Assembly (NCBI GenBank): GCA_963920705.1
Contig: CAWUCO010000283.1
Span: 879,770-943,769, forward strand
DNA: 64,000 nucleotides
Direction: 5' to 3'
Source of the DNA: Odiellus spinosus
Taxonomy: Eukaryota; Arthropoda; Arachnida; Opiliones; Phalangiidae
Position numbers and translations under genes: made by a program. Shown in pieces: positions 1 through 64,000 of the stretch (the stretch's first letter is position 1; every line of letters starts with the position of its first letter). Under the pieces are notes generated by a model. The model was not told the origin of the DNA. It did no database searches and saw nothing but the letters and a program-made list of their open reading frames with translations.

Positions 1-541
1 CCGTAATATTCGTATGATCTAGGATGTCAATATTTATATCACCAGCCCAGATTACATTACCCACACTAGCAATGATTGGAAGTTGTACATTTAAATCATT
101 CAGAAAATCTTGTATATTTAGACTAGGAGATCTATAGCAACCTATTATTCTATATACCATGTTATTAGGCAAAGTAATGTCTATTAATTTAGTTGTGGAT
201 CCAATTATATTTACTTTATTTTCTATATAGATCAAGTCTTTCCTAATGTAAATACTTATGCCATCATTTTTATTTTTATATTTCCGCGTAGTTGCTGAAT
301 TATAATTGTTAATTGAAAATTCATTAATATCATCTATTTTAAAAGTTTCTGTTAGTATAATAACATCAAACAAAAAATCCAAGGATTCCAAAAATACATT
401 CAACTCGTCGAAGTGTTTATTTAAACTCCGAATATTTAGGTTAAATATCTTTAATCCATTTTTATTAAGGTTATTTCGACATAGAATGCCCTCTAGTTTT
501 TTAATATTTAGGGTTAAAGAAGTATTCAAATTGTTAAACAT
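1..541 (-). CDS. LINE ORF2, N-terminal APE-type endonuclease (partial)
   Basis: Open frame of 180 codons read leftward from an ATG at 541-539; an in-frame stop at 559-557 lies just upstream, so this ATG is the likely start. The translation contains the order of signatures expected of an apurinic-like endonuclease: FNLNIRSLNKHFDEL near residue 35, LTET near residue 70, GISIYIRKDL around residue 95, GCYRSPS around residue 140 and WAGDINID near the break. This domain nicks target DNA for target-primed reverse transcription. The rest of the endonuclease and the reverse transcriptase are outside the window. No stop or frameshift is seen in the visible part, so the copy may be fairly young. The + strand ORF at 306-560 is only its shadow. 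Confidence 0.8.
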   Translation of the reverse strand, partial: MFNNLNTSLTLNIKKLEGILCRNNLNKNGLKIFNLNIRSLNKHFDELNVFLESLDFLFDVIILTETFKIDDINEFSINNYNSATTRKYKNKNDGISIYIRKDLIYIENKVNIIGSTTKLIDITLPNNMVYRIIGCYRSPSLNIQDFLNDLNVQLPIIASVGNVIWAGDINIDILDHTNIT

Positions 542-754
542 TTTTTGTAGGTTACTTTAATGTATTTAATTTTTAACTATATTATTGTAGAGATTTTAGA
601 TCTTCCAATGATTTAATTTTAATCGCTTGTGTGTTATCCGTTTTCCTGATAAATAATTTCCCATCACTGATCCATACGTATTTATAATTTTTAGATTTCG
701 CTAATAATTTTGCTTCGTATAGTAATTTTTTATTAATATTTGTTAGTTGTTCAT

Positions 755-1591
755 TTATGTAAATTCTATTATTTTTAGACCAGGGTCAATATCCTTACCC
801 TTTAGATCTTTAACCGTTTTTATTTGTTTAACCCATTTATCTCTAACTTTTTTTGATGAGCAAATAACACGAATTATTGGTATTTGATTATTTAACCGGG
901 GTAGCCTATAAACGTTATGAATATCATGAATATCATACTTAAGTTTCATCACACCGGCAAGCACTTTTAGAACCTCGTCTAATTGCTCATTTTTCGTACT
1001 TTCTATCCCTGCTATCTCAAAATTTACTAGTAGGTTTTCTTGTTTCAGTTCATTAATGATTATTTCATGATCATTTACTTTTTGAGTAAGATCCTTATTT
1101 TTTAGTACAAGGTCTACATTTTCATTTTTGATTAAATCCATATCATTTTTTATAGTTCCTAATGTCTTCGTAAAGTCATCGATTTTGTCGGAGCAAAATT
1201 GAACCGACTTTTCAATATCATCTATTTTTCTTAGTTTTGCTTCAATATCCGCAATTTTGCTGACTTTGATCTCGATGTCATCAATTTTTTTCATTTTAGA
1301 GTGAATGTCACTTACTTGTTGAATTAATTGATTAATTTCTCTGCTATTTTGGGTGTCATCTAATATTTGATGTTCGTTTGAGGCACTATTCGATCTTGTC
1401 GTTTTGCAAAATTCACACTTCCAGATGGTTTTACGGGATCCCAATTTTCGGTAATTTTCTTCGTTTTTAATTTTAGTACATGAAATATGTAAATAATCAG
1501 CGCAATCTGAACATTGAATAATGTCTTTACTATTATCCTCGAACACTAGAGAGCACTTTTTACACGACTGCATTGAATCAGATAAAATCAC
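755..1591 (-). CDS. LINE ORF1 protein with PHD finger and coiled coil
   Basis: 278-residue intact ORF. Residues about 10-62 form a C4HC3 PHD-like zinc finger (CKKC, CSDC, HISC, CEFC). Residues about 85-185 are rich in heptad-like Ile/Leu/Lys/Asp repeats (several variants of KIDDIEIKVSKI), indicating a coiled coil for multimerisation. Residues about 190-278 resemble the C-terminal nucleic-acid-binding domain of LINE ORF1 proteins (FEIAGI, DIHNVYRLPR, RVICSSKKVRDKWV). It is expected to bind the element's RNA and act as a chaperone. It lies 213 bp upstream of ORF2 in the same direction. An RNA-binding role is known for this class; it is not shown here. Confidence 0.8.
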   Translation of the reverse strand: MILSDSMQSCKKCSLVFEDNSKDIIQCSDCADYLHISCTKIKNEENYRKLGSRKTIWKCEFCKTTRSNSASNEHQILDDTQNSREINQLIQQVSDIHSKMKKIDDIEIKVSKIADIEAKLRKIDDIEKSVQFCSDKIDDFTKTLGTIKNDMDLIKNENVDLVLKNKDLTQKVNDHEIIINELKQENLLVNFEIAGIESTKNEQLDEVLKVLAGVMKLKYDIHDIHNVYRLPRLNNQIPIIRVICSSKKVRDKWVKQIKTVKDLKGKDIDPGLKIIEFT

Positions 1592-1745
1592 AATTTGCTA
1601 ATCTTTCCCGAAGCCGGAGCGCTAAAAAATAGCGACCGCTCGCTTAACCTTACCTAAAATATTTTTGTAAATTTTCAGCATTAGACGTCCAAAAACTGAA
1701 CCCGCAATTATAAGAAAATGAGTTTATCCGAAACACTCTTTTAGA

Positions 1746-1985
1746 AGTGCGCAAATGAGAACAGCTCTTTTGGCAACCGCGCTTTTGGGAAACTGTACTT
1801 TTGGCAAAACTGCGATTTTGAGAAACAGCTCTTATGGGAGTGCGCACATGGGAACTGCTCTTCTGGGAACCGCGCTTTTGGGAAACTGCTCTTTTGGCAA
1901 AACTGCGCTTTTGAGAAACCGCTCTTATGGGAGTGCGCAAATGGGAACTGCTCTTTTGGCAACTGCGCTTCTGGCTACATACCGA
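1746..1985. repeat. Minisatellite, 93-bp unit, about 2.6 copies
   Basis: The block AGTGCGCAWATG recurs at 1746, 1839 and 1932, exactly 93 bases apart. Each unit is built of 15-17-bp subrepeats such as GGAACTGCTCTTTTGG. Because 93 is divisible by three, several frames stay open on both strands; these ORFs are not genes. Confidence 0.85.
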
Positions 1986-2095
1986 AAAGGTTATACTCGA
2001 GTTTCTTGGCAGATTTTAACCAAATTCTAGATATTGAAGCTAGAATGTAGTAATTTAGTCGCTGTTCATTTCAATTTATATTAAAATAAATTTTC

Positions 2096-3010
2096 TTCTT
2101 CTTCTTCGTCCGACTGCGAGTCCGTTTCATTGAGAGTTTGCATTCGAGAGAGAAAATTGTGTTAGGCTCGTGGGGGTACTCTACATTTTTCTATGCTAAT
2201 ACTGAGAATACTAAGAACGAGATAACGGTAGCTTTAGAGATAATAATAACATTGAGCACCGTGAAAGACTGAATATGGGAACTAGCTATGGCTAGCCTCT
2301 ATCTTTAAGAAACGCATAGATAAGAGATAGAGGGGCTTGTAGCTTCTAACGCGCTGCAAAGAAAAAAAATATGTCTAAGTAGAAAGAAACAACAGAGATA
2401 GATAAAAAACAATTGGAAAGCTTGGAGGGGTATAGACGACGATCGGCAAAATATACACTTTCATTCACTGTTTCCATTAGAGAGAGAAATGTGTTAGACT
2501 GACTAGGGACCTCCATACTTTTCTATACCTTTCTGATGTTGAATACTAAGACTGGATTAACAGCTGTTTTTGATAACGATGAAAAATCACGAAAGAATTA
2601 TTAGATAATGGTGAAACGGCATGAAAGAAGGATAATGGAAATAGTCTGGGGCTCCCCTCTTTTTCTAAGAAATGCATAAATAAGAGATAGAGGGGTTTAT
2701 AGCTTTTAACGTGCTGCAAAGATAAGGTGGTATATAGTATTTTGGAAGCCTACACTGGTCTGTATTAAATAAGTACACTGTCTTATTAAATAGAGCAAAG
2801 ATCAGGAAATACAAACATATGTGCTTTGGTTAAAAAGAGATAGACGGTGCCTATTGCCTAGCATTTAAAAAAATTTGATTAAAGCAAGACGGGCTTTTTT
2901 TTGGTCTAAAGTTTAATAATTTTTATCAACAGTTTCATGATGAGGCGCCGCAGGGTAGATAAACTAGGGTATTTCACAATAGCCCCAATGATATATGGAG
3001 GTGAGACTTA
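2096..3010. repeat. Dispersed non-coding repeat family R1, copy 1
   Basis: Resembles 24510-25270 in the same order: CCGACTGCGAGTCCGTTTCA, TTGAGAGTTTGCATTCGA, GGGGGTACTCTA, and near the end CGCAGGGTAGATAAACT. Internally it is an imperfect tandem duplication of about 330 bp; the pieces containing AAGAGATAGAGGGG and GTGCTGCAAAGA occur twice. No coding capacity or terminal repeats are recognised. Confidence 0.65.
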
Positions 3011-3689
3011 AAAAAAGTCTAGACACGTAGGCGTTGAGACAAACTAAATAAGAAATGTAGATATCATTGGCGTTGAGACTAACTCAATATGACTTAGTTC
3101 CAAAGCATACGAACAATAGGAGGGTGATACACGCGTGCATATAGTAGGGGTGGATAATCGAAATGGGGGTAAGAAATCTGTTATTCGGAGTAAATAGGAT
3201 ACGATGGTTTAAAACCGAACGAGAGGCAGACTTGCCCTGTCTTTCTAGTGGTGTAGGAACTTAATGTACAGGTGTACAATGTACCCTCTAAAATCTTTGA
3301 AGGACCTAAAATCGGTCAATATTTGCTGTGGTGCTTAACTGTGTCCCCCAATTCAAAAACGTTACTACGCGCCTGCGCCTTTGGAGAAGAGGGTGTGTGT
3401 GGTGGTTACTATATTTTAAAAAAAATTTCCAAAATATTTTTATCTTTAACAATTTTAATTATTTTTAGTCTTTACGGCTTAGTACCTACAGCTGTGGTTA
3501 GTTTGTGAAACGTTCAAAAGCATTTACTTTAATTTAATTCGGTATAATTTACAATTAATAAACTAATAGAAAAATCGCATTTACTCTCACACATTTACCC
3601 TCAAAACCTAATATTTCATGATATCAACACATGCTACATTTGATGCAACTTATGTTGACGAATACCAACATAGAAAAGACCTTTATCAT
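3011..3689. other. No recognised feature
   Basis: AT-rich sequence without repeats or coding signatures that I can support. Short ORFs at 3272 and 3631 show no recognisable motif. Confidence 0.5.
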
Positions 3690-4490
3690 TTACCATGGCA
3701 AGTTCAGTGCCGTTTTTATTCCAGAAATACTCAATGAACAAGAAGAACATAGTGAAAATTTAATGCAATACATTTTTGAAGTTTCCTTTGGAATTGACTG
3801 GCTAATAGGCTGAATCATTTCATTTTTAATCCAAGTGGAAAGTAAAGATTATACGTTTTATACGAACAAAAATATTCATCTATATCGAAGATACTTATGA
3901 AATAAATTTTGTGACAAGATATTATAAGAAGTTTGAGAACTAAACCAATTATGTTGAGAGTAGTGGCGTACTCTCTCTACTCGATGCGGCTCGAGGGCAT
4001 ATTTTCGAATTAACAAAAAACAATAACCAATAATAACTATTTACGGAATATCATTTCAGCTCAGATTTAATTCCATAACTATTTAATGAACAAGAAAACG
4101 ATAGTGAAAATACTATACTATACAATAAAGTTGAAGTTTTCGTATGGAAATTAAGCGGCAAATTAACCGAATGGTTTCATTTTAAATCTAAGTGAAAAGT
4201 GAAAATTAAACGGATTAAGCCATCAAAATGAAAACAACGGCTTAAGCGGTGTTATTTATACGTAACTCGCAATATTCATCTAAATCGAAAGCACTTTTGA
4301 ATTCAACTGTGTGAACAGAAATTTAAGAACTATAGTTTTATGCTGAGAGTATTGACGTGTTCTTTCTGTGGTGGCTCGAGGGAATATTTTCGAATATGGC
4401 TTAAACAAGAACTGATTCAATTTACTTATAAAAAGATCGAATAACGTGCTGCGATCGAGATTAGAAAGAGATGTCGCGTGCACCATAGTA
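3690..4490. repeat. Degenerate tandem duplication, about 370-395 bp
   Basis: The stretch around 3700-4015 (TTCAGTGCC, AATGAACAAGAAGAACATAG, ATTTTCGAATTAAC) recurs at about 4055-4400 with the same order of blocks (TTCAGCTCAG, AATGAACAAGAAAACGATAG, ATTTTCGAATATGG). The copies are clearly diverged. Confidence 0.6.
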
Positions 4491-4683
4491 TATTTAATAT
4501 TAAACCACAGTTATAGGGCTCCATAATTTAGAACAACAATTATAAAGTTTGTACAATATGTAATAATCATATTTATTAAATTATTTAAATTTAAAATTGT
4601 AAATTTATCATTTTAATTACATAACACTAAATAAAATGAGTTAATTGATTTACTAGTTTTTAATTTTTCCAAAAGCAAACACT

Positions 4684-5506
4684 AATTATACAAAAACGTT
4701 GTGTTGCTTCGCACTTCAAAAAAGTGCATTTATAGGTAAGAATTTCAAACCCGTGAAGGGACAGCAATTATAAATTCACAGTGAAAGAAATATGAAAGTC
4801 ACAGTCTAAGAAATCATAAAGCTATAATTATAATAATTAATATGAATAAAAAAATTACAAAAAAAATACGTATAAATTCGGCCCATCGATACTTTTAATT
4901 ATGTAGAGTTAATGTTTAGAAACTTTTTAAAGAGGCGAATGTTTCGTTTTACAAACTGAAAACTGCAACCATCGCCATTCGATATCACCACTCTAGCTAG
5001 AGTCTAGGAGAAGGGAAAAAGTAAGAGTCAAATAAACATTGGTAGCGGTGTCAGGTGACGATAACACGCGAGTAAAGGTTTGTTAGTGTATACCCCGTGG
5101 TGAAACATATTTAAAAATCTCGAGTCGCATCCAAACCGCAACCCCTCTTAAGATACTGTAATTCTCCACCCTAACAACTAAACATTTTAAAAACGTGAGC
5201 AGGTACTATTTGGTATTATGCTATTGTACCGTTCCACGCATAGTAGGCTTTAAGTTACCATTACCAAGAGTGAATTCTACATAAAATGACAAGTATCGAT
5301 GGGCCGAATTTATACGTAATTTTTTCGTAAATTTTTTATTCATATTAATTATTAAAATTATACCTTTTCGATTTCTTAGACTGTGACTTTCATATTTCTT
5401 TCTCTGTGAATTTATAATTTCTGTACCTTCACGGGTTTGAAATTCTTACCTATAAATGCACTTTTTTGAAGTGCGAAGCAAAACAGCGTTTTTGTATATA
5501 TAATTT
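4684..5506. mobile_element. Foldback/MITE-like element FB1 with about 215-bp inverted arms
   Basis: Left arm 4684-4895 and right arm 5291-5506 are reverse complements. Both contain, reading inward, TATACAAAAACG, TGCTTCGCACTTCAAAAAAG, TTTCAAACCCGTGAAGG and CGGCCCATCGATACTT. The centre of about 395 bp has no ORF. The outer ends match the element at 34788-35297 (GTTGCTTCGCAC and AAACCCGTGAAGGGACAG), so they form one family. No transposase is present and no clear target duplication was identified. Confidence 0.8.
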
Positions 5507-5869
5507 GTGGTTAACAAAGAATTTATCCGAGATTCAAATGTCTGAAAAAAGCCTAATTATCAATGGATATCTCAAGTTATTCATTATCCGATTCCGAGAT
5601 CTACGTAAAACTAGATAAATAGTTTATTTTTTTAAGCAAACGGATAATATTTGAATGGAGTATTTGATTTTTGTCATGGTAATAGAATAATGATACAGGA
5701 CACTTATTTACGAAAAACTCATGACTTTTATCAAAAATAATAAACTTAAGCCGGGATGTTGTAAATTGACATCTTATCGCGGCGACACAGTAGATCAAAC
5801 ATATCATTAATATAAAATATTTTCATGCCTAACGCGGGCTTTGTAGAGTGTACACTGAAAATTTGGAAA
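5507..5869. other. No recognised feature
   Basis: AT-rich sequence between the foldback element and the assembly gap; a 68-codon minus ORF (5601-5807) has no recognisable motif. Confidence 0.5.
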
Positions 5870-6069
5870 NNNNNNNNNNNNNNNNNNNNNNNNNNNNNNN
5901 NNNNNNNNNNNNNNNNNNNNNNNNNNNNNNNNNNNNNNNNNNNNNNNNNNNNNNNNNNNNNNNNNNNNNNNNNNNNNNNNNNNNNNNNNNNNNNNNNNNN
6001 NNNNNNNNNNNNNNNNNNNNNNNNNNNNNNNNNNNNNNNNNNNNNNNNNNNNNNNNNNNNNNNNNNNNN
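5870..6069. other. Assembly gap, 200 N
   Basis: Exactly 200 unknown bases directly beside a TA microsatellite. The round number suggests a placeholder of unknown true length. ORFs crossing it are meaningless. Upstream exons of the channel gene could be hidden here. Confidence 0.99.

Positions 6070-6129
<60 letters not shown>
6070..6129. repeat. (TA)n microsatellite
   Basis: Pure TA dinucleotide run of 60 bp adjoining the gap; probably the reason the assembly broke here. Confidence 0.97.
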
Positions 6130-6131
<2 letters not shown>

Positions 6132-6203
6132 AAAATCTACTAGGGGGAAACTTCGTACTTATTTATTTGCTTTATTGAATGTTTCTGCGCATTACTATGA
6201 GAT

Positions 6204-6715
6204 AGAGCTCGGAATCGGATCGATCCATTATCTTCTATTATTCGTATATTTTCAGATATTTTATTCAAGGATAAATTGTTTGTAACGAAAACAATGAAAT
6301 TTCTATATTCGTATAATTGTTAAACGTATAAGGTTTACCCGAAGATAAGCCTTCGCCGCTTTATCAACCTACAAATTACTCGTTTTCAAACGTATACCGA
6401 TGGATAAGAAACATTCGCGTTTCCAAAATTAGTCTAAAATATAAGACAAGTATTTCAAATTGATTTTTAATTCGAAGAATATGAATAAAACGACGAAACT
6501 AAGATTTTATATCATCTTTTTATTCTTTATTTTTCACGAAAATTGATTTTGAATGTTTTTTATCTGAACGTATAACGAGGATAATATTCTAAGAAAAGGC
6601 CATTTTTGGATAAAAACGGATATGGATTGTTTTTTTACTTTATCTTCGAATAAGTTAACTCGAATGAAAAATAGACTATTTTTAATCAAATAGGCATAGA
6701 TAATATACATCAGAA
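6204..6715. mobile_element. MITE family M1, copy 1 (right end missing)
   Basis: Starts with TAGAGCTCGGAATCGGATCG and is collinear for about 500 bp with 8252-8768 (shared blocks include TCGTATATTTTCAGATATTT, CAAATTACTCGTTTTCAAAC and CTTTATCTTCGAATAAGTTA). The inverted right terminus seen in copy 2 is absent here. Non-coding. Confidence 0.75.
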
Positions 6716-6779
6716 TTTATAAATTATAGGAAAATGTATCATTTTTGTCATTAATTGTGTGAAATCTGTATGTTTTCAG

Positions 6780-7039
6780 TGGTAATCGAGAAGTGAGTCG
6801 ACACAGTCGTTCGCGAATAACGTCAAGAAGAAGCTTAAGACTCGAGCAAAACAATCCACGTCGTCAGAATTTAGCTCGTTGGGGAAACATTTTAACTAGA
6901 CTTTTAATGTTGGCCGCTTGCTCCTATTACACGATCACATTCTTAGTGGAATACTTCACGTATCCCACAGTTATGGCCATGCATAAAAACGCCCAAGACA
7001 AGTCAGTTTTCCCTACCATCGTTCTGTGCAACTCGAACT

Positions 7040-7040
<1 letters not shown>
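6780..7040 (+). CDS. DEG/ENaC exon 1 (first traced): N-terminus, TM1, FPTIVLCN
   Basis: Acceptor TGTTTTCAG ends at 6779 and donor GTAAAT starts at 7041. The frame begins with one base of a split codon and has no in-frame ATG before TM1, so an upstream exon supplies the start. It encodes an Arg/Ser-rich cytoplasmic tail, a hydrophobic TM1 (LLMLAACSYYTITFLV), YFTYPTV, then FPTIVLCNSN, the hallmark FPAVTICN-type motif. The His-Gly gating motif usually found before TM1 is not visible. The exon ends with two bases of a codon. Confidence 0.88.
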
Positions 7041-7079
<39 letters not shown>

Positions 7080-10000
7080 TAATCTGGCTCGGATTAATTA
7101 AGGAGTTGAGCAATTATGATGCTTTAAATGCTTTAACTAATTTTAATTTTCAAATACTACTTCATGGCACTATGGTCGCCTGATTTCGCTATAGTAGTGT
7201 ACATCTATATATTTTTGACATTTTAATTTTGAACAAGTCTATAAACCGGTACTATACAGGTTTATTGAAATAGAAACTTAATGTTAACTAGTAATAGTTA
7301 TTTGGTAAATAATTCTAAGGCTTTGGTTGTTTTTTCTAACGGTCAAATAATCTTATTAGATCTAAGTCAATTTTTCCAAGTTATACACATATATCCTTCC
7401 ATAAAAATAAATTTACATTTTTACAATCCATAAGCTCGTTGTACATGTCGTGGTAAAGCTAGTTAACTATATTTTCATTTATCCACGGGCTGTTATTATT
7501 AAAAATGTATTTTTTCGCGTCAAGTATCGTCGTATTTTATTTATTTTACTCCTATTATTAAAACAAGAGTGAAAATGAATTTTGTTGGTAATTAGTGTAC
7601 CTGTTTAAGTAATAAAACTGCAGTAAATATGTCTATAAACTCGAGAAGACAACGAAGGAAATATCTAATTGGAACGCTTCAGGGAAGACAATATAGCCAA
7701 GCGCGGCCCGCCTAAATTCCGTCCCTCTCTCCCGACTCAAATTATCGAGCTGAAGATTCCAAACCACTAGAGATGATTTTTTTAGCTATTTTTAAGTGAT
7801 GGGCTATGACGTAATGGGCTGGACCTTTGTTGATAGTACTAACTCGTAGCTTAAGCTATACGAGCCGTTGTTTACTTTTATGGAATAAAGTTATAGACTT
7901 TTGATAAATACGATTGAAGCTTTTGCTATTTCGAAAACTATTCTGTATCAATTTAATTTTGTGGTAAATATTATCAGGGTACAAAAATCGTATTTTTGCA
8001 AGCGAGCTATTGAAGAAGATGATGAAGCCGTCAAATGGAAATTGTTAGAAGGCTCTTCCGATCAGACGAGAAAGTTGTGTAATCGTAACTCTGAATATGA
8101 GGTCATACCCTAACTGTATAAAGGATAATTCCATCTTGAATATAATTCCGTATTTAACCAGAGAAATAGTTTATAATTGGATTGAAAAAAGGTTAGAACT
8201 AAGCCTTGGCGTTTGGATAAACAACATCATCAAGAGATAATAATTGTAGCTAGAGCTCGGAATCGGATCGATTATCTTTCGTTATTCGTATATTTTCAGA
8301 TATTTTATTTACGGATAAATTGTTTCTAACTAAAAAATGAACTTTGTCTATTCGTATAATTGTCAAATGTACAATTTTTACCCGAAGATAAGCGTTTGGC
8401 GCTTTATCTATCTACAAATTACTCGTTTTCAAACGTATAACGATGGATAAGAAAAATATTTCAAATTGACTTTTATTTCGAAGAATATAAATAAAATAAC
8501 GAAACTAAGATTTTAAATCATCTTTTATTCGTTATTTTGTCACGAAAATAAATTTTGAATTTTTTTATCCTCAGCGTATAACGCTGATAATATTCTAAGA
8601 TAAGTTACCATTTTTGGATAAAAACGTATATGGATTATGGATTTTTACTTTATCTTCGAATAAGTTAACTCGAATGAAAAATAGTCTATTTTTAATCAAA
8701 TAGATAATATACATCCGAATTTAGTAGATTTTATCCAATTAATAAAAATTATACGAATTCTGAGCTCTATTCCGCGTTAACATGGAATTATATATTATGA
8801 TGGAAGATTCCACAAAAAAAAATGTAAAATCTACGCAGTTTTGGAACAACAATTTGACCGAATTGTACTGCGATGATAATCAGAGCAAAATGATGACGAA
8901 AATTATGAGTATTTACGATTTCTATATGCTTCTAACGGAAGAAGAAAAGTGAAACGCGTCGCAGGAAATTTCGAAATTCATTTCCAGCTGTCTCTTTAAC
9001 GGCCAAGCGTGCGACCACAAGTAACAAAAAGGATTAAAATAAAATCCCAATTGAGATTTAAATAAATCCTAACGGTTTTTTTTTTTTTTAGAAATTTCAC
9101 TAGAGTCAAAACGGCAATTTTCGGCAACAATTGTTTTCGTACAACTTCAGTTTTACATCGAGTTCTTACGGATTCGTTAGCGGTAATCAATTTTATCATA
9201 CTTAATTTTTCGAACTAAATAACACTATTTGGATCATTCCATAAATGCAGTAACGATAGACGATAATATAAATTCTGACTTCGTCCCAACCTTGAAAAAA
9301 GCAACAACTTCGGTAGAAACGGGTTCTATTTAACGGATCTTTTTGTTAGTTTCAAGGTTGGAAAAAGTATAGATTATCCTATACTTTGAACCAACCTTGA
9401 AAGGACCCATCTTCAATACAAACGGGTGCTTTTTAACGGCTTTACAAGATTATTTTATAATAAGGCCTATTGGAATACAATGTTTTAAAGTATACAGGGT
9501 GTTTCGAAAATGGTTGTAGAACCGAGCTACAATGGGTTCTATGGGTCATTTGAAGACGAAAATGTTATATGACGTTTTGTCGTACGAGACGCCGTTTAAG
9601 AGTTACGAAATGAATCATGTACGGATGACCCCTTATCGTACATGTACATTAATTAACGTATACTCAATGCTAAAATCGAATTTTTATCAAGCACTTGCTT
9701 TTAAAATACCAGTTAAATAATTAAGCGTATTTTGTCATTGAGTATACGTTTATTAATGTACGATAAGGGGTCATCCGTACATGATTCATTTCGTAACTCT
9801 TAAACGGCGCCCGTACGACAAAACGTCATAGAACATTTTCGTCTTAAAATGACCCATAGAGCCCACTGTATCTCTGTAACAAACCACGGGTAAATCAAGC
9901 TTCAAGTTTACAACAAGACATATTACGATTGGTATGGTGGTTTCTGAAAGTTTTGTCGTCAAAGCTTTCGCCCAAGGAGAGAGGAAACAAGATGGTCAAG

Positions 10001-13000
10001 CCCATAGGAATAGCTAGACCCATGACATTGTAAAAGAGGCTGAAAAGAATTATACTATAGCAGGGGCTTGTTATGCATGCATAAACGCTCTTAGAACAAT
10101 TTGAATGGCGTTTCGAGATTCCTTTAAACACGAAGTTGCGTAAAGTTTTACAAATCATGTTTTTCAAATCATGTTTTTCAAATCATGTAACTTTTCAAAT
10201 CATGTAACTTTTCAAATCATGTAACTTTTCAAATCATGTAACTTTTCAAATCATGTAACTTTTCAAATCATGTAACTTTTCAAATCATGTAACTTTTCAA
10301 ATCATGTTTTTCAAATCATGTTTTTCAAATCATGTTTTTCAAATCATGTTTTTCAAATCATGTTTTTCAAATCATGTTTTTCAAATCTTTATTAATTTAT
10401 CTTGGATACCCGTGTGTACGCGGCTTTATATCTAATCTTAATTTTTCTTTGATACCAGTCTGAACGCGGATTTATATCTAATCTTTTTTAATTTATCTTG
10501 GATACACGTGTGAACGTGGCTTCATATCGAATATTTATTAATTTTTAACTTAGATACCCGTGCGAACAGGCATTTATATATTATCTTTGTCATTTTATCT
10601 TGGGTACTCGTGCGAAATCTATTCTTTATTAAGTCATTTTTATCTTGGAAATGCGTCTTTATATATATTCTTTATTAAGTCATTTTATCTTGGATACCCT
10701 GCGAACACGCCTTTATATCTAATCTTTATTAATTTTTACCTTGGATACCTTGTGAAGGCACCTTTACATCTAATCTTTATCGTCTTTTCTTGGATACCCG
10801 TGAAAACGCACCATAATATCTAAAATTTATTAATTCATTTTATCTTGAACACCCGTGAAAACACGCCTTAATCTAATCAACCTATAAGAAAATATTGAAT
10901 ATCTTCGAAAATATCTTTTATATTAAATTTAAGTTTCAGCAACATTGGTTTTTAGATTAAGTTAAATCATTTAATGTTTTAATTTTAATTTAAATGAATA
11001 TTACGTTTCAATTCAGTAAAAGCTATCACCTCAGAAGGCTAAAATAGACGCGAATCCAAAAGATACTATATAAGGCGCTCGTTTATCATTATAAACTAAC
11101 AAGCGAGTAAAGGTTGCTGCTCTTCAATGAGCGGTGGTGGATGTACGTTTACAGCATGGTAGAAGCTAATAACTGTATATGTGAATTCTATCGGAGGGTC
11201 AAGCTCCGTGGGTGATGACGTCTTCTTCTGACGTCACGTACAGACAGAACCTCTCCGCGAACTAAAAGTTCACTCGGAGAGGTAAGGAGACGAAAGTTTT
11301 TCGATTCGATGACGTATTTCGTCTTCTTGCAAGACGCCGACGCCGCAGTGAATATAGTAGCTAGACCCCACTAGGGTTGGGTCTAGCTAAAAATACATAA
11401 TCTCGGTCGAGATACGGAATTTGAAATTGGCCTCTCTAGCGGTTGAGATTGGAACTAAGTAGGCGGTGATAATATCGCGCCGATTATCAAAAACAACTAT
11501 CCTCTCTTTCTCGCGAAACGAAGGGGGTGTCTCGCCCGGCCGTCCCGATTTCGAGTCTAATTTACTCTAGAAATAATATACTGGGCTTGGCCGCCTTTCT
11601 GTCCAAATTTCGGAATACTTAGGGTGAAATCATGGACTGAGAAAATCGGATTCGCTTCATCGTCATCCGCAGTATGTCGTCTATAAACTTGAAGGATGAT
11701 TTATTTGTGCGCGGAATAATAGCAGGATGCTATATTCAAGTTGACTAGCGAATTGAAACCCTGGTTGCGTAACTTTCTTCTGGGATTAAGTTTAATCTAT
11801 AATATTGACGAAGAAGAATACCTAACACCATCTATATATACGAGTATGTTGGGAATAGCGGCGAATATTGGGCAAGACAAAACAGCCGTGCCAAAACTAT
11901 ACTCTTACATGTTTCAAATTGCCCCAGGCACAAATACCGTCATAACAATGGATCAGGTATACTTACTTTTTTAACTATGATAATTATAATTAAACTAAGA
12001 ACAATTAACATCACGCCGAGAGCGAGTTTTATTGCAAACCGAAAAGAGGACTTATTTCTACGCTCATTAGCGAGCGAGATCAAGAGCAAATTAGGTTTTT
12101 AGCGAGATTCAGAGCATTAATTCTCAGAATGGTCTAATGGAATTCGCTATCAGTTGCTTTAATCGTGGGATGGTGACCCATAGAGGTCGGTGGTTCAGTC
12201 CTCCCTGAGTCAACTGATATTATTTCGCTAATTTTACAAGTTTGAGGGAATATAATCTTTTTGGAAGATATTATTGATTTTGGGAATATCCCAAATTAAC
12301 AACAAGATAGCTTTGCAAGACCGTAAGAGAAGCCACACCCCGAGAACCCATTCTGACGCTAAGAGTTATCACTATTAGACATTAAAGTCACTCGGGCTTC
12401 GTGCAAAAAACTATATGTTTGTCGAACTATATTCTAACTTTATGTTCAACCCAAAGTGTAATCCAGACACTCGCGCAAATAAAATTTTAAGGAATAATAA
12501 ACCCGAGCTTGGCGTCTTCGTTCTTATATCGTAATGTCAATTTATATCGCGGGCTTGTAACTGCCAAAAACCGTTTTATGAGGACATAATTATCTCTAAC
12601 AGACTGGCTATAAGTGATTAAATTTTATATTACATCATAGGTCAATTATCAAAGACTAGGAAGCTCCGTACATAGACAATTGTCGCAAATATGAGCAATA
12701 TTCCTTCAGAATGGTAAGACGTTGCTACTCTTGTAAAAGCAAAAGTATATGGTCAGACCTTCTAAATCTGAATGCTTCTAATTCTGAACACTTTCGTTTA
12801 AAAATGTATAACTTAACTATGGTTGGGTCGATTTAAAGATGGAAGTGCTCATTTTGTAGATTAAGAATGGGGTTATTCGAGGAACGCGACTTCAACACTC
12901 TAGGAAAAGATCCGGAGAAGATACGACCCTAATTAGCCAATCGCGATAATTAGCCTAAATAATTAGACCGTTTTAAAGAGAATGTTTCCGCTTAGAGTCC

Positions 13001-16000
13001 GGGAAATAAGGTTTTACGAGCTTTGGAAAAATCCCAGGCTTACGCGCTCGATTTCTTAGTAAAGTTTAAGTTTCGCGCTACAAAATAAACCCAGAAATTG
13101 GCCACAAACTCTTCGCGAAAATGTAAATTCAAAATATATCTAAAAATTTCTAATTCTTAACAGAGCGCTAAAATATATGAAAAACTTCCAAAATTTGCTA
13201 AAGCAGGGTTGCCACAGTTTTTCGGATTCAAATTCCCTGACTTTCCCAGGTTCTCCCTGACCTTTTCCAAAGATTTTCCCTGACCGTTATAAATACTACG
13301 AAATTTTCAACCTTTTTTTTTATATAATCGCGTTCGCCAAACCTTTAGCACTGACACGGTCAGCTTCAAATCTTTTTTTCAGATAACGATTGTAATTTAC
13401 TGGCTTCTTGAAAGATCTTTAAATTCCCTGACTTTTCCCTGACCTCTTAAAATATCATAAAATTCTCTGACTTTATATAGGTCTAATTTTCGGACTTTTC
13501 TTCAATTTTGATCGAGTGGCGAAACAACTTTTATGAGTGGCGAAACAGTATTTTATGATCTTCAAATAATATACGGAATGTCTACTTTCTAATGGCGCAA
13601 TCGGTTCACGCCTAGGTGGTTGCAAAGAAAAGTTATTTAAACGATAAGGAATCAATAAAAAGTTTGCATTAATGGTTTTTTAAGAGTTGAATGGCTCTAG
13701 TATGAATATATACTTTTGCTAAAAGATCTGCCAATAGTGATCTATGCGTAAATATTGATACGGAATCATTTTAAACAGAAATGCATCGACGATTGTTGGA
13801 ACAGGATAAACGAGATAGCCTGCAATTGCACAGACCCGTTGGTCAACTACCCTGATAATAATAATAATTATTGCAGTCTCTTCGATCCCGTAACGAGTAA
13901 GTTTGTTGTAGGAAGGTGGTGTAATTAATTGAGTAGTATTCTGACATATTCTTCATTAATTATAATAATTATTTATTACTGAATGAAGAGTGTTGCCTAA
14001 ACAGAGTTCGGGAAAACATATTGGAGAAAATGATGAATTGCGACTGTCGCGAACCGTGCGAGTAAATACGCTTATAAATTTATTTTGACAATGAATTCAA
14101 CATTAATTTCAATATTTCGTTTCAGTTCCGTGCATTATAGAATTTCAATATCTTCCGACAAACTAAACGTAAGTTTTACCATGTAGCAAATTTATCGTAT
14201 TCTACCACAAATAACTTAACCCTGCTCGCTTCCTTCGAGCCTCAACCCTACTCGATACTTCCTTCGAGCCTCAACCCTGCTCGATACTAACTTCGAGCCT
14301 CCACCCTGCTCGATACTTCCTTCCAGCCTCCACCGTGCTCGATAATTCCTTCGAGCCTCAACCCTGCTCGATATTTCCTTCGAGCCTCAACCATGCTCGA
14401 TATTTCCTTCAAGCCTCAACCCTACTCGATACTTCCTTCGAGCCTCAACCCTGCTCGATATTTCCTTCGGGCCTCAACCTTGCTCGATATTTCCTTCGAG
14501 CCTCAACCCTGCTCGATACGTCCTTCGAGCCTCAACCCTACTCGATATTTCCTTCGAGCCTCAACCCTGCTCGATACTTCCTTCGAGCCTCAACCCTGCT
14601 CGATATTTCCTTCGAGCCTCAACCCTGCTCGATATTTCCTTTGAGCCTCAACCCTGCTCGATACTTCCTTCGAGCCTCCACCCTGCTCGATATTTCCTTC
14701 GAGCCTTAAGCCTCCTCGATACTTTCTTCGAGCCTCAACCCTGCTCGATACTTCCTTCAAGCCTCAACCCTGCTCGATATTTCCTTCGAGCCTCAACCCT
14801 GCTCGATATTTCCTTCGAGCCTCAACCCTGCTCGATACTTCCTTCGAGCCTCAACCCTGCTCGATACTCCCGAGCCTCAACCCTGCTCGATATTTCCTTC
14901 GAGCCTCAACCCTGCTCGATATTTCCTTCGAGCCTCAACCCTGCTCGATATTTCCTTCGAGCCTTAACGCTGCTCGATATTTCCTTCGAGCCTTAACGCT
15001 GCTCGATATTTCCTTCGAGCCTCAACCCTGTTCGATATTTCCTTCGAGCCTCAACCCTGCTCGATACTTATTTCGAGTCTCAACCCTGCTCGATATTTCC
15101 TTCGAGCCTCAACCCTGCTCGATATTTCCTTCGAGCCTCAACCCTGCTCGATATTTCCTTCGAGCCTTAGCCCTGCTCGATACTTCCTTCGAGCCTCAAC
15201 CCTGCTCGATATTTCCTTCGAGCCTCAACCCTGCTCGATACTTCCGAGCCTCAACCCTACTCGATACTTCCTTCGAGCCTCAACCCTGCTCGATACTAAC
15301 TTCGAGCCTCCACCCTGCTCGATACTTCCTTCCAGCCTCCACCGTGCTCGATAATTCCTTCGAGCCTCAACCCTGCTCGATATTTCCTTCGAGCCTCAAC
15401 CATGCTCGATATTTCCTTCAAGCCTCAACCCTACTCGATACTTCCTTCGAGCCTCAACCCTGCTCGATATTTCCTTCGAGCCTCAACCTTGCTCGATATT
15501 TGCTTCGAGCCTCAACCCTGCTTGATATTTCCTTCGAGCCTCAACCCTGCTCGATACGTCCTTCGAGCCTCAACCCTACTCGATATTTCCTTCGAGCCTC
15601 AACCCTGCTCGATACTTCCTTCGAGCCTCAACCCTGCTCGATATTTCCTTCGAGCCTCAACCCTGCTCGATATTTCCTTTGAGCCTCAACCCTGCTCGAT
15701 ACTTCCTTCGAGCCTCCACCCTGCTCGATATTTCCTTCGAGCCTTAAGCCTCCTCGATACTTTCTTCGAGCCTCAACCCTGCTCGATACTTCCTTCAAGC
15801 CTCAACCCTGCTCGATATTTCCTTCGAGCCTCAACCCTGCTCGATATTTCCTTCGAGCCTCAACCCTGCTCGATATTTCCTTCGAGCCTCAACCCTGCTC
15901 GATATTTCCTTCGAGCCTTAACGCTGCTCGATATTTCCTTCGAGCCTTAACGCTGCTCGATATTTCCTTCGAGCCTCAACCCTGTTCGATATTTCCTTCG

Positions 16001-18304
16001 AGCCTCAACCCTGCTCGATACTTATTTCGAGTCTCAACCCTGCTCGATATTTCCTTCGAGCCTCAACCCTGCTCGATATTTCCTTCGAGCCTCAACCCTG
16101 CTCGATATTTCCTTCGAGCCTTAGCCCTGCTCGATACTTCCTTCGAGCCTCAACCCTGCTCGATATTTCCTTCGAGCCTCAACCCTGCTCGATACTTCCG
16201 AGCCTCAACCCTGCTCGATACTTCCTTCGAGCCTCAACCCTTCTCGATACTTCCTTTGAGCCTCAACCCTGCTCGATACTTCCTTCAAGCCCCAACCCTG
16301 CTCTGTACTTCCTTCGAGCCTCAAATAAACATGATTTTTGCCCTGGAACCGATTGTGGTTGGTTAAAGGCCCATTCAGAATATAGGATTTTTGCTGAAAA
16401 CCCTCGTCCAACTTTTCCTGTACAATTTTAGTTGTACAACTTCGCTTTCACACAGGGACGCAAAAATTGCACAGCTCCTAATGCAATTTCCCCGACTTCA
16501 CGCCATCTATGACGTCATAATTCGATTTCTAGTTATAAATATTCAGACTAGAAGGCGCAATTTCTGAAAAAAAAAGAACCAAGAGGTGGTAAAAAAGTCT
16601 GAACTGAACTTAACTTTACATTTGGCTAATTTTTCCTGTATGCTATAAAAATCATGAACTTGCGGCGAGGCTTAATAGTTGGCTGAAATTAAGTTATTAA
16701 ACTTTAGTATTTAAAATGGAAGTAAACATTCAAAATAAAAAAAGCCTTGGCTACAAAAAAATATGTTGAACAGTAAAAATTGGAGTATTTGCGTGAAGTG
16801 TTAAGCCTAGGCTAGTGAAAATGCCGCTAACAATTTATCCGCTATAAATATGTCGCTTTCCTATTGGACACTTTGAACGTAGACAAAAATAATACAGCAG
16901 AAATCGGTCCATGGTGCGATAAAAATCGCGATGTTCAATCAGCAAAAGTTGTACAGCTTTGGCTTTCACATTTCGCGATTAGTTGTACAACAAAAGTTGT
17001 AACCCAAGTTTTTCAGCAAAAATCCTAGTCTGAATGGGCCTTTATTTGGGTGCCCCAAAACTTATAATCCCATAAAATATTCGTGGTAGAATGTGATAAA
17101 CAAATATTGACGTTGTATGTTAACGGGAATGAAATTATTTCGCAGACCAGAGTAATAAACGACACAGGAATTGGAGTGTAAGATTTGGATTTTTTCCTTA
17201 CCGTTTTAGCTAATACAACCAAATTTTTAACCTTTTATTCTTTATATAATCGCGTTCGCCAAACCTTTTGCACAGGAGCCCCGCCACGGATTTTTCAAGA
17301 GTAGGCACAGCCAGATTTAGAGGCCCCTTCCCATTTCTTACTACACTAATCACGTGATAAATAGTTTACTTCTTAGACTAATCCTTCGAGCCCTGCCGCG
17401 CGCGGGAAAGAGGGGGAGGGGGAAATAAGTTAAATTTTTTGTTTATTTTCAATCCGATTTGAACCGGTTTATGTCAGCTCCATGCCTACTCTATATCGTC
17501 TGGCAGCCATAATAAATTTAATTTCGAGGCAACCCCAAAATAGGCCCTAAATTTTCAACGTAGGCACGTGCCTACTTGTGCCTACTGCTGGCGGGGCTAC
17601 TGTTTTGCACTGACACGGTCAGCTTCAAATCTTTTCCGCAGATAATGATTGTAATTTCCTGGCTTCTTGAAAGATCTTTATATTCCCTGACTTTTTTTGG
17701 TTCACTTTTAAATTCCACGACTTTTCCATGTTTTCCCTGACATGTTGCAACACTGTCTTGGATTAAACCAACAATGCCATAAACATGAGCTTTTAATTAC
17801 AGTGTACGATTTTACCTTCGAAATTCTGACGTTCTAAAATACGAATCTAATCCCAAATTCAGGGTGGGTAACTTTTTATTTAAAATTGAAACTGACTAAA
17901 AAACCCTACACTAGTGAAAAATGTTTTTCATGATTTAGTTGACCTAATATTTCACGTCGACGCGAAACACTAACTATTAAAAAATAGCTTTGTTTCCTCG
18001 TTAGTGAAGGAATTTTTTGTGTTTTTTTTCAGACCACCGATTTCTTTTCAAATCTGGTTCGTAGCCAAACTTTTCTGTATTAAAATTTAACTAATTTAAA
18101 TTTAAATATATCGTTATCAAGGGAGGACAGTTTGGTCTTTGGTTAGGATTATCACTCTTGGACATATTAGGCGGATCTTACACCCAAATAATTAAGAAGC
18201 TGTTTCATAAAGGATTTAAAAGAAGACAAATCAATAAAATCAAGATTGGTATTCCTCAATTAAGATCAAATTCAACATTCAACTCCAGAAATCAATTCGT
18301 TTAA
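6780..18304 (+). CDS. DEG/ENaC (degenerin/amiloride-sensitive) channel gene, 12 exons traced, possibly inactivated
   Basis: Spliced gene assembled from exons 6780-7040, 7978-8084, 8765-9020, 9092-9182, 11726-11956, 12641-12713, 13991-14061, 14126-14168, 17146-17177, 17803-17863, 18033-18056 and 18122-18304. Every traced junction keeps phase apart from the lesions noted in exons 3 and 6. The product has the family plan: cytoplasmic N-terminus, TM1, FPTIVLCN after TM1, CLFNGQAC, GNNCF, the GLSLIYNI and IAPGTNT strands, APYIDNC, YSFRM followed by C, the NCDCREPC cysteine motif, Y-x3-S strands, then TM2 with GGQFGLWLGLSLL. Such channels are trimeric, Na+-selective plasma-membrane channels gated by ligands or mechanical force in neurons or epithelia. 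No start codon is visible, so at least one 5' exon is missing (gap or upstream). An in-frame TGA in exon 3 and an extra base in exon 6 would abolish the product unless they are assembly errors or are bypassed. Family assignment is firm; orthology and activity are not. Confidence 0.85.
7041..7075. repeat. (TA)n microsatellite starting at the splice donor
   Basis: GTAAATATATAT continues into a TA run that begins within a few bases of the exon 1 donor. Confidence 0.9.
7790..7915. repeat. Dispersed repeat R2, copy 1
   Basis: GTTGTTTACTTTTATGGAAT followed by AAAGTTATAGACTTTTGAT matches 20135-20190 (GTTGTTTACTTTCAAGGAAT and AAAGTGATAGACTTTTGAT). Short, non-coding. Confidence 0.5.
7978..8084 (+). 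CDS. DEG/ENaC exon 2, early extracellular domain
   Basis: The acceptor TATTATCAG ends at 7977; the first base completes the split Trp codon of exon 1, so the phase fits exactly. It encodes VQKSYFCKRAIEEDD and AVKWKLLEGSSDQTRKLCN, extracellular sequence of the poorly conserved finger/palm region. The 3' boundary is uncertain: a donor GTAACT at 8085 gives the phase needed by exon 3; a GT at 8102 leaves the frame open further but in the wrong phase. Confidence 0.6.
8252..8768. mobile_element. MITE family M1, copy 2 (complete)
   Basis: Begins TAGAGCTCGGAATCGG and ends ACGAATTCTGAGCTCTA, giving terminal inverted repeats of about 11-13 bp (GAGCTCRGAAT) bounded by TA at both sides, as in Tc1/mariner-type MITEs. 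About 517 bp, no ORF. It lies in the intron before exon 3, and the AG at 8763-8764 inside its last bases may serve as that exon's acceptor. A short matching end (TAGAGCTCAGAGTTCGTAC) also occurs near 44715. Confidence 0.75.
8765..9020 (+). CDS. DEG/ENaC exon 3 with in-frame TGA
   Basis: The frame reads FRVNMELYIMMEDSTKK, then QFWNNNLTELYCDDNQSK, SIYDFYMLLTEEEK, a TGA at 8950-8952, and continues NASQEISKFISSCLFNGQAC to the donor GTAACA at 9021. SCLFNGQAC is the conserved cysteine motif of the extracellular domain. The reading after the stop is plainly family-like, so the TGA interrupts a real exon. The 5' boundary is uncertain; the nearest AG (8763-8764) lies at the end of the adjacent MITE and has a poor pyrimidine tract. 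The exon ends with two bases of a split Lys codon. Confidence 0.7.
9092..9182 (+). CDS. DEG/ENaC exon 4 with GNNCF
   Basis: A strong acceptor (a run of T ending TTTAG at 9091), an exon of 91 nt, then donor GTAATC at 9183. The first base completes the Lys codon of exon 3. It encodes NFTRVKTAIFGNNCFRTTSV and VLTDSLA. GNNCF corresponds to the GxCYTFN region of the family, slightly divergent. It ends in phase 0. Confidence 0.75.
9235..9425. repeat. Short inverted/direct repeats of CCAACCTTGAAA
   Basis: CCAACCTTGAAA occurs at about 9287 and 9392 and its reverse complement TTTCAAGGTTGG at about 9351, with ACGGGT-type blocks between. Non-coding, intronic. Confidence 0.5.
9528..9870. mobile_element. 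Foldback element FB2, about 343 bp
   Basis: The two halves are near-perfect reverse complements: TACAATGGGTTCTATGGGTC at 9528 matches the inverse near 9870, and CATGTACGGATGACCCCTTA in the left arm matches TAAGGGGTCATCCGTACATG in the right. Arms of about 145-155 bp surround a loop of about 50 bp. Just upstream, 9493 reads TACAGGGTGTTTCGAAA, a sequence often seen at DNA-transposon ends, so the element may extend further left. Confidence 0.8.
10145..10390. repeat. 14/17-bp tandem array of element A
   Basis: Unit TTTTTCAAATCATG (14 bp), interrupted by a block of 17-bp units with an added TAAC. It is the reverse complement of the 14-mer in the array at 62985-64000, and has the same orientation relative to the parent element. 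Confidence 0.95.
10390..10870. repeat. 50-bp degenerate tandem array of element A
   Basis: Repeats of ATCTTGGATACCCGTG, GAACGCGGCTTTATATC and TAATCTTTATTAAT with a period near 50 bp. The same unit, inverted, builds the array at 21435-22265, and a decayed version lies at 40500-40640. Confidence 0.85.
11726..11956 (+). CDS. DEG/ENaC exon 5, palm strands
   Basis: Acceptor ATAGCAG ends at 11725 (an alternative CAAG at 11740 is in the same phase) and donor GTATAC starts at 11957. 77 codons in phase 0: DAIFKLTSELKPW, then LLGLSLIYNIDEEEYL, LGIAANIGQDKTAVP and FQIAPGTNTVITMDQ. GLxLxxxIxxxEY followed by an APGTxTxI strand is a strong family signature. Confidence 0.85.
12120..12240 (+). other. tRNA-like Pol III promoter sequence, SINE relic or chance
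   Basis: ATGGTCTAATGG resembles an A box and GGTTCAGTCC a B box; TATCAGTTG and CAACTGATA could pair as a stem, and TGGG/CCCA encloses a 7-nt loop with GGT. There is no room for a D arm and five extra bases follow the T arm, so it is not a functional tRNA. It lies in the exon 5-6 intron. Confidence 0.3.
12641..12713 (+). CDS. DEG/ENaC exon 6, apparent +1 frameshift
   Basis: Acceptor CATCATAG ends at 12640 and donor GTAAGA starts at 12714. The 73 nt read VNYQRL in phase with exon 5, then, after one extra base near 12659-12660, EAPYIDNCRKYEQYSFRM. Together these match the family pattern RLxxPYxxC...YS. Without the extra base the exon would be exactly 24 codons and in phase with exon 7. Alternatively, using the AG at 12658-12659 as acceptor keeps the frame but drops six residues. 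Either a real lesion, an assembly error or a shifted splice site. Confidence 0.75.
12885..12965. repeat. Dispersed repeat R3, copy 1
   Basis: ACACTCTAGGAAAAGATCC and GGAGAAGATACGACCCTAAT match 39070-39122 (ACACTCTAGGAAAGTATCC, GGAGAAGATACGACGATAAT). Non-coding. Confidence 0.6.
13203..13455. repeat. Dispersed repeat R4, copy 1 (uninterrupted)
   Basis: Starts GGGTTGCCACAGTTTTTCGG and carries repeated AATTCCCTGACTTT pieces, ATAATCGCGTTCGCCAAACC and TGACACGGTCAGCTTCAAAT. The same blocks appear at 17225-17760, where a MITE interrupts them. Non-coding. Confidence 0.8.
13991..14061 (+). CDS. DEG/ENaC exon 7, cysteine-rich NCDCREPC
   Basis: Starts after AAGAG at 13990 in phase 0 and ends at donor GTAAAT (14062). 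It encodes CCLNRVRENILEKMMN followed by CDCREPC. Joined to exon 6 it gives YS-x3-C, the spacing seen in DEG/ENaC proteins, and the CxCxxPC motif that precedes the last extracellular strands. The acceptor is weak; an in-frame alternative TAG at about 13935 would add AT-rich residues. Confidence 0.72.
14126..14168 (+). CDS. DEG/ENaC exon 8 (43 nt)
   Basis: Canonical acceptor TTTCGTTTCAG and donor GTAAGTTTT. Its first base completes the codon after CDCREPC; it then encodes SVHYRISISSDKLN, matching the family's CxxxxYxxxxS strand. Ends in phase 0. Confidence 0.85.
14217..16325. repeat. Intronic satellite, 29-bp unit, about 70 copies
   Basis: Unit CTCGATATTTCCTTCGAGCC plus TCAACCCTG (29 bp). A higher-order duplication exists: GATACTAACTTCGAGCCTCC occurs at about 14283 and again 1009 bases later, with the same sequence of variant units following. 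Open frames of 80-180 codons inside are by-products of the repeat. Confidence 0.97.
16364..17044. mobile_element. MITE M2, about 680 bp, long imperfect TIRs
   Basis: TAAAGGCCCATTCAGAATAT and AGGATTTTTGCTGAAAA at the left are mirrored at 16990-17044 (TTTTCAGCAAAAATCCTAGT, CTGAATGGGCCTTTA). Homology of the ends extends about 70 bp, including GTACAACTTTTGTTGTACAA-like blocks. No ORF of note. It lies in the intron upstream of exon 9. Confidence 0.8.
17146..17177 (+). CDS. DEG/ENaC exon 9 (32-nt micro-exon)
   Basis: Acceptor TTATTTCGCAG ends at 17145 and donor GTAAGA starts at 17178. It encodes TRVINDTGIG plus two bases of the next codon. Phase 0 at the start matches exon 8; the two trailing bases are completed by exon 10. 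The protein content alone would not identify it, but phase and splice sites fit on both sides. Confidence 0.65.
17225..17760. repeat. Dispersed repeat R4, copy 2, split by a MITE
   Basis: Collinear with 13203-13455 (ATAATCGCGTTCGCCAAACC, TGACACGGTCAGCTTCAAAT, GGCTTCTTGAAAGATCTTTA) but interrupted at 17274-17602. It ends ATGTTGCAACACTGTC, the likely inverse of the GGTTGCCACAG start. Confidence 0.8.
17274..17602. mobile_element. hAT-type MITE M3 with 8-bp target duplication
   Basis: Flanked on both sides by TTTTGCAC (17266-17273 and 17603-17610). Ends AGGAGCCCCGCCA and, inverted, CAGTAGCCCCGCCA are terminal inverted repeats, with nearby GAGTAGGCAC / GTGCCTAC. About 329 bp, no ORF. The paralogous repeat at 13203-13455 shows the unoccupied site. 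Eight-base duplications and CAGNG-like ends are hAT traits; the superfamily is inference. Confidence 0.8.
17803..17863 (+). CDS. DEG/ENaC exon 10, last extracellular strands
   Basis: Acceptor CTTTTAATTACAG ends at 17802, donor GTGGGT starts at 17864; 61 nt. The first base completes a Val codon from exon 9, then VRFYLRNSDVLKYESNPKFR, which fits the family's VxVYF...Y strand before TM2. Ends in phase 0. Confidence 0.8.
18033..18056 (+). CDS. DEG/ENaC exon 11 (24-nt micro-exon)
   Basis: A very strong acceptor (TGTTTTTTTTCAG) followed by eight codons, TTDFFSNL, then GTTCGT as donor. Joined to exon 12 it reads FFSNLGGQFGLWLG, matching the usual LLSxIGGxxGLWLG entry into TM2, which fixes both boundaries although the donor is not canonical beyond GT. 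Confidence 0.75.
18122..18304 (+). CDS. DEG/ENaC exon 12 (last): TM2 and C-terminus
   Basis: Begins after CAAG at 18121 in phase 0. It encodes GGQFGLWLGLSLLDILGGSY, the pore-lining second membrane segment with its GxSxL selectivity-filter region (here GLSLL), then a basic cytoplasmic tail of about 40 residues (IIKKLFHKGFKRRQINK...) and TAA at 18302-18304. The usual acidic residue after the filter (LLSxxE) is replaced by D in LLDIL. Confidence 0.88.
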   Translation, partial: GGQFGLWLGLSLLDILGGSYTQIIKKLFHKGFKRRQINKIKIGIPQLRSNSTFNSRNQFV

Positions 18305-19129
18305 AAAGTAAATAAGAAAACAAAAGCGAAATTGCCCGAATCCTAACAATTAATTTATCAAATGTCGAATCCTTACAAGTAGTTTATCAAATGGCGAATG
18401 CTTACAATTAGTTTATCACCCCACTCCCGAATCCTTGTGCTACAATAATAATTTTAATCGCGTTCAAACTTCAATTACTTAATGATCAAAACAACAAAGT
18501 GAAAGGAAAAAAAGTAAGTTTTCCTTTCCAGGAATGAACAAGACCTTCGGGTCTTCCAAGTAGCTGAAAATCACAAAAACAGCAACGCGAAGTAGGATTC
18601 TTAACCTAAAGCCCAAATCCCACGGTCCTAACAGTCCCTAAGTGACTCTTCGCAAGCTCCAAAAAAGTGACGGACGCCCCAGCGCATGGCGAAACTTACG
18701 GGGTCCTTGATGACCCGGCAGAGTTAATGGCCACGTTTCTCTAAGGGTCAAAAGTCCTACGACCGGGAGAATCTACGCTCGAGTCGGTCACAAGTGCCCA
18801 ACTTTCCTAATGACCTACGTTTTCTCCCAAACGTGACTAATAACTCCGCGCTCGTAATGCGGACGATAATTAGATTAATAAATTAATATTGCTGAAAACA
18901 ATGAAGTGTTGTAGGAAAAAAAAATAAAAAAAATTGGGGTCAAAGAGCGAAAATGAGTGAAAATGTCGCGTCCTTTAACCCCGTATCGATTCGTAGGGCT
19001 CGTTTGACCCCGATAAGTTGGGTTTGTTAATTGAGAGTGTTGGCATAAGGTCATTAACTACGTGTAGAGTACGAGTAGGAAAGTATAGGCTGTGATTAGG
19101 TTAATATTTCTTGACCGAATCGTGATTGT
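18305..19129. other. Downstream region of the channel gene, no further feature recognised
   Basis: Contains three near-copies of CCTAACAATTAATTTATCAA-type sequence just after the stop (about 18340-18420). A more GC-balanced stretch follows at 18540-18860 that I cannot assign; it holds the perfect mini-hairpin AGACCTTCGGGTCT. A canonical AATAAA is not obvious near the stop. Confidence 0.4.
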
Positions 19130-19590
19130 GGAGCTTGTACGCTTTTCCGATTGCGTTTCCGTACGAATGGTTAGGAGGTTCTTTCGAGGTTACGGAATGG
19201 TTATAAATAGTTCTTTCGAGGCTACGCGTTCGAACAAATGGATTCAGAAACTTCTTTCGAAGCTACGCGTTCGACGTAAGGGTTAGGAAACATTCTTTCA
19301 AGGTTACGCGTTCGACGGAATGGTTTCAGAAACTTCTTTCGAAGCTACGCGCTCGACCGAATGGTTTTAGAAACTTCTTTCGAGGTTACGCGTTCGACAG
19401 AATGGATTTAGAAACTTCTTTCGAGGTTACGCGTTCGACGGAATGGTTTTAGAAACTTCTTTCGAGGTTACGAGTTCGACGGAATGGTTTTAACTTCTTT
19501 CGAGGTTACGCGTTCGACCGAATGGTTATGATAAAATTTTAGTCAGGTTACGCGTTTGACGGAATAGTTTAAAAAAATCATACAGGATTG
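19130..19590. repeat. Minisatellite, 41-bp unit, about 10 copies
   Basis: GGTTACGCGTTCGACGGAAT followed by GGTTTTAGAAACTTCTTTCGA repeats every 41 bases (for example at 19386 and 19427), decaying at both ends. Confidence 0.92.
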
Positions 19591-20974
19591 TACGTTCGTC
19601 TGATTGGATATGGAAGGTTCTTTCGCGATTGCACTTTCACAAATTAAATTTAACTGGTCGTATTAATCTCATAACCATCGCGTTACTTCCCGTAAATTAT
19701 TTTTACGCGACGCGAACGCGAAGTAACAAGAACGATACACCAATCACAAAAATAGAAAAGAAAATAGCCACGCTACAGTGGCAATAAAATTGTCATGGTA
19801 CTTACACGTTTGTTACGAAGAATAATATAATCCAAGATATCTGATTTTTGAGAAGATCAGACGTAGTTAAATCCATATCCTGTTAAATAAATAAAAAAAC
19901 AATAAGATTAGACAATTTTTATAGATAAATACTATTCATCTTTGTCTACGTAAATGACGTTTTCAAAAAATATAACCCACATAAATTAACTGTTCCTTTT
20001 GTAATAGGGTTTATTCACTGGGAAAAAATCCAACAACAGTTTGAAACGTATTAGTTCATTTATTGGCAGAATAAAGTCCGTTCTCTCATACTCTCCATGG
20101 ATACGTGTTAAACCTAAATTTCGATAGATACATAAGCTAAGGGTCGTTGTTTACTTTCAAGGAATAAAGTGATAGACTTTTGATTATATAAGACAGGGGC
20201 CAAGACCACGGCAAGGTTACACACTGGAAAGAATAGAGCTCGCGTTTAACTACATGTCGAATTTTCATTGCCTAGGGTAGGCATAGAATCCAACACTTAA
20301 AAAAACGTAGGCATGAGATAACGACGAGCTATCAAATCACACCATCTCTACAGATACTTGTTAAGCCTACTTTCCGAGTAATTTAAACAATTGAAATTGA
20401 TAATATAGCACGCTAGTTATTCGAATATCAAACGAAAAATGTTTAAATTACCAAAATGGACTTACCATATAGGACTAGAGACATAGATAGCGTTCCAAAG
20501 CTACATACCACTTAAATCCCGTCACGAGAACAATAGCGCTAATCGGCCGATTCAATACCTCATCAAAAACGCCTACATTCATTTGAAACTTATATCGTTC
20601 ATTTCACGATAGTTCAACGAATATTATGACAAAAAATGTTACAATTAGACGCAGCTTACGCTAAATATTTCCGATTATAGTAAAATTAGACTTTAAGACC
20701 GCGAGAAACACTTTGAAAACCGGACTACACATACGTTGACCGTTGGTGAAGAACTTTCTAGAACAAGCAGACGACGCAAAATTGAAAAATTGAGCAGCCA
20801 GACTCGTGACGGAATTAAATAGATGGGTAGTTTTAGAGTAACCTATAGAGGTTAACCCCAAATTTAACAAAAGCTCCAACCAATCTAAAAATAAAATTTG
20901 GAACGGTGTCTAAGATTTCGGACATCATTAAAACCTCCTTACTTTCCCTGACCAGTTAAGTTCCGGGGTTTGAG
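19591..20974. other. No gene recognised; one dispersed repeat copy
   Basis: Includes R2 copy 2 at about 20110-20190. A 72-codon minus ORF (20661-20879) has no motif I recognise. Otherwise unremarkable AT-rich sequence. Confidence 0.5.
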
Positions 20975-21331
20975 CGTTGCCAACCGTACGATAACTATCG
21001 TATTTGTACGATATTTCGAGCTCAAGTACGATGTACGATAGTGGGTCGACTATCGTACGCAAAACATACGATAATTTGAAATTCTCAAATTATCGTACGC
21101 GAAACGTACGATAATTTGAAGGCAGGTCAAGTCAAGACTATAAATACATAGTGAGTAGCATAAAGAACACGCTTTATATTGTTATATATAATCTAGAGAC
21201 TTGAGTAGACACCCTGACCCGTTCTATACTCAACAAAACTTGAACGCTGCTAGACGTCACGTGACAGACCTACAGCTCCAGTTTGTATTGCTCCATGCAC
21301 ATAAAACTTTTAGCAATCCGTAAATATTTTA

Positions 21332-22349
21332 TTTATAGCTACACCAAAAGTGTAGCTATTACATTCGGTGGTTCGCCGCCGTCGCCGCCATGGAAAGGAC
21401 GAAATTCGCGAAAATCAAGCATTCGCGTAGAAGCTCGCGTAGAAGAAAATAAATAATATTAGATATAAAGCCGCGTTCGCAAGATACATTAATAAAGATT
21501 AGATATAAAGGCGCGTTCACACGGGTTACTAATTAGAAAATTAATAACACACGTGGCTATAAGTTGAAAATATAAAATGATTAGTTACAAAGGCGCGTTC
21601 ACACAGGTTTATAAGATAAATTAATAAAGATTAGATATAAAGGCGCGTTCACACGGATTAATAATTTGAAAGTAAATATTAGATATAAAGGCGCGTTCAC
21701 ACGGGTTAATGATTTGGAAATAAATAATATTAGATATAAAGCCACGTTCACAAGATAAATTAATAAAGATTTGATATAAAGCCGCGTTCACAAGATAAAT
21801 TAATAAAGATTAGATATAAAGGCGCGTTCACACGTGTTTATAAGTTGGAAATAGCTAAAGATTAGATATAAAGGTGCGTTCACAAGATACATTAATAAAG
21901 ATTAGATATAAAGGTGCGTTCACAAGATACATTAATAAAGATTAGATATAAAGGCGCGTTCACACGGGTTAATAATTTGGAAATAAATAATATTAGATAT
22001 AAAGCCGCGTTCACAAGATAAATTAATAAAGATTAGATATAAAGCCGCGTTCACAAGATAAATTAATAAAGATTAGATATAAAGCCGCGTTCACAAGATA
22101 AATTAATAAAGATTATATATAAAGGCGCGTTCACACGTGTTAATAAGTTGAAAATAGCTAAAGATTAGATATAAAGGTGCGTTCACACGGGTTTATAAGT
22201 TGAAAATAAATAAATATTAGATATAAAGCCGCGTTCACAAGATAAATTAATAATGATTAGATCTAAAAATGAAAAGTGGAAAAATGAAGTGTCATTGGTT
22301 TCAAGTGTCGTTGGTGTAGCTATTCTTATGGGTTTGACCATCTTGTTTC
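21332..22349 (-). mobile_element. Satellite-bearing element, copy D (reverse orientation)
   Basis: The stem-loop TAGCTACACC / GGTGTAGCTA variant lies at 21335-21360, the array at 21435-22265, and the shared end motif GGTGTAGCTATTCTTATGGG, TTTGACCATCTTGTT at 22312-22347. This is the reverse complement order of copy A. The TAGCTAGACCC core has changed to TAGCTACACC at both ends together. Confidence 0.65.
21435..22265. repeat. Tandem array of about 50-bp units in element D
   Basis: Unit GATTAGATATAAAGGCGCGT, TCACACGGG (or TCACAAGATA) and AATTAATAAA; roughly 16 copies with two interleaved variants. It is the inverse of the array at 10390-10870. Confidence 0.95.
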
Positions 22350-22863
22350 TATCACTTTTACGCGTACCATAATTTTAGCAAAAATACGATAGTTTCGAGC
22401 CCTCGGTACGACAATCAATTGTTCAGCGGTTGGCAACGTTGCTTTTTCAAGAACCTAGGTTCTGAAAAGTATTGCGCAGACCCCTCGTGGCTGGCTGGCT
22501 GACTGGTTTCCGCGTATACGCTAAAGAACTAATAATAATTTTCGCGTATACGACTGTAACTAAAATTCGAATTTTCGCGGCTTTTTTTTGGTGCTTCACC
22601 GCTCTCAATATAGGTGGCGCTACAAGCTCCAATTAATAATTCGCAATTTCAATGAATAAATTTTTTTCCAACTTTGTCTGTACTGAAATTTGAATCCGGG
22701 CTGCTGGCGTGACAAGCGAGAACGAAACTATCACAGCTCTCAATGCTTGGTAACCGAGAGACTTATTTTGCCTTACGTAGACACGCCAAGAGAGAATACG
22801 AAGGGCGGAGGTAGTGGGGCGAACGTAGGTGCATGTATACGGAGGCTATATATGACGATAGCA

Positions 22864-23670
22864 GGGTTGCCAACCACGAAAATCAATTTACCGCGAAAGA
22901 GCAGTTAAAAACCCGCGAAAATTCGGGAAAAACCGCGAAACTTAAAAATCGTTCTATACATTTATACTTTGCTATTGTGAATGCAGTCCAGCATTGTTTT
23001 TAATTTATTTGATTGAAAAAGACTTATCTTAGATTCTTAACGATTTAAACATTTTGATCCAACAAAGTAGAGACAAAAGTATAATAAAAAAATAATAAGA
23101 CAGTGACTCTACTCTGTGAGAGAAAATTATTCTTTATATAGCTAAATGTCCTCTTATTTTTAAACTATAGTTTCCAATCTTCCATTCTTTAGGCCTAATA
23201 TCTGAGGTTAGTCCTTTGGATTATTAATCAATTAAGAAAATTGATAAATAAATAAGGACGGAAAAACACACTAACCTGAGAGATTAGGCATAGAGAATGG
23301 AAGATTGGAAACTATAGTTTAAAAATAATAGGCTAGTATAACCCCTAGGCCGGCGAGCGCTATTCCTCAGACCCAGACCGTCAGACGAGAAAGTGGATAA
23401 ACGGGGGCCGGTCGAAGCCTATTTTGTAGAATGGGGGTGTTCCGTACATAACATTGAACAACTCTTTCGAGTCTGGTGCACGTATGCTCCGGGCTAAAAT
23501 AAATTTTGGTTTTATTTTTTTTAGCTATTTCCCTATTACTATTAGTTTTCTGATTTTTTTCAAGAAAAACCGAAAACCGCGAATTTAAAATAAAAAAACC
23601 GCGATTGAAATTAAAAAACCGCGAAATTAAAACCAAAAACCGCGAACCCGCGAAGACCAAACAAGTTGGG
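22864..23670. mobile_element. Unclassified element with AAAAACCGCGAA repeats at both ends
   Basis: The left part (GGTTGCCAACCACGAAAATC, AAAACCGCGAAACTT) and right part (four or more AAAAACCGCGAA units, then AAGTTGGGAAACC) look like degenerate ends of one element. A foldback (23155-23330) is nested inside. The 97-codon minus ORF overlapping the right end is repeat-derived (N/F-rich). Confidence 0.45.
23155..23330. repeat. Foldback hairpin, arms of about 57 bp
   Basis: TTTTTAAACTATAGTTTCCA at 23157 and AATCTTCCATTCTTTAGGCC are mirrored by GGCATAGAGAATGGAAGATT and TGGAAACTATAGTTTAAAAA at 23288-23328. The loop of about 57 bp is AT-rich. Confidence 0.85.
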
Positions 23671-23867
23671 AAACCAAAATATAACCTCCCCGACCCCGAC
23701 GTTAAGGTAAAATAATCTAACCTAACCCTACCTAAAATAAAAGATGAAATGTAATGTAGAGTATTGGAAGAGTAGAAGAAACAGCGTGCATTTGATTAAC
23801 ACTTCTTTATTTCCCATCCACGTTACAAGGATTCAGAAAATGCACAAGATTGTGCTGCATTACCCAT

Positions 23868-23990
23868 ATTTATATGCGGCAGGTCGTAGACTTTTTAATA
23901 GACACACCAAATGATATGTCCTGCGTTAACTATAATTATATGCGGCATGGCGTAGATTTCTTAATAGACACACCAAATGAACTGTTTATT
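23868..23990. repeat. 66-bp tandem duplication
   Basis: TTATATGCGGCAGGTCGTAG and TTTAATAGACACACCAAATG recur 66 bases further on with small changes (TTATATGCGGCATGGCGTAG). Confidence 0.85.
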
Positions 23991-24509
23991 TTCAAAGTAA
24001 ATATGTAAAATACGAATTCTTGTAATATAAATTTACACTTGAGCATAGGCTGTACTGTGTGATTATCTTTGATAAAGACGAAGGATTTAGTCTGGGATGA
24101 CAAGGAAGACAAGGAATTAAAACGTCGAAGTTATGGTAGCAAGTTCCTCTTGGACAAACCAGAAAATATTATAGACTGAATGTTCCATTCACAACCCATT
24201 GTCGGTAGATGATTGGCAATTACTTTCTATACAGTTTTGTCTGAAGTTGTCCAGTCATTGGAAGAATCCAAGGATGGAGCTGGTCGAGAGGTTATTTTCC
24301 AAACCGGCTGACAAAACGTTAGTTTCAACTCCTATGATAAAAAAAATATCTTAAAGACTGAATGTAAACTAATTTCCATACCGTTTATATTAAAACCGGG
24401 CCGTTGCCGGGCAGGTTTATTTATAGGTCTCTCACAATTTCATCAGAAACGTCTATGGAGATTACCCTTATGAGGTGGTAATTTTTTTCATCTTGATAAC
24501 TGGAATCTT

Positions 24510-25270
24510 CGTCTCCTTCGTCTCCCGACCGCGAGCCGTTTCATTGAGAGTTTTCATTCGAAAGAGAACAATATCTTAGGATCATGGGGGTACTCTATTA
24601 TATTTTTCTATACGTTTCGGATGAATACTAAGACTGAGATAACAAAAGCTTTATAGATAACGTTGAAACACCGTGTAAGACGGCGTTTCACTGGGAGTTT
24701 GCATTCGAAAGAGATAAATTTGCTAGAATCATGAAGGTGCTCTATATTTTTCTATACGTTTCGGATGAATACTGAGACTGAGATAACAAAAGCTTTAGAT
24801 AAGGTTGAAACACCGTTAAAGACGGCGTTTCATTGGGAGTTTGCAATAGAAAGAGAGAAATGTGTTAGATTTACAAGGGTGTTCTATTATACTATTATTA
24901 TACATTTATTATGTTGAATAACAGTAGCTTTGATAACACTGGAAAGAAAGACGGAAAAAATGAAAACGTTGGTGTATGAAGTTGAATAAAAAACTTGTGT
25001 CTAATTAAATATAAATAATAAAGCAAAACGCGAGAGATACAAACGATATATGTTTGGTTTAAAAGATATAGGACGATGCCTAGAATTCTACGTATTGAGT
25101 CTAATGCAAAACAGTGTTTTTAACGTTTATAGTGCGAACTGGCTTTTTTTATCAATGATTATAACCGCAGGGTAAATAAACTTGGGTTTTATACATTAGC
25201 CCAAATGGTATATAACGGTAAGATTTTGAAATGTCTTAGAAAATTGACTCTGAGACAGACGTACAATAAA
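24510..25270. repeat. Dispersed repeat family R1, copy 2
   Basis: Matches 2096-3010: CGACCGCGAGCCGTTTCATT, GAGAGTTTTCATTCGAAAGA, GGGGGTACTCTAT, and later CGCAGGGTAAATAAACTTGG. Here the 5' part is present as about three tandem copies (near 24540, 24690, 24830) with period about 140-150 bp. Confidence 0.7.
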
Positions 25271-25539
25271 TTGATTTAGTTATGAAAGTTGGCGGGAAAT
25301 TTAAATTATGCTGCAGAATTTAAAGGAGTCTAGAAAGGATACGGATATAAGAACAAAATTGGACACACGCGCGATAGGACACAATAACGATGGGATATAA
25401 TCTCGATGGGACGCAATCTCGACAGAACATAATGTCGATGCGACACAATCTTGATAGACCATAATCTTCATGTACATAATCTCAAGTGGAATCTCTATCG
25501 ATAGTTCACAACCTCGAATGGACATTTTGCCCTTCTTGT

Positions 25540-25650
25540 AATATTTTAGGTAAGGTTACGTTAGTTAATCACTCGAACTACGTCATCCCTCCAACTAGTT
25601 AAACACTCGCTCTAACCCATCACTCTTACAATATTATAGGTAAGGTTACG
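25540..25650. repeat. Copies of the AGGTAAGGTTACGTTAG repeat at the LINE A break
   Basis: TTGTAATATTTTAGGTAAGG, TTACGTTAG occurs at about 25539 and again at about 25627, the second copy ending exactly where LINE A homology stops. The same family, inverted, forms the array at 35460-35920. Confidence 0.75.
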
Positions 25651-26283
25651 TTAGTAGAGTGCAACAGTCTCAGTCTGATTTAGTTGCAGTCGACGCGAAG
25701 TCAGCCCCTTTAGAGTATTCGAACTTTCGTCGGACCTTAGAAGGTTACCTTGAACATCAGTTATGAAAGGCGAGTCAAATACTGGGAGTGACAGAAACGT
25801 ATCACGCGCGATAAATTCCGGGAGCACCCGGAAAGGAAGCGAAAACCATGAATCTAACATTGACCGGTAGAACGGGTCCTTAAACCGGGAAGCCATGCGG
25901 CGTAAAAACAAATCGCGAAATGGGGTCGCTCGGTTTGAGTTCGAATCGGTGACTGCTTTCGCCATGATCACGTGAGGGCTGGTGTCATCACCAGCGAGGA
26001 GGCGATGCGACAAACCAATACGGAACGCCTTTACTTTAGAGGCCAACTCAACCAGACCAACACCCCCGAAACGCCTCTCTTGGTGAAGAGTAGGCGCATT
26101 AACCCAATGAATGCCGTCCCAGATAAAGGCTAGGATAAGCTTCTGTACTTCTTGGAGAAACTGCGGAGGTGGTTGGAGTACCTTCAAACAATGCCAAAGG
26201 ACACTGCCCGCAAGCTGGTTGACGACCAAAACTCTACCAGTGATAGAGCAGTGGTGTCTATGGCGAAACCATCGTCCAAGCAC
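25651..26283 (-). CDS. LINE A ORF2, C-terminal part after the in-frame stop
   Basis: Continues the reverse-transcriptase frame directly after a TAG at 26284-26286. The first residues (VLGRWFRHRHHCSITGRVLV) carry on from the preceding segment without loss, so only the stop interrupts it. It includes AFIWDGIHW and FGGVGL, typical of the LINE region after the polymerase, and ends GLTSRRLQLNQTETVALY. In Tx1-type proteins the TSRRLY motif is followed by another 150 or so residues with a cysteine cluster, which are missing; homology stops at the flanking repeat. The apparent Met start in other predictions is not biological. Confidence 0.7.
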   Translation of the reverse strand: MLGRWFRHRHHCSITGRVLVVNQLAGSVLWHCLKVLQPPPQFLQEVQKLILAFIWDGIHWVNAPTLHQERRFGGVGLVELASKVKAFRIGLSHRLLAGDDTSPHVIMAKAVTDSNSNRATPFRDLFLRRMASRFKDPFYRSMLDSWFSLPFRVLPEFIARDTFLSLPVFDSPFITDVQGNLLRSDESSNTLKGLTSRRLQLNQTETVALY

Positions 26284-27765
26284 CTAGCGAAAACGTTGAA
26301 TTAAAAACTCCCAATTTTGGGTTGTAAATTCGACCGTGTTACCGAGGTAGACTCCAAGTAGTTCACCGCCGTCAGAACGCGAAATAATGTCGAGGGGTGT
26401 GTCCATACGTTGACGCCACGCACCGCTCCATAAAATAAAACTTTTGACATAATTGACTCTAGCGCCTGAGGCCGCGCTATAAGTATCGAGGCACCTTTTT
26501 AACGTAGGAAACTCGCGATTATCTCGCAAGATGGCGTTAAGATCATCGGCATAGGTGGCATTCACTAAATTATAGTGTGCGGGGCCAAGGCGAGCACCGA
26601 GGGAAGTTCGAAGAAGAACCATTAAGGGTTCTATCGCGAAGGAGAACAGCAAGGCTGAAAGGGGACAGCCCTGCCGTATACCACGTTTAAAAGGGACGAG
26701 ATCGGTAAGCGTATTGTTGAACCGTATACGGAAGACAGAGTCGTCGTATAACACCCGTAAAAGGGTGAGGAAGGAGTTTGGTAGACCAAATCTCTTCAGG
26801 ACACTAAAAAGGTAAGCGTGGTTGACCCGATCGAAAGCTTTTTCAAAGTCGATGTTCACAAGAGCCAAGGTTTCGTTATTAGTATTCGCGGTCGCCAAAA
26901 GATCGCGTAGCGTGGACAAAGTATCGTGAATCGTGCGTCCAGGGATGCCGTAGGACTGGGATTCGTGTATTAACGAGCCCGCGACCGTCTTGAGACGTAT
27001 CGCCAGACATTTGCCGTAAATTTTGTAGTCAGCATCGGTGATCGAGAGAGGGCACCAATTTTTAATGTTATATATGTCGCCTGTTTTTTCAAGGAGCGAC
27101 ATGACGGATTCCGAGAAGTTGCGGTGAAAGGCGGGATTAGCCCGGAGATCACCGAATACTTCCGCGAGGATCGGCGATAAGACTGCAGAGAATTTTAAGT
27201 AAAATTCGACAGGAAGGCCGTCGATGCCTGAAGCTTTACCTCGAGGGAGAGTACGTAAAGCAGTAGCAATGTCGGTGGGAGTGAGCGGCCCCGCGAGGGT
27301 TGCACTTTGCTCATCATCAAGTCGCGGTAGATCATGAAACAACTCAGCAGTATGTAAGTCAGCTAATAAAGGGTCGGGGGCAGAATAGAGGGCGGAGTAA
27401 AACGATAAGAGATTGGAACGTATTGCACCGGTGTCACGAATTAGTACGCCACTAGAATCGTAAAGGCCGCGTATCACAGAACGAGTCCTGGTTTTCTTGT
27501 CCAAGCCATAGAAGGCCTTGGAAGGGGTGTCAACCGCGTTGAAATGCGATTCACGGGCACTATTAAAGGAGGACTTCGCCCTATCTAACAGATGAGTCCG
27601 CAACTCCTCCATACAGCGTGTGTGGGCCTCCGTATATGGCACTTCTGAAGCAACTCGGGCTTCAAGAACTGACATAGCCATCGACTCGCGAACACGTAGT
27701 TCGTGTGAGAGAGTAATTGCATATAATTTAATGCCTGGTTTAAAAATCCTAAACCACCAATAGCA
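26284..27765 (-). CDS. LINE A ORF2, reverse transcriptase segment (frameshifted, stop at end)
   Basis: Open from 27765, where it leaves the endonuclease frame (WWFRIFKPGIKLYAIT is read here), to a TAG at 26284-26286. Reverse-transcriptase signatures in order: GKASGIDGLPVEFY, SLLEKTGDIYNIKNWCPLS, ALVNIDFEKAFDRVNHAYL (catalytic Asp), RGIRQGCPLSALLF, and YADDLNAIL (catalytic Asp pair), then ASGARVNYVKS. All catalytic residues are present, so damage is limited to the frameshift upstream and the stop downstream. The enzyme copies the element's RNA onto nicked chromosomal DNA. Confidence 0.85.
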   Translation of the reverse strand, partial: CYWWFRIFKPGIKLYAITLSHELRVRESMAMSVLEARVASEVPYTEAHTRCMEELRTHLLDRAKSSFNSARESHFNAVDTPSKAFYGLDKKTRTRSVIRGLYDSSGVLIRDTGAIRSNLLSFYSALYSAPDPLLADLHTAELFHDLPRLDDEQSATLAGPLTPTDIATALRTLPRGKASGIDGLPVEFYLKFSAVLSPILAEVFGDLRANPAFHRNFSESVMSLLEKTGDIYNIKNWCPLSITDADYKIYGKCLAIRLKTVAGSLIHESQSYGIPGRTIHDTLSTLRDLLATANTNNETLALVNIDFEKAFDRVNHAYLFSVLKRFGLPNSFLTLLRVLYDDSVFRIRFNNTLTDLVPFKRGIRQGCPLSALLFSFAIEPLMVLLRTSLGARLGPAHYNLVNATYADDLNAILRDNREFPTLKRCLDTYSAASGARVNYVKSFILWSGAWRQRMDTPLDIISRSDGGELLGVYLGNTVEFTTQNWEFLIQRFR

Positions 27766-28597
27766 CTAGGTCTATCTCAGTGCCCAGCGAAGCACAATAA
27801 CGATCGTTATCTAGGTGCAAGGGGTCCAACCGCCAGAACGGAGGTCCCCTAGGAACGGTACATTCACTCTGAAACGAACACAACAAGGCGTCGTGATCCG
27901 AGAAAAAGGTCGGGATATGGGCCACGGAAGCTAAAGCGTGTACTGAGGAGTAATAGACTCTATCCAATCTGGCGGAACGAAGCACACCATTGGTACGCAT
28001 GCGCCACGTATATTCACGGGACGTCGGGTGAAGATAGCGAAACGCGTCTATGAGGCTATGATCGTTTACAATACCGGCGATTACTCGGGCGACACCAGGT
28101 CGGCGTTCCGCACACTCATTGCGGTCCAGATCAGGCCGCAGCGTAGAATTGAAGTCACCAAAAAGGTACACACTATCATCGTCCGTAACCGCAATGAGCT
28201 TGCTTTGAATGAACTCCAGGGTCTGAATGGCTACATCATCACTGGATGCAGAAATATAAACACCGAATAGATGTTCAAAGTAAGGGGAGGTGGTAGTTCC
28301 ACGGGCGAGCCTTACGTAAATACAGTGACCCCCAAAAGGTTCATAAATATCCACATAAGCCTGCAAAGATGGGCAAATACCAAGGGAAACACCACATCCC
28401 CTGTACGGCAAGCCAATCGCTTGGTAAAAAAAGTATGGCCACTGAGACCAGACATGAGAAGAGCCAAACGATGGAGAGACATTCGTCTCCTGGAGACAGA
28501 CAACGGAAGGACGATGGCGCCCTACAAAGTCGCGAGCCCTAAAATTCGTGACACCAGTGCCAGCGCCACGTACATTAAGCGTGAGGATACTAAACAT
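27749..28597 (-). CDS. LINE A ORF2, endonuclease domain (ends at frameshift)
   Basis: 282 codons from ATG 28597. It begins MFSILTLNVRG and has the endonuclease/exonuclease/phosphatase motifs: LQETN (metal-binding Glu), YLFGDFNSTL (catalytic Asp/Asn), RLDRVYYS and FFSDHDALL (catalytic Asp-His near the end). The frame ends at a stop 27749-27751; the correct continuation WWFRIFKPG is in another frame, so a one-base indel lies near 27760. Start 36 bp after ORF1 with no other upstream ATG in frame. Confidence 0.85.
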   Translation of the reverse strand: MFSILTLNVRGAGTGVTNFRARDFVGRHRPSVVCLQETNVSPSFGSSHVWSQWPYFFYQAIGLPYRGCGVSLGICPSLQAYVDIYEPFGGHCIYVRLARGTTTSPYFEHLFGVYISASSDDVAIQTLEFIQSKLIAVTDDDSVYLFGDFNSTLRPDLDRNECAERRPGVARVIAGIVNDHSLIDAFRYLHPTSREYTWRMRTNGVLRSARLDRVYYSSVHALASVAHIPTFFSDHDALLCSFQSECTVPRGPPFWRLDPLHLDNDRYCASLGTEIDLVLLVV

Positions 28598-28633
28598 AAG
28601 TTTATAATACAGGGGGGGGGAAGCCGACTTACC

Positions 28634-30457
28634 CTACTGGGATGAGTCGTAGTCCGAGTCCGGGACCGGAGGGGCCACGTCATCGTAAGCACGTATAATA
28701 GATTTACACATATTAAAAATCTGTCTGATGTGCACCGTTCTTGCCGAGGGTGGCGTAATCGCGTTCATACTGGGGTCAGTGTAGGCGTAGACCATGATCT
28801 GGCGGGTGAGAGTTTCCGCTAATTGGCCCTGTGGAGCGAACTTCCTGGCCAGACCGCGCAGTGACACACCATCAAGGTCGTTAGCTTGTGTTACAAAGTC
28901 GATAACGGTGTCCAACGAGAAAGCAGGGGTGAAGGCACCCCGACTGTCCTTCCACGTATTAAGGGCCGAGTCGATAGAATATTTAGACGAACCAGTCTTC
29001 TTCATTTTACTTGGGACATCCCGCGGGGGGGCCATGTGCGAAGAACCTGGCGCAGGAGAGTTAGAGGAAGGCTTGGCCTTCTTCTTGCGTTTGCGACCAA
29101 CATCCTGGATGGTCTGCGCGTCCATGTCTGTGTCACTCTCCTTACCAGAGACCACAGCGGGCGAGGCCTTCGTGAAAAGAGAGGACAGGTCCAAGTTCAA
29201 AGGACCAATGCGAGGTGCACCGGACGTGGCCCTATCAATCGAGGAAAGGGAACTGGACCGGTGAACAATCTTAGGAGCAGACGGAGTTGGCCCCTTTGAT
29301 GGAGTACGCCCGCGTTTAATAGACTGGGCGGTTTTAGGGGCCGCTCTAGAGCGACTTCTGGCGCTACGTTTTGCGTTAGGACAGGCATGGGATGAGTGTC
29401 CCGTTACTCCACACCGGAAACACAGAAGCGGCGCATTGATCTTGAAGCAGTGCGGCACACCGTTCAAAAAAACCTCAACCTCCTCAGGCATATCCTCATA
29501 GTCCTGAGGTGTGGCAAAAGCAACATAAGCCGTTCTGCGGCAGGAACTAATGTGGCCAAAGGGCTTAATGTTGGACACTGTCGCGGGTAAAGTGAAAATC
29601 CTACTGTGGACTTTCCCAAATAGCTGGAGGATGTCCCGTATAACGCCATCGGGCGTAAAAGCAGGGACATCAGAAAGAATTATCTTCTTAGGCGCAATTC
29701 CCACGGGCATTATGTCCAGACGCTGACCCCTGAAGAGCAGACCGTCAGTAATAAGTTTAAGTGCCAGGGATGGGTCCTTGAAGAAGATTTGGATCGTATC
29801 GCCAAGCCTGTAGGCGGCAGTAATCTGCCCAGCAGGATATTTGGCGGCGTAGATTGCGTCGAGATAATCGCGGACTGGAACGTTCTTCACGTGAGGGAGA
29901 AGGGCTATTCCAGTTATCGGCGAGGGTACAGAGTAGCTCAAGGAGTACCGTTTAGCTCCGTTTGAGCAGACCGTTATCTCTGGTGGCCGTGTGGCCACCT
30001 CAGGAGCAGCATTAGACTGGGTGGACGGAGGCGCAACAGCGCTAGCAGAGGACGGCGCCACGGCTCTGGCGTAGGTGGGCGCAGGAGGACCACCTATCGG
30101 AGGCATCGTAGGACCCGTCACCGACGATAATATAGACCCATTGGGCGAGCCTATGGGCTGAGGGGGCATAAGAGTGGGCGAGGCTTGGGTGGCATCAGAA
30201 ACTATGGTGACACGCCTCCCGGAGGTTAATACCGTCGACGTGGAAGGCAACGGCCCTTCTGAGACCGAAAGTGCACGCGACCGGCCTAAAACGGAAGCGG
30301 TATCCCGATCAGAACGCACCTGATCTGAACTGAGAGCAGACGACATTGGCGGAAATAGTATAGGCGGATCTGGATCAGACGGGCATATTTTTTCGTCGCG
30401 AGTACGGCGGAATAAATCAGTTAATTTCTCCGTCGCGAGTCTAACAGTACAATCCAC
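28634..30457 (-). CDS. LINE A ORF1, gag-like protein with CCHC zinc knuckle
   Basis: 607 intact residues. Residues 1-165 are low-complexity (Pro/Ser/Ala-rich). Residues about 195-345 form a globular region (VRDYLDAIYAAKYPAGQ, PDGVIRDILQLFGKVHSRIF, CRRTAYVAFATPQDY, HCFKINAPLLC) like the RNA-binding region of Tx1-type ORF1 proteins. A CCHC knuckle follows with C346, C349, H354 and C359 (CFRCGVTGHSSHAC), then basic Arg/Ser/Lys linkers and a C-terminal helical part. It should coat the element's RNA. It is followed after 36 bp by ORF2. An intact ORF1 in an element with a broken ORF2 suggests moderate age or selective damage by chance. Confidence 0.85.
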   Translation of the reverse strand: MDCTVRLATEKLTDLFRRTRDEKICPSDPDPPILFPPMSSALSSDQVRSDRDTASVLGRSRALSVSEGPLPSTSTVLTSGRRVTIVSDATQASPTLMPPQPIGSPNGSILSSVTGPTMPPIGGPPAPTYARAVAPSSASAVAPPSTQSNAAPEVATRPPEITVCSNGAKRYSLSYSVPSPITGIALLPHVKNVPVRDYLDAIYAAKYPAGQITAAYRLGDTIQIFFKDPSLALKLITDGLLFRGQRLDIMPVGIAPKKIILSDVPAFTPDGVIRDILQLFGKVHSRIFTLPATVSNIKPFGHISSCRRTAYVAFATPQDYEDMPEEVEVFLNGVPHCFKINAPLLCFRCGVTGHSSHACPNAKRSARSRSRAAPKTAQSIKRGRTPSKGPTPSAPKIVHRSSSLSSIDRATSGAPRIGPLNLDLSSLFTKASPAVVSGKESDTDMDAQTIQDVGRKRKKKAKPSSNSPAPGSSHMAPPRDVPSKMKKTGSSKYSIDSALNTWKDSRGAFTPAFSLDTVIDFVTQANDLDGVSLRGLARKFAPQGQLAETLTRQIMVYAYTDPSMNAITPPSARTVHIRQIFNMCKSIIRAYDDVAPPVPDSDYDSSQ

Positions 30458-30710
30458 TCAAGATAGCCCGTTAAGAGAGTCACGAGGCCCCGATTTAAAA
30501 CGCTTAATAGCGTGTTAAATTAACGTAATTAAACGAAAAAGATAGTAAATACCTTTAGCGGAACCCTTTATACATCGATGAACACAAAAAACTACACTGA
30601 AAAAGCACTTAAAACCGCAAAACGAGAAACATACAACGGACCGCTTGTAAAGGCGACCGAGAGAGGGCCGATCCACCGACCGCACCACAGGCCAACGGAT
30701 TTGAGATTAT

Positions 30711-31361
30711 TCACCTTAGTCCCCGAAAAGGTGGAAAAAAATCCAAACATTCGCGAAAAACAGGAAATTCACTATCGTGGCGAAGGGCAGCAGTAAGATC
30801 GTCCGCGTAGGTAGAATTAGTGAGGCGAAGGTGGGGGACACACGCAAAAGGTCGAGAAAAAGACTGATCCAGCAAACGCAACAATGGGTCTATAGCTAAC
30901 GAAAAAAGTAGACCGGACAAAGGACAGCCTTGACGGATTCCCCGCAGGAAAGGAATCACTGGAGTCAGGGAGTCGTTAACCTTCACCTGAAAGAGCGAAG
31001 AGCTGTACAACATAGCGATCGTGTGGCACAACTGGGGCGGAATACCAAAGGCCCGGAGGACATCAAGAAGATAATCATGTCGAATGGAGTCGAAAGCCTT
31101 TTCCAAATCAACATTCACCAAGGCAAGAGATTCGCCATTGGCGGAAGCCAAGTCAATTAAGTCCCGAAGGACCGACAGGTTATCATAAATGGAGCGAGAA
31201 GGAACAGAGTACGACTGAGAAGGAGAGACTATGTCCGGGAGAACGCGGCCCATGCGGCTGGCCAAACATTTAGCAAAAATCGTATAATCAACATCGGTAA
31301 GGGAGAGAGGTCGGTGGTTGCGTAAATCTCGCAAGTCACCCTTTTTGGGTAAGAGACACAC
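30711..31361 (-). CDS. LINE B ORF2, reverse transcriptase segment
   Basis: Read in a frame different from the preceding endonuclease part. Signatures: LPKKGDLRDLRNHRPLSL, SLALVNVDLEKAFDSIRHDY (catalytic Asp), RGIRQGCPLSGLLF, STYADDLTAAL (catalytic Asp pair), FPVFRECLDFF. The last residues FPPFRGLR and the stop at 30711 come from a second frameshift. The thumb and C-terminal regions are gone. Confidence 0.8.
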   Translation of the reverse strand: MCLLPKKGDLRDLRNHRPLSLTDVDYTIFAKCLASRMGRVLPDIVSPSQSYSVPSRSIYDNLSVLRDLIDLASANGESLALVNVDLEKAFDSIRHDYLLDVLRAFGIPPQLCHTIAMLYSSSLFQVKVNDSLTPVIPFLRGIRQGCPLSGLLFSLAIDPLLRLLDQSFSRPFACVPHLRLTNSTYADDLTAALRHDSEFPVFRECLDFFPPFRGLR

Positions 31362-32866
31362 AACTGATAAATAGGGTCACAAGTCGACTGTAAAAGTTCC
31401 CTATAAACCTGAAAGTGGGCAGGCCCTAATAAGGACCAATACGCACAATAAAATTCCGTTGGTAAACCGTCCAAACCAGGGGCACGTCGCTTAGAGAGGG
31501 ACGTAAGGGCGGCAGTAAAATCACTAAGAGTAAACGGCTCCGAAAGATTGGCAACGGAAGCTGGAGAAAGGCGCGGAAGGTCAAGCAAAAAGGGGGCAGA
31601 GGACCCAGGACCAGGAAAAGCGTAAAGAGTAGAATAAAAATGAACGACAGCGTCGCCGACTGCAGCAGGGTCCGTACAGACCGACCCACTCGAGTTAAAA
31701 ACCGCGTCTATAGACCTGGCCGAGGCGACACGAGAGGTCCACCGAAAAAATTCTGCAGAAGGGCGATCCACATTTTGAAGGTAAGTAACACGACTATTGA
31801 GGAGGGCAGTGCGGGCGCGGGTTGTGAGCAAAGTAGTCAAGCGGGAACGAAAGGAACGAGCCCGAGGACCCTCCGGGTCATCAAGACTATGAAGCTCACG
31901 TTCCAAAGCGAGGCGGTCCGCACGCTCCTGAGCGTGACGGGCAGTAGAATAGTCTCTGGTCAGAGCACGAACACCGGGCTTAAAAATGTCGAACCACCAG
32001 GAAGCCCAGGACAAAGAAGAGCTACGCTGCCGTGTAATAGCCTCAGTGATGTACTTGGAAAGGGAAGAGACAAAGTCCGGATCGTTATGACAAGTAACAT
32101 CCATTCGCCAATACGCAGGACGAAGGCGAGGAACAGCAGAAGGTGATGGGAAGCGGAGAACAACAGGAGAATGATCCGAAAAAGGACAAACGTCGTGAAC
32201 GCACGACCGGACAGGGAACACACTATCAGTATAAAAGCGATCGAGACGGGCACGAAAAACCAGGCCCCGCTGGCAAGAGGACCAAGTATAAGATCGAGTA
32301 AAGGGTTGAATGGAACGGAAAGCATCCAGCAAAGCAAAACGGGAAACGAGAGAGCGGAGGGAGGCCGCAACCGTGGGGCGACGTTCCACGCAACCGCGAC
32401 GGTCAAGTGAGGGGTCCAAAGTACAATTAAAATCACCCGACAGAATGACAGCCTCACCAGCTGGAAGGCCAGACAGAAAAGAGGACAGCCATGACAGGAC
32501 CGACAGTGCCACTTGGACATCGCTCGAGGGCAAATAAACAGTAAATAGATGGGTAGAATTACGGGGAGTAAGCTCAAGCTTAACATAAACTACATAACTA
32601 AGGTAAACCTGCACAGCCTTAACAAAAGGAGCCAAATGCATCCGCAGACCTATGGAAACGCCGGAACCAACAGGGGTCGAGGCAAAAGCGTGAACGAAAG
32701 TGTACTTCCAATGTTTCCACAGGTATGAGGAGCCAAAGGCCGGCGCGATATTTGTTTCCTGAAAGCAAAGGATATCATGCGTAAGAGGTTCAGTATAAAG
32801 GCGAGCGCGAGTATTATTTTCAGGGGTGCGGATACCGCGTGCATTTAAAGAAAAAACACTAAACAT
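31229..32866 (-). CDS. LINE B ORF2, endonuclease and start of reverse transcriptase
   Basis: 545 codons from ATG 32866. Endonuclease motifs: MFSVFSLNARGIR, CFQETN, ILSGDFNCTLDPSLDR, FRARLDRFYTDS and PFSDHSPVVL. A linker of about 150 residues follows, then FTAALTSLSKRRAPGLDGLP, TEFYCAYW, the beginning of the polymerase. After about 31340 the frame no longer matches (YPKRVTCEIYATTDLSP is the shifted reading of a K-G-D-L-R-D-L-R-N-H-R-P region). It starts 41 bp after the ORF1 stop. Confidence 0.85.
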   Translation of the reverse strand: MFSVFSLNARGIRTPENNTRARLYTEPLTHDILCFQETNIAPAFGSSYLWKHWKYTFVHAFASTPVGSGVSIGLRMHLAPFVKAVQVYLSYVVYVKLELTPRNSTHLFTVYLPSSDVQVALSVLSWLSSFLSGLPAGEAVILSGDFNCTLDPSLDRRGCVERRPTVAASLRSLVSRFALLDAFRSIQPFTRSYTWSSCQRGLVFRARLDRFYTDSVFPVRSCVHDVCPFSDHSPVVLRFPSPSAVPRLRPAYWRMDVTCHNDPDFVSSLSKYITEAITRQRSSSLSWASWWFDIFKPGVRALTRDYSTARHAQERADRLALERELHSLDDPEGPRARSFRSRLTTLLTTRARTALLNSRVTYLQNVDRPSAEFFRWTSRVASARSIDAVFNSSGSVCTDPAAVGDAVVHFYSTLYAFPGPGSSAPFLLDLPRLSPASVANLSEPFTLSDFTAALTSLSKRRAPGLDGLPTEFYCAYWSLLGPAHFQVYRELLQSTCDPIYQLCVSYPKRVTCEIYATTDLSPLPMLIIRFLLNVWPAAWAAFSRT

Positions 32867-32907
32867 AAGTTAAAGTAAAAAAAAAAAAAAAAAAACGTCA
32901 AGGGCGA

Positions 32908-33225
32908 CTATGTCTGCCGGGAAACGCCAGCTTTAGCAGCCTCGAGAGCGAGTGCGTCGAGGATTTTCTTTTCCCATTTATAAATAGCCTGGCGGGACAT
33001 ATGGGCTAAAGGACTAGCCCGATGAGAGTCCCTGGTACGACGAAGTTGGCGTAACTGCCCAACGAGGGCGCGGGGGGAATCGGTCTCTTGACGAACGTGA
33101 ACCAGGATGCCAATAGGGGAACGATACATTCGAGAAAAAAGTTCCTTCAAGGCAGCGTCACTCAGGGGGGGAGGAGTACTATCTCCATCAGCCATGTCGC
33201 AATAACTTAAGTCCGAAACATCCAA
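32908..33225 (-). CDS. LINE B ORF1, C-terminal remnant
   Basis: 105 residues ending 41 bp before ORF2, in the position of the LINE A ORF1 C-terminus. It contains an acidic/Pro start (MADGDSTPPPLS), then helical sequence (AALKELFSRMYRSPIGILV, ALVGQLRQLRRTRDSHRAS, IYKWEKKILDALALEAAKAG). The CCHC knuckle is absent because upstream sequence at 33226 and beyond is unrelated AT-rich DNA, so the element is 5'-truncated. The assignment rests mainly on position. Confidence 0.6.
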   Translation of the reverse strand: MDVSDLSYCDMADGDSTPPPLSDAALKELFSRMYRSPIGILVHVRQETDSPRALVGQLRQLRRTRDSHRASPLAHMSRQAIYKWEKKILDALALEAAKAGVSRQT

Positions 33226-33546
33226 TACGTAAAATTTAAACCTAAAAATTTGGTGTTATTATTTTAATTTATTTTCTTGGAATTGGAATTGTAAATTTGA
33301 AATATTTTTTATTTTCCACGAATTCTAAGAAATGCGAATTTTCTTGTTATACGTTTTAATTCGAGTAACTCGCGTTAGCTGGATGTTAATAACGTGTCAA
33401 AGTTGCGAAATAACGTAAGCAAACACGTTGTTAAATAAGAACTGACCTCGTTTTACGTTTATATGGCTCTTAAATAGGGAAAACTAGATAACGAGATTAT
33501 TCGAGTGTTGGTTTTTTTTAATCTTTATACAGCGCGACATTTTTAA
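33226..33546. other. AT-rich spacer, nothing recognised
   Basis: Sequence between LINE B and the mariner element; no repeat or coding signal seen. Confidence 0.5.
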
Positions 33547-34658
33547 TACAGGGTGGAAACCTTCGCCGGCGTCCAGTCGAGATACTCCCCCTTACGCATT
33601 GTTGTTATTCAGTGAAATGTTAAGGGATTTACAGGCGCTATTGGGATCAGTTCACTTCAGTTCCACTTAATAATCAAAGGTTTCAGTTTTAATGTAGAGA
33701 AATGAAATGCATAAGTGAAATCAATGACCGATTTAATTTAATTTAATTAGGAAAGAAAAGTTGTCACTTGGGGAAACCAAATAGCCCAAATTGAAGTTAA
33801 TCAAACATTTCCAAATTTAAACATTAAACTCTTCAAATTTAATAACAAATCATTACATTAAATGTTCAAAATGTCTTCCGTCGACATTGACACATTGCCG
33901 ACAACGGAATTGCCAGTTTTCTCTTTCGCGAGTTAACATCTCGGGAGAAACGAGAGCAGCCGCTTGCTGAATTCGGTCTCGAAGGCTATCAAGTGTTGGT
34001 GGCTCAGTGGCGTACATAAGGCTTTGTAGATACCCCCAAAAGAAAAAATCCACCGGCGTTAAATCTGGCGAACGAGGTGGCCAAGCGACTGGACCACCAC
34101 GACCTATCCATTGGGGACCGAATTCCGCGTCTAGCCAATCCCGAGAAACACGTGCAAAATGCGGGGGTGCACCATCGTGCTGGTACCAGACTCGTCTTCG
34201 TTCTGCTAAGGGAAGATCGTATAGGGCATCGGACACTACGGTGTTTAAGAGATCAACGTAACGATCTCCGTTTAGATGTTCTTCGAGAAAAACCTGTCCA
34301 ATTACTCTATCACCTAACAATCCACACCAATCGTTTATCCTCCAGTTTTCTTGGTGATGATTCGCCCTTAGCCAATGGGGATTTTCCCTCGACCAGTAGT
34401 GCATGTTGTGGCGGTTAACTGTATCGTCCCGGTAAAACGTACACTCATCACTCGTAAGTACGTGGTTTAGGAAATTTCCATCAACTTCACTTATGCATTT
34501 CATTTCTCTACATTAAAACTGAAACCTTTGATTATTAAGTGGAACTGAAGTGAACTGATCCCAATAGCGCCTGTAAATCCCTTAACATTTCACTGAATAA
34601 CAACAATGCGTAAGGGGAAGTATCTCGACTGGACGCCGGCGAAGATTTCCACCCTGTA
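33547..34658 (-). mobile_element. DD41D mariner-type transposon with about 170-bp TIRs
   Basis: Ends CAGGGTGG / CCACCCTG with flanking TA at 33547-33548 and 34657-34658, the Tc1/mariner target duplication. Long terminal inverted repeats: left 33549-33719, right about 34488-34656, nearly identical (CTTCGCCGGCGTCCAGTCGA, CGCATTGTTGTTATTCAGTG, TTTCAGTTTTAATGTAGAGA). It encodes one transposase fragment. Total about 1.1 kb, shorter than a full element of this type (about 1.3 kb), because the N-terminal coding part is missing. Confidence 0.9.
33853..34503 (-). CDS. Mariner-family transposase, catalytic domain only
   Basis: 216 residues. All three catalytic acids are visible: D19 (LTSDECTF), D110 (WYQHDGAPPHF) and D152 (SPDLTPVDFFFWG). 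Exactly 41 residues separate the second and third, the DD41D spacing of rosa/VS-like mariners. Other family marks: NRHNMHYWSRENPHW, QWIGRGGPVAWPPRS, and the GRHFEHL end. Full-length relatives have an N-terminal paired-type HTH DNA-binding region of roughly 120-150 residues; here it is absent and the first codons (MKCISE) lie inside the right TIR, so an internal deletion has fused TIR to catalytic domain. Without HTH it probably cannot bind TIRs specifically. No stop or frameshift in what remains. Confidence 0.9.
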   Translation of the reverse strand: MKCISEVDGNFLNHVLTSDECTFYRDDTVNRHNMHYWSRENPHWLRANHHQENWRINDWCGLLGDRVIGQVFLEEHLNGDRYVDLLNTVVSDALYDLPLAERRRVWYQHDGAPPHFARVSRDWLDAEFGPQWIGRGGPVAWPPRSPDLTPVDFFFWGYLQSLMYATEPPTLDSLRDRIQQAAALVSPEMLTRERENWQFRCRQCVNVDGRHFEHLM

Positions 34659-34787
34659 TAAGCTAACACTCGTTAATAGATAATGCTAGAAACACGCGTA
34701 TCTTTATTTATTATTAGATTTTAATTATTATTATTTATTAATTATTCCCGAACAATTAATCAGAAAATAAAATATCTGAAAAAGACG

Positions 34788-35297
34788 AATTATACAAAAA
34801 AGAGGTTGCTTCGCACCCTTAAAAAAACTCTTTATCTAACTCGAATCAAACCCGTGAAGGGACAGAAATTATTTGTTAGAGAAAGAGCAATTTCATATCT
34901 TTAAAATTATAGATAGTAGATTTAGTCTACTACTTCAAAGATTTTATTACTATTATATATTTTCCAAAAAACGGATAAAGACGACCTAGGACTAATGATA
35001 AATATATATACATTAAAGGAACTCCATCTTTAGCTAATTTTATTAGTGATACTGATAGAATTTAAAATAAACATCAATGGGAGAGGACGGTTAACTAGGT
35101 CGTCTTTATCCGTTTTTTGGAAAATATATAATAGTAATAAAATCTTTGAAGTAGTAGACTAAATCTACTAACTATAATTTTAAAGATATGAAATTGCTCT
35201 TTCTCTAACAAATAATTTCTGTCCCTTCACGGGTTTGATTCGAGTTAGATAAAGAGTTTTTTTAAGGGTGCGAAGCAACCTCTTTTTTGTATAATTT
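34788..35297. mobile_element. Foldback element FB1 family, second member
   Basis: Arms 34788-34990 and about 35093-35297 are near-perfect inverted repeats (AATTATACAAAAAAGAGG, GGTTGCTTCGCACCC, TCAAACCCGTGAAGGGACAG, AACGGATAAAGACGACCTAG), with a 100-bp loop. The outer 80-90 bp match the ends of 4684-5506 while inner arm sequence differs. A further TATAATTTCTGTCC just outside the right end repeats an internal motif. Confidence 0.85.
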
Positions 35298-35459
35298 CTG
35301 TCCTTTTTTCTCCAAAAATATACACCTTTTCCACATTTCACTATTTTGCTTTATAGGTTTATTGAACCTTAATTCTTACTAATGCTGAATAAAAATTAAA
35401 GCGTTTAATTGAGGCTTCAATCTATTCGTAATTGAGACCCTGGTACGAATCTCGAAAGG

Positions 35460-35925
35460 CAGAGATTAACTAACCTAACCTTACCTAAGTTGAAAAACAG
35501 GGATGGACTAGTTCAATTGATTAACTAACCTAAACTAATCTTACCTAAAATACTACAAGAGGAACGGGTTAGCCCGAGTTATAGGGATTACCTAGTTGGA
35601 GGGATGGGCTATTTCCAGGGTTTAATTAACCTAATTTAACCTTAAAGATTACTTGATGGAATAGGTAACCCGAGGGATTAGCTAGTTGGAACGATGGGCT
35701 AATTCGAGGAATTAACTAACCTAACCTAGCCTTACCTAAAATATTAAAAATAGCCCGAGCTAAGGATTAACTAGTTGGAGGGATTGGCTAATTAGAGGGA
35801 TTAACTAACCTAACCTCACCTTAAAGATTACCAGATGGACGGGGGAGGTCGAGGGATTAACTAACCTAGCCTTACCTAAAATATTACAAGAGGGACGGGC
35901 TAGACCGAGCTAGAAATTAAATTTA
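35460..35925. repeat. Degenerate tandem array with AACTAACCTAACCTTACCTA
   Basis: About five units of roughly 95-120 bp, each with GATTAACTAACCTAACC, TTACCTAAAATATTACAAG and GGGACGGGCTAG. Relatives at 23700-23745, 25540-25650 and 47990-48110. Confidence 0.85.
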
Positions 35926-36854
35926 TAATATTGAATCGCATCGACAAAAAATTAGCATGGAAAGCGAAACAATTCTTTAAAGCAAGAGAACATAATTATG
36001 GAGACCAGAAGTATGTGGCCGTTTATTTAACTCGCCGACATCAATTTTCGTTTCGTATATCCTATTTATCATTCTAAATCTTTATTTTTTATTATAATTA
36101 AGTTAGACGTGCTTTAGGTACAGACTTCGATAATTGGCCAACTACTTAATAGCTACGTTATTACGTAGTTGTAATGACGAAGCTATTGGATCTAAAGCAC
36201 ATCCTAGTCGCAAAACTCAAGTATTTTAAAAAATAAAGTAGAGATTGAGAACGTTAAACTATAAATTTCATGTGTAATCGAGCACTTGGCAGGATATGAA
36301 GTCCAACTCAAGTGATATTTAATCCCTAGAACTCTCATTGTGAAATGTTTTTACAGTGACTTAATATATTAAATTGGCCACATTTCTAGGTAATGCGATT
36401 TACATTCAATCGCCTCGGTTTATTCGAGTACTCTACCCAAAAGATCGTGAGAAATAGGTCTCTTATCACCGAAATATAGGTGAGAAACGATTGCCTAAAC
36501 AATCGAAGACGTCACCATTGCACAAACGAGAGGACTCGCCACAATTTTAAACGCTAACGTAAACCACGCATTGGTACAGTGCATCTGTGAGTACTGAATC
36601 TGCAAATCTCGTTTATATAGGCCGAGAAGAGATATATTATTAAAGTTAAAAAATCAAATGATAAGAAAATCATGCCAACTTTTTAATTACGGTGAATTAG
36701 GGTGAATATAATGGGATACTCATGATATGACATAATAGTCAAAATTAGACGGCTGAAGAGGGCTACCCTAGTAAAAGAACCCAATAAATGCAATTTTCCG
36801 TTAACGATAAAAAATGCCATTAAAAAAAACTTATCAACTGTTTAATAAAATCAA
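35926..36854. other. No gene recognised
   Basis: AT-rich sequence. A weak imperfect inverted repeat (GTGCTTTAGGT / ATCTAAAGCAC, 36108-36202) is the only structure noted. Confidence 0.45.
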
Positions 36855-37240
36855 TTTTTGTTTATCAATTTAAAGCCAATTAATAAAGCTCGGCTATTTA
36901 TATGTTTTACCCTTTTCGTCACCCATACAGGCATCTGTCTCTCTATTAACTCGAATTCGATGGATATTCATTATCATTCTACTGTTTAAGAAATAAAATT
37001 TTGTTTACCATTTTGAAGCAATTAGTAAAGCTCGGCTAAGCTTATGATTTCACCCTTTTGTAACCCATTCAGGCACCTTACTTTCTATTAACTCGAATTC
37101 GATGGATATTCCTTATCATTCTACTGTTTAAGAAATAAAAGTTTTGTTTATCATTTTGAAGCAATTAGTAAAGCTCGGCTAAGCTTAAGATTTCACCCTT
37201 TTGTAACCCATTCAGGCACCTTACTTTCTATTACTTCATA
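36855..37240. repeat. Tandem repeat, 142-143-bp unit, about 2.6 copies
   Basis: AAAGCTCGGCTA occurs at 36885, 37027 and about 37170; each unit includes TTCACCCTTTTGTAACCCAT, CAGGCACCTTACTTTCTATT and AACTCGAATTCGATGGATAT. Confidence 0.9.
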
Positions 37241-37620
37241 TACTTAATCAACATTTCATTATTGAAATCTGTGTTTAACTAGAGATACTCTTGTACCTGA
37301 TCGAAGTCTTATCAAATTTTTTCAAAAGTACCTTTGTCTGTATTAATTCGAATTCAGTGGACGGTGGGAAGAGGGAAACGACGACGACGACGACGATTTC
37401 AGTTATCAAGCGCCGCGGGTCCATTGGAAAAGACATTACGTTTTCTGATGAAATTTGAGTTTAGATAAAGGGATAAACACGAACGTGTTTATCCTAATAT
37501 CCGTTTCCGAGCGCTAGTCGAATTACGTCGTAATTTTCCAAATTGTACCATTTTTGATAAAATTGTAAGATATTTCCTCATCGCGTATACTAGCTGAAGT
37601 ATTTGAAAACAATTTCTTAC

Positions 37621-37812
37621 TTGTGACTCTGATAAGCTGAGGTTGGTGGCGAGTTCGAGAGATATCGTTGCGATTCGAATCTCTTCTCCAATCCGTGTCA
37701 TTGATGATCGCTGAAGACTGTTCTAGCTTTCAGCCGCCGACAAGGTTTCGAGCCCAATTCCACCATACCTCCGGCCAGGGCTCCGTCAAAATCGGCCGCC
37801 GAAAACAGAGCC
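37621..37812 (-). pseudogene. bsh: Homeobox fragment, bsh/BSX-like, broken
   Basis: Reading from about 37800 downward gives GSKPCRRLKARTVFSDHQ, a TGA (37700-37698), then HGLEKRFESQRYLS. This is the arm and helix I of a brain-specific homeobox (bsh/BSX) homeodomain, whose family reads RRRKARTVFSD-x-QL-x-GLEKRFE-x-QRYLS. The expected TPERx segment after QRYLS is missing (16-nt deletion), shifting the frame; the next frame reads ELATNLSLSESQ, helix II, and stops at CAA followed by GTAAGA at 37620, exactly where many homeobox genes have an intron (residues 44/45). No recognition-helix exon (WFQNRR) was found. Two lesions make it non-functional. Its 5' side abuts satellite-bearing element B. It may be a host pseudogene hit by the element, or a gene fragment carried by it. 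Confidence 0.85.
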
Positions 37813-38770
37813 GAACAAGGTGGTCAAGCCCATAGGAATAGCTAGACCCACGACATCGTAAAAGAGGACGAAAGGAATGATCCAATATGAAAGTTTTAAA
37901 TTTTTCATATAAAAGTTTTAAATTTTTCATATAAAAGTTTTAAATTTTTCATATAAAAGTTTTAAATTTTTCATATAAAAGTTTTAAATTTTTCATATAA
38001 AAGTTTTAAATTTTTCATATAAAAGTTTAAAATTTTTCATATAAAAGTTTAAAATTTTTCATATAAAAGTTTAAAATTTTTCATATAAAAGTTTAAAATT
38101 TTTCATATAAAAGTTTAAAATTTTTCATATAAAAGTTTAAAATTTTTCATATAAAAGTTTAAAATTTTTCATATAAAAGTTTAAAATTTTTCATATAAAA
38201 GTTTAAAATTTTTCATATAAAAGTTTAAAATTTTTCACATAAAAGTTTAAAATTTTTCATATAAAAAATCAAGTTTTTCATTACTGACCGACAAAAACAC
38301 AACAGGCATAAGCCTCCCTTTTTTATCCTATTCGTGACGACTTGTTGGTGGTTTTCTAGTTTTATTACTGACAGTCTAAAACCAAAATACTATAAGCTCC
38401 CTTTTAGCCCCGTTCGCGAAGAAAAAGTATTATCGCTTGCGCGACGACTTTTATAAGAAGTTTTTCACCTCTATCATAACAAGCCTCCGTGGGATAGAGC
38501 TAGGGCGTCCGTCAATCGATCGCACAAGTTATGCCGCTTCGAGCGCAGTCAGTGGCTGGGTGGGAGACCTCAAAAAAAGCATATATTAAATACATGTTTA
38601 TTTTTATATATTGATTGGGACATCACGTCGTAACATCTGGTGGATAAGAAACGAATGTTTTTTCGATACGATGACGTTTTTCGTCATTTCTGGGACACTG
38701 ACTTCAGACTACCAGCACGACTCAAAACACTAGCTAGACCCATGTACAAGTACTTGGGTCTAGCTAAAAA
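37813..38770 (+). mobile_element. Satellite-bearing element, copy B
   Basis: Starts GAACAAGGTGGTCAAGCCCA, TAGCTAGACCC at 37839-37849. A 22-bp array (37886-38270) follows, then a unique part related to copy C (TTATTACTGACAGTC, ATAAGCTCCCTTTTA), GATACGATGACGTTTTTCGT, and the stem-loop TAGCTAGACCC / GGGTCTAGCTAAAAA at 38731-38770. Same ends as copies A, C and D; different array. No ORF. Confidence 0.7.
37886..38270. repeat. 22-bp tandem array of element B, about 17 copies
   Basis: Unit TATAAAAGTTTTAAATTTTTCA in the first six or seven copies, then TATAAAAGTTTAAAATTTTTCA in the rest; the change happens once (about 38027), so each variant spread as a block. Confidence 0.95.
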
Positions 38771-40499
38771 GGCAATCCAGTAGGTGCTAGAAGGAGAACA
38801 AGAAAGAAACATCATCATTCGATCATTTAAAATAAAAAGTTCCGATGTCTTAATTATTCGCGCAATATCTGATACGGGAAACCAAGAATAAATAGTGTTA
38901 AATCTATTCTTGGCGAAACAGATAACACTTTGTTCTATTCAGATAAAAGTTAGAAGCACTATGGTATAGAAGCCCCTAACTTGGTACATCTTTCGTAGCT
39001 TTAGTTTGACTGGCTCGAATTAAGCTTTCTACGTTTTGTTTTGTAGAAACCATAGCGGGCTATTCGGAAAAAGAAACTTCGACACTCTAGGAAAGTATCC
39101 GGAGAAGATACGACGATAATTAGCCCAACCCCAAATTTGATTAATAATACGACGGATTGTATATATAGGGCAAATTTCAGCAAAAATACCTTTAAAAAAA
39201 CGATATTTTATTTTTTGTACTTCAGGTCGCCAACGTGATCGCCGCGGCTCAGTTGAAGTTTATGATTGATTGAACTCGCCCGAAAGCGTTAAGAGCTTGG
39301 TTGAGCTTCCCCCTTTAGGTTGTTAATTGCGAGAAGCGATTTTCAAATCTAAGGCTAACAGCGTCTGATTACGAAAAACATTCGAGTTAACAGCGCGGCG
39401 ATTTTTTCATCAAAATTATAGGACTTTATAGGACATTTCAAGAAAATACGGGATAATATAGGACATGTTTGAAAATATAGGATTTTATAGAAATTATAGG
39501 ATGCTGATGTTTTAGTCAGGAAAAAAAATTTTGAAGCGTTTAAAAAGAGAAATTTAATCGCGCGTGGAATTTAAATAACCGGGAAAAACTCGATCTTAAA
39601 AACATTGAACTATCAGTGTATGAAATTGATTTAGATAATGTTGTACGAATTTGTTTTAATGAAATTAATGTTCACAATTAAGTGGCATTATCATCGATCA
39701 AAACATCTTGTAAGGTTTATTTATTTTTTTTTCCTCCCGACTAAACTTAAGTTCAGGGTTAGGTTTTACACTGATCATTTCTGTCTGTGTGTCTGTCCGG
39801 TGTTCGCGGATATACGGTGTAACCGGATGACACGTGACCTTTCACGTAATTTGAAAAAAGTAACTACCTTATTAGACCCAGGTTTACTCCCCGTACCACA
39901 CGAGAGGGTCGTGCGTAGGATGGAAGCAACCATATGTCACAAAGGAGCCACTTAAGGTGTTTAGTAAACGTAACCAACTTGGCCAAGATCGATCAGTTCA
40001 CTTTCACCTTCCTGCGAACTTCACGCGTTCATTCAGCAATGACTAATTAATTTGAAACCAATCGGCCGCTTTGATTCCAAATTAACTATCAAACTTCCAC
40101 GCGGAATCGACGATGGACAAGAAGCGGAGTACCTGGCCGACAGTGATCCGAAAATATCTCCCACCACACAAACTAATCCATCTTCCACTAAACTCCTCCC
40201 TCTACGGGTCTTTGTGGCGCAGTTACCGAATGCCTGGTGGAATTACTACCTCTAGACGTTGAGATGGTCGGATCTCCACCACTCTTACTAGCTTGACTAA
40301 CATAGCTCCTCGGAGGGTATATATACTACCTTTTTGTTGTAATGGCAAATTAGCCTTATGGCGTTATATCTATTATAACTAAAAATAATAAAATGGTTTA
40401 ACTTAATCTTATTAATAAAACAGCTGAATAACTTATTCAGTATAGCTAATTTAGAAGATATTTAAGATTTATATTTTAGATTAAAGTAATATTTATATT
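38771..40499. other. Mostly unassigned; R3 copy and a possible terminal exon inside
   Basis: R3 copy 2 lies at 39065-39125. Small direct repeats of TATAGGACATTT-type sequence occur at 39418-39500. ORFs at 39638-39955 and 40052-40255 (105 and 67 codons) have no motif I recognise. Confidence 0.45.
39226..39273 (+). CDS. Possible terminal exon of an unknown gene
   Basis: A strong acceptor (TTTTATTTTTTGTACTTCAG, ending 39225) precedes 15 codons, VANVIAAAQLKFMID, and a TGA at 39271. The amino-acid content is protein-like and GC is locally higher, but no upstream exon was found and I do not recognise the peptide. Chance cannot be excluded. Confidence 0.25.
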   Translation, partial: VANVIAAAQLKFMID

Positions 40500-40640
40500 T
40501 TAGATTGAAGTAAAGGTGCGTTTACACAGATATCCTAGATAAAATTAACAAAAAAGATTAGAAATAAAGGCGCGTTCACAGGGTATCCAAGACATAGAGA
40601 TGAACATTATATGGCGCGTATACATAGATATTTTCCGTTT
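40500..40640. repeat. Decayed copy of the 50-bp satellite unit
   Basis: TAAAGGTGCGTTTACACAGA, TATCCTAGATAAAATTAAC, GATTAGAAATAAAGGCGCGT and TCACAGGGTATCCAAGA repeat the unit of the arrays at 10390-10870 (inverse) and 21435-22265. Confidence 0.75.
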
Positions 40641-41583
40641 CGGCTGAGTATTGCGAATGAGAAAAAATATACTTGGATATCTTAAAAATATGAAATGGCG
40701 CATTCATCACGTCATCAGATATAGGATATAGATATTATAATTATAAAGATTGAGAAATCGTACCTTAACGTAACAGCAGGCGTGCTGGTAAGTTAAGCTA
40801 TCTTTAGCAGAAATTTATGACCAAAATCATTAAAGAAGGCGATTGTTGCTATAATTGTTTGTAAAATTTCTATGAATATCAAAAATAAGTTTGTGCGTAT
40901 CAAAGAGTATCGCGAATGATCAAAAATATATTGAGATATCAAAGACCACTAAGCCTGTTACAAGAGCTTGCGAACAGTAACATGTGAATCGGTTTGAAAA
41001 ACTTGTGGCACGCGCTTTTATAATTCATTCTTTCGATTTCTCGCGCGTTTGCGAGGGTGCCTTGTAATAAATTAGAACTTGTTAATAACTTCGATTATAC
41101 TATAACCAGTTGAAACTCCTAAGAAAAATGACACTCGTAAAAACTCTTCTTGAAGTAAAGTTGGTTTCCTGTGTTTAAAAAACAACACTCTTTACCAATT
41201 TTAATTAAAAAATCTGATGTTGGAAAAAACATATCTAACGAAAAGAAAAAATAGGCATCAGTTTTCTCTCCTATATAACCTAGAAACATTTCCAAAAACA
41301 AAACATTTCAAAAGCCGGCGCGTCCAGTGAACTTTGTTATGATCAAACGAGGAGACAAGATGATAAAGCTATCGAAAACGAAGTGAGCTAATTTTATTGG
41401 ATTATAAATGTTGGAGTTATAAAGATAGGCTGTAAATTAATTGACTGTAAATATCTTTGGACTTGGATATTTTGTCTGTATGTTACTAGCGTCTGGGTAG
41501 ATGAAAGTTATATATATCGGAAGTTTAGGAGTACTGAAGAGAAGGTAACATTCGTGAAGTACGTGTCAATAAATATCAGCCTG
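40641..41583. other. No recognised feature
   Basis: AT-rich sequence; a 60-codon minus ORF (41119-41301) has no recognisable motif. Confidence 0.45.
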
Positions 41584-43589
41584 TGCCCGTATTCTGCAAA
41601 ATTTCCTTCCCCCAAGTGAGGCCCAACCTCCTCTCCTAAGCTCTCTGCTTCGTTGGCCAGCAATTACGTCACATTGTCATAGGGTTTTTAATTGGTTATG
41701 ACGTAATTGACAGAAGGATTTTGATACGCCAAAGTTTCCCGCGCAATTTCAGTTTAGTGTTAAGACAGTTAACCGAAAATGTACCGTTTTAACCATGGTT
41801 TAAAACCGGGGCAACCGGTTAGTTTTTGTCTGAACGTTACGTTTTTGCATCAAGCTCAGTGTCATTTTTGCGTTGGAGCTCGTGAGGAAAGGTATTTACT
41901 AACTAGTTATCATACTGTGTGAGTATTAGCTAAGGGAAGAGTAGCTACCCCTTGGCACTTATGTTTTTATGATTTACAAATTACAAGTATGGGTACTGTA
42001 CAGTTAAACCTACATTTTTAATTTCTTCTATAGTCATAGATTGGATTCAATCATGGTATATTGTAAGTACAGTGCGCTTTAAATAACTTTCTATTTATTC
42101 TTTTCCAGCCGCAAGTACCTACGTATTTTAACATTAATGTATTAAAACATTGATAAACGATATTATAATACTTTTTAATGTTTTATGTAGTTCGGTATTT
42201 AATCTTTGACGAGATTAATCTATTTATTTGTAATGGTTTCTGTGGAACATTAAATTTTTAATTCACGTTGGACGGTTGGATGTTACCTACGATGGAAATT
42301 GGATACATTAGCGCTATTCTACCCCGTATGTTCGCATGAGAATTAAATGTATATTTAGTGTAGTAAAATTACGTTTTAAAAGCATGATTTCTTATTTTCT
42401 TATTTTTATAGCACTATTCTACCCCGTATGTTCGCATGAGAATTAAATGTATATTTACTGTAGTAAAATTACGTTTTAAAAGCACGACTTTTTATTTTAA
42501 ACATATTCACCTTTATGCAAATGTATATTTTGAGAATTAAAATGACGTTGTAAAACACGACTCGTTACTTTTTAACGTATTTTATTTCAGTACCTATTGA
42601 AGCGAATTGGTTGGCAGCCCATCGTCAGTTCGATGGTTGTGGAAGCGTTATTCTTCCTTGAAAGTCGCTTCAAGGACACGGTATCACAGAAAACAAATTA
42701 ACAACTTTCTTTCTGCAAAATGTAAATAATTGTAATTCTTGCAAAGTTTATACTGGCATGTTTTGATCTCTAAAATTTTAAAGTTATAACGAACTACATG
42801 CAAATAGGTTGAGATAATATTTTTTTTATAATTTTAACCTACGTGTACTCTATTGTACAATATGCAAAAATGTGTAAATCAAGGTCACTAGTTAAATGTT
42901 AAAGATTGTAATCTTAATTCTTACGATAATGTAATGTACAACTAGTATTAACACGATGGCAACGTTTGTTGGAACACGGTCTTCCTACGTTAAAACATTT
43001 ACACTTGTACTTTTCTACCAAGGAATAAAAACAATTGAATTTGTCTAATAACCCCTATAGTTTATTTCTATGCCAAGGCTTAGATAATATTATTTTTATT
43101 GTTGAAATTCAATGCTTAAATACTAATGTAGCATGTTGTACAATACATCATTGGATACTGCGTGAAAAAAAAATGTATTGAAATTTTTATAAACGGCCTA
43201 AACCGTTGGAAATAATAAATTTACATATGAATGAATAGACTTAGGCTAATCCTTCCTCGGCATTAAAACATTATCTAAGTCGACACAATAGATGGCGTTA
43301 ATAAGGATATAGGTCACTATATAGCCCTCTATAGAAGTCACGTGACTCGTGTACACTTTACACCCGATATACCGGTTTTCAGTGTCAATCTAGCATAGAA
43401 CTGAACCGAATTCATTCTGCAAATGTTGTCAATGTTGTGTTCATCGAATGAAATGACTTAGGTTATTTACGTCATAACCAATTAAAAACCCTAGAAGAAT
43501 GTGACGCAATTGCTGGCTAACGAATCAAAGAGCTTAGGAGAGGAGGTTGGGCTTCGCTTCGGGGGGAAAAGATTTGCAGAATACGGGCA
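41584..43589. mobile_element. 2-kb element with about 130-bp TIRs, no intact transposase
   Basis: Left arm 41584-41713 (TGCCCGTATTCTGCAAAATT, CCAACCTCCTCTCCTAAGCT, AATTGGTTATGACGTAA) mirrors 43452-43589. The interior has a 100-bp duplication (42311-42510) and exon-like pieces with good acceptors at 42110 and 42591. From 42591 one frame gives YLLKRIGWQPIVSSMVVEAL, another IEANWLAAHRQFDGCGSVIL; neither is recognised. Probably a decayed or non-autonomous DNA transposon. Confidence 0.65.
42311..42510. repeat. 100-bp tandem duplication
   Basis: CTATTCTACCCCGTATGTTC, GCATGAGAATTAAATGTATA recurs exactly 100 bases later. Confidence 0.95.
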
Positions 43590-45055
43590 TTGATCTTAGA
43601 ATGCCATCAGCATTTGGAAGTTCAACAGAGTAACGACAACGCTGTCAAGGTATCGCCATTTCATTTATCACCATGAAGAGACAAGCTGCGTTTTCCAGAC
43701 TCGAAATTTGAGATACCTACAGTGAGTTAAACCTCGAGAGTTCTTTAAGCGGAATGAAAAAATGCATTCCTTGTTCTGACGGTATTAAGCGTATGTGTTA
43801 GCGATGATGTTAATGGGTGTATATGATTTATAAGGGGAAGAAAATTTTCCCGTAGATGATGAAAACATCGACTTTATATCGTATTTATGGAATGGTTAGC
43901 CTTGTCCCGGTTCTCAGCGGCTACGTGTTAACACCGCCAATTTAGTCAACCTCCTCATTCCTTATCGTTTTCATCCACGGACTAATCATTCCGAGGACCG
44001 CTTGATGTTCGTCTAAATGTTAGCCATTTCCACGCCCCCCTCAATTTGTCACAGCCATCCCTCGTGAAGATTTTCTATACAACCAACGCGTTCGAAGATA
44101 GACTTGATGAATACTGGACTGTGGAATATTCTATTAACGGGCCGATTTTAACGTTAAAATGCGAAGGTTTTTTTTTTTTTTTAATATTTCGATTTTTTTT
44201 GTTAGTCAAAGCATTAATTACTAACCAAAAAATATGTCTATAAAAATGTAATTATCCAAGAAACAATGTCTTGTCTAGTGCTCCCCATTGAGGACAGATA
44301 TCTGTTTGGTCCACAGATAAAGTTATGGTTTTTTTAACTGGTTCTAAATCGGATACGAATTTTTTAATCCAACTACGAGAAAGTTATTTATATAATGATT
44401 TTATCTGTATTTTAACAGCGCCATCTATCTGCCAGTGAACTGAGGAGCGCTTTTTTAAATGAATACTCACTTAAAGAATGAATTAGAAAGATTGTCAAGT
44501 AATTGCGCGTTATTTCGCGAAAAATAGTAATGGAATTCGAGTTAAATTGACGGTTATCCGAGATACGGTTATAACCCGTAAATATGTGCCTAAAAAATGG
44601 AATTCGTTTGGATAGATAATTCGTATAGAAAAATAAGTTAAAAAGAGATTTATTTGTAGTAGAAATTATCTAAATGTGGTGTATAATTACTGTAATAGAT
44701 GTCTTAACTAATAGAGCTCAGAGTTCGTACATCTTTTGTTACAATTGAATAAGAGCATCGTGAATGTCAGCCGGATGAAACAATATCAATTTCTTATTCG
44801 ACTTAACGTATACCCGAATTTAACGGTAAAAATTATATTCATACTCATTGTATGAAATTGATACGAGTTATTCAATCGCCGATAAGAAAATTTGAAACTC
44901 GATTTTCTTAGCGGATATTAACCCAAATTAACATCTCGAAGCTATAGAATGTAGTAATTTAGTAGCTGATTCTTTAGCTTTAGATTAAATCATAATTATT
45001 ATATTCCATTCTAACACGAATTTCGAGAAACGTCTTATTTTTATCTTCGTGACAT
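43590..45055. other. Unassigned region with possible host exons
   Basis: At 43592-43650 an open stretch LILECHQHLEVQQSNDNAVK is bounded by ATTTGCAG upstream and GTATCG downstream. A second candidate is listed separately at 44053. A fragment of MITE family M1's end lies near 44715. Nothing else recognised. Confidence 0.3.
44053..44169 (+). CDS. Possible exon of an unknown gene
   Basis: The acceptor TTTGTCACAG ends at about 44053 and the donor is the GT after GCGAAG (about 44168). In between, an open frame reads PSLVKIFYTTNAFEDRLDEY, WTVEYSINGPILTLKCE. The composition (Trp, charged residues, no low complexity) is unlike the surrounding AT-rich DNA. I do not recognise a family. Confidence 0.3.
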
Positions 45056-46540
45056 TGGGGGAAATTCTCTAACTTTTCTGGATTTTATCGTAAACGATAA
45101 GCGATAACTTTACCGGGCGGGACCTTATCGATCGTTCGCTAAATCCGTATTCTCTAACTCGCGCGCTCGATTTACGATAAGCAATAGTACGATAACTTCA
45201 AAAACGGTAAAAAACCGTACTTTTGATAAAAAAAAAACATTTTTCGTTAGGCTTAGCTCTAAAATGAAAACGTTTTACAAAGTTTTTTTTCATTTTCATT
45301 CGGATTTATAGGATCCTTGGAATTTATTTAAATAAGAAAAAAATAGAAACAGAAAAGAAAGGTTATTTGAAGCCATTCTAATCTAATTAATAATTATTGA
45401 ACTTGCTATGAAACTTTGATTTAAAACGAGGCTAAAAGTGAAGGATTTTCAAGTATGAATGTGTAACCACTTAAACTCTTATTTAGCCTAATCCACACCG
45501 ACAATATTGAAGTATTTAATATAAAAATTGATTCTTTAGTTTTAACTTGAAATAAGGATGTGTTTACAGACTAGAAATGCGACGGAGAGAGTGCTTAGAA
45601 AGGAACAGTAGAAATAGTTGTAATGCCATATGTAAGTGGTTGAAAAAGCAAGCGATAAAATGGATTTCATTCAAATTGTTTTTATTCAAACTGATTCGCA
45701 TTATTGATACACAAAGCACATTTTATTCACTGTTACAAGAATTATTAAACCGGCTTAGGTACAGATTTTACAATTAACACGGAGAAAAAATTTAAATCAG
45801 AAAATATATTTCAAAAACAAGTTTACGGATAAATTCAACATACCTAGCTAGAAGTTCTAATTGCCCTTGCAAAATTATTAATGTTTGCAAGTGATACGGG
45901 TATTTTATGACGAAACATGGCAATTCTAGATAAATGTCCAACTTCTTCAAAATCGGTTGCGGTATGAGTAATATTTTCGAAATTTATCTTTCCAAAAGTC
46001 ATGAAAAATATTTAAGATCTATACACCGAGACTTCCGTAGTTTTATCCCGTTTATTTATACGGTATTCTTGGCTTTTTAAATTTTAAGCGTAGAAACAGT
46101 TTGGTTGCGGGATCTCTATCACATTCCTAGCAAATTTACTGTCAGTGGTACTTGTAGAATTTCCTACGGTAACTTTTAAATCGTGATAAAATTCAGCAGA
46201 AAATCAACATACGCAACACTGAAAAATGATAAAAGTGTTACTTAGCTACGTAGAAATCAAAAAGGTTCAACGAAAAAAGGTTGAGCGACGTACTGAGCTT
46301 TTAAATCACAAATATACTTTAAGAAAATGAAACTCAGGAAATCGTTCTAACATTTACATATGAATAGAGAGAATATGAAGTATCAAATTGGTACAGACAA
46401 CAGTTTAACTGATGCAAGGCTTACCTTAATAGTATCGAGGTCTTTCGAGGATCAGACTTCCTACTACTATATGCTCTGGCTTGACGAACAGATTATTGAA
46501 TTAGATAATCGGGAGAGTTTAAAACCTTTATTTATTTCAA

Positions 46541-46572
<32 letters not shown>

Positions 46573-47250
46573 CGGCGTGTAACGTAACGTCTTTACGCCC
46601 GGACAGCGGTCGCGATTGCGAACCAGGTATGGCGCCAAGGCGTAAGGCCTTGAGCAACTCAGTTATGGTAAGTAACTACGCAGGGATTAGGACTGGGAAT
46701 TGCCCACGCGACGGAAGGAGATGGGAATGGGGAAGAGGAAGGACCATTCCGTCGCGGACCATTCGCAACACTCCCTATGGGCAAGGGACCTGCGATTCGA
46801 GCAGGACAACACCCAGACCTTGCCACTGAGACGCCAGTTTACAGGAGTACGCCACCACTCCCGGCTTATTTCAAGCCTTCGGCACAAAATCGTTCGTTCG
46901 CTTGGCTGCCATTTTAGCGGAAGTGTAACGAAGGTCGCTACGTAGCGTTTTTTATTTGAAATAAGATTGAAGCCGCGAAATTCAAACGCGTATTTTTTAC
47001 TAGTATTTGCTTGTTGAAGCCTATCAATTCTAAAAAATGATCTAAAAACTCTGAATTATAGAAATTATGGTTGTTTTTTCTTCGTTCGATAAGAGTTACC
47101 GACAGCAAATACCCTGTTGTTAAGTTATCGGATCTCGCGCTCGATATTTTCACGTTTGGAAGTTAGAGAATACCATTTTTGATAACTTATCACATTTACG
47201 ATAAAACCGGAGTTATCGTGCACGATAAAAAAGTTAGAGAATTGCCCCAC
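45056..47250. mobile_element. 2.2-kb element with GGGGNAATTCTCTAACTTTT ends
   Basis: Left end TGGGGGAAATTCTCTAACTT with TTTATCGTAAACGATAAGCG; right end, inverted, TGGGGCAATTCTCTAACTTT with TTTATCGTGCACGATAA. Further ATTCTCTAAC and TTAGAGAAT copies sit near both ends (45150, 47163). Internal short ORFs (45577-45777, 46360-46587) are unrecognised. A SINE is nested at 46544-46865. Confidence 0.6.
46544..46865 (-). mobile_element. SINE with poly(A) tail and 12-bp target duplication
   Basis: TTATTTCAAGCC flanks it on both sides (46532-46543 and 46866-46877). The left side is 29 T, the tail of a minus-strand retroposon. The head, read on the minus strand, starts CCGGGAGTGGTGGCGTACTC, CTGTAA and later has CTCGAATCGCAGG, resembling Pol III A and B boxes. 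The first 26 bases resemble the Alu domain of 7SL RNA (GCCGGGCGCGGTGGCG, CCTGTA), but a tRNA origin is not excluded. No coding role; ORFs here are incidental. Confidence 0.85.
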
Positions 47251-47373
47251 TATCTGTTCGAATAAACGCGTAATTTTGTTTATTAATTATGCTTCAAATT
47301 TTATCTCCGAGTTTAATTTGTATCCAGCATTCGATACGCGTCTGTTAATATAGTTTAGTATATATTAGTCGGA

Positions 47374-47590
47374 ACCGGACAATTGGGCGCCGAAATTTGG
47401 GCGCCGGACATTTGGGCGCCGGACATTTGGACGCCTCGACATTTGGACGCCGAGCCATTTGGATGCCGTGCCATTTGGGCGCCGTGCCATTTGGGCGCCT
47501 GGACATTTGGGCGCCGGGACATTTGGGCGCTGGGACATTTGGGCGCCTGGACATTTGGGCGCCTGGACATTTAGGCGCCGGGACATTTGA
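47374..47590. repeat. 16-bp tandem array, about 13 copies
   Basis: GGGCGCCGGGACATTT with minor changes; three units are 48 nt, so all frames stay open and give P/R/Q-rich pseudo-ORFs on both strands. Confidence 0.95.
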
Positions 47591-48212
47591 GCCACATTTT
47601 AGATTAGGCTAAGCAAAGATTATAACCACTGAGCAGGTTTTTCTTTCGAATGGGATTCGGCCCAATGTCTCCCAATAATGTTTACCTCCCCGACTGAACT
47701 TTAGTTGAGTCAGTGAGGTTAAGTTTGGTAAGATTACATTTTCGTCAGGGATTTAATATTTTGGTTTCGAACTTGTTAATAAACCATTTTGCCTGAAACG
47801 CAAAATTTGTTTAGAACCAAGAGGGTCAGAGGGACAATCGTTAATAATATCTTGTAATAATATATTTTTCGTAAGAAATATAAATACAAATTATTAGACC
47901 AAACATTCTTAATTAACGTTTGAATTGTCTGTTTTTAAGCAGGATATTTCAATTAGATTAAACCGGTTCAAACCGCCTTTCTTGTAACCTTTTAGGTAAG
48001 GTTAGGTTAGATAATTACACAAACTAGCCCGTTCATCCAACTAGATAATATCTTCGGCTAGCCCGTTAGTCTTGTAATATTTTAGGTTAGGTTAGGTTGG
48101 AAATAAATTCATTAGTTCCTAAATGTCGCGGCGCCCGAATGTCCTTACAAACTTGGCGCCCAAAATGGCCAGCGCCTAATTTGCCGGCGCTTGAATGTCG
48201 CGCGCCGTATAT
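47374..48212. mobile_element. Foldback-like element with 16-bp-repeat arms
   Basis: The left arm is an array of GACATTTGGGCGCCGG; the right end (48118-48212) has inverted, diverged copies (GGCGCCCGAATGTCC, GGCGCCCAAAATGG, GGCGCTTGAATGTCG). The centre contains AGGTTAGGTTAGG sequence of the 35460 repeat family. No ORF beyond repeat artefacts. Confidence 0.55.
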
Positions 48213-49295
48213 TAGTAACTGTACCCTTTACATCAGTAAATTATAGTTAAAGATTATTAATCGATCCTTAGGTTATTTTAGATTGCGTTTTTTTTTCTAT
48301 AATACCTCGCGTAAATTGTTTTGGGGAATATGTTTGTTACTCGCGTGTGAACTTCAAACTAAGGACCATCCTCTAGTTAAATAAGACGATGAAAAATGGT
48401 CGTCAGTCCATCCTGTGATCTTTGTTCCTTGTTTTCTCTCTTTATATATATATTGAATTGGAGATCCTTATAGAGGTTCGGTTAAGGGTTTTTAACCAAT
48501 AAGGTCGTATTTGGAAGCCTTGTTATTGATTTTTGAGGAACGCTTTCTATCCAATCATGACTCGGCACTGAAAGATGAAGCCCTGTAGTGAAGCCTCGTA
48601 GGTGGGACTTTATCCCTCCAAACATTCAACAACGTCACCCTCCTTCTCCAGGCATCTCTCTTCTTCATCCCATCATCGTCGTTTTGATTCTGTTACACGC
48701 GCGCTTTCCATCGGGTTTTTTATTCCCCTTTCTTGTTTTCCTCTTCGATGAAAAAGGAACCATTTGATATGTTAACGTATAAATCGATCGTTTAGATAAA
48801 TATAACGTTTTCCATATTATACAGACACCTTAAATCCGATTTGATATTTCAATTTGTGAAATGTAATTTTTCTATTCAGACTTCGCCCGCGAGACCCGCA
48901 AAGCCTAGTTCGAAGATCTTATTAGTAGATTTAGATAATTGGTTATTGAAATCTAGCGCTCCCAACTGATATCCGAATAGAATAAACTTATTTGTTTCTC
49001 GTATCAGATATTGAGCGAATAAGTTAACTGTTACAAATTGTTTACACGACCTGTTTACGGCGGGGTTAAAATACAGATAAAAAAGTGACGTAAATAACAT
49101 TACTTCAGATAAGCGCTTAAACTGCATGGTGTCAGTTTCTCGTGGTTAGATTAAACAGTCCGTTTATCCGATTTAGAACTAGGTAGTTAAAAAACCTATC
49201 GGTTTAATTTGTTGACTGAACAGATATTTGGCCGCGGATGGAAATACTAAAATTGGTTATCAAATCAATGCGATAAATACGGCTTGCATAACTTT
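48213..49295. other. No recognised feature
   Basis: AT-rich sequence. An 83-codon minus ORF (48876-49127) carries no motif I recognise. Confidence 0.45.
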
Positions 49296-49350
49296 TTAAA
49301 CCCACCTGATGATGGAGTAATAGCTCCGAAACGTTGTCTTAGTCAATAAA
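49296..49350 (+). ncRNA. Hammerhead-ribozyme-like motif (degenerate)
   Basis: CTGATGA at 49306-49312, a potential stem II GGAG / CTCC (49314-49317 with 49324-49327), then GAAACGTTGTC at 49328-49338, the short stem III plus cleavage-site layout of the minimal type I hammerheads found in Penelope-like elements. One extra base lies between CTGATGA and stem II, and stem I cannot be paired convincingly, so activity is doubtful. Confidence 0.35.
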
Positions 49351-49689
49351 ATTATTGATAAATAAAACTGCAGTGACTCCTTGTGAAATTTTTTTTTAAT
49401 TAAAAGATAGCGAACCCGTTGAAAAATAGTTAAAGATGTGCGCCTAGCGCGCGTGGCACAATGGACTTCGCGAACGAGAGCTCCACACAAAGGATCAGGG
49501 GATTACAACCTTCGGGTACCGGATAAGAAAGAAAAATATAATTGCTACCATGCCGCTGTATTCGCGGGACATGGCAACTAAGGGAATCATAGAATTTTCT
49601 TAAAATTAAATACACTTTAGACCGGTTCAAAAATGGAAGCCTCATGTGCAAGAAATACTGTTACAATGGTCGAAATATAATGTCTAAAA

Positions 49690-49965
49690 AGGAATATCCC
49701 AAAGGAAATGTCGCAAAGGGAATGTCCCAAAGAAGATGTCTCAAAGAGAATGTCTCAAAGGGAATGTTTCAGAGGGAATGCATTAGAGAGAATGTTGCAG
49801 AAGGAATGGATCAGTGGGAATGTCTCAGAGGGAATGCCTCAGAGGGAATGTCTCAGAGGGAATGTCTCAGAGGGAATGTCTCAGAGGGAATGCCTCAAAT
49901 GTCCCAGAGTGAATGTTCTAGAGGGAATGTCCCAGAGGGAATGTTCCAAACATTGAAAAGGGGAA
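49690..49965. repeat. 14-bp tandem array, about 19 copies
   Basis: GGAATGTCTCAGAG with frequent single changes. It lies directly beside the ISL2EU-like palindrome. Open frames (112 and 82 codons) are artefacts. Confidence 0.93.
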
Positions 49966-50633
49966 AAATGGAAAAGGGGTGACATGGAATCCCAAAGAAC
50001 AACAGCAACTCCCCATAAGAGTCTGGGTCCACGTAATGTTAAAAATTTTCGTCTCTTTTATGATAAATTCGTATTATATTATTAAAATAGGGTAGTTGGG
50101 GGATAATTTAAAGCTAAAATTCGAGCTCACAACTGTAAATTTTGGGAATTACAACGAATGTAAGGTTTCTTCCATAATGTAAAGAATAGGAAGAATCTAT
50201 GACTTCCGTGCCGGATATGAAAGCCTTCCCACACACGAAAATCTTGAACGGTTATTATTTTAGATTCATAATTATGTTAGGAAAATATTAGGAAAGAATT
50301 ATTTTGTAACTGCCACGGGTATAGTGCTGGCGGCAAAATGAAATTCGTATATTTTTGGTCTACTATGCCTCGAAATCCTCGAAAACGCCTGTAGAAGTGT
50401 TCCACTTGTCAAGCATTCATGCAGTAGGCTTTTGCTAGCTTTACAGGGGCCGTGCAAAGACTATATAGCTTACTTGAATAGTCTTTGGTGTATAAGAAAC
50501 TCGTAAAATAAATAGAGAAATCATACCAATTAGAAGATACTGGAGTAGTATCTTTAATTTTTATTTCATATTAAACAAAACACACTTGTATAAAACGGAC
50601 AAATTATTCATTTAACGCTAAGGTTTTCTACGT

Positions 50634-52508
50634 TTAACGTATGTCTGGTAGTTCAAGCTCAGTGGCATCTTCACACACTACACGCAATTTTGACTGGTAC
50701 CAACTGCCTCGATCTTCATGGCGACGATAACCAAGATACCAGATTACGCTGCTAACGTGGACACAAGTACCTATCGTCAAACTACCACCTTTGCAATTGC
50801 AATACCAGCCTTTAATGGCATTTGCACCTGTCCCGTTCGGTACATAACGAATTAGAGCTTGGTGAACAGCTGAGGTGGAAAATTGACCAGGCACGCGTAT
50901 ACGAATTAAGTCATGTTCAACTTTGGACACTTCGACGCTGAAAGAGCCGGATTTCTCTATAGTCAACGCCACATAAGATTCAGCGCGTTTCGTTTTAAAG
51001 TCGCTCATTACCACCTCACGTACATCACTTTCACAAAGTACAGGGAAGTCTTGAAATTCACTATCCTCAATTCGTTGCCATTGAGGATTTTCTTTCGTAG
51101 AGACTGCCAGCATTTTTTCGACGGAGTCTTCCCAGGAACCTTTAAGATGTAACTCCGGGTGGTAGGCGTTCAACAGCGCAGCAGCAATTTGAAGAAGTTC
51201 CGGAACTAATGGTAACATATGCACAGGTATACGGTTTTGAAAAAAACGATACACCGTTTGCAAATGCCCATTCCTAACTTCAACCGGCCACCTGAAGTAC
51301 GTTACTTGTCGGGAACGATTAACTTCTTGCGTGTTTACTTGCTTCTCGCCTTTAGACAAGAACGAAGGCATTTGTAAATCCACACCCAGTTCAGTCAGTA
51401 CGCTGTTAGAGTCTCGAAAACCGCGGTCTGCCAGTACAACGTCACCAACTTGAAAGAAAGACTGGAGTTCTTCTCTCTTTTTGATAGAATGGTTTAAAAT
51501 GCGCGCGTCGTTATTGCGGCCATTAGCAAAGTAGGGTCCGATTATATCTATTATGTAACCCGTAGTTGTTACCATTAACATTGGCTTGAGGATATGCTGG
51601 CCTTTGTGCACACAGAAGGATTTGTGAAGAACGGTATAGTCCTTGGATCTTCCAACCTTGATATAGGTGCCATCTACAATGGTAATAAGACAATTAGGCT
51701 TGTTGCTAGCAAAGAGTTTTACTGCTGCTCCAGATTGATGGTTTGTTATCAGATTGTCACGTGATAAGTGTTGCAGGCCAAAATTATGTGGCACGAAATG
51801 CTCCGATAAAGCCATAATAACCGCTTTTACAGTGTTTGATACCGATCTTTCAGTTAAATGAAATAAAGTTGATAACACCTTATTGGAGATACCCAATCGC
51901 AATTTCACCAATAATACTGCTAGAGCTGTCTTCGACGAACAGCATCTGATGGTACGAATAATGTCCTCAATAGTCGAATGCAACTCTAGGAACTCGTGCA
52001 GGGACAATGAAGTTAATACTTTACAGTCTTCATCACTTTGTATGAAGTTGTCAAAGCTCGGCGTCCGTAGGTCGTTAACACATTTCCTGAGGTCCTGTAA
52101 TAGTTGCTCAATGTCCGTGGCAGTCATAATGGTTGATCTAGCGGAAACCTGAATTCCAGCAATTATTTCGGTGGGAAGCTCTCCGTTAACGAGATGCGTG
52201 GAGCACATTCGGTTGTCCCGATGAATAAATATGGCTCTTTCCACAAATATACTTGTTCTCACTTCGGCTTTTACCCTGGTTCGTGTACTAACACCGCAAA
52301 TGAAGCAAGTCTTTGGCAGGGGCCGAACACAACTGTGCTTTATGCAAATAGTGTTTGATGACGTACGCTTTCGTGGTAATTGCGACGTTGATGGCTGAGG
52401 TATTGGTGACGGTGATGGATTAGATACTGTGGACTTTGTTGGTTCAGGTACTGTGGACGTTGATGGCTCAGGTACTGTTGACGTTGATGGATTAGATACT
52501 TGCGTCAT
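50634..52508 (-). CDS. DDE_4-type transposase with C-terminal SWIM-like zinc finger
   Basis: 624 intact residues. Residues 1-48 are Ser/Thr/Pro repeats (STVPEP). Residues 68-105 form a C2CH finger (C68, C71, C102, H105). Residues about 165-250 are a helix-turn-helix region (LSLHEFLELHSTIEDIIRTI, RLGISNKVLSTLFHLTERSV). The DDE nuclease follows: D279 in TIVDGTYIKVGRS, D361 in VVLADRGFRD, and E410 in RWPVEVRNG. Residues 570-584 (C570, C572, C582, H584: WYCNCKGG...GTCVH) are a SWIM-type CxC...CxH finger. This combination fits the PHIS group (PIF-Harbinger, ISL2EU, Spy), nearest to ISL2EU. It would cut and paste the element using its ends. No stop or frameshift, so it may be active. The YqaJ nuclease partner known from ISL2EU elements is not in the window. 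Confidence 0.85.
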   Translation of the reverse strand: MTQVSNPSTSTVPEPSTSTVPEPTKSTVSNPSPSPIPQPSTSQLPRKRTSSNTICIKHSCVRPLPKTCFICGVSTRTRVKAEVRTSIFVERAIFIHRDNRMCSTHLVNGELPTEIIAGIQVSARSTIMTATDIEQLLQDLRKCVNDLRTPSFDNFIQSDEDCKVLTSLSLHEFLELHSTIEDIIRTIRCCSSKTALAVLLVKLRLGISNKVLSTLFHLTERSVSNTVKAVIMALSEHFVPHNFGLQHLSRDNLITNHQSGAAVKLFASNKPNCLITIVDGTYIKVGRSKDYTVLHKSFCVHKGQHILKPMLMVTTTGYIIDIIGPYFANGRNNDARILNHSIKKREELQSFFQVGDVVLADRGFRDSNSVLTELGVDLQMPSFLSKGEKQVNTQEVNRSRQVTYFRWPVEVRNGHLQTVYRFFQNRIPVHMLPLVPELLQIAAALLNAYHPELHLKGSWEDSVEKMLAVSTKENPQWQRIEDSEFQDFPVLCESDVREVVMSDFKTKRAESYVALTIEKSGSFSVEVSKVEHDLIRIRVPGQFSTSAVHQALIRYVPNGTGANAIKGWYCNCKGGSLTIGTCVHVSSVIWYLGYRRHEDRGSWYQSKLRVVCEDATELELPDIR

Positions 52509-52840
52509 TTGTCTTCGTTTTTGTGGTGGAGACGATGACGTTGAAGAGCCATGATCACTATGAAGGACGATTTGCTAGCATTTAAGAACGTTTGAAACTT
52601 TCGTGACAGACCCGAGCACTTTAAACAAATCTTCGTTGTTTTGCTATTAATTACAAGTGGTAATAACCCTTCACTAAAACGAAGAAAACGAGCAAAGCCA
52701 GCCTTTACGTGAGTGCCTATACCTCTACTTGTACTATTGGTAACTTTCCGATTCCACGCGTAACATGTATTTGGAGCCATCTCCAAATTCCAAGTGACTC
52801 TCACATTGATGTTATTGATAAGGAAAGTTCTTAAGATCAT
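52505..52840 (-). CDS. Possible THAP-like leader ORF of the ISL2EU-like element
   Basis: 111-codon ORF just upstream of the transposase in another frame. Around residue 21 it reads MAPNTCYAWNRKVTNSTSRG, similar to the start of THAP zinc-binding domains (M-x3-C-x3-C), but the second Cys is Arg, and later ICLKC would replace the C-x2-H pair. A GT after GIGTH could be a splice donor. It may be a decayed DNA-binding exon; the evidence is weak. Confidence 0.25.
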   Translation of the reverse strand: MILRTFLINNINVRVTWNLEMAPNTCYAWNRKVTNSTSRGIGTHVKAGFARFLRFSEGLLPLVINSKTTKICLKCSGLSRKFQTFLNASKSSFIVIMALQRHRLHHKNEDK

Positions 52841-52943
52841 GGTTCAAACCAGATATTACAATTTTTTTAATGTTTATAAAAACAGGTTTAATTATTTTTC
52901 GCCAACCTGGCTGGCAAAAAATATTAAAGACGTCTTTAATATA

Positions 52944-53990
52944 TGTAGATGGCACCTATATCAAGGTTGGAAGATCCAAGGACTATACCGTTCTTCACAA
53001 ATCCTTCTGTGTGCACAAAGGCCAGCATATCCTCAAGCCAATGTTAATGGTAACAACTACGGGTTACATAATAGATATAATCGGACCCTACTTTGCTAAT
53101 GGCCCCGCAATAACGACGCGCGCATTTTAAACCATTCTATCAAAAAGAGAGAAGAACTCCAGTCTTTCTTTCAAGTTGGTGACGTTGTACTGGCAGACCG
53201 CGGTTTTCGAGACTCCAACAGCGTACTGACTGAACTGGGTGTGGATTTACAAATGCCTTCGTTCTTGTCTAAAGGCGAGAAGCAAGTAAACACGCAAGAA
53301 GTTAATCGTTCCCGACAAGTAACGTACTTCAGGTGGCCGGTTGAAGTTAGGAATGGGCATTTGCAGCCGGTGTATCGTTTTTTTCAAAACCGTATACCTG
53401 TGCATATGTTACCATTAGTTCCGGAACTTCTTCAAATTGCTGCTGCGCTGTTGAACGCCTACCACCCGGAGTTACATCTTAAAGGTTCCTGGGAAGACTC
53501 CGTCGAAAAAATGCTGGCAGTCTCTACGAAAGAAAATCCTCAATGTCAACGAATTGAGGATAGTGAATTTCAAGACTTCCCTGTACTTCGTGAAAGTGAT
53601 GTACGTGAGGTGGTAATGAGCGACTTTAAAACGAAACGCGCTGAATCTTATGTGGCGTTGACTATAGAGAAATCCGGCTCTTTCAGCGTCGAAGTGTCCA
53701 AAGTTGAACATGACTTAATTCGTATACGCGTGCCTGGTCAATTTTCCACCTCAGCTGTTCACCAAGCTCTAATTCGTTATGTACCGAACGGGACAGGTGC
53801 AAATGCCATTAAAGGCTGGTATTGCAATTGCAAAGGTGGTAGTTTGACGATAGGTACTTGTGTTCACGTTAGCAGCGTAATCTGGTATCTTGGTTATCGT
53901 CGCCATGAAGATCGAGGCAGTTGGTACCAGTCAAAATTGCGTGTAGTGTGTGAAGATGCCACTGAGCTTGAACTACCAGACATACGTTAA
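52944..53990 (+). pseudogene. Partial second copy of the DDE_4 transposase, frameshifted
   Basis: Begins at VDGTYIKVGRS (first catalytic Asp region) and is nearly identical to residues 278-624 of the 50634-52508 protein. Two extra C at about 53103 change GPYFANGRNN to GPYFANGPAI and end the frame at 53130; the correct frame resumes and runs to 53990 (ending ELPDIR), with a few substitutions (for example T to P, W to C). The N-terminal half is absent because the arm begins at 52944. Not able to encode transposase by itself. Confidence 0.9.
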
Positions 53991-54631
53991 ACGTAGAAAA
54001 CCTTAGCGTTAAATGAATAATTTGTCCGTTTTATACAAGTGTGTTTTGTTTAATATGAAATAAAAATTAAAGATACTACTCCAGTATCTTCTAATTGGTA
54101 TGATTTCTCTATTTATTTTACGAGTTTCTTATACACCAAAGACTATTCAAGTAAGCTATATAGTCTTTGCACGGCCCCTGTAAAGCTAGCAAAAGCCTAC
54201 TGCATGAATGCTTGACAAGTGGAACACTTCTACAGGCGTTTTCGAGGATTTCGAGGCATAGTAGACCAAAAATATACGAATTTCATTTTGCCGCCAGCAC
54301 TATACCCGTGGCAGTTACAAAATAATTCTTTCCTAATATTTTCCTAACATAATTATGAATCTAAAATAATAACCGTTCAAGATTTTCGTGTGGGGGAAGG
54401 CTTTCATATCCGGCACGGAAGTCATAGATTCTTCCTATTCTTTACATTATGGAAGAAACCTTCCATTCGTTGTAATTCCCAAAATTTACAGTTGTGAGCT
54501 CGAATTTTAGCTTTAAATTATCCCCCAACTACCCTATTTTAATAATATAATACGAATTTATCATAAAAGAGACGAAAATTTTTAACATTACGTGGACCCA
54601 GACTCTTATGGGGAGTTGCTGTTGTTCTTTG

Positions 54632-55289
54632 CGTTAAGGCGTGAACAACCGTAATATGTGAAGGTAAAATTACTTTGAGCTTGACCATCTCTTTTACGCT
54701 TATATAGTTAAATTCGAAATTCTCGAACCGGGAGGTTCCTTCTAAAGGCTCGGGAGTTAAAAGTAGTTTTGGGGTTATTTCAAAATTTAGCGAAACTAAT
54801 TGAATCTTTCACTCTGAAAGCGAAAACGGTCGACAATCGTTAGACTAAAACATGTCTGGAAAAATTGATTAAGGTAATGGCTGTGGAACAGCGCAGAGAG
54901 ACGCCGAGATGAAAGATACAATCAGGGAGGAAATACAGAGTGTGTTACCGACCAAGAGTTCTACAATATAGATACGTGCAGTACTACTGGTTGGGCACTT
55001 AATTCAACTACAATTTGGGGGCAAGGTTCAAGATAGTGTTTCGGTAACTTTCAAATTAAATTATAAAAATAAAAAATTCGTATCTAAACAAGTATTCAAA
55101 CACCCCGTAATTATCGTAATGTAACTACGCAGTAGGCAGACATGACCCATGCAAATAATCATCTCGTTAATCGTTACTCGTGTCGTAATTCATTATAAAC
55201 CTTTAAAGGGATAATTCAACAGTGATTAATCAGTGATTAATTTATCGATTCCTTAGAGTTTAAATATCGTTTATAAACCTTTAAAAAAA
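54632..55289. other. No recognised feature
   Basis: Non-repetitive AT-rich sequence between the palindrome and a foldback element. Confidence 0.5.
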
Positions 55290-55495
55290 TTACAAACAAA
55301 TATTAAACTAGAAATAAATTTGAGACTTACTATCAAAATAGGCTTAGCTGGATTCATGGAGGTCCAGTATTCCCATATAAGGGAATTGGCCCATAGTCTT
55401 TATATGGGACGTTCAGCTAATCTCCATTAATCCAGCTAAGCCTATTTTTGATATTAAGTTTTAAACTTATTTATTGATTAATATTTGTTTGAAAT
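55290..55495. mobile_element. Foldback element FB3, about 205 bp
   Basis: AAAATAGGCTTAGCTGGATT with CATGGAG at 55337-55363 pairs with CTCCATTAATCCAGC, TAAGCCTATTTT at 55421-55447. Pairing extends outward (CAAATATTAA, AATAAATTTGAGACTTA) and inward (CCATATAAG / TTATATGG). Confidence 0.8.
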
Positions 55496-55734
55496 TTTTG
55501 TTTTTCTGTTGGATTAGTCCTATTTCGATTCTCCCTTAAGGCTCCTAATAAAACGGACCTAATGAAAATCTTAATTTATAAGCGCATAGATGGGGTGTAT
55601 CTATAAAAAACACGCTAACTGGCGTTTTTTATTTATGGATGTCTCGCAATTTCATCAGAAACGTCTATGAAGAATTAAAATACAACCTCCAGTTGTATTT
55701 CTTTATCTGACCGAGACTTTCATCAGAAACCTTA

Positions 55735-56066
55735 ATCAACGCCTCCTGTATTTTATCAAAGCCGGTGCACGCTAATGAAGCAGGAGAGGACCTTAGCTTG
55801 TATAGGATTGTCATTTTTTCTCGGTAGGTGGCAGGATCATTCATCGACTTTTGCGGACGCGTCTCTCCCGTTACCGTGGCAACCCGACGTAGGAGACGTT
55901 CCTACGTCAGGTTGCCACAGTAACGGGAAAGACGCCTCTGCAAAAATCGTTGGTTAATCGCGCCTCTAAAGGGGAAAATTGGCGAACTAGATTTCCTCTT
56001 ATAGAATTTTTTTTCCCGCTTGCACTGGCTTTGATAAAATATAGGAGGCGTTGCCTTAATGCCATT
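55735..56066. mobile_element. Foldback element FB4, near-perfect hairpin of about 332 bp
   Basis: The centre is at about 55900 (GTAGGAGACGTTCCTACGTC). Inner arms CGTCTCTCCCGTTACCGTGG and CCACAGTAACGGGAAAGACG pair; outer arms CAACGCCTCCTGTATTTTAT, CAAAGCCGGTGCACGC pair with GCTTGCACTGGCTTTG, ATAAAATATAGGAGGCGTTG. Arms of about 165 bp with almost no loop. Confidence 0.85.
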
Positions 56067-59000
56067 TCCGCTCTTTTTTTCTGACTGATAACTGAAAACA
56101 ACAATCATCACTATAATCATCGTAATCTTTGTCCTACCGTCCACTGAATTCGAGTTCATACAGGCAAAGCAAGATTGATTTAAGGTAGCTTGAAATGGAA
56201 GACTTTTAGAATGTACAAGTGCTTCTCTAGTTAAACACAGAAAAATCTAAAATAGGTTAACATTGTTAAATATTATTAGGTTAAAGCGAGTGTCGGCGCG
56301 ATCCTTGCCCCTTGAGTTTGCTCCACCGCACGACGCTTAAAAACTGACTGAATGTGCTGCCATCTATAATTTTCAAGTTTGCAGTAACGGTTTTTTTTTC
56401 TAGCAGTCCTGGAAATAAGCTACTTTGTCTCCCCTCACGTTTCACCCCCTTTTACTCCGCGAGTAGAGGAATATAGCTAGGGCCCGCTTTTAGGCCAATG
56501 GCGGGACATTAAGGGTACTTTTTGAGAACTTGTTTAGTTACGTAAAATAGATTTAAACAAAAAAAAAACTCGTTTTGGTTATTTTGATAAAGCTTCTTTA
56601 TTACTTATATTATACTCCGAAATACAAAATAGTATATGATTTAAACAGCCTATAGTAAAGAAAAATCGTCTCTTTATGTCTGCATTTGTCAATGAATTTC
56701 ACAAGCGCCCGAATGTGATGGTGAATAATAGAAATTAGTGGACTAAGTAATATTACAACGATATCGAATTCGCTTTTGATTACAATTACCGACCAAAACA
56801 AATCGATAGTCCGGTAGCGTAATCAGATGTATTACTTTCTGTGAGGTACATTATACCTGCCGAGTCTTAAAACGGCTAAAGCCGGAACCTTAGCGCTATC
56901 AGGTTTATACAAGACGTAACAAGAGCGTTTCAATCGTTAACGAATAAATTGCAGCCCGGCTACATTGAAAAAAGTTACAATCCCTGAAATATAAGCGGAT
57001 GGATTAGTCGAATTACGCGTTATTATGTTAAATAAAAACAAACTTGATTAATTTCCCTTCTTGAAAATAACGACGATTATATTCAAACCATTTTTTCATG
57101 GAAGATAATTATAATTTCTAGAAATCTGTATAGGAAAACAAAGGGCACAAAGGGTTGTTGGGTATCGTTTTAAATTTTTTTAAGAGGGGGCACTAAAAAC
57201 TGTGTACCGCATAAAACATAATAATAATGTTTTTAATCAAACACTAAAAATTTGCGAAATAATTATCAGTTCGTTTTTAATTGCCTTCTGGAAATGCTTC
57301 CACAAGCTACTGACAGCCCTGGAATAAAGGAAAAGTTGTGTTAGAGGGCTTTGGATTTTTTTATTATCCTTTATTGAAAAATATGTACAGCTGGCACTTT
57401 ATATTATAGTATTTTACAAAATAAAACAATTTCACAATTGTGCCCCCCCCCCCCCCCCAATATGGAAGTTGTTAATTGCGCATTTTTGGTGGGCAGTCAA
57501 GTGACGTCCTCACATCCCGCACGCGTCTGTATCAGGTCAAATTACAACAGGCTAAATTCTAGCCGCCTTAGCTGCAATGCTGCATTTCTATAATTTTGGA
57601 TATTCTTGGACAAGAGACGAAAGGAGGAAATTTGAAAAAGATTCGCGATAGCGCAGTCAGTCTGTTTGGCCAAATGGGGGAAAATAAAACGAGGAATTGG
57701 AGGGGAAAGCACAGTTTCAGAGGCTATGAACGACACGAGTTAAAACTTGTCGCCGCTCTTCATACCCTTACATTATAGAAAAATTGAGCCGGGAAACAAC
57801 TTTAACTCCCCCCTCTAATGTGTAAACAGGTGTTAAAAAGCGAGTAAGGTCTATTTTCGCCTACTGTTCTATTTTTCCCCCGCTATAGACATCTTGCGTT
57901 TATTTTTACCCCCTCGCCCCTCCAAAAGAGCTAAGCAACCTACAGAAAGTACAGAATCAGCCAAACAAAGGGGGATGAAACATGGGCATGCGATCATCAT
58001 TCCCCAGTGGGTTCCCTACCCCCTTTTTGAAACTATTCCTACCCCCTTCTAAACTATTTACATCGCTCTTAGGAGTTTTATATTTTCCATTTTCTCATGG
58101 ATATTTTCTCTGGCTACATTTCCGACTCGGTTTGGAAATGCGTCTGTCTGGGGGAGGGGGGATTGAAAGGGTTTTTGTCACAATATTATACGCAATTAGG
58201 GGTCAAATCCAAAAATAGTCTAAACGTTAATCCTTGATAAAATATTTTAAAAACCAATTTTTAATGATATCGGTCCCAATTGTTTACAGGTTTAGTACTT
58301 TTAATAATTCAGGGGAATATCTCAATAATGAAATTTTTTACACTTTGGGCGGTTGAACCATTTTCGGTATTTTCAATGAAAATACCGAAAATTCTTCCCA
58401 GGAAAGAAATAATTCTTACAAGTTTCTGTAGGAAGTAATTTTTCAACGAAAAATATTTTAAGGATTTTTATACATGATCTATTTCGAAAAATAGCGCCAC
58501 GAAGTTCACGAACTAAAATAAATGATAAGTGATGATAAAGATTTTGGTTTGGGGATGTCCAAAATAATTTAAGGGCGCTGAGTACCCTGTTAACCCTCAT
58601 ATAAGGGCTCGGAGGAGAGGGGAAATTTAAGCTCTGTTATGACTTCAAAGACAATTGAGGGAGGGGCGGTAATGTATACAAATCCGCAAGCCAACTGTGC
58701 CTTTTCGCCCAGTGGGGGCGGTGAAAAAACAGAAAAGCTGTTACTACTATTGAGGTACAGCGCCCTTCCCCCCAACCGTTCTTGTTGGCTTACTTACTCT
58801 TTGCTTTATGCAAGGTTCCCACCATTATGTCCAATTTTAAACCCCACCCCTCTTTCCTACCCCAAAAAATTACAAAAGGACCATAAAAAGCGTGGCAGAT
58901 CTGGCTATTGCCCTTATTATCCATGAGAAAATAATCCAAAAAGTAGCCCTCCAAAAAGACATTTGAGAAATCTTATTCCACAACGACAAATTGACGAAAA

Positions 59001-60354
59001 TAGACCTCCCCGATAAAACTCTCTCTCTATCATAACTTCATTAGTTGCTGCAAGGTCACATTCCGTTTATTAGAGAGATAATTTTGTGAAAGGGCGCATG
59101 GTCTAAAAAATAGACAAGAAATTACTTTCCCTCATGGGAAGGGGAGAATGGGGATTATATGGGTGAGAAAAGTAGGTGAAAATAGACCTTATACTGCTAA
59201 AATAACTCTTAAAAGAGACCATATTATTTTCAAGGCCCCTTCCCCCCATTCTCATTTTATACAAAAGAATAGAGAATATATAAAAAGGGGATTTCACAAT
59301 CTGACTCAAATGCTTTTTTCAAGGTAAAACCGTTACCCAAATGATAAAATTAAACATTTGGTGGGTTAAAATTCCATGACCTTTTTCCTGACCTTTGGCA
59401 ACCCTGATTATGAATTGATTCAAGATTTCTTCAAATAGCCTATTCTGATCAAAATGAGTCCCTTTCATTGGCTAGAACACCTGGGACGTTTATTACCCCT
59501 CAAACGATACTACTCTATTTTACGATTATAAAGGAGTAATTTCACAAAATAAGACTTTTAACCTAAAGGGGAGGGATAGGGTATTATATTGTACTGCATG
59601 TAGTTTTTCCGTGGAAAAGACAAAGCAAAAATGACTATTTTCGTTTCCACCAATCATAAAAATAAATTCGTACTTTTTTGGCTTTGGTATTTAAAATTTT
59701 AGATTTGCCGTCAGTTGCAATTACTTTATAATATAGTTAGAAAATTTATAGACTACGTATACATATGAAAATATAATTATTTCCCGTATTAGCAACCTGT
59801 GTTCCCAAGAGTTACATTACCTGTAAATAAAACTGTAATATTGCTTTGTGGCTTGGCTCAAGGATACTCTGAAGTTTCATTGTACTTCCTCAATTTTTTT
59901 TTTTTTTTTGTTAAATAGACTGCTGTATTTACAGTATTGTGTTGATATCGAGAGCCAATTTGTTTTTGAGAAATAGACACCCTTCTGTGTGCTATGATAG
60001 GGGTCTAAATCAATCATCCAATAAACAGTATGGTTATATAATAATTATTTATCTATTCTCGGGCTCATTCAATAACTGAATGTTGAATTTCAAAATAAAC
60101 CGAGTCCGAGCTAAACTGAAACGTACCATGTATATTTGATTGAGCCCAATGTGAGCTGCAAGTAAAGTTTTGAGCCCGAAGGGAGCTCTATACCCGAGCT
60201 GAGCCAGATCTCCGGCACACAGCTATGATAACAGCTTTATTTTGATTTACATTAACGACGAATAAATGAAGTTCTACTCCATTTACTGTTTTTGTTGACC
60301 CTTGACACATATGAATGCTCTCAATATACAGTTTCCAAGAGAGACAAAGCTGAT
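56067..60354. other. Long stretch without recognised genes
   Basis: Contains a C homopolymer at 57446-57461, an AT-rich palindrome CGGTATTTTCAATGAAAATACCG-like at 58364-58390, and many C-rich short tracts (CCCCCTTT types) at 57800-59300. Near 59395 ACCTTTGGCAACCCT resembles the end of repeat family R4. Short ORFs show no recognisable motifs. Confidence 0.5.
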
Positions 60355-60885
60355 GGTTCACCCGAAATCGCGATGGCTCACCCGAAATCGCGAAAGCTCA
60401 CCCGAAATCGCGAAAGCTCACCCGAAATCGCGAAAGCTCACCCGAAACCGCGAAAGTTCACCCGAAATCGCGAAAGTTTTTCCCGAAATCGCGAAAGTTT
60501 TTCCCGAAATCGCGAAAGTTTTTCCCGAAATCGCGAAAGTTTTTCCCGAAATCGCGAAAGTTTTTCCCGAAATCGCGAAAGTTTTTCCCGAAATCGCGAA
60601 AGTTTTTCCCGAAATCGCGAAAGTTTTTCCCGAAATCGCGAAAGTTTTTCCCGAAATCGCGAAAGTTTTTCCCGAAATCGCGAAAGTTTTTCCCGAAATC
60701 GCGAAAGTTTTTCCCGAAATCGCGAAAGTTTTTCCCGAAATCGCGAAAGTTTTTCCCGAAATCGCGAAAGTTTTTCCCGAAATCGCGAAAGTTTTTCCCG
60801 AAATCGCGAAAGTTTTTCCCGAAATCGCGAAAGTTTTTCCCGAAATCGCGAAAGTTTTTCCCGAAATCGCGAAAGTTCAGTTACA
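60355..60885. repeat. Minisatellite, 20- to 21-bp unit, about 25 copies
   Basis: The first five or so units are 20 bp (CTCACCCGAAATCGCGAAAG); the remaining ones are 21 bp (TTTTTCCCGAAATCGCGAAAG). Because 21 is divisible by three the long 200-codon frames here are artefacts. Confidence 0.97.
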
Positions 60886-62504
60886 GTATCACTTTAATTT
60901 TAGAGTATAAAGGCCTGCTAATGAATCTTTCAGTTTTGAATTTTATAGCAATATTCCAGATTGATTTTCAAACCAATAATAAAGTTAATGACGAATAAAC
61001 ATTAAAAATAAGCAATTAATTTGCTCTTTTGGTTAGTTAGTGGTTTTTGAACTTAGAGCTTTTACAGAATAGTTTGGTGGTAAACAGTTCTTTGTTAATC
61101 TAATATTCCAATTGATCTATATCAAAATACATTGGAAAAATAATGAGAAAAGGTTTACTCTCAAATTGGCAAAATTATTAAAACTTTATAAGAAAATACA
61201 TAATAGCTGTAGAGCCTTGAGGAGAAATTTGGCTTTTTATCGTTGTTGCTAATGCGGGAAATAATTTTCTACTTTAGTTAATTTTTTACGTACTCTTTTT
61301 AAAAACAACATTCTAAATCATTTGATTACGTAATTGGACCAAGATAACAAAAAATATGAAGAGACCTATTTTGTGAACAGCAATAACTATTCTTGTAATT
61401 CGAAATGAATTATTACCAATTTTATTGGCCAAATTTACTTTCGTGCACATGACAATCTTTATTTATAAAGGCGTATTCTGTAATATTATAATTTGTTTAT
61501 ATCTTAAGATTACATACCTTTATTACTATGCCTAGCCACTTTTAATAAAATTCGGAGAAAGATAGTAAAGATTCAGGAACTCTATGGTCAAAATTTTAAA
61601 ATTTTCCAAAACAATTTATAAGCCAAACAAATTTTTGAACTTTGAAGAAATCCTGGCACCCGCCAAAGACTCTATGGGAATAAATTAGCAGTATAATTAA
61701 TTAAATTATATTTAAATAAACATTAAAATACTTAAAATTACTTGAAATAAGTAAAAACATTTTGATTTTCACGCTAATCAGCCTCGGCCTTCGTAAACCA
61801 AACTCCGGCGAAGGCTGCCGCGGCCGCGCGGAAACTCGGAGGCGGAAGTCGGCTAAGGCCCTACCGTCTAAGTTTCAAGGTTTTAGAACATGGCCTACAT
61901 TTTAATAATCCTCACCAGTGACAACCATTCATTCAAAAGATTCTGAAAAAATTTTTTGATTAGTATTTATATTGTTAATTAATAGTTTTAAACATAATTT
62001 AGAAACTTACAAACAATTCGAATTTCATTCGTGGTATCGTAGCCGCGTAATAAGAGCGCCGCCGCCGCTGCAAGACCGATTTCAAAAGAAAAACTTAAAA
62101 CGGAAAGAGAGAAACAGCCGGTACAGCTGAGCTACCAAGACAGACGCGAGAGAAAATGGACTGTTTAGCGAGACGCATTAGCAGGCTACCCTTTTCATTA
62201 TGTTGTATGTCCAATTGAAGCCCCAGTCTAAGTTTTTGTACACACGTGACACATTTTATCCAATCATGGGACTTAGATGAAAAGGTCCATTTTTCAAATA
62301 TTTTTCAAATTTACAAAAAAATTACTACATCTAGCGGTTGAAATCGTAACTAAATCGAGCAGACACTCGCTTTAACCATTCCTTAAAATTTGACACAACA
62401 CTAGCTCAGTCTTGGATTATATCTCATCAAGAGGGTACTATAATATCTTGCCATTGTACATGCATCGCGGGCTTAGGAGAAGTCTGTTCTCACGTTAGCA
62501 CCAT
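60886..62504. other. No gene recognised; short GC-rich patch
   Basis: AT-rich, except 61785-61860 and 62035-62065, which are rich in CGGCGAAGGCTGCCGCGGCC and GCGCCGCCGCCGCTGC. I cannot assign these. No ORF with recognisable motifs. Confidence 0.45.
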
Positions 62505-64000
62505 TTTTTAGCTAGACCCTATACTTGTATAGGTTCTAGCTAGTGTTTTGAGTCGTGCTGGTAGTCTGAAGTCTGAAGTCGGTGTCCCAGAAATGACGAA
62601 AAACGTCATCGTATCGAAAAAACATTCGTTTCTTATCCACCAGACGTCACGGCGTGATGTCCCAGACAAATTTAAAATATATATATTTTTTTAAGATATC
62701 GATTTTTCCACCAAGTGGTTTCCCGAATTTCCGAAAAACCGCGTCGCACTCGAAGCTTCATAACTTTACGATTGAGTTTTAGACGCTCATCCTCGTTACC
62801 AATACAGAAAACAAGTCGTTGTTAATAAAGAGTCGTCGCGAACGAAATAAAAGGTAGCTTATGAAGGTTTCGGTTCTAGTCTGTCAGTAATGAAAACTCA
62901 AAAACAACAAACAAGTCGTCGCGAACGAGATAATAAGGGAGCTTATGCGTGTTGGGTTTGAGTATGCCAGAAATAAAATATTTGATTTGAAAAAGATGAT
63001 TTGAAAAAGATGATTTGAAAAACATGATTTGAAAAACATGATTTGAAAAACATGATTTGAAAAACATGATTTGAAAAACATGATTTGAAAAACATGATTT
63101 GAAAAACATGATTTGAAAAACATGATTTGAAAAACATGATTTGAAAAACATGATTTGAAAAACATGATTTGAAAAACATGATTTGAAAAACATGATTTGA
63201 AAAACATGATTTGAAAAACATGATTTGAAAAACATGATTTGAAAAACATGATTTGAAAAACATGATTTGAAAAACATGATTTGAAAAACATGATTTGAAA
63301 AACATGATTTGAAAAACATGATTTGAAAAACATGATTTGAAAAACATGATTTGAAAAACATGATTTGAAAAACATGATTTGAAAAACATGATTTGAAAAA
63401 CATGATTTGAAAAACATGATTTGAAAAACATGATTTGAAAAACATGATTGGAAAAACATGATTGGAAAAACATGATTGGAAAAACATGATTGGAAAAACA
63501 TGATTGGAAAAACATGATTGGAAAAACATGATTGGAAAAACATGATTGGAAAAACATGATTGGAAAAACATGATTGGAAAAACATGATTGGAAAAACATG
63601 ATTGGAAAAACATGATTGGAAAAACATGATTGGAAAAACATGATTGGAAAAACATGATTGGAAAAACATGATTGGAAAAACATGATTGGAAAAACATGAT
63701 TGGAAAAACATGATTGGAAAAACATGATTGGAAAAACATGATTGGAAAAACATGATTGGAAAAACATGATTGGAAAAACATGATTGGAAAAACATGATTG
63801 GAAAAACATGATTGGAAAAACATGATTGGAAAAACATGATTGGAAAAACATGATTGGAAAAACATGATTGGAAAAACATGATTGGAAAAACATGATTGGA
63901 AAAACATGATTGGAAAAACATGATTGGAAAAACATGATTGGAAAAACATGATTGGAAAAACATGATTGGAAAAACATGATTGGAAAAACATGATTGGAAA
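62505..64000 (-). mobile_element. Satellite-bearing element, copy C (runs off the window)
   Basis: Reverse orientation: stem-loop TTTTTAGCTAGACCC / GGTTCTAGCTAGTG at 62505-62545, then GTGTCCCAGAAATGACGAAA, ACGTCATCGTATCG, TTCGTTTCTTATCCACCAGA (the inverse of 38640-38720 in copy B), CTGTCAGTAATGAAAA, AAGGGAGCTTATG, and a 14-bp array to the edge. Its other end lies beyond 64000. Confidence 0.7.
62985..64000. repeat. 14-bp tandem array, about 72 copies to the window edge
   Basis: Unit GAAAAACATGATTT up to about 63437, then GAAAAACATGATTG without exception to 64000. Three overlapping minus-strand ORFs of 344-371 codons arise from it because the unit has no stop in those frames; they are not genes. 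Confidence 0.97.

Follow-up and report, generated by a model that had tools for sequence, protein, structure and literature searches.

Helentrons are rolling-circle transposons with genes for Rep, a PIF1-type helicase and an endonuclease, and HINEs are their non-autonomous members. Cg_HINE of the oyster Crassostrea gigas is among the described systems closest to the elements reported here. In the sections of PMC7492417 cited here, it has a left module with a subterminal inverted repeat (subTIR) and a complementary inverted repeat, a right module of ~60 bp with a subTIR and, between the modules, satellite-like arrays in constant orientation. Some copies hold two consecutive arrays, others have equal flanks around unrelated arrays, the left module carries a short microsatellite, and the target is T-rich and not duplicated. 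The same sections state both scenarios for the arrays, i.e., capture and growth from the element. HINEs and Helentrons of mites, Culex and Drosophila, including DINE-1, are described in the cited part of PMC4067079 with a 5' subTIR near a T-rich 5' end, a TT target without duplication, tandem repeats in some copies and a partner encoding Rep, helicase and endonuclease. For DINE-TR1 and the Drosophila satellites derived from it (cited in PMC9659126, of which a part is used here), central tandem repeats gave rise to satellite arrays.

All of these features recur in the Odiellus spinosus genome, where our starting point was a stretch of 64,000 nucleotides (the window) with four satellite-carrying elements, A, D, B and C; the left-module microsatellite is here of a GGCGTT type. 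HINEs with arrays are a known kind (flies, mites, oysters). Particular to this genome is that one element end is amplified into a satellite and, apparently, that one repeat starts from the element's own end region. Unlike Cg_HINE as covered by those sections, the array units here are 14, 17, 22 and ~50 bp long, and a Rep-encoding element with a common 3' terminus and a 14-bp seed is present in the one genome. Unlike the mite, Culex and Drosophila HINEs in the cited part of PMC4067079, the 3' palindrome is very short, and similarity to the coding element lies mainly in the last ~50 nt, compared with >95% identity in Culex and >98% in Drosophila. Unlike DINE-TR1 as cited there, the amplified unit (at locus L063) also takes in the 3' terminus and about 60 bp beyond it.

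The four copies in the window

Copy A is a complete HINE on the minus strand (9986..11393), with its 5' end in a T-run at 11393 and its 3' end, CTTGTT, at 9986. From 5' to 3' it contains the subTIR AGCTAGACCC with its own inverse as a hairpin (11358..11389), a GATGACGTATTTCGTC block close to the 5' end (11308..11323), a ~50-bp array with the unit of D (10384..10878), a 14-bp array with a 17-bp variant, the 14-bp unit being that of C (10145..10387), and the 3' subTIR GGGTCTAGCTA with the 3' terminus TTCCTATGGGCTTGACCATCTTGTT (9986..10021). Copy D (21332..22347, plus strand, 3' end at 22347) has the variant subTIR AGCTACACCA, its hairpin at 21336..21358 and a ~50-bp array at 21443..22267. Copy B is complete and on the minus strand (37814..38770, 5' end on the 38770 side and 3' end at 37814), with its hairpin at 38731..38766 and a 22-bp array of 17.4 units at 37885..38266. 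Copy C (62505..64000, plus strand) is the 5' part of a HINE, with a hairpin at 62509..62542 and a 14-bp array (62983..64000) that runs for 72.7 units to the window end, where two unit variants were counted as 30 and 39 exact units. The DNA between 5' end and array(s) measures ~0.1 kb in D and ~0.5 kb in A, B and C, and in B and C the part between array and hairpin aligns over 527 columns at 72% identity.

A sequence-only reading of this stretch had proposed that all four copies share one end, that a stem-loop lies at the other and that three of them have a block in common. A search of the window with a 20-nt end motif (up to 3 mismatches, expected 0.00) gave three matches, all exact, at A 9986, D 22347 (minus strand) and B 37814. 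The common end therefore holds for A, B and D, which have both shared ends inside the window, but not for C: no AACAAG end occurs in 62505-64000, and the window ends within C's array. The stem-loop is borne out, with TAGCTAGACC hairpins in A, B and C and a TAGCTACAC variant in D, each of which folds better than all of its 200 shuffles; searching for TAGCTAGACC with up to 1 mismatch gave 11 matches against 1.95 expected. So is the block, since A, B and C each contain GATGACGTWTTTCGTC without mismatch (with 3 mismatches the count is 4, equalled in 2/100 shuffles). That reading wrongly placed the hairpin at the far (3') end. The hairpin marks the 5' end, having a T-run and a subterminal repeat with its inverse, whereas the 3' end is the one whose complement reads AACAAG...CCCAT.

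Each element starts with a T-run, followed by TAGCTAGACCC...GGGTCTAGCTA, and its 5' subTIR is a repeat of 10-11 nt that folds on its own inverse. Among 18 complete copies extracted from the genome (see below), the 5' and 3' subTIRs are completely complementary over 10 nt in 15 and over 8 nt in the other 3; in A and B the complementarity spans 11 nt, and in D the altered bases are altered at both ends, so complementarity is kept. The 3' subTIR sits 25 nt inside the 3' end. HINEs would have a palindrome of 5-10 bp in between, and here it is ATGG/CCAT only; shuffles folded as well as this end in 16/200 (A), 66/200 (D) and 15/200 (B) cases. Closed stop-to-stop ORFs of at least 150 aa are absent from the listing for A, B, C and D (one that omits ORFs leaving the window, as in C), and Rfam gave no match at gathering scores across the whole window.

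Copies across the genome

Genome-wide, the 3' end occurs 3563 times (up to 1 mismatch) and the exact A/B-type 5' hairpin 125 times, with 0 matches for the controls. The 3' motif is thus ~28 times commoner, from which we conclude that it belongs to further kinds of element besides these four. What the sequence-only reading had named as evidence against a single family is seen only in this mild form. The exact 3' motif was not found in IMG/VR, a collection from which records near the source genome may be absent.

The 18 complete elements were extracted by both end patterns, so their end order is built in. A separate measure of order comes from contig C1, where an exact 3' end in convergent orientation lies no more than 6 kb from 6 of the 13 exact 5' hairpins (2000 circular shifts gave a mean of 0.11 and a highest count of 3). 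Of the 27 loci picked as matches to A (L002-L028), 14 gave a complete element, 10 have one exact end only and two have none; the last, L007, lies within L027, where copies stand head-to-tail.

A coding Helentron that shares the HINE 3' terminus

We scored 150 matches to the Rep domain (PF14214), and surroundings were read much beyond about 1.5 kb only for C1 (L059, L060), C280, C11, C18 and C107. One coding element, H1, matches Helitron_like_N (PF14214) and PIF1 (PF05970) above the cut-off and Exo_endo_phos_2 (PF14529) below the Pfam cut-off. It occurs in four copies (on C1, C280, C9 and C5), its 3' terminus is that of the HINEs, and its coding strand runs towards that terminus. All four copies keep GGGGTCTAGCTATTC(C/A)TATGGGCTTG(A/C)CCATCTTGT and diverge beyond it. 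The C280, C9 and C5 matches stop at query positions 2881, 2875 and 2877, the H1 terminus being at 2876, and we therefore rejected the idea that the H1 3' end is a nested HINE.

Over its last 50 nt, A is 94% identical to H1. Beyond the last ~50 nt the two are hardly similar, apart from a 14-bp seed and a ~40-nt block near A's 5' end that matches the H1 3' region on the opposite strand, so these HINEs did not arise from H1 by simple deletion. The HINE 5' hairpin was not found upstream of Rep in the H1 stretches read (C1, C280 and partly C5), and the two H1 starts read (C280, C1) have neither T-run nor hairpin; besides the query, three listed H1-family matches start at L069:437. As the autonomous relative that the sequence-only reading had suggested looking for, H1 matches the HINEs at its 3' terminus but not, in the stretches read, at its 5' end.

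Three other candidates were set aside. H2 (L059/L062) was dropped because the 3' end near it, about 1.8 kb past its endonuclease ORF, belongs to a separate HINE, whose 5' end lies about 1 kb upstream. The Helitron-like copies on C11 and C18 are another family, which ends elsewhere and has subterminal inverted repeats of ~233 bp, and for the C107 copies, spaced 11.2 kb apart, the 9.9 kb of sequence read was free of HINE ends.

As a side observation, DNA upstream of H2 resembles a putative promoter-like stretch (TATATA) of A-type elements, with 71-74% similarity across 155 bp; a few poorly matching 50-bp repeat units come after it.

Origin of the arrays

The listed arrays are all present, but they are not as different as had been thought: copy A has its 14-bp unit in common with C and its ~50-bp unit in common with D, each in equal orientation relative to the ends, and the 17-bp unit of A is a variant form of the 14-bp one, longer by a net 3 letters. 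Repeated acquisition of satellites, in the sense of independent events, is not supported for A and C or for A and D, which share these units.

What makes this family useful is that a multi-copy HINE whose 14-bp array ranges from 9.4 to 188.6 units (TRF; 13 of the 15 A-type copies have such a row) offers a direct test of capture versus growth, to which a coding Helentron with a seed near the HINE array position and a satellite built from array plus 3' end both add. The 5' 520 nt of the 15 A-type copies are 90.9-99.8% alike (mean 95.8%). The array keeps to a narrow range of positions: AAAAACATGA is present in 14 of the 18 copies, and in these its last occurrence lies 129-179 nt before the 3' end. 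All four H1 copies contain a seed of this unit (1.3-1.7 units) 133-165 nt before their 3' end, near the position of the HINE 14-bp array, and 0 or 1 of 300 shuffles did as well; as the four copies belong to a single lineage, this is one observation. The presence of a seed in the coding Helentron favours growth out of the element itself rather than acquisition. Probably the 14-bp array expanded from such a short seed near the coding Helentron's 3' end, although the seed may instead be what is left of an array that collapsed.

The strongest rival is that the arrays are ordinary genomic satellites captured as filler, with the Helentron seed being accidental or secondary. For oyster HINEs, the cited sections of PMC7492417 state filler capture as one of two scenarios. 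Here it agrees with the variety of array types in the family (14 bp in A and C, 22 bp in B) and with the search of H1 for a seed of the B 22-bp unit, which found none (134-248 of 300 shuffles were as good). We nevertheless regard capture as unlikely, given the narrow placement of the 14-bp array, the matching seed position in every H1 copy, and the units and orientation that A shares with C and D.

More doubtful still, and offered as speculation, is the idea that growth is general, with minisatellites arising in the 3' subterminal zone of Helentrons, some 130-180 nt from the end. During rolling-circle transposition, the strand being made or transferred at the 3' end might slip on short seeds, so that unrelated sequences beside the 3' subTIR would yield arrays of similar period that spread and could be amplified with the 3' end into satellites. 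Similar periods do exist, as A and C share a 14-bp unit and L063 has another one of that length, but a fixed period is contradicted by the 22-bp and ~50-bp arrays of B and D.

The GGCGTT-type microsatellite gave 6- or 18-bp TRF rows in 7 of the 18 copies. The suggestion that such elements could seed satellites across the genome is supported on two counts. At L063, a HINE 3' end has turned into a 237/265-bp higher-order satellite, whose amplified unit comprises the array, the 3' terminus and about 60 bp of following sequence. The 14-bp repeat itself reaches 32,080 trimer windows genome-wide, at least about 0.45 Mb.

Insertion sites and class

All four insertions queried have paralogous empty sites; these lie in T-rich DNA, and the alignments break at the element ends. 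The six empty-site alignments show no duplication beyond Ts; four sites have an uninterrupted run of 5-7 T, and two are T-rich but interrupted. With genome-wide copies, ends paired in a fixed order and a coding Helentron that ends at the same 3' terminus, these sites support a mobile unit.

We are highly confident that A, B, C and D are HINEs, the class that had been proposed. Their subterminal inverted repeats agree with those of HINEs and Helentrons (about 11-15 bp), the 5' subTIR follows the T-run and has its inverse nearby, in line with the class (2-4 nt from the 5' end, with a palindrome or inverse close to it), the target is T-rich and not duplicated (TT or T-rich in the class), A-D have no coding capacity in the ORF listing, and a partner with Rep, PIF1 helicase and endonuclease shares their 3' end; a shared 5' end was not seen in the H1 stretches read. 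By analogy with the family, the Rep-encoding Helentron would nick HINE ends in trans, and one strand would be peeled off and joined into a T-run without target duplication. The arrays travel along and change length inside the element, and at least the 14-bp array probably expanded from the short seed about 135-165 nt from the coding Helentron's 3' end.

A canonical Helitron (5' TC, 3' hairpin with CTRR, insertion between A and T) was rejected, the ends here being TTTTTAGC... and ...CTTGTT and the target T-rich. A MITE or other TIR transposon calls for terminal inverted repeats and a target duplication, and neither appears in the ends or the empty sites. Inverted repeats do lie close to both ends, and one could read them as the degenerate TIRs of MITEs or foldback elements. 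That reading is very improbable and largely refuted by the empty sites, where none of the four insertions left a duplication beyond Ts; the ends are also asymmetric, with the 3' repeat 25 nt inside, and a Rep/helicase element has the same 3' terminus. Segmental duplication or array spread, in place of transposition, is just as hard to credit as the source of the window copies: some related loci are clearly tandem (the L063 satellite and the 3' ends on C1, mostly spaced about 25 kb apart), but four insertions have empty paralogous sites broken at the element ends, and the flanks listed for the 18 extracted copies differ, save for A and L006, which lie in one host repeat.

Ends and arrays of the window copies

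The window spans C274:879770-943769 in an assembly of 443 Mb and 286 contigs; its LINE and DDE transposon ORFs point to an animal genome. A sequence-only reading had proposed four copies with common ends and different arrays between them, delimited here as A (9986-11393, minus strand), D (21332-22347, plus), B (37814-38770, minus) and C (62505-64000, plus, 5′ part). Both ends are present in A, B and D, but within the window C has only the hairpin end and an array continuing past the edge, with no AACAAG end found in 62505-64000. The 20-nt end and the hairpin arm were both far above chance expectation in the window motif search, and GATGACGTWTTTCGTC, a block near the 5′ end of A, B and C, gave four window matches at ≤3 mismatches (three exact), a count reached by 2 of 100 shuffles. 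A carries a 14/17-bp array (10145-10387) and a ~50-bp array (10384-10878), D a ~50-bp array (21443-22267), B a 22-bp array (37885-38266) and C a 14-bp array (62983 onward). With copies brought to one orientation, the 14-bp unit is common to A and C (84-93% by piece) and the ~50-bp unit to A and D (66-84% by piece), so the arrays are less distinct than proposed. B and C align over 527 columns at 72%.

Orientation and class

Read on the strand opposite to that first chosen, the elements begin with a T-run, followed by AGCTAGACCC (the 5′ subterminal inverted repeat, subTIR), a loop and the inverse. Two papers (PMC4067079, PMC7492417) describe non-autonomous Helentrons (HINEs) as having a 5′ subTIR set 2-4 nt inside the 5′ terminus and, at the other end, a 3′ subTIR with a short palindrome after it; in DINE-1 and oyster elements an inverse lies close to the 5′ subTIR. 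The hairpin-first order matches this layout, so the reversed orientation fits, and the direction is settled because the genes of H1, a coding Helentron (Rep, PIF1 helicase, endonuclease), read towards CTTGTT. The hairpin is therefore the 5′ end. In each of the four copies the hairpin folds better than every one of 200 shuffles; the 3′ ends of A, D and B do not stand out (shuffles folding as well: A 16/200, D 66/200, B 15/200), which leaves the 3′ palindrome without a clear signal.

The proposed HINE class is supported: four of the HINE features tested are present and the 3′ terminus is common to H1; the 3′ palindrome gave no clear result, and a 5′ end common to the coding partner was absent from the H1 copies read. 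The pattern has a precedent: oyster HINEs (PMC7492417) already show one or two arrays, the same flanks with different arrays, and fixed array orientation.

Complete copies

Copies came from the window and 27 loci (L002-L028) selected as matches to A. Using both end patterns, we cut out 18 complete elements: A, B, D and 15 from 14 loci (L008 gave two). L007 is contained in L027, and the other 12 loci had a single exact end (10) or none (L022, L024). The 5′ and 3′ subTIRs are complementary at 10/10 letters in 15 of the 18 copies and at 8 in the other three; where D's subTIR departs from A's, its 3′ subTIR carries the identical changes. The 15 A-type copies are 90.9-99.8% alike over their first 520 nt (mean 95.8%). 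By TRF, 14 of these have a ~50-bp type array followed by a short-unit array, of 17 bp in A and 14 bp in 13 (9.4 to 188.6 units); the short array of L006 has eight exact unit strings without its own TRF row. Seven of the 18 copies also have a short GGCGTT-type microsatellite near the 5′ end. L027 holds two copies joined head to tail, the second cut inside its own 5′ hairpin, and L008 includes a second element type with AGCCACACC.

Abundance and pairing of ends

A has at least 130 matching pieces in the genome (40 scored of 2669 candidates). The 3′ motif occurs 3563 times at ≤1 mismatch and the exact A/B-type 5′ hairpin 125 times (control 0 for each), so the 3′ end is common to many more elements than the exact A/B-type 5′ end. 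Pairing was assessed on contig C1, where all 100 of the 3563 3′ places listed lie, all exact; 90 were entered, excluding 10 from a tandem block at 30.28 Mb. Of 13 exact 5′ hairpins, at least 6 face an exact 3′ end in convergent orientation no more than 6 kb away (1530-3001 bp), a lower bound because mismatch-bearing 3′ ends, such as that of the copy at 2935873, are absent from the list. One other hairpin has only wrongly oriented 3′ ends within 6 kb and six have none. Chance pairs averaged 0.11 (maximum 3) over 2000 circular shifts.

Also on C1, 5118860-5288093 has eight 3′ ends on one strand, mostly at ~25-kb spacing with one 14-kb gap; the region is probably a large duplication in tandem that includes HINE ends.

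The coding partner

A genome search for PF14214 scored 150 matches from 184 candidates; 14 control genomes yielded none. On C1, H1 (L060, L061) shows Helitron_like_N and PIF1 domains plus an Exo_endo_phos_2 match that falls below cut-off, the three being in separate frames; in one C280 copy a frame of 1999 aa is open (first 901 aa scanned). Copies on C280, C9 and C5 match the H1 3′ region on either side of an 846-bp high-copy repeat nested there, and these matches stop at query 2881, 2875 and 2877, the H1 terminus being 2876. All four copies carry GGGGTCTAGCTATTC(C/A)TATGGGCTTG(A/C)CCATCTTGT and then diverging flanks, with the C9 copy lacking the final T. Identity to H1 is 94% over A's last 50 nt, 93% over B's last 42 nt and 84% over D's last 49 nt.

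H1 is thus a Rep/helicase-encoding element with the same 3′ terminus, but the 5′ end is not matched in the copies read. Besides the query, three H1-family matches (C9, a second C280 place, C1) begin at L069:437 and other copies later; no T-run or hairpin was found at the starts read on C280 and C1. Most of A's unique part is absent from H1.

The nested 846-bp element (L060:8160-9005) is a young high-copy repeat, with 36 more places at 99-100% identity among 40 scored candidates. Another nested high-copy repeat (L069:1213-1654, ~440 bp) matches its own reverse complement at ~83-84% and is foldback-like. By eye, the 3′ flank of the C9 copy (L071, C9:714000-714500) resembles B's 22-bp unit, as though this Helentron had inserted into an array of HINE type. 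Copies of a separate Helitron-like family (L064-L067; C11:9843700-9857700, C18:6547400-6561400) are 98-99% identical and carry subterminal inverted repeats of ~233 bp as well as 30-bp coding repeats that keep the frame.

Insertion sites

For A, L006, B and D, the two flanks were joined and used as a query; the 40 places scored of 1223 candidates all span the junction at 85-92% identity (A 2, L006 33, B 1, D 4). Six empty sites were aligned (identical columns 112/126, 114/131, 109/124, 114/129, 113/127 and 115/126), with small gaps at the junction. The target is a run of 5-7 Ts in four and a T-rich but interrupted run in two; no target duplication besides Ts was seen in the six. A and L006 share a host repeat, in which they sit at almost the same T-run.

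Origin of the arrays

In 4/4 H1 copies, ATTTGAAAACCATGTTT lies 133-165 nt from the 3′ end; its alignment covers 1.3-1.7 units of the 14-bp repeat and is equalled by 0 or 1 of 300 shuffles (stretches of 900, 900, 196 and 317 nt). Among the 14 of 18 HINE copies that have AAAAACATGA, its final occurrence is 179 nt from the 3′ end in 11 and 166, 132 and 129 nt in three. Since seed and array lie near the same place in the same orientation, the simplest reading of these sequences is that the 14-bp array grew from an H1-type seed. No seed for the 22-bp unit was found in H1 (134-248 of 300 shuffles as good). The H1 copies compared are one lineage, and it is possible that their seed is instead the remnant of an older, collapsed array.

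A satellite built on a HINE end

DINE-derived satellites are listed in a review (PMC9659126). L063 (C1:30282300-30287300, positions 1-5001) directly shows a HINE end that, together with its array, has become a satellite: its higher-order repeat, mostly 237 or 265 bp, combines the HINE 3′ end with a variant 3′ subTIR, and 15 ends fit the 3′ pattern within 5 kb. The unit has a 14-bp array of TAGGGGTGACACGG immediately before the 3′ subTIR and ~60 bp beyond the terminus. A's 14-bp unit, searched as a trimer at ≤1 mismatch, matched 32,080 genome windows (control 0), which at 14-nt steps corresponds to ~32,000 units or 0.45 Mb. Among the matches listed there are only two 14-bp arrays, which begin 123 and 159 nt past the first position of a same-strand 3′ end motif.

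Other repeats in the window

The window also has a 29-bp array of 72.6 units (14230-16324) and arrays of 21 bp (60381-60877), 41 bp (19195-19570) and 16 bp (47377-47589). A DDE_Tnp_4 transposase ORF and a nearby inverted partial second copy of its 3′ part occupy 50634-52574 and 53100-53990, and two adjacent tandem non-LTR retrotransposons (endonuclease, reverse transcriptase), in several frames, lie on the minus strand at 25651-32869.
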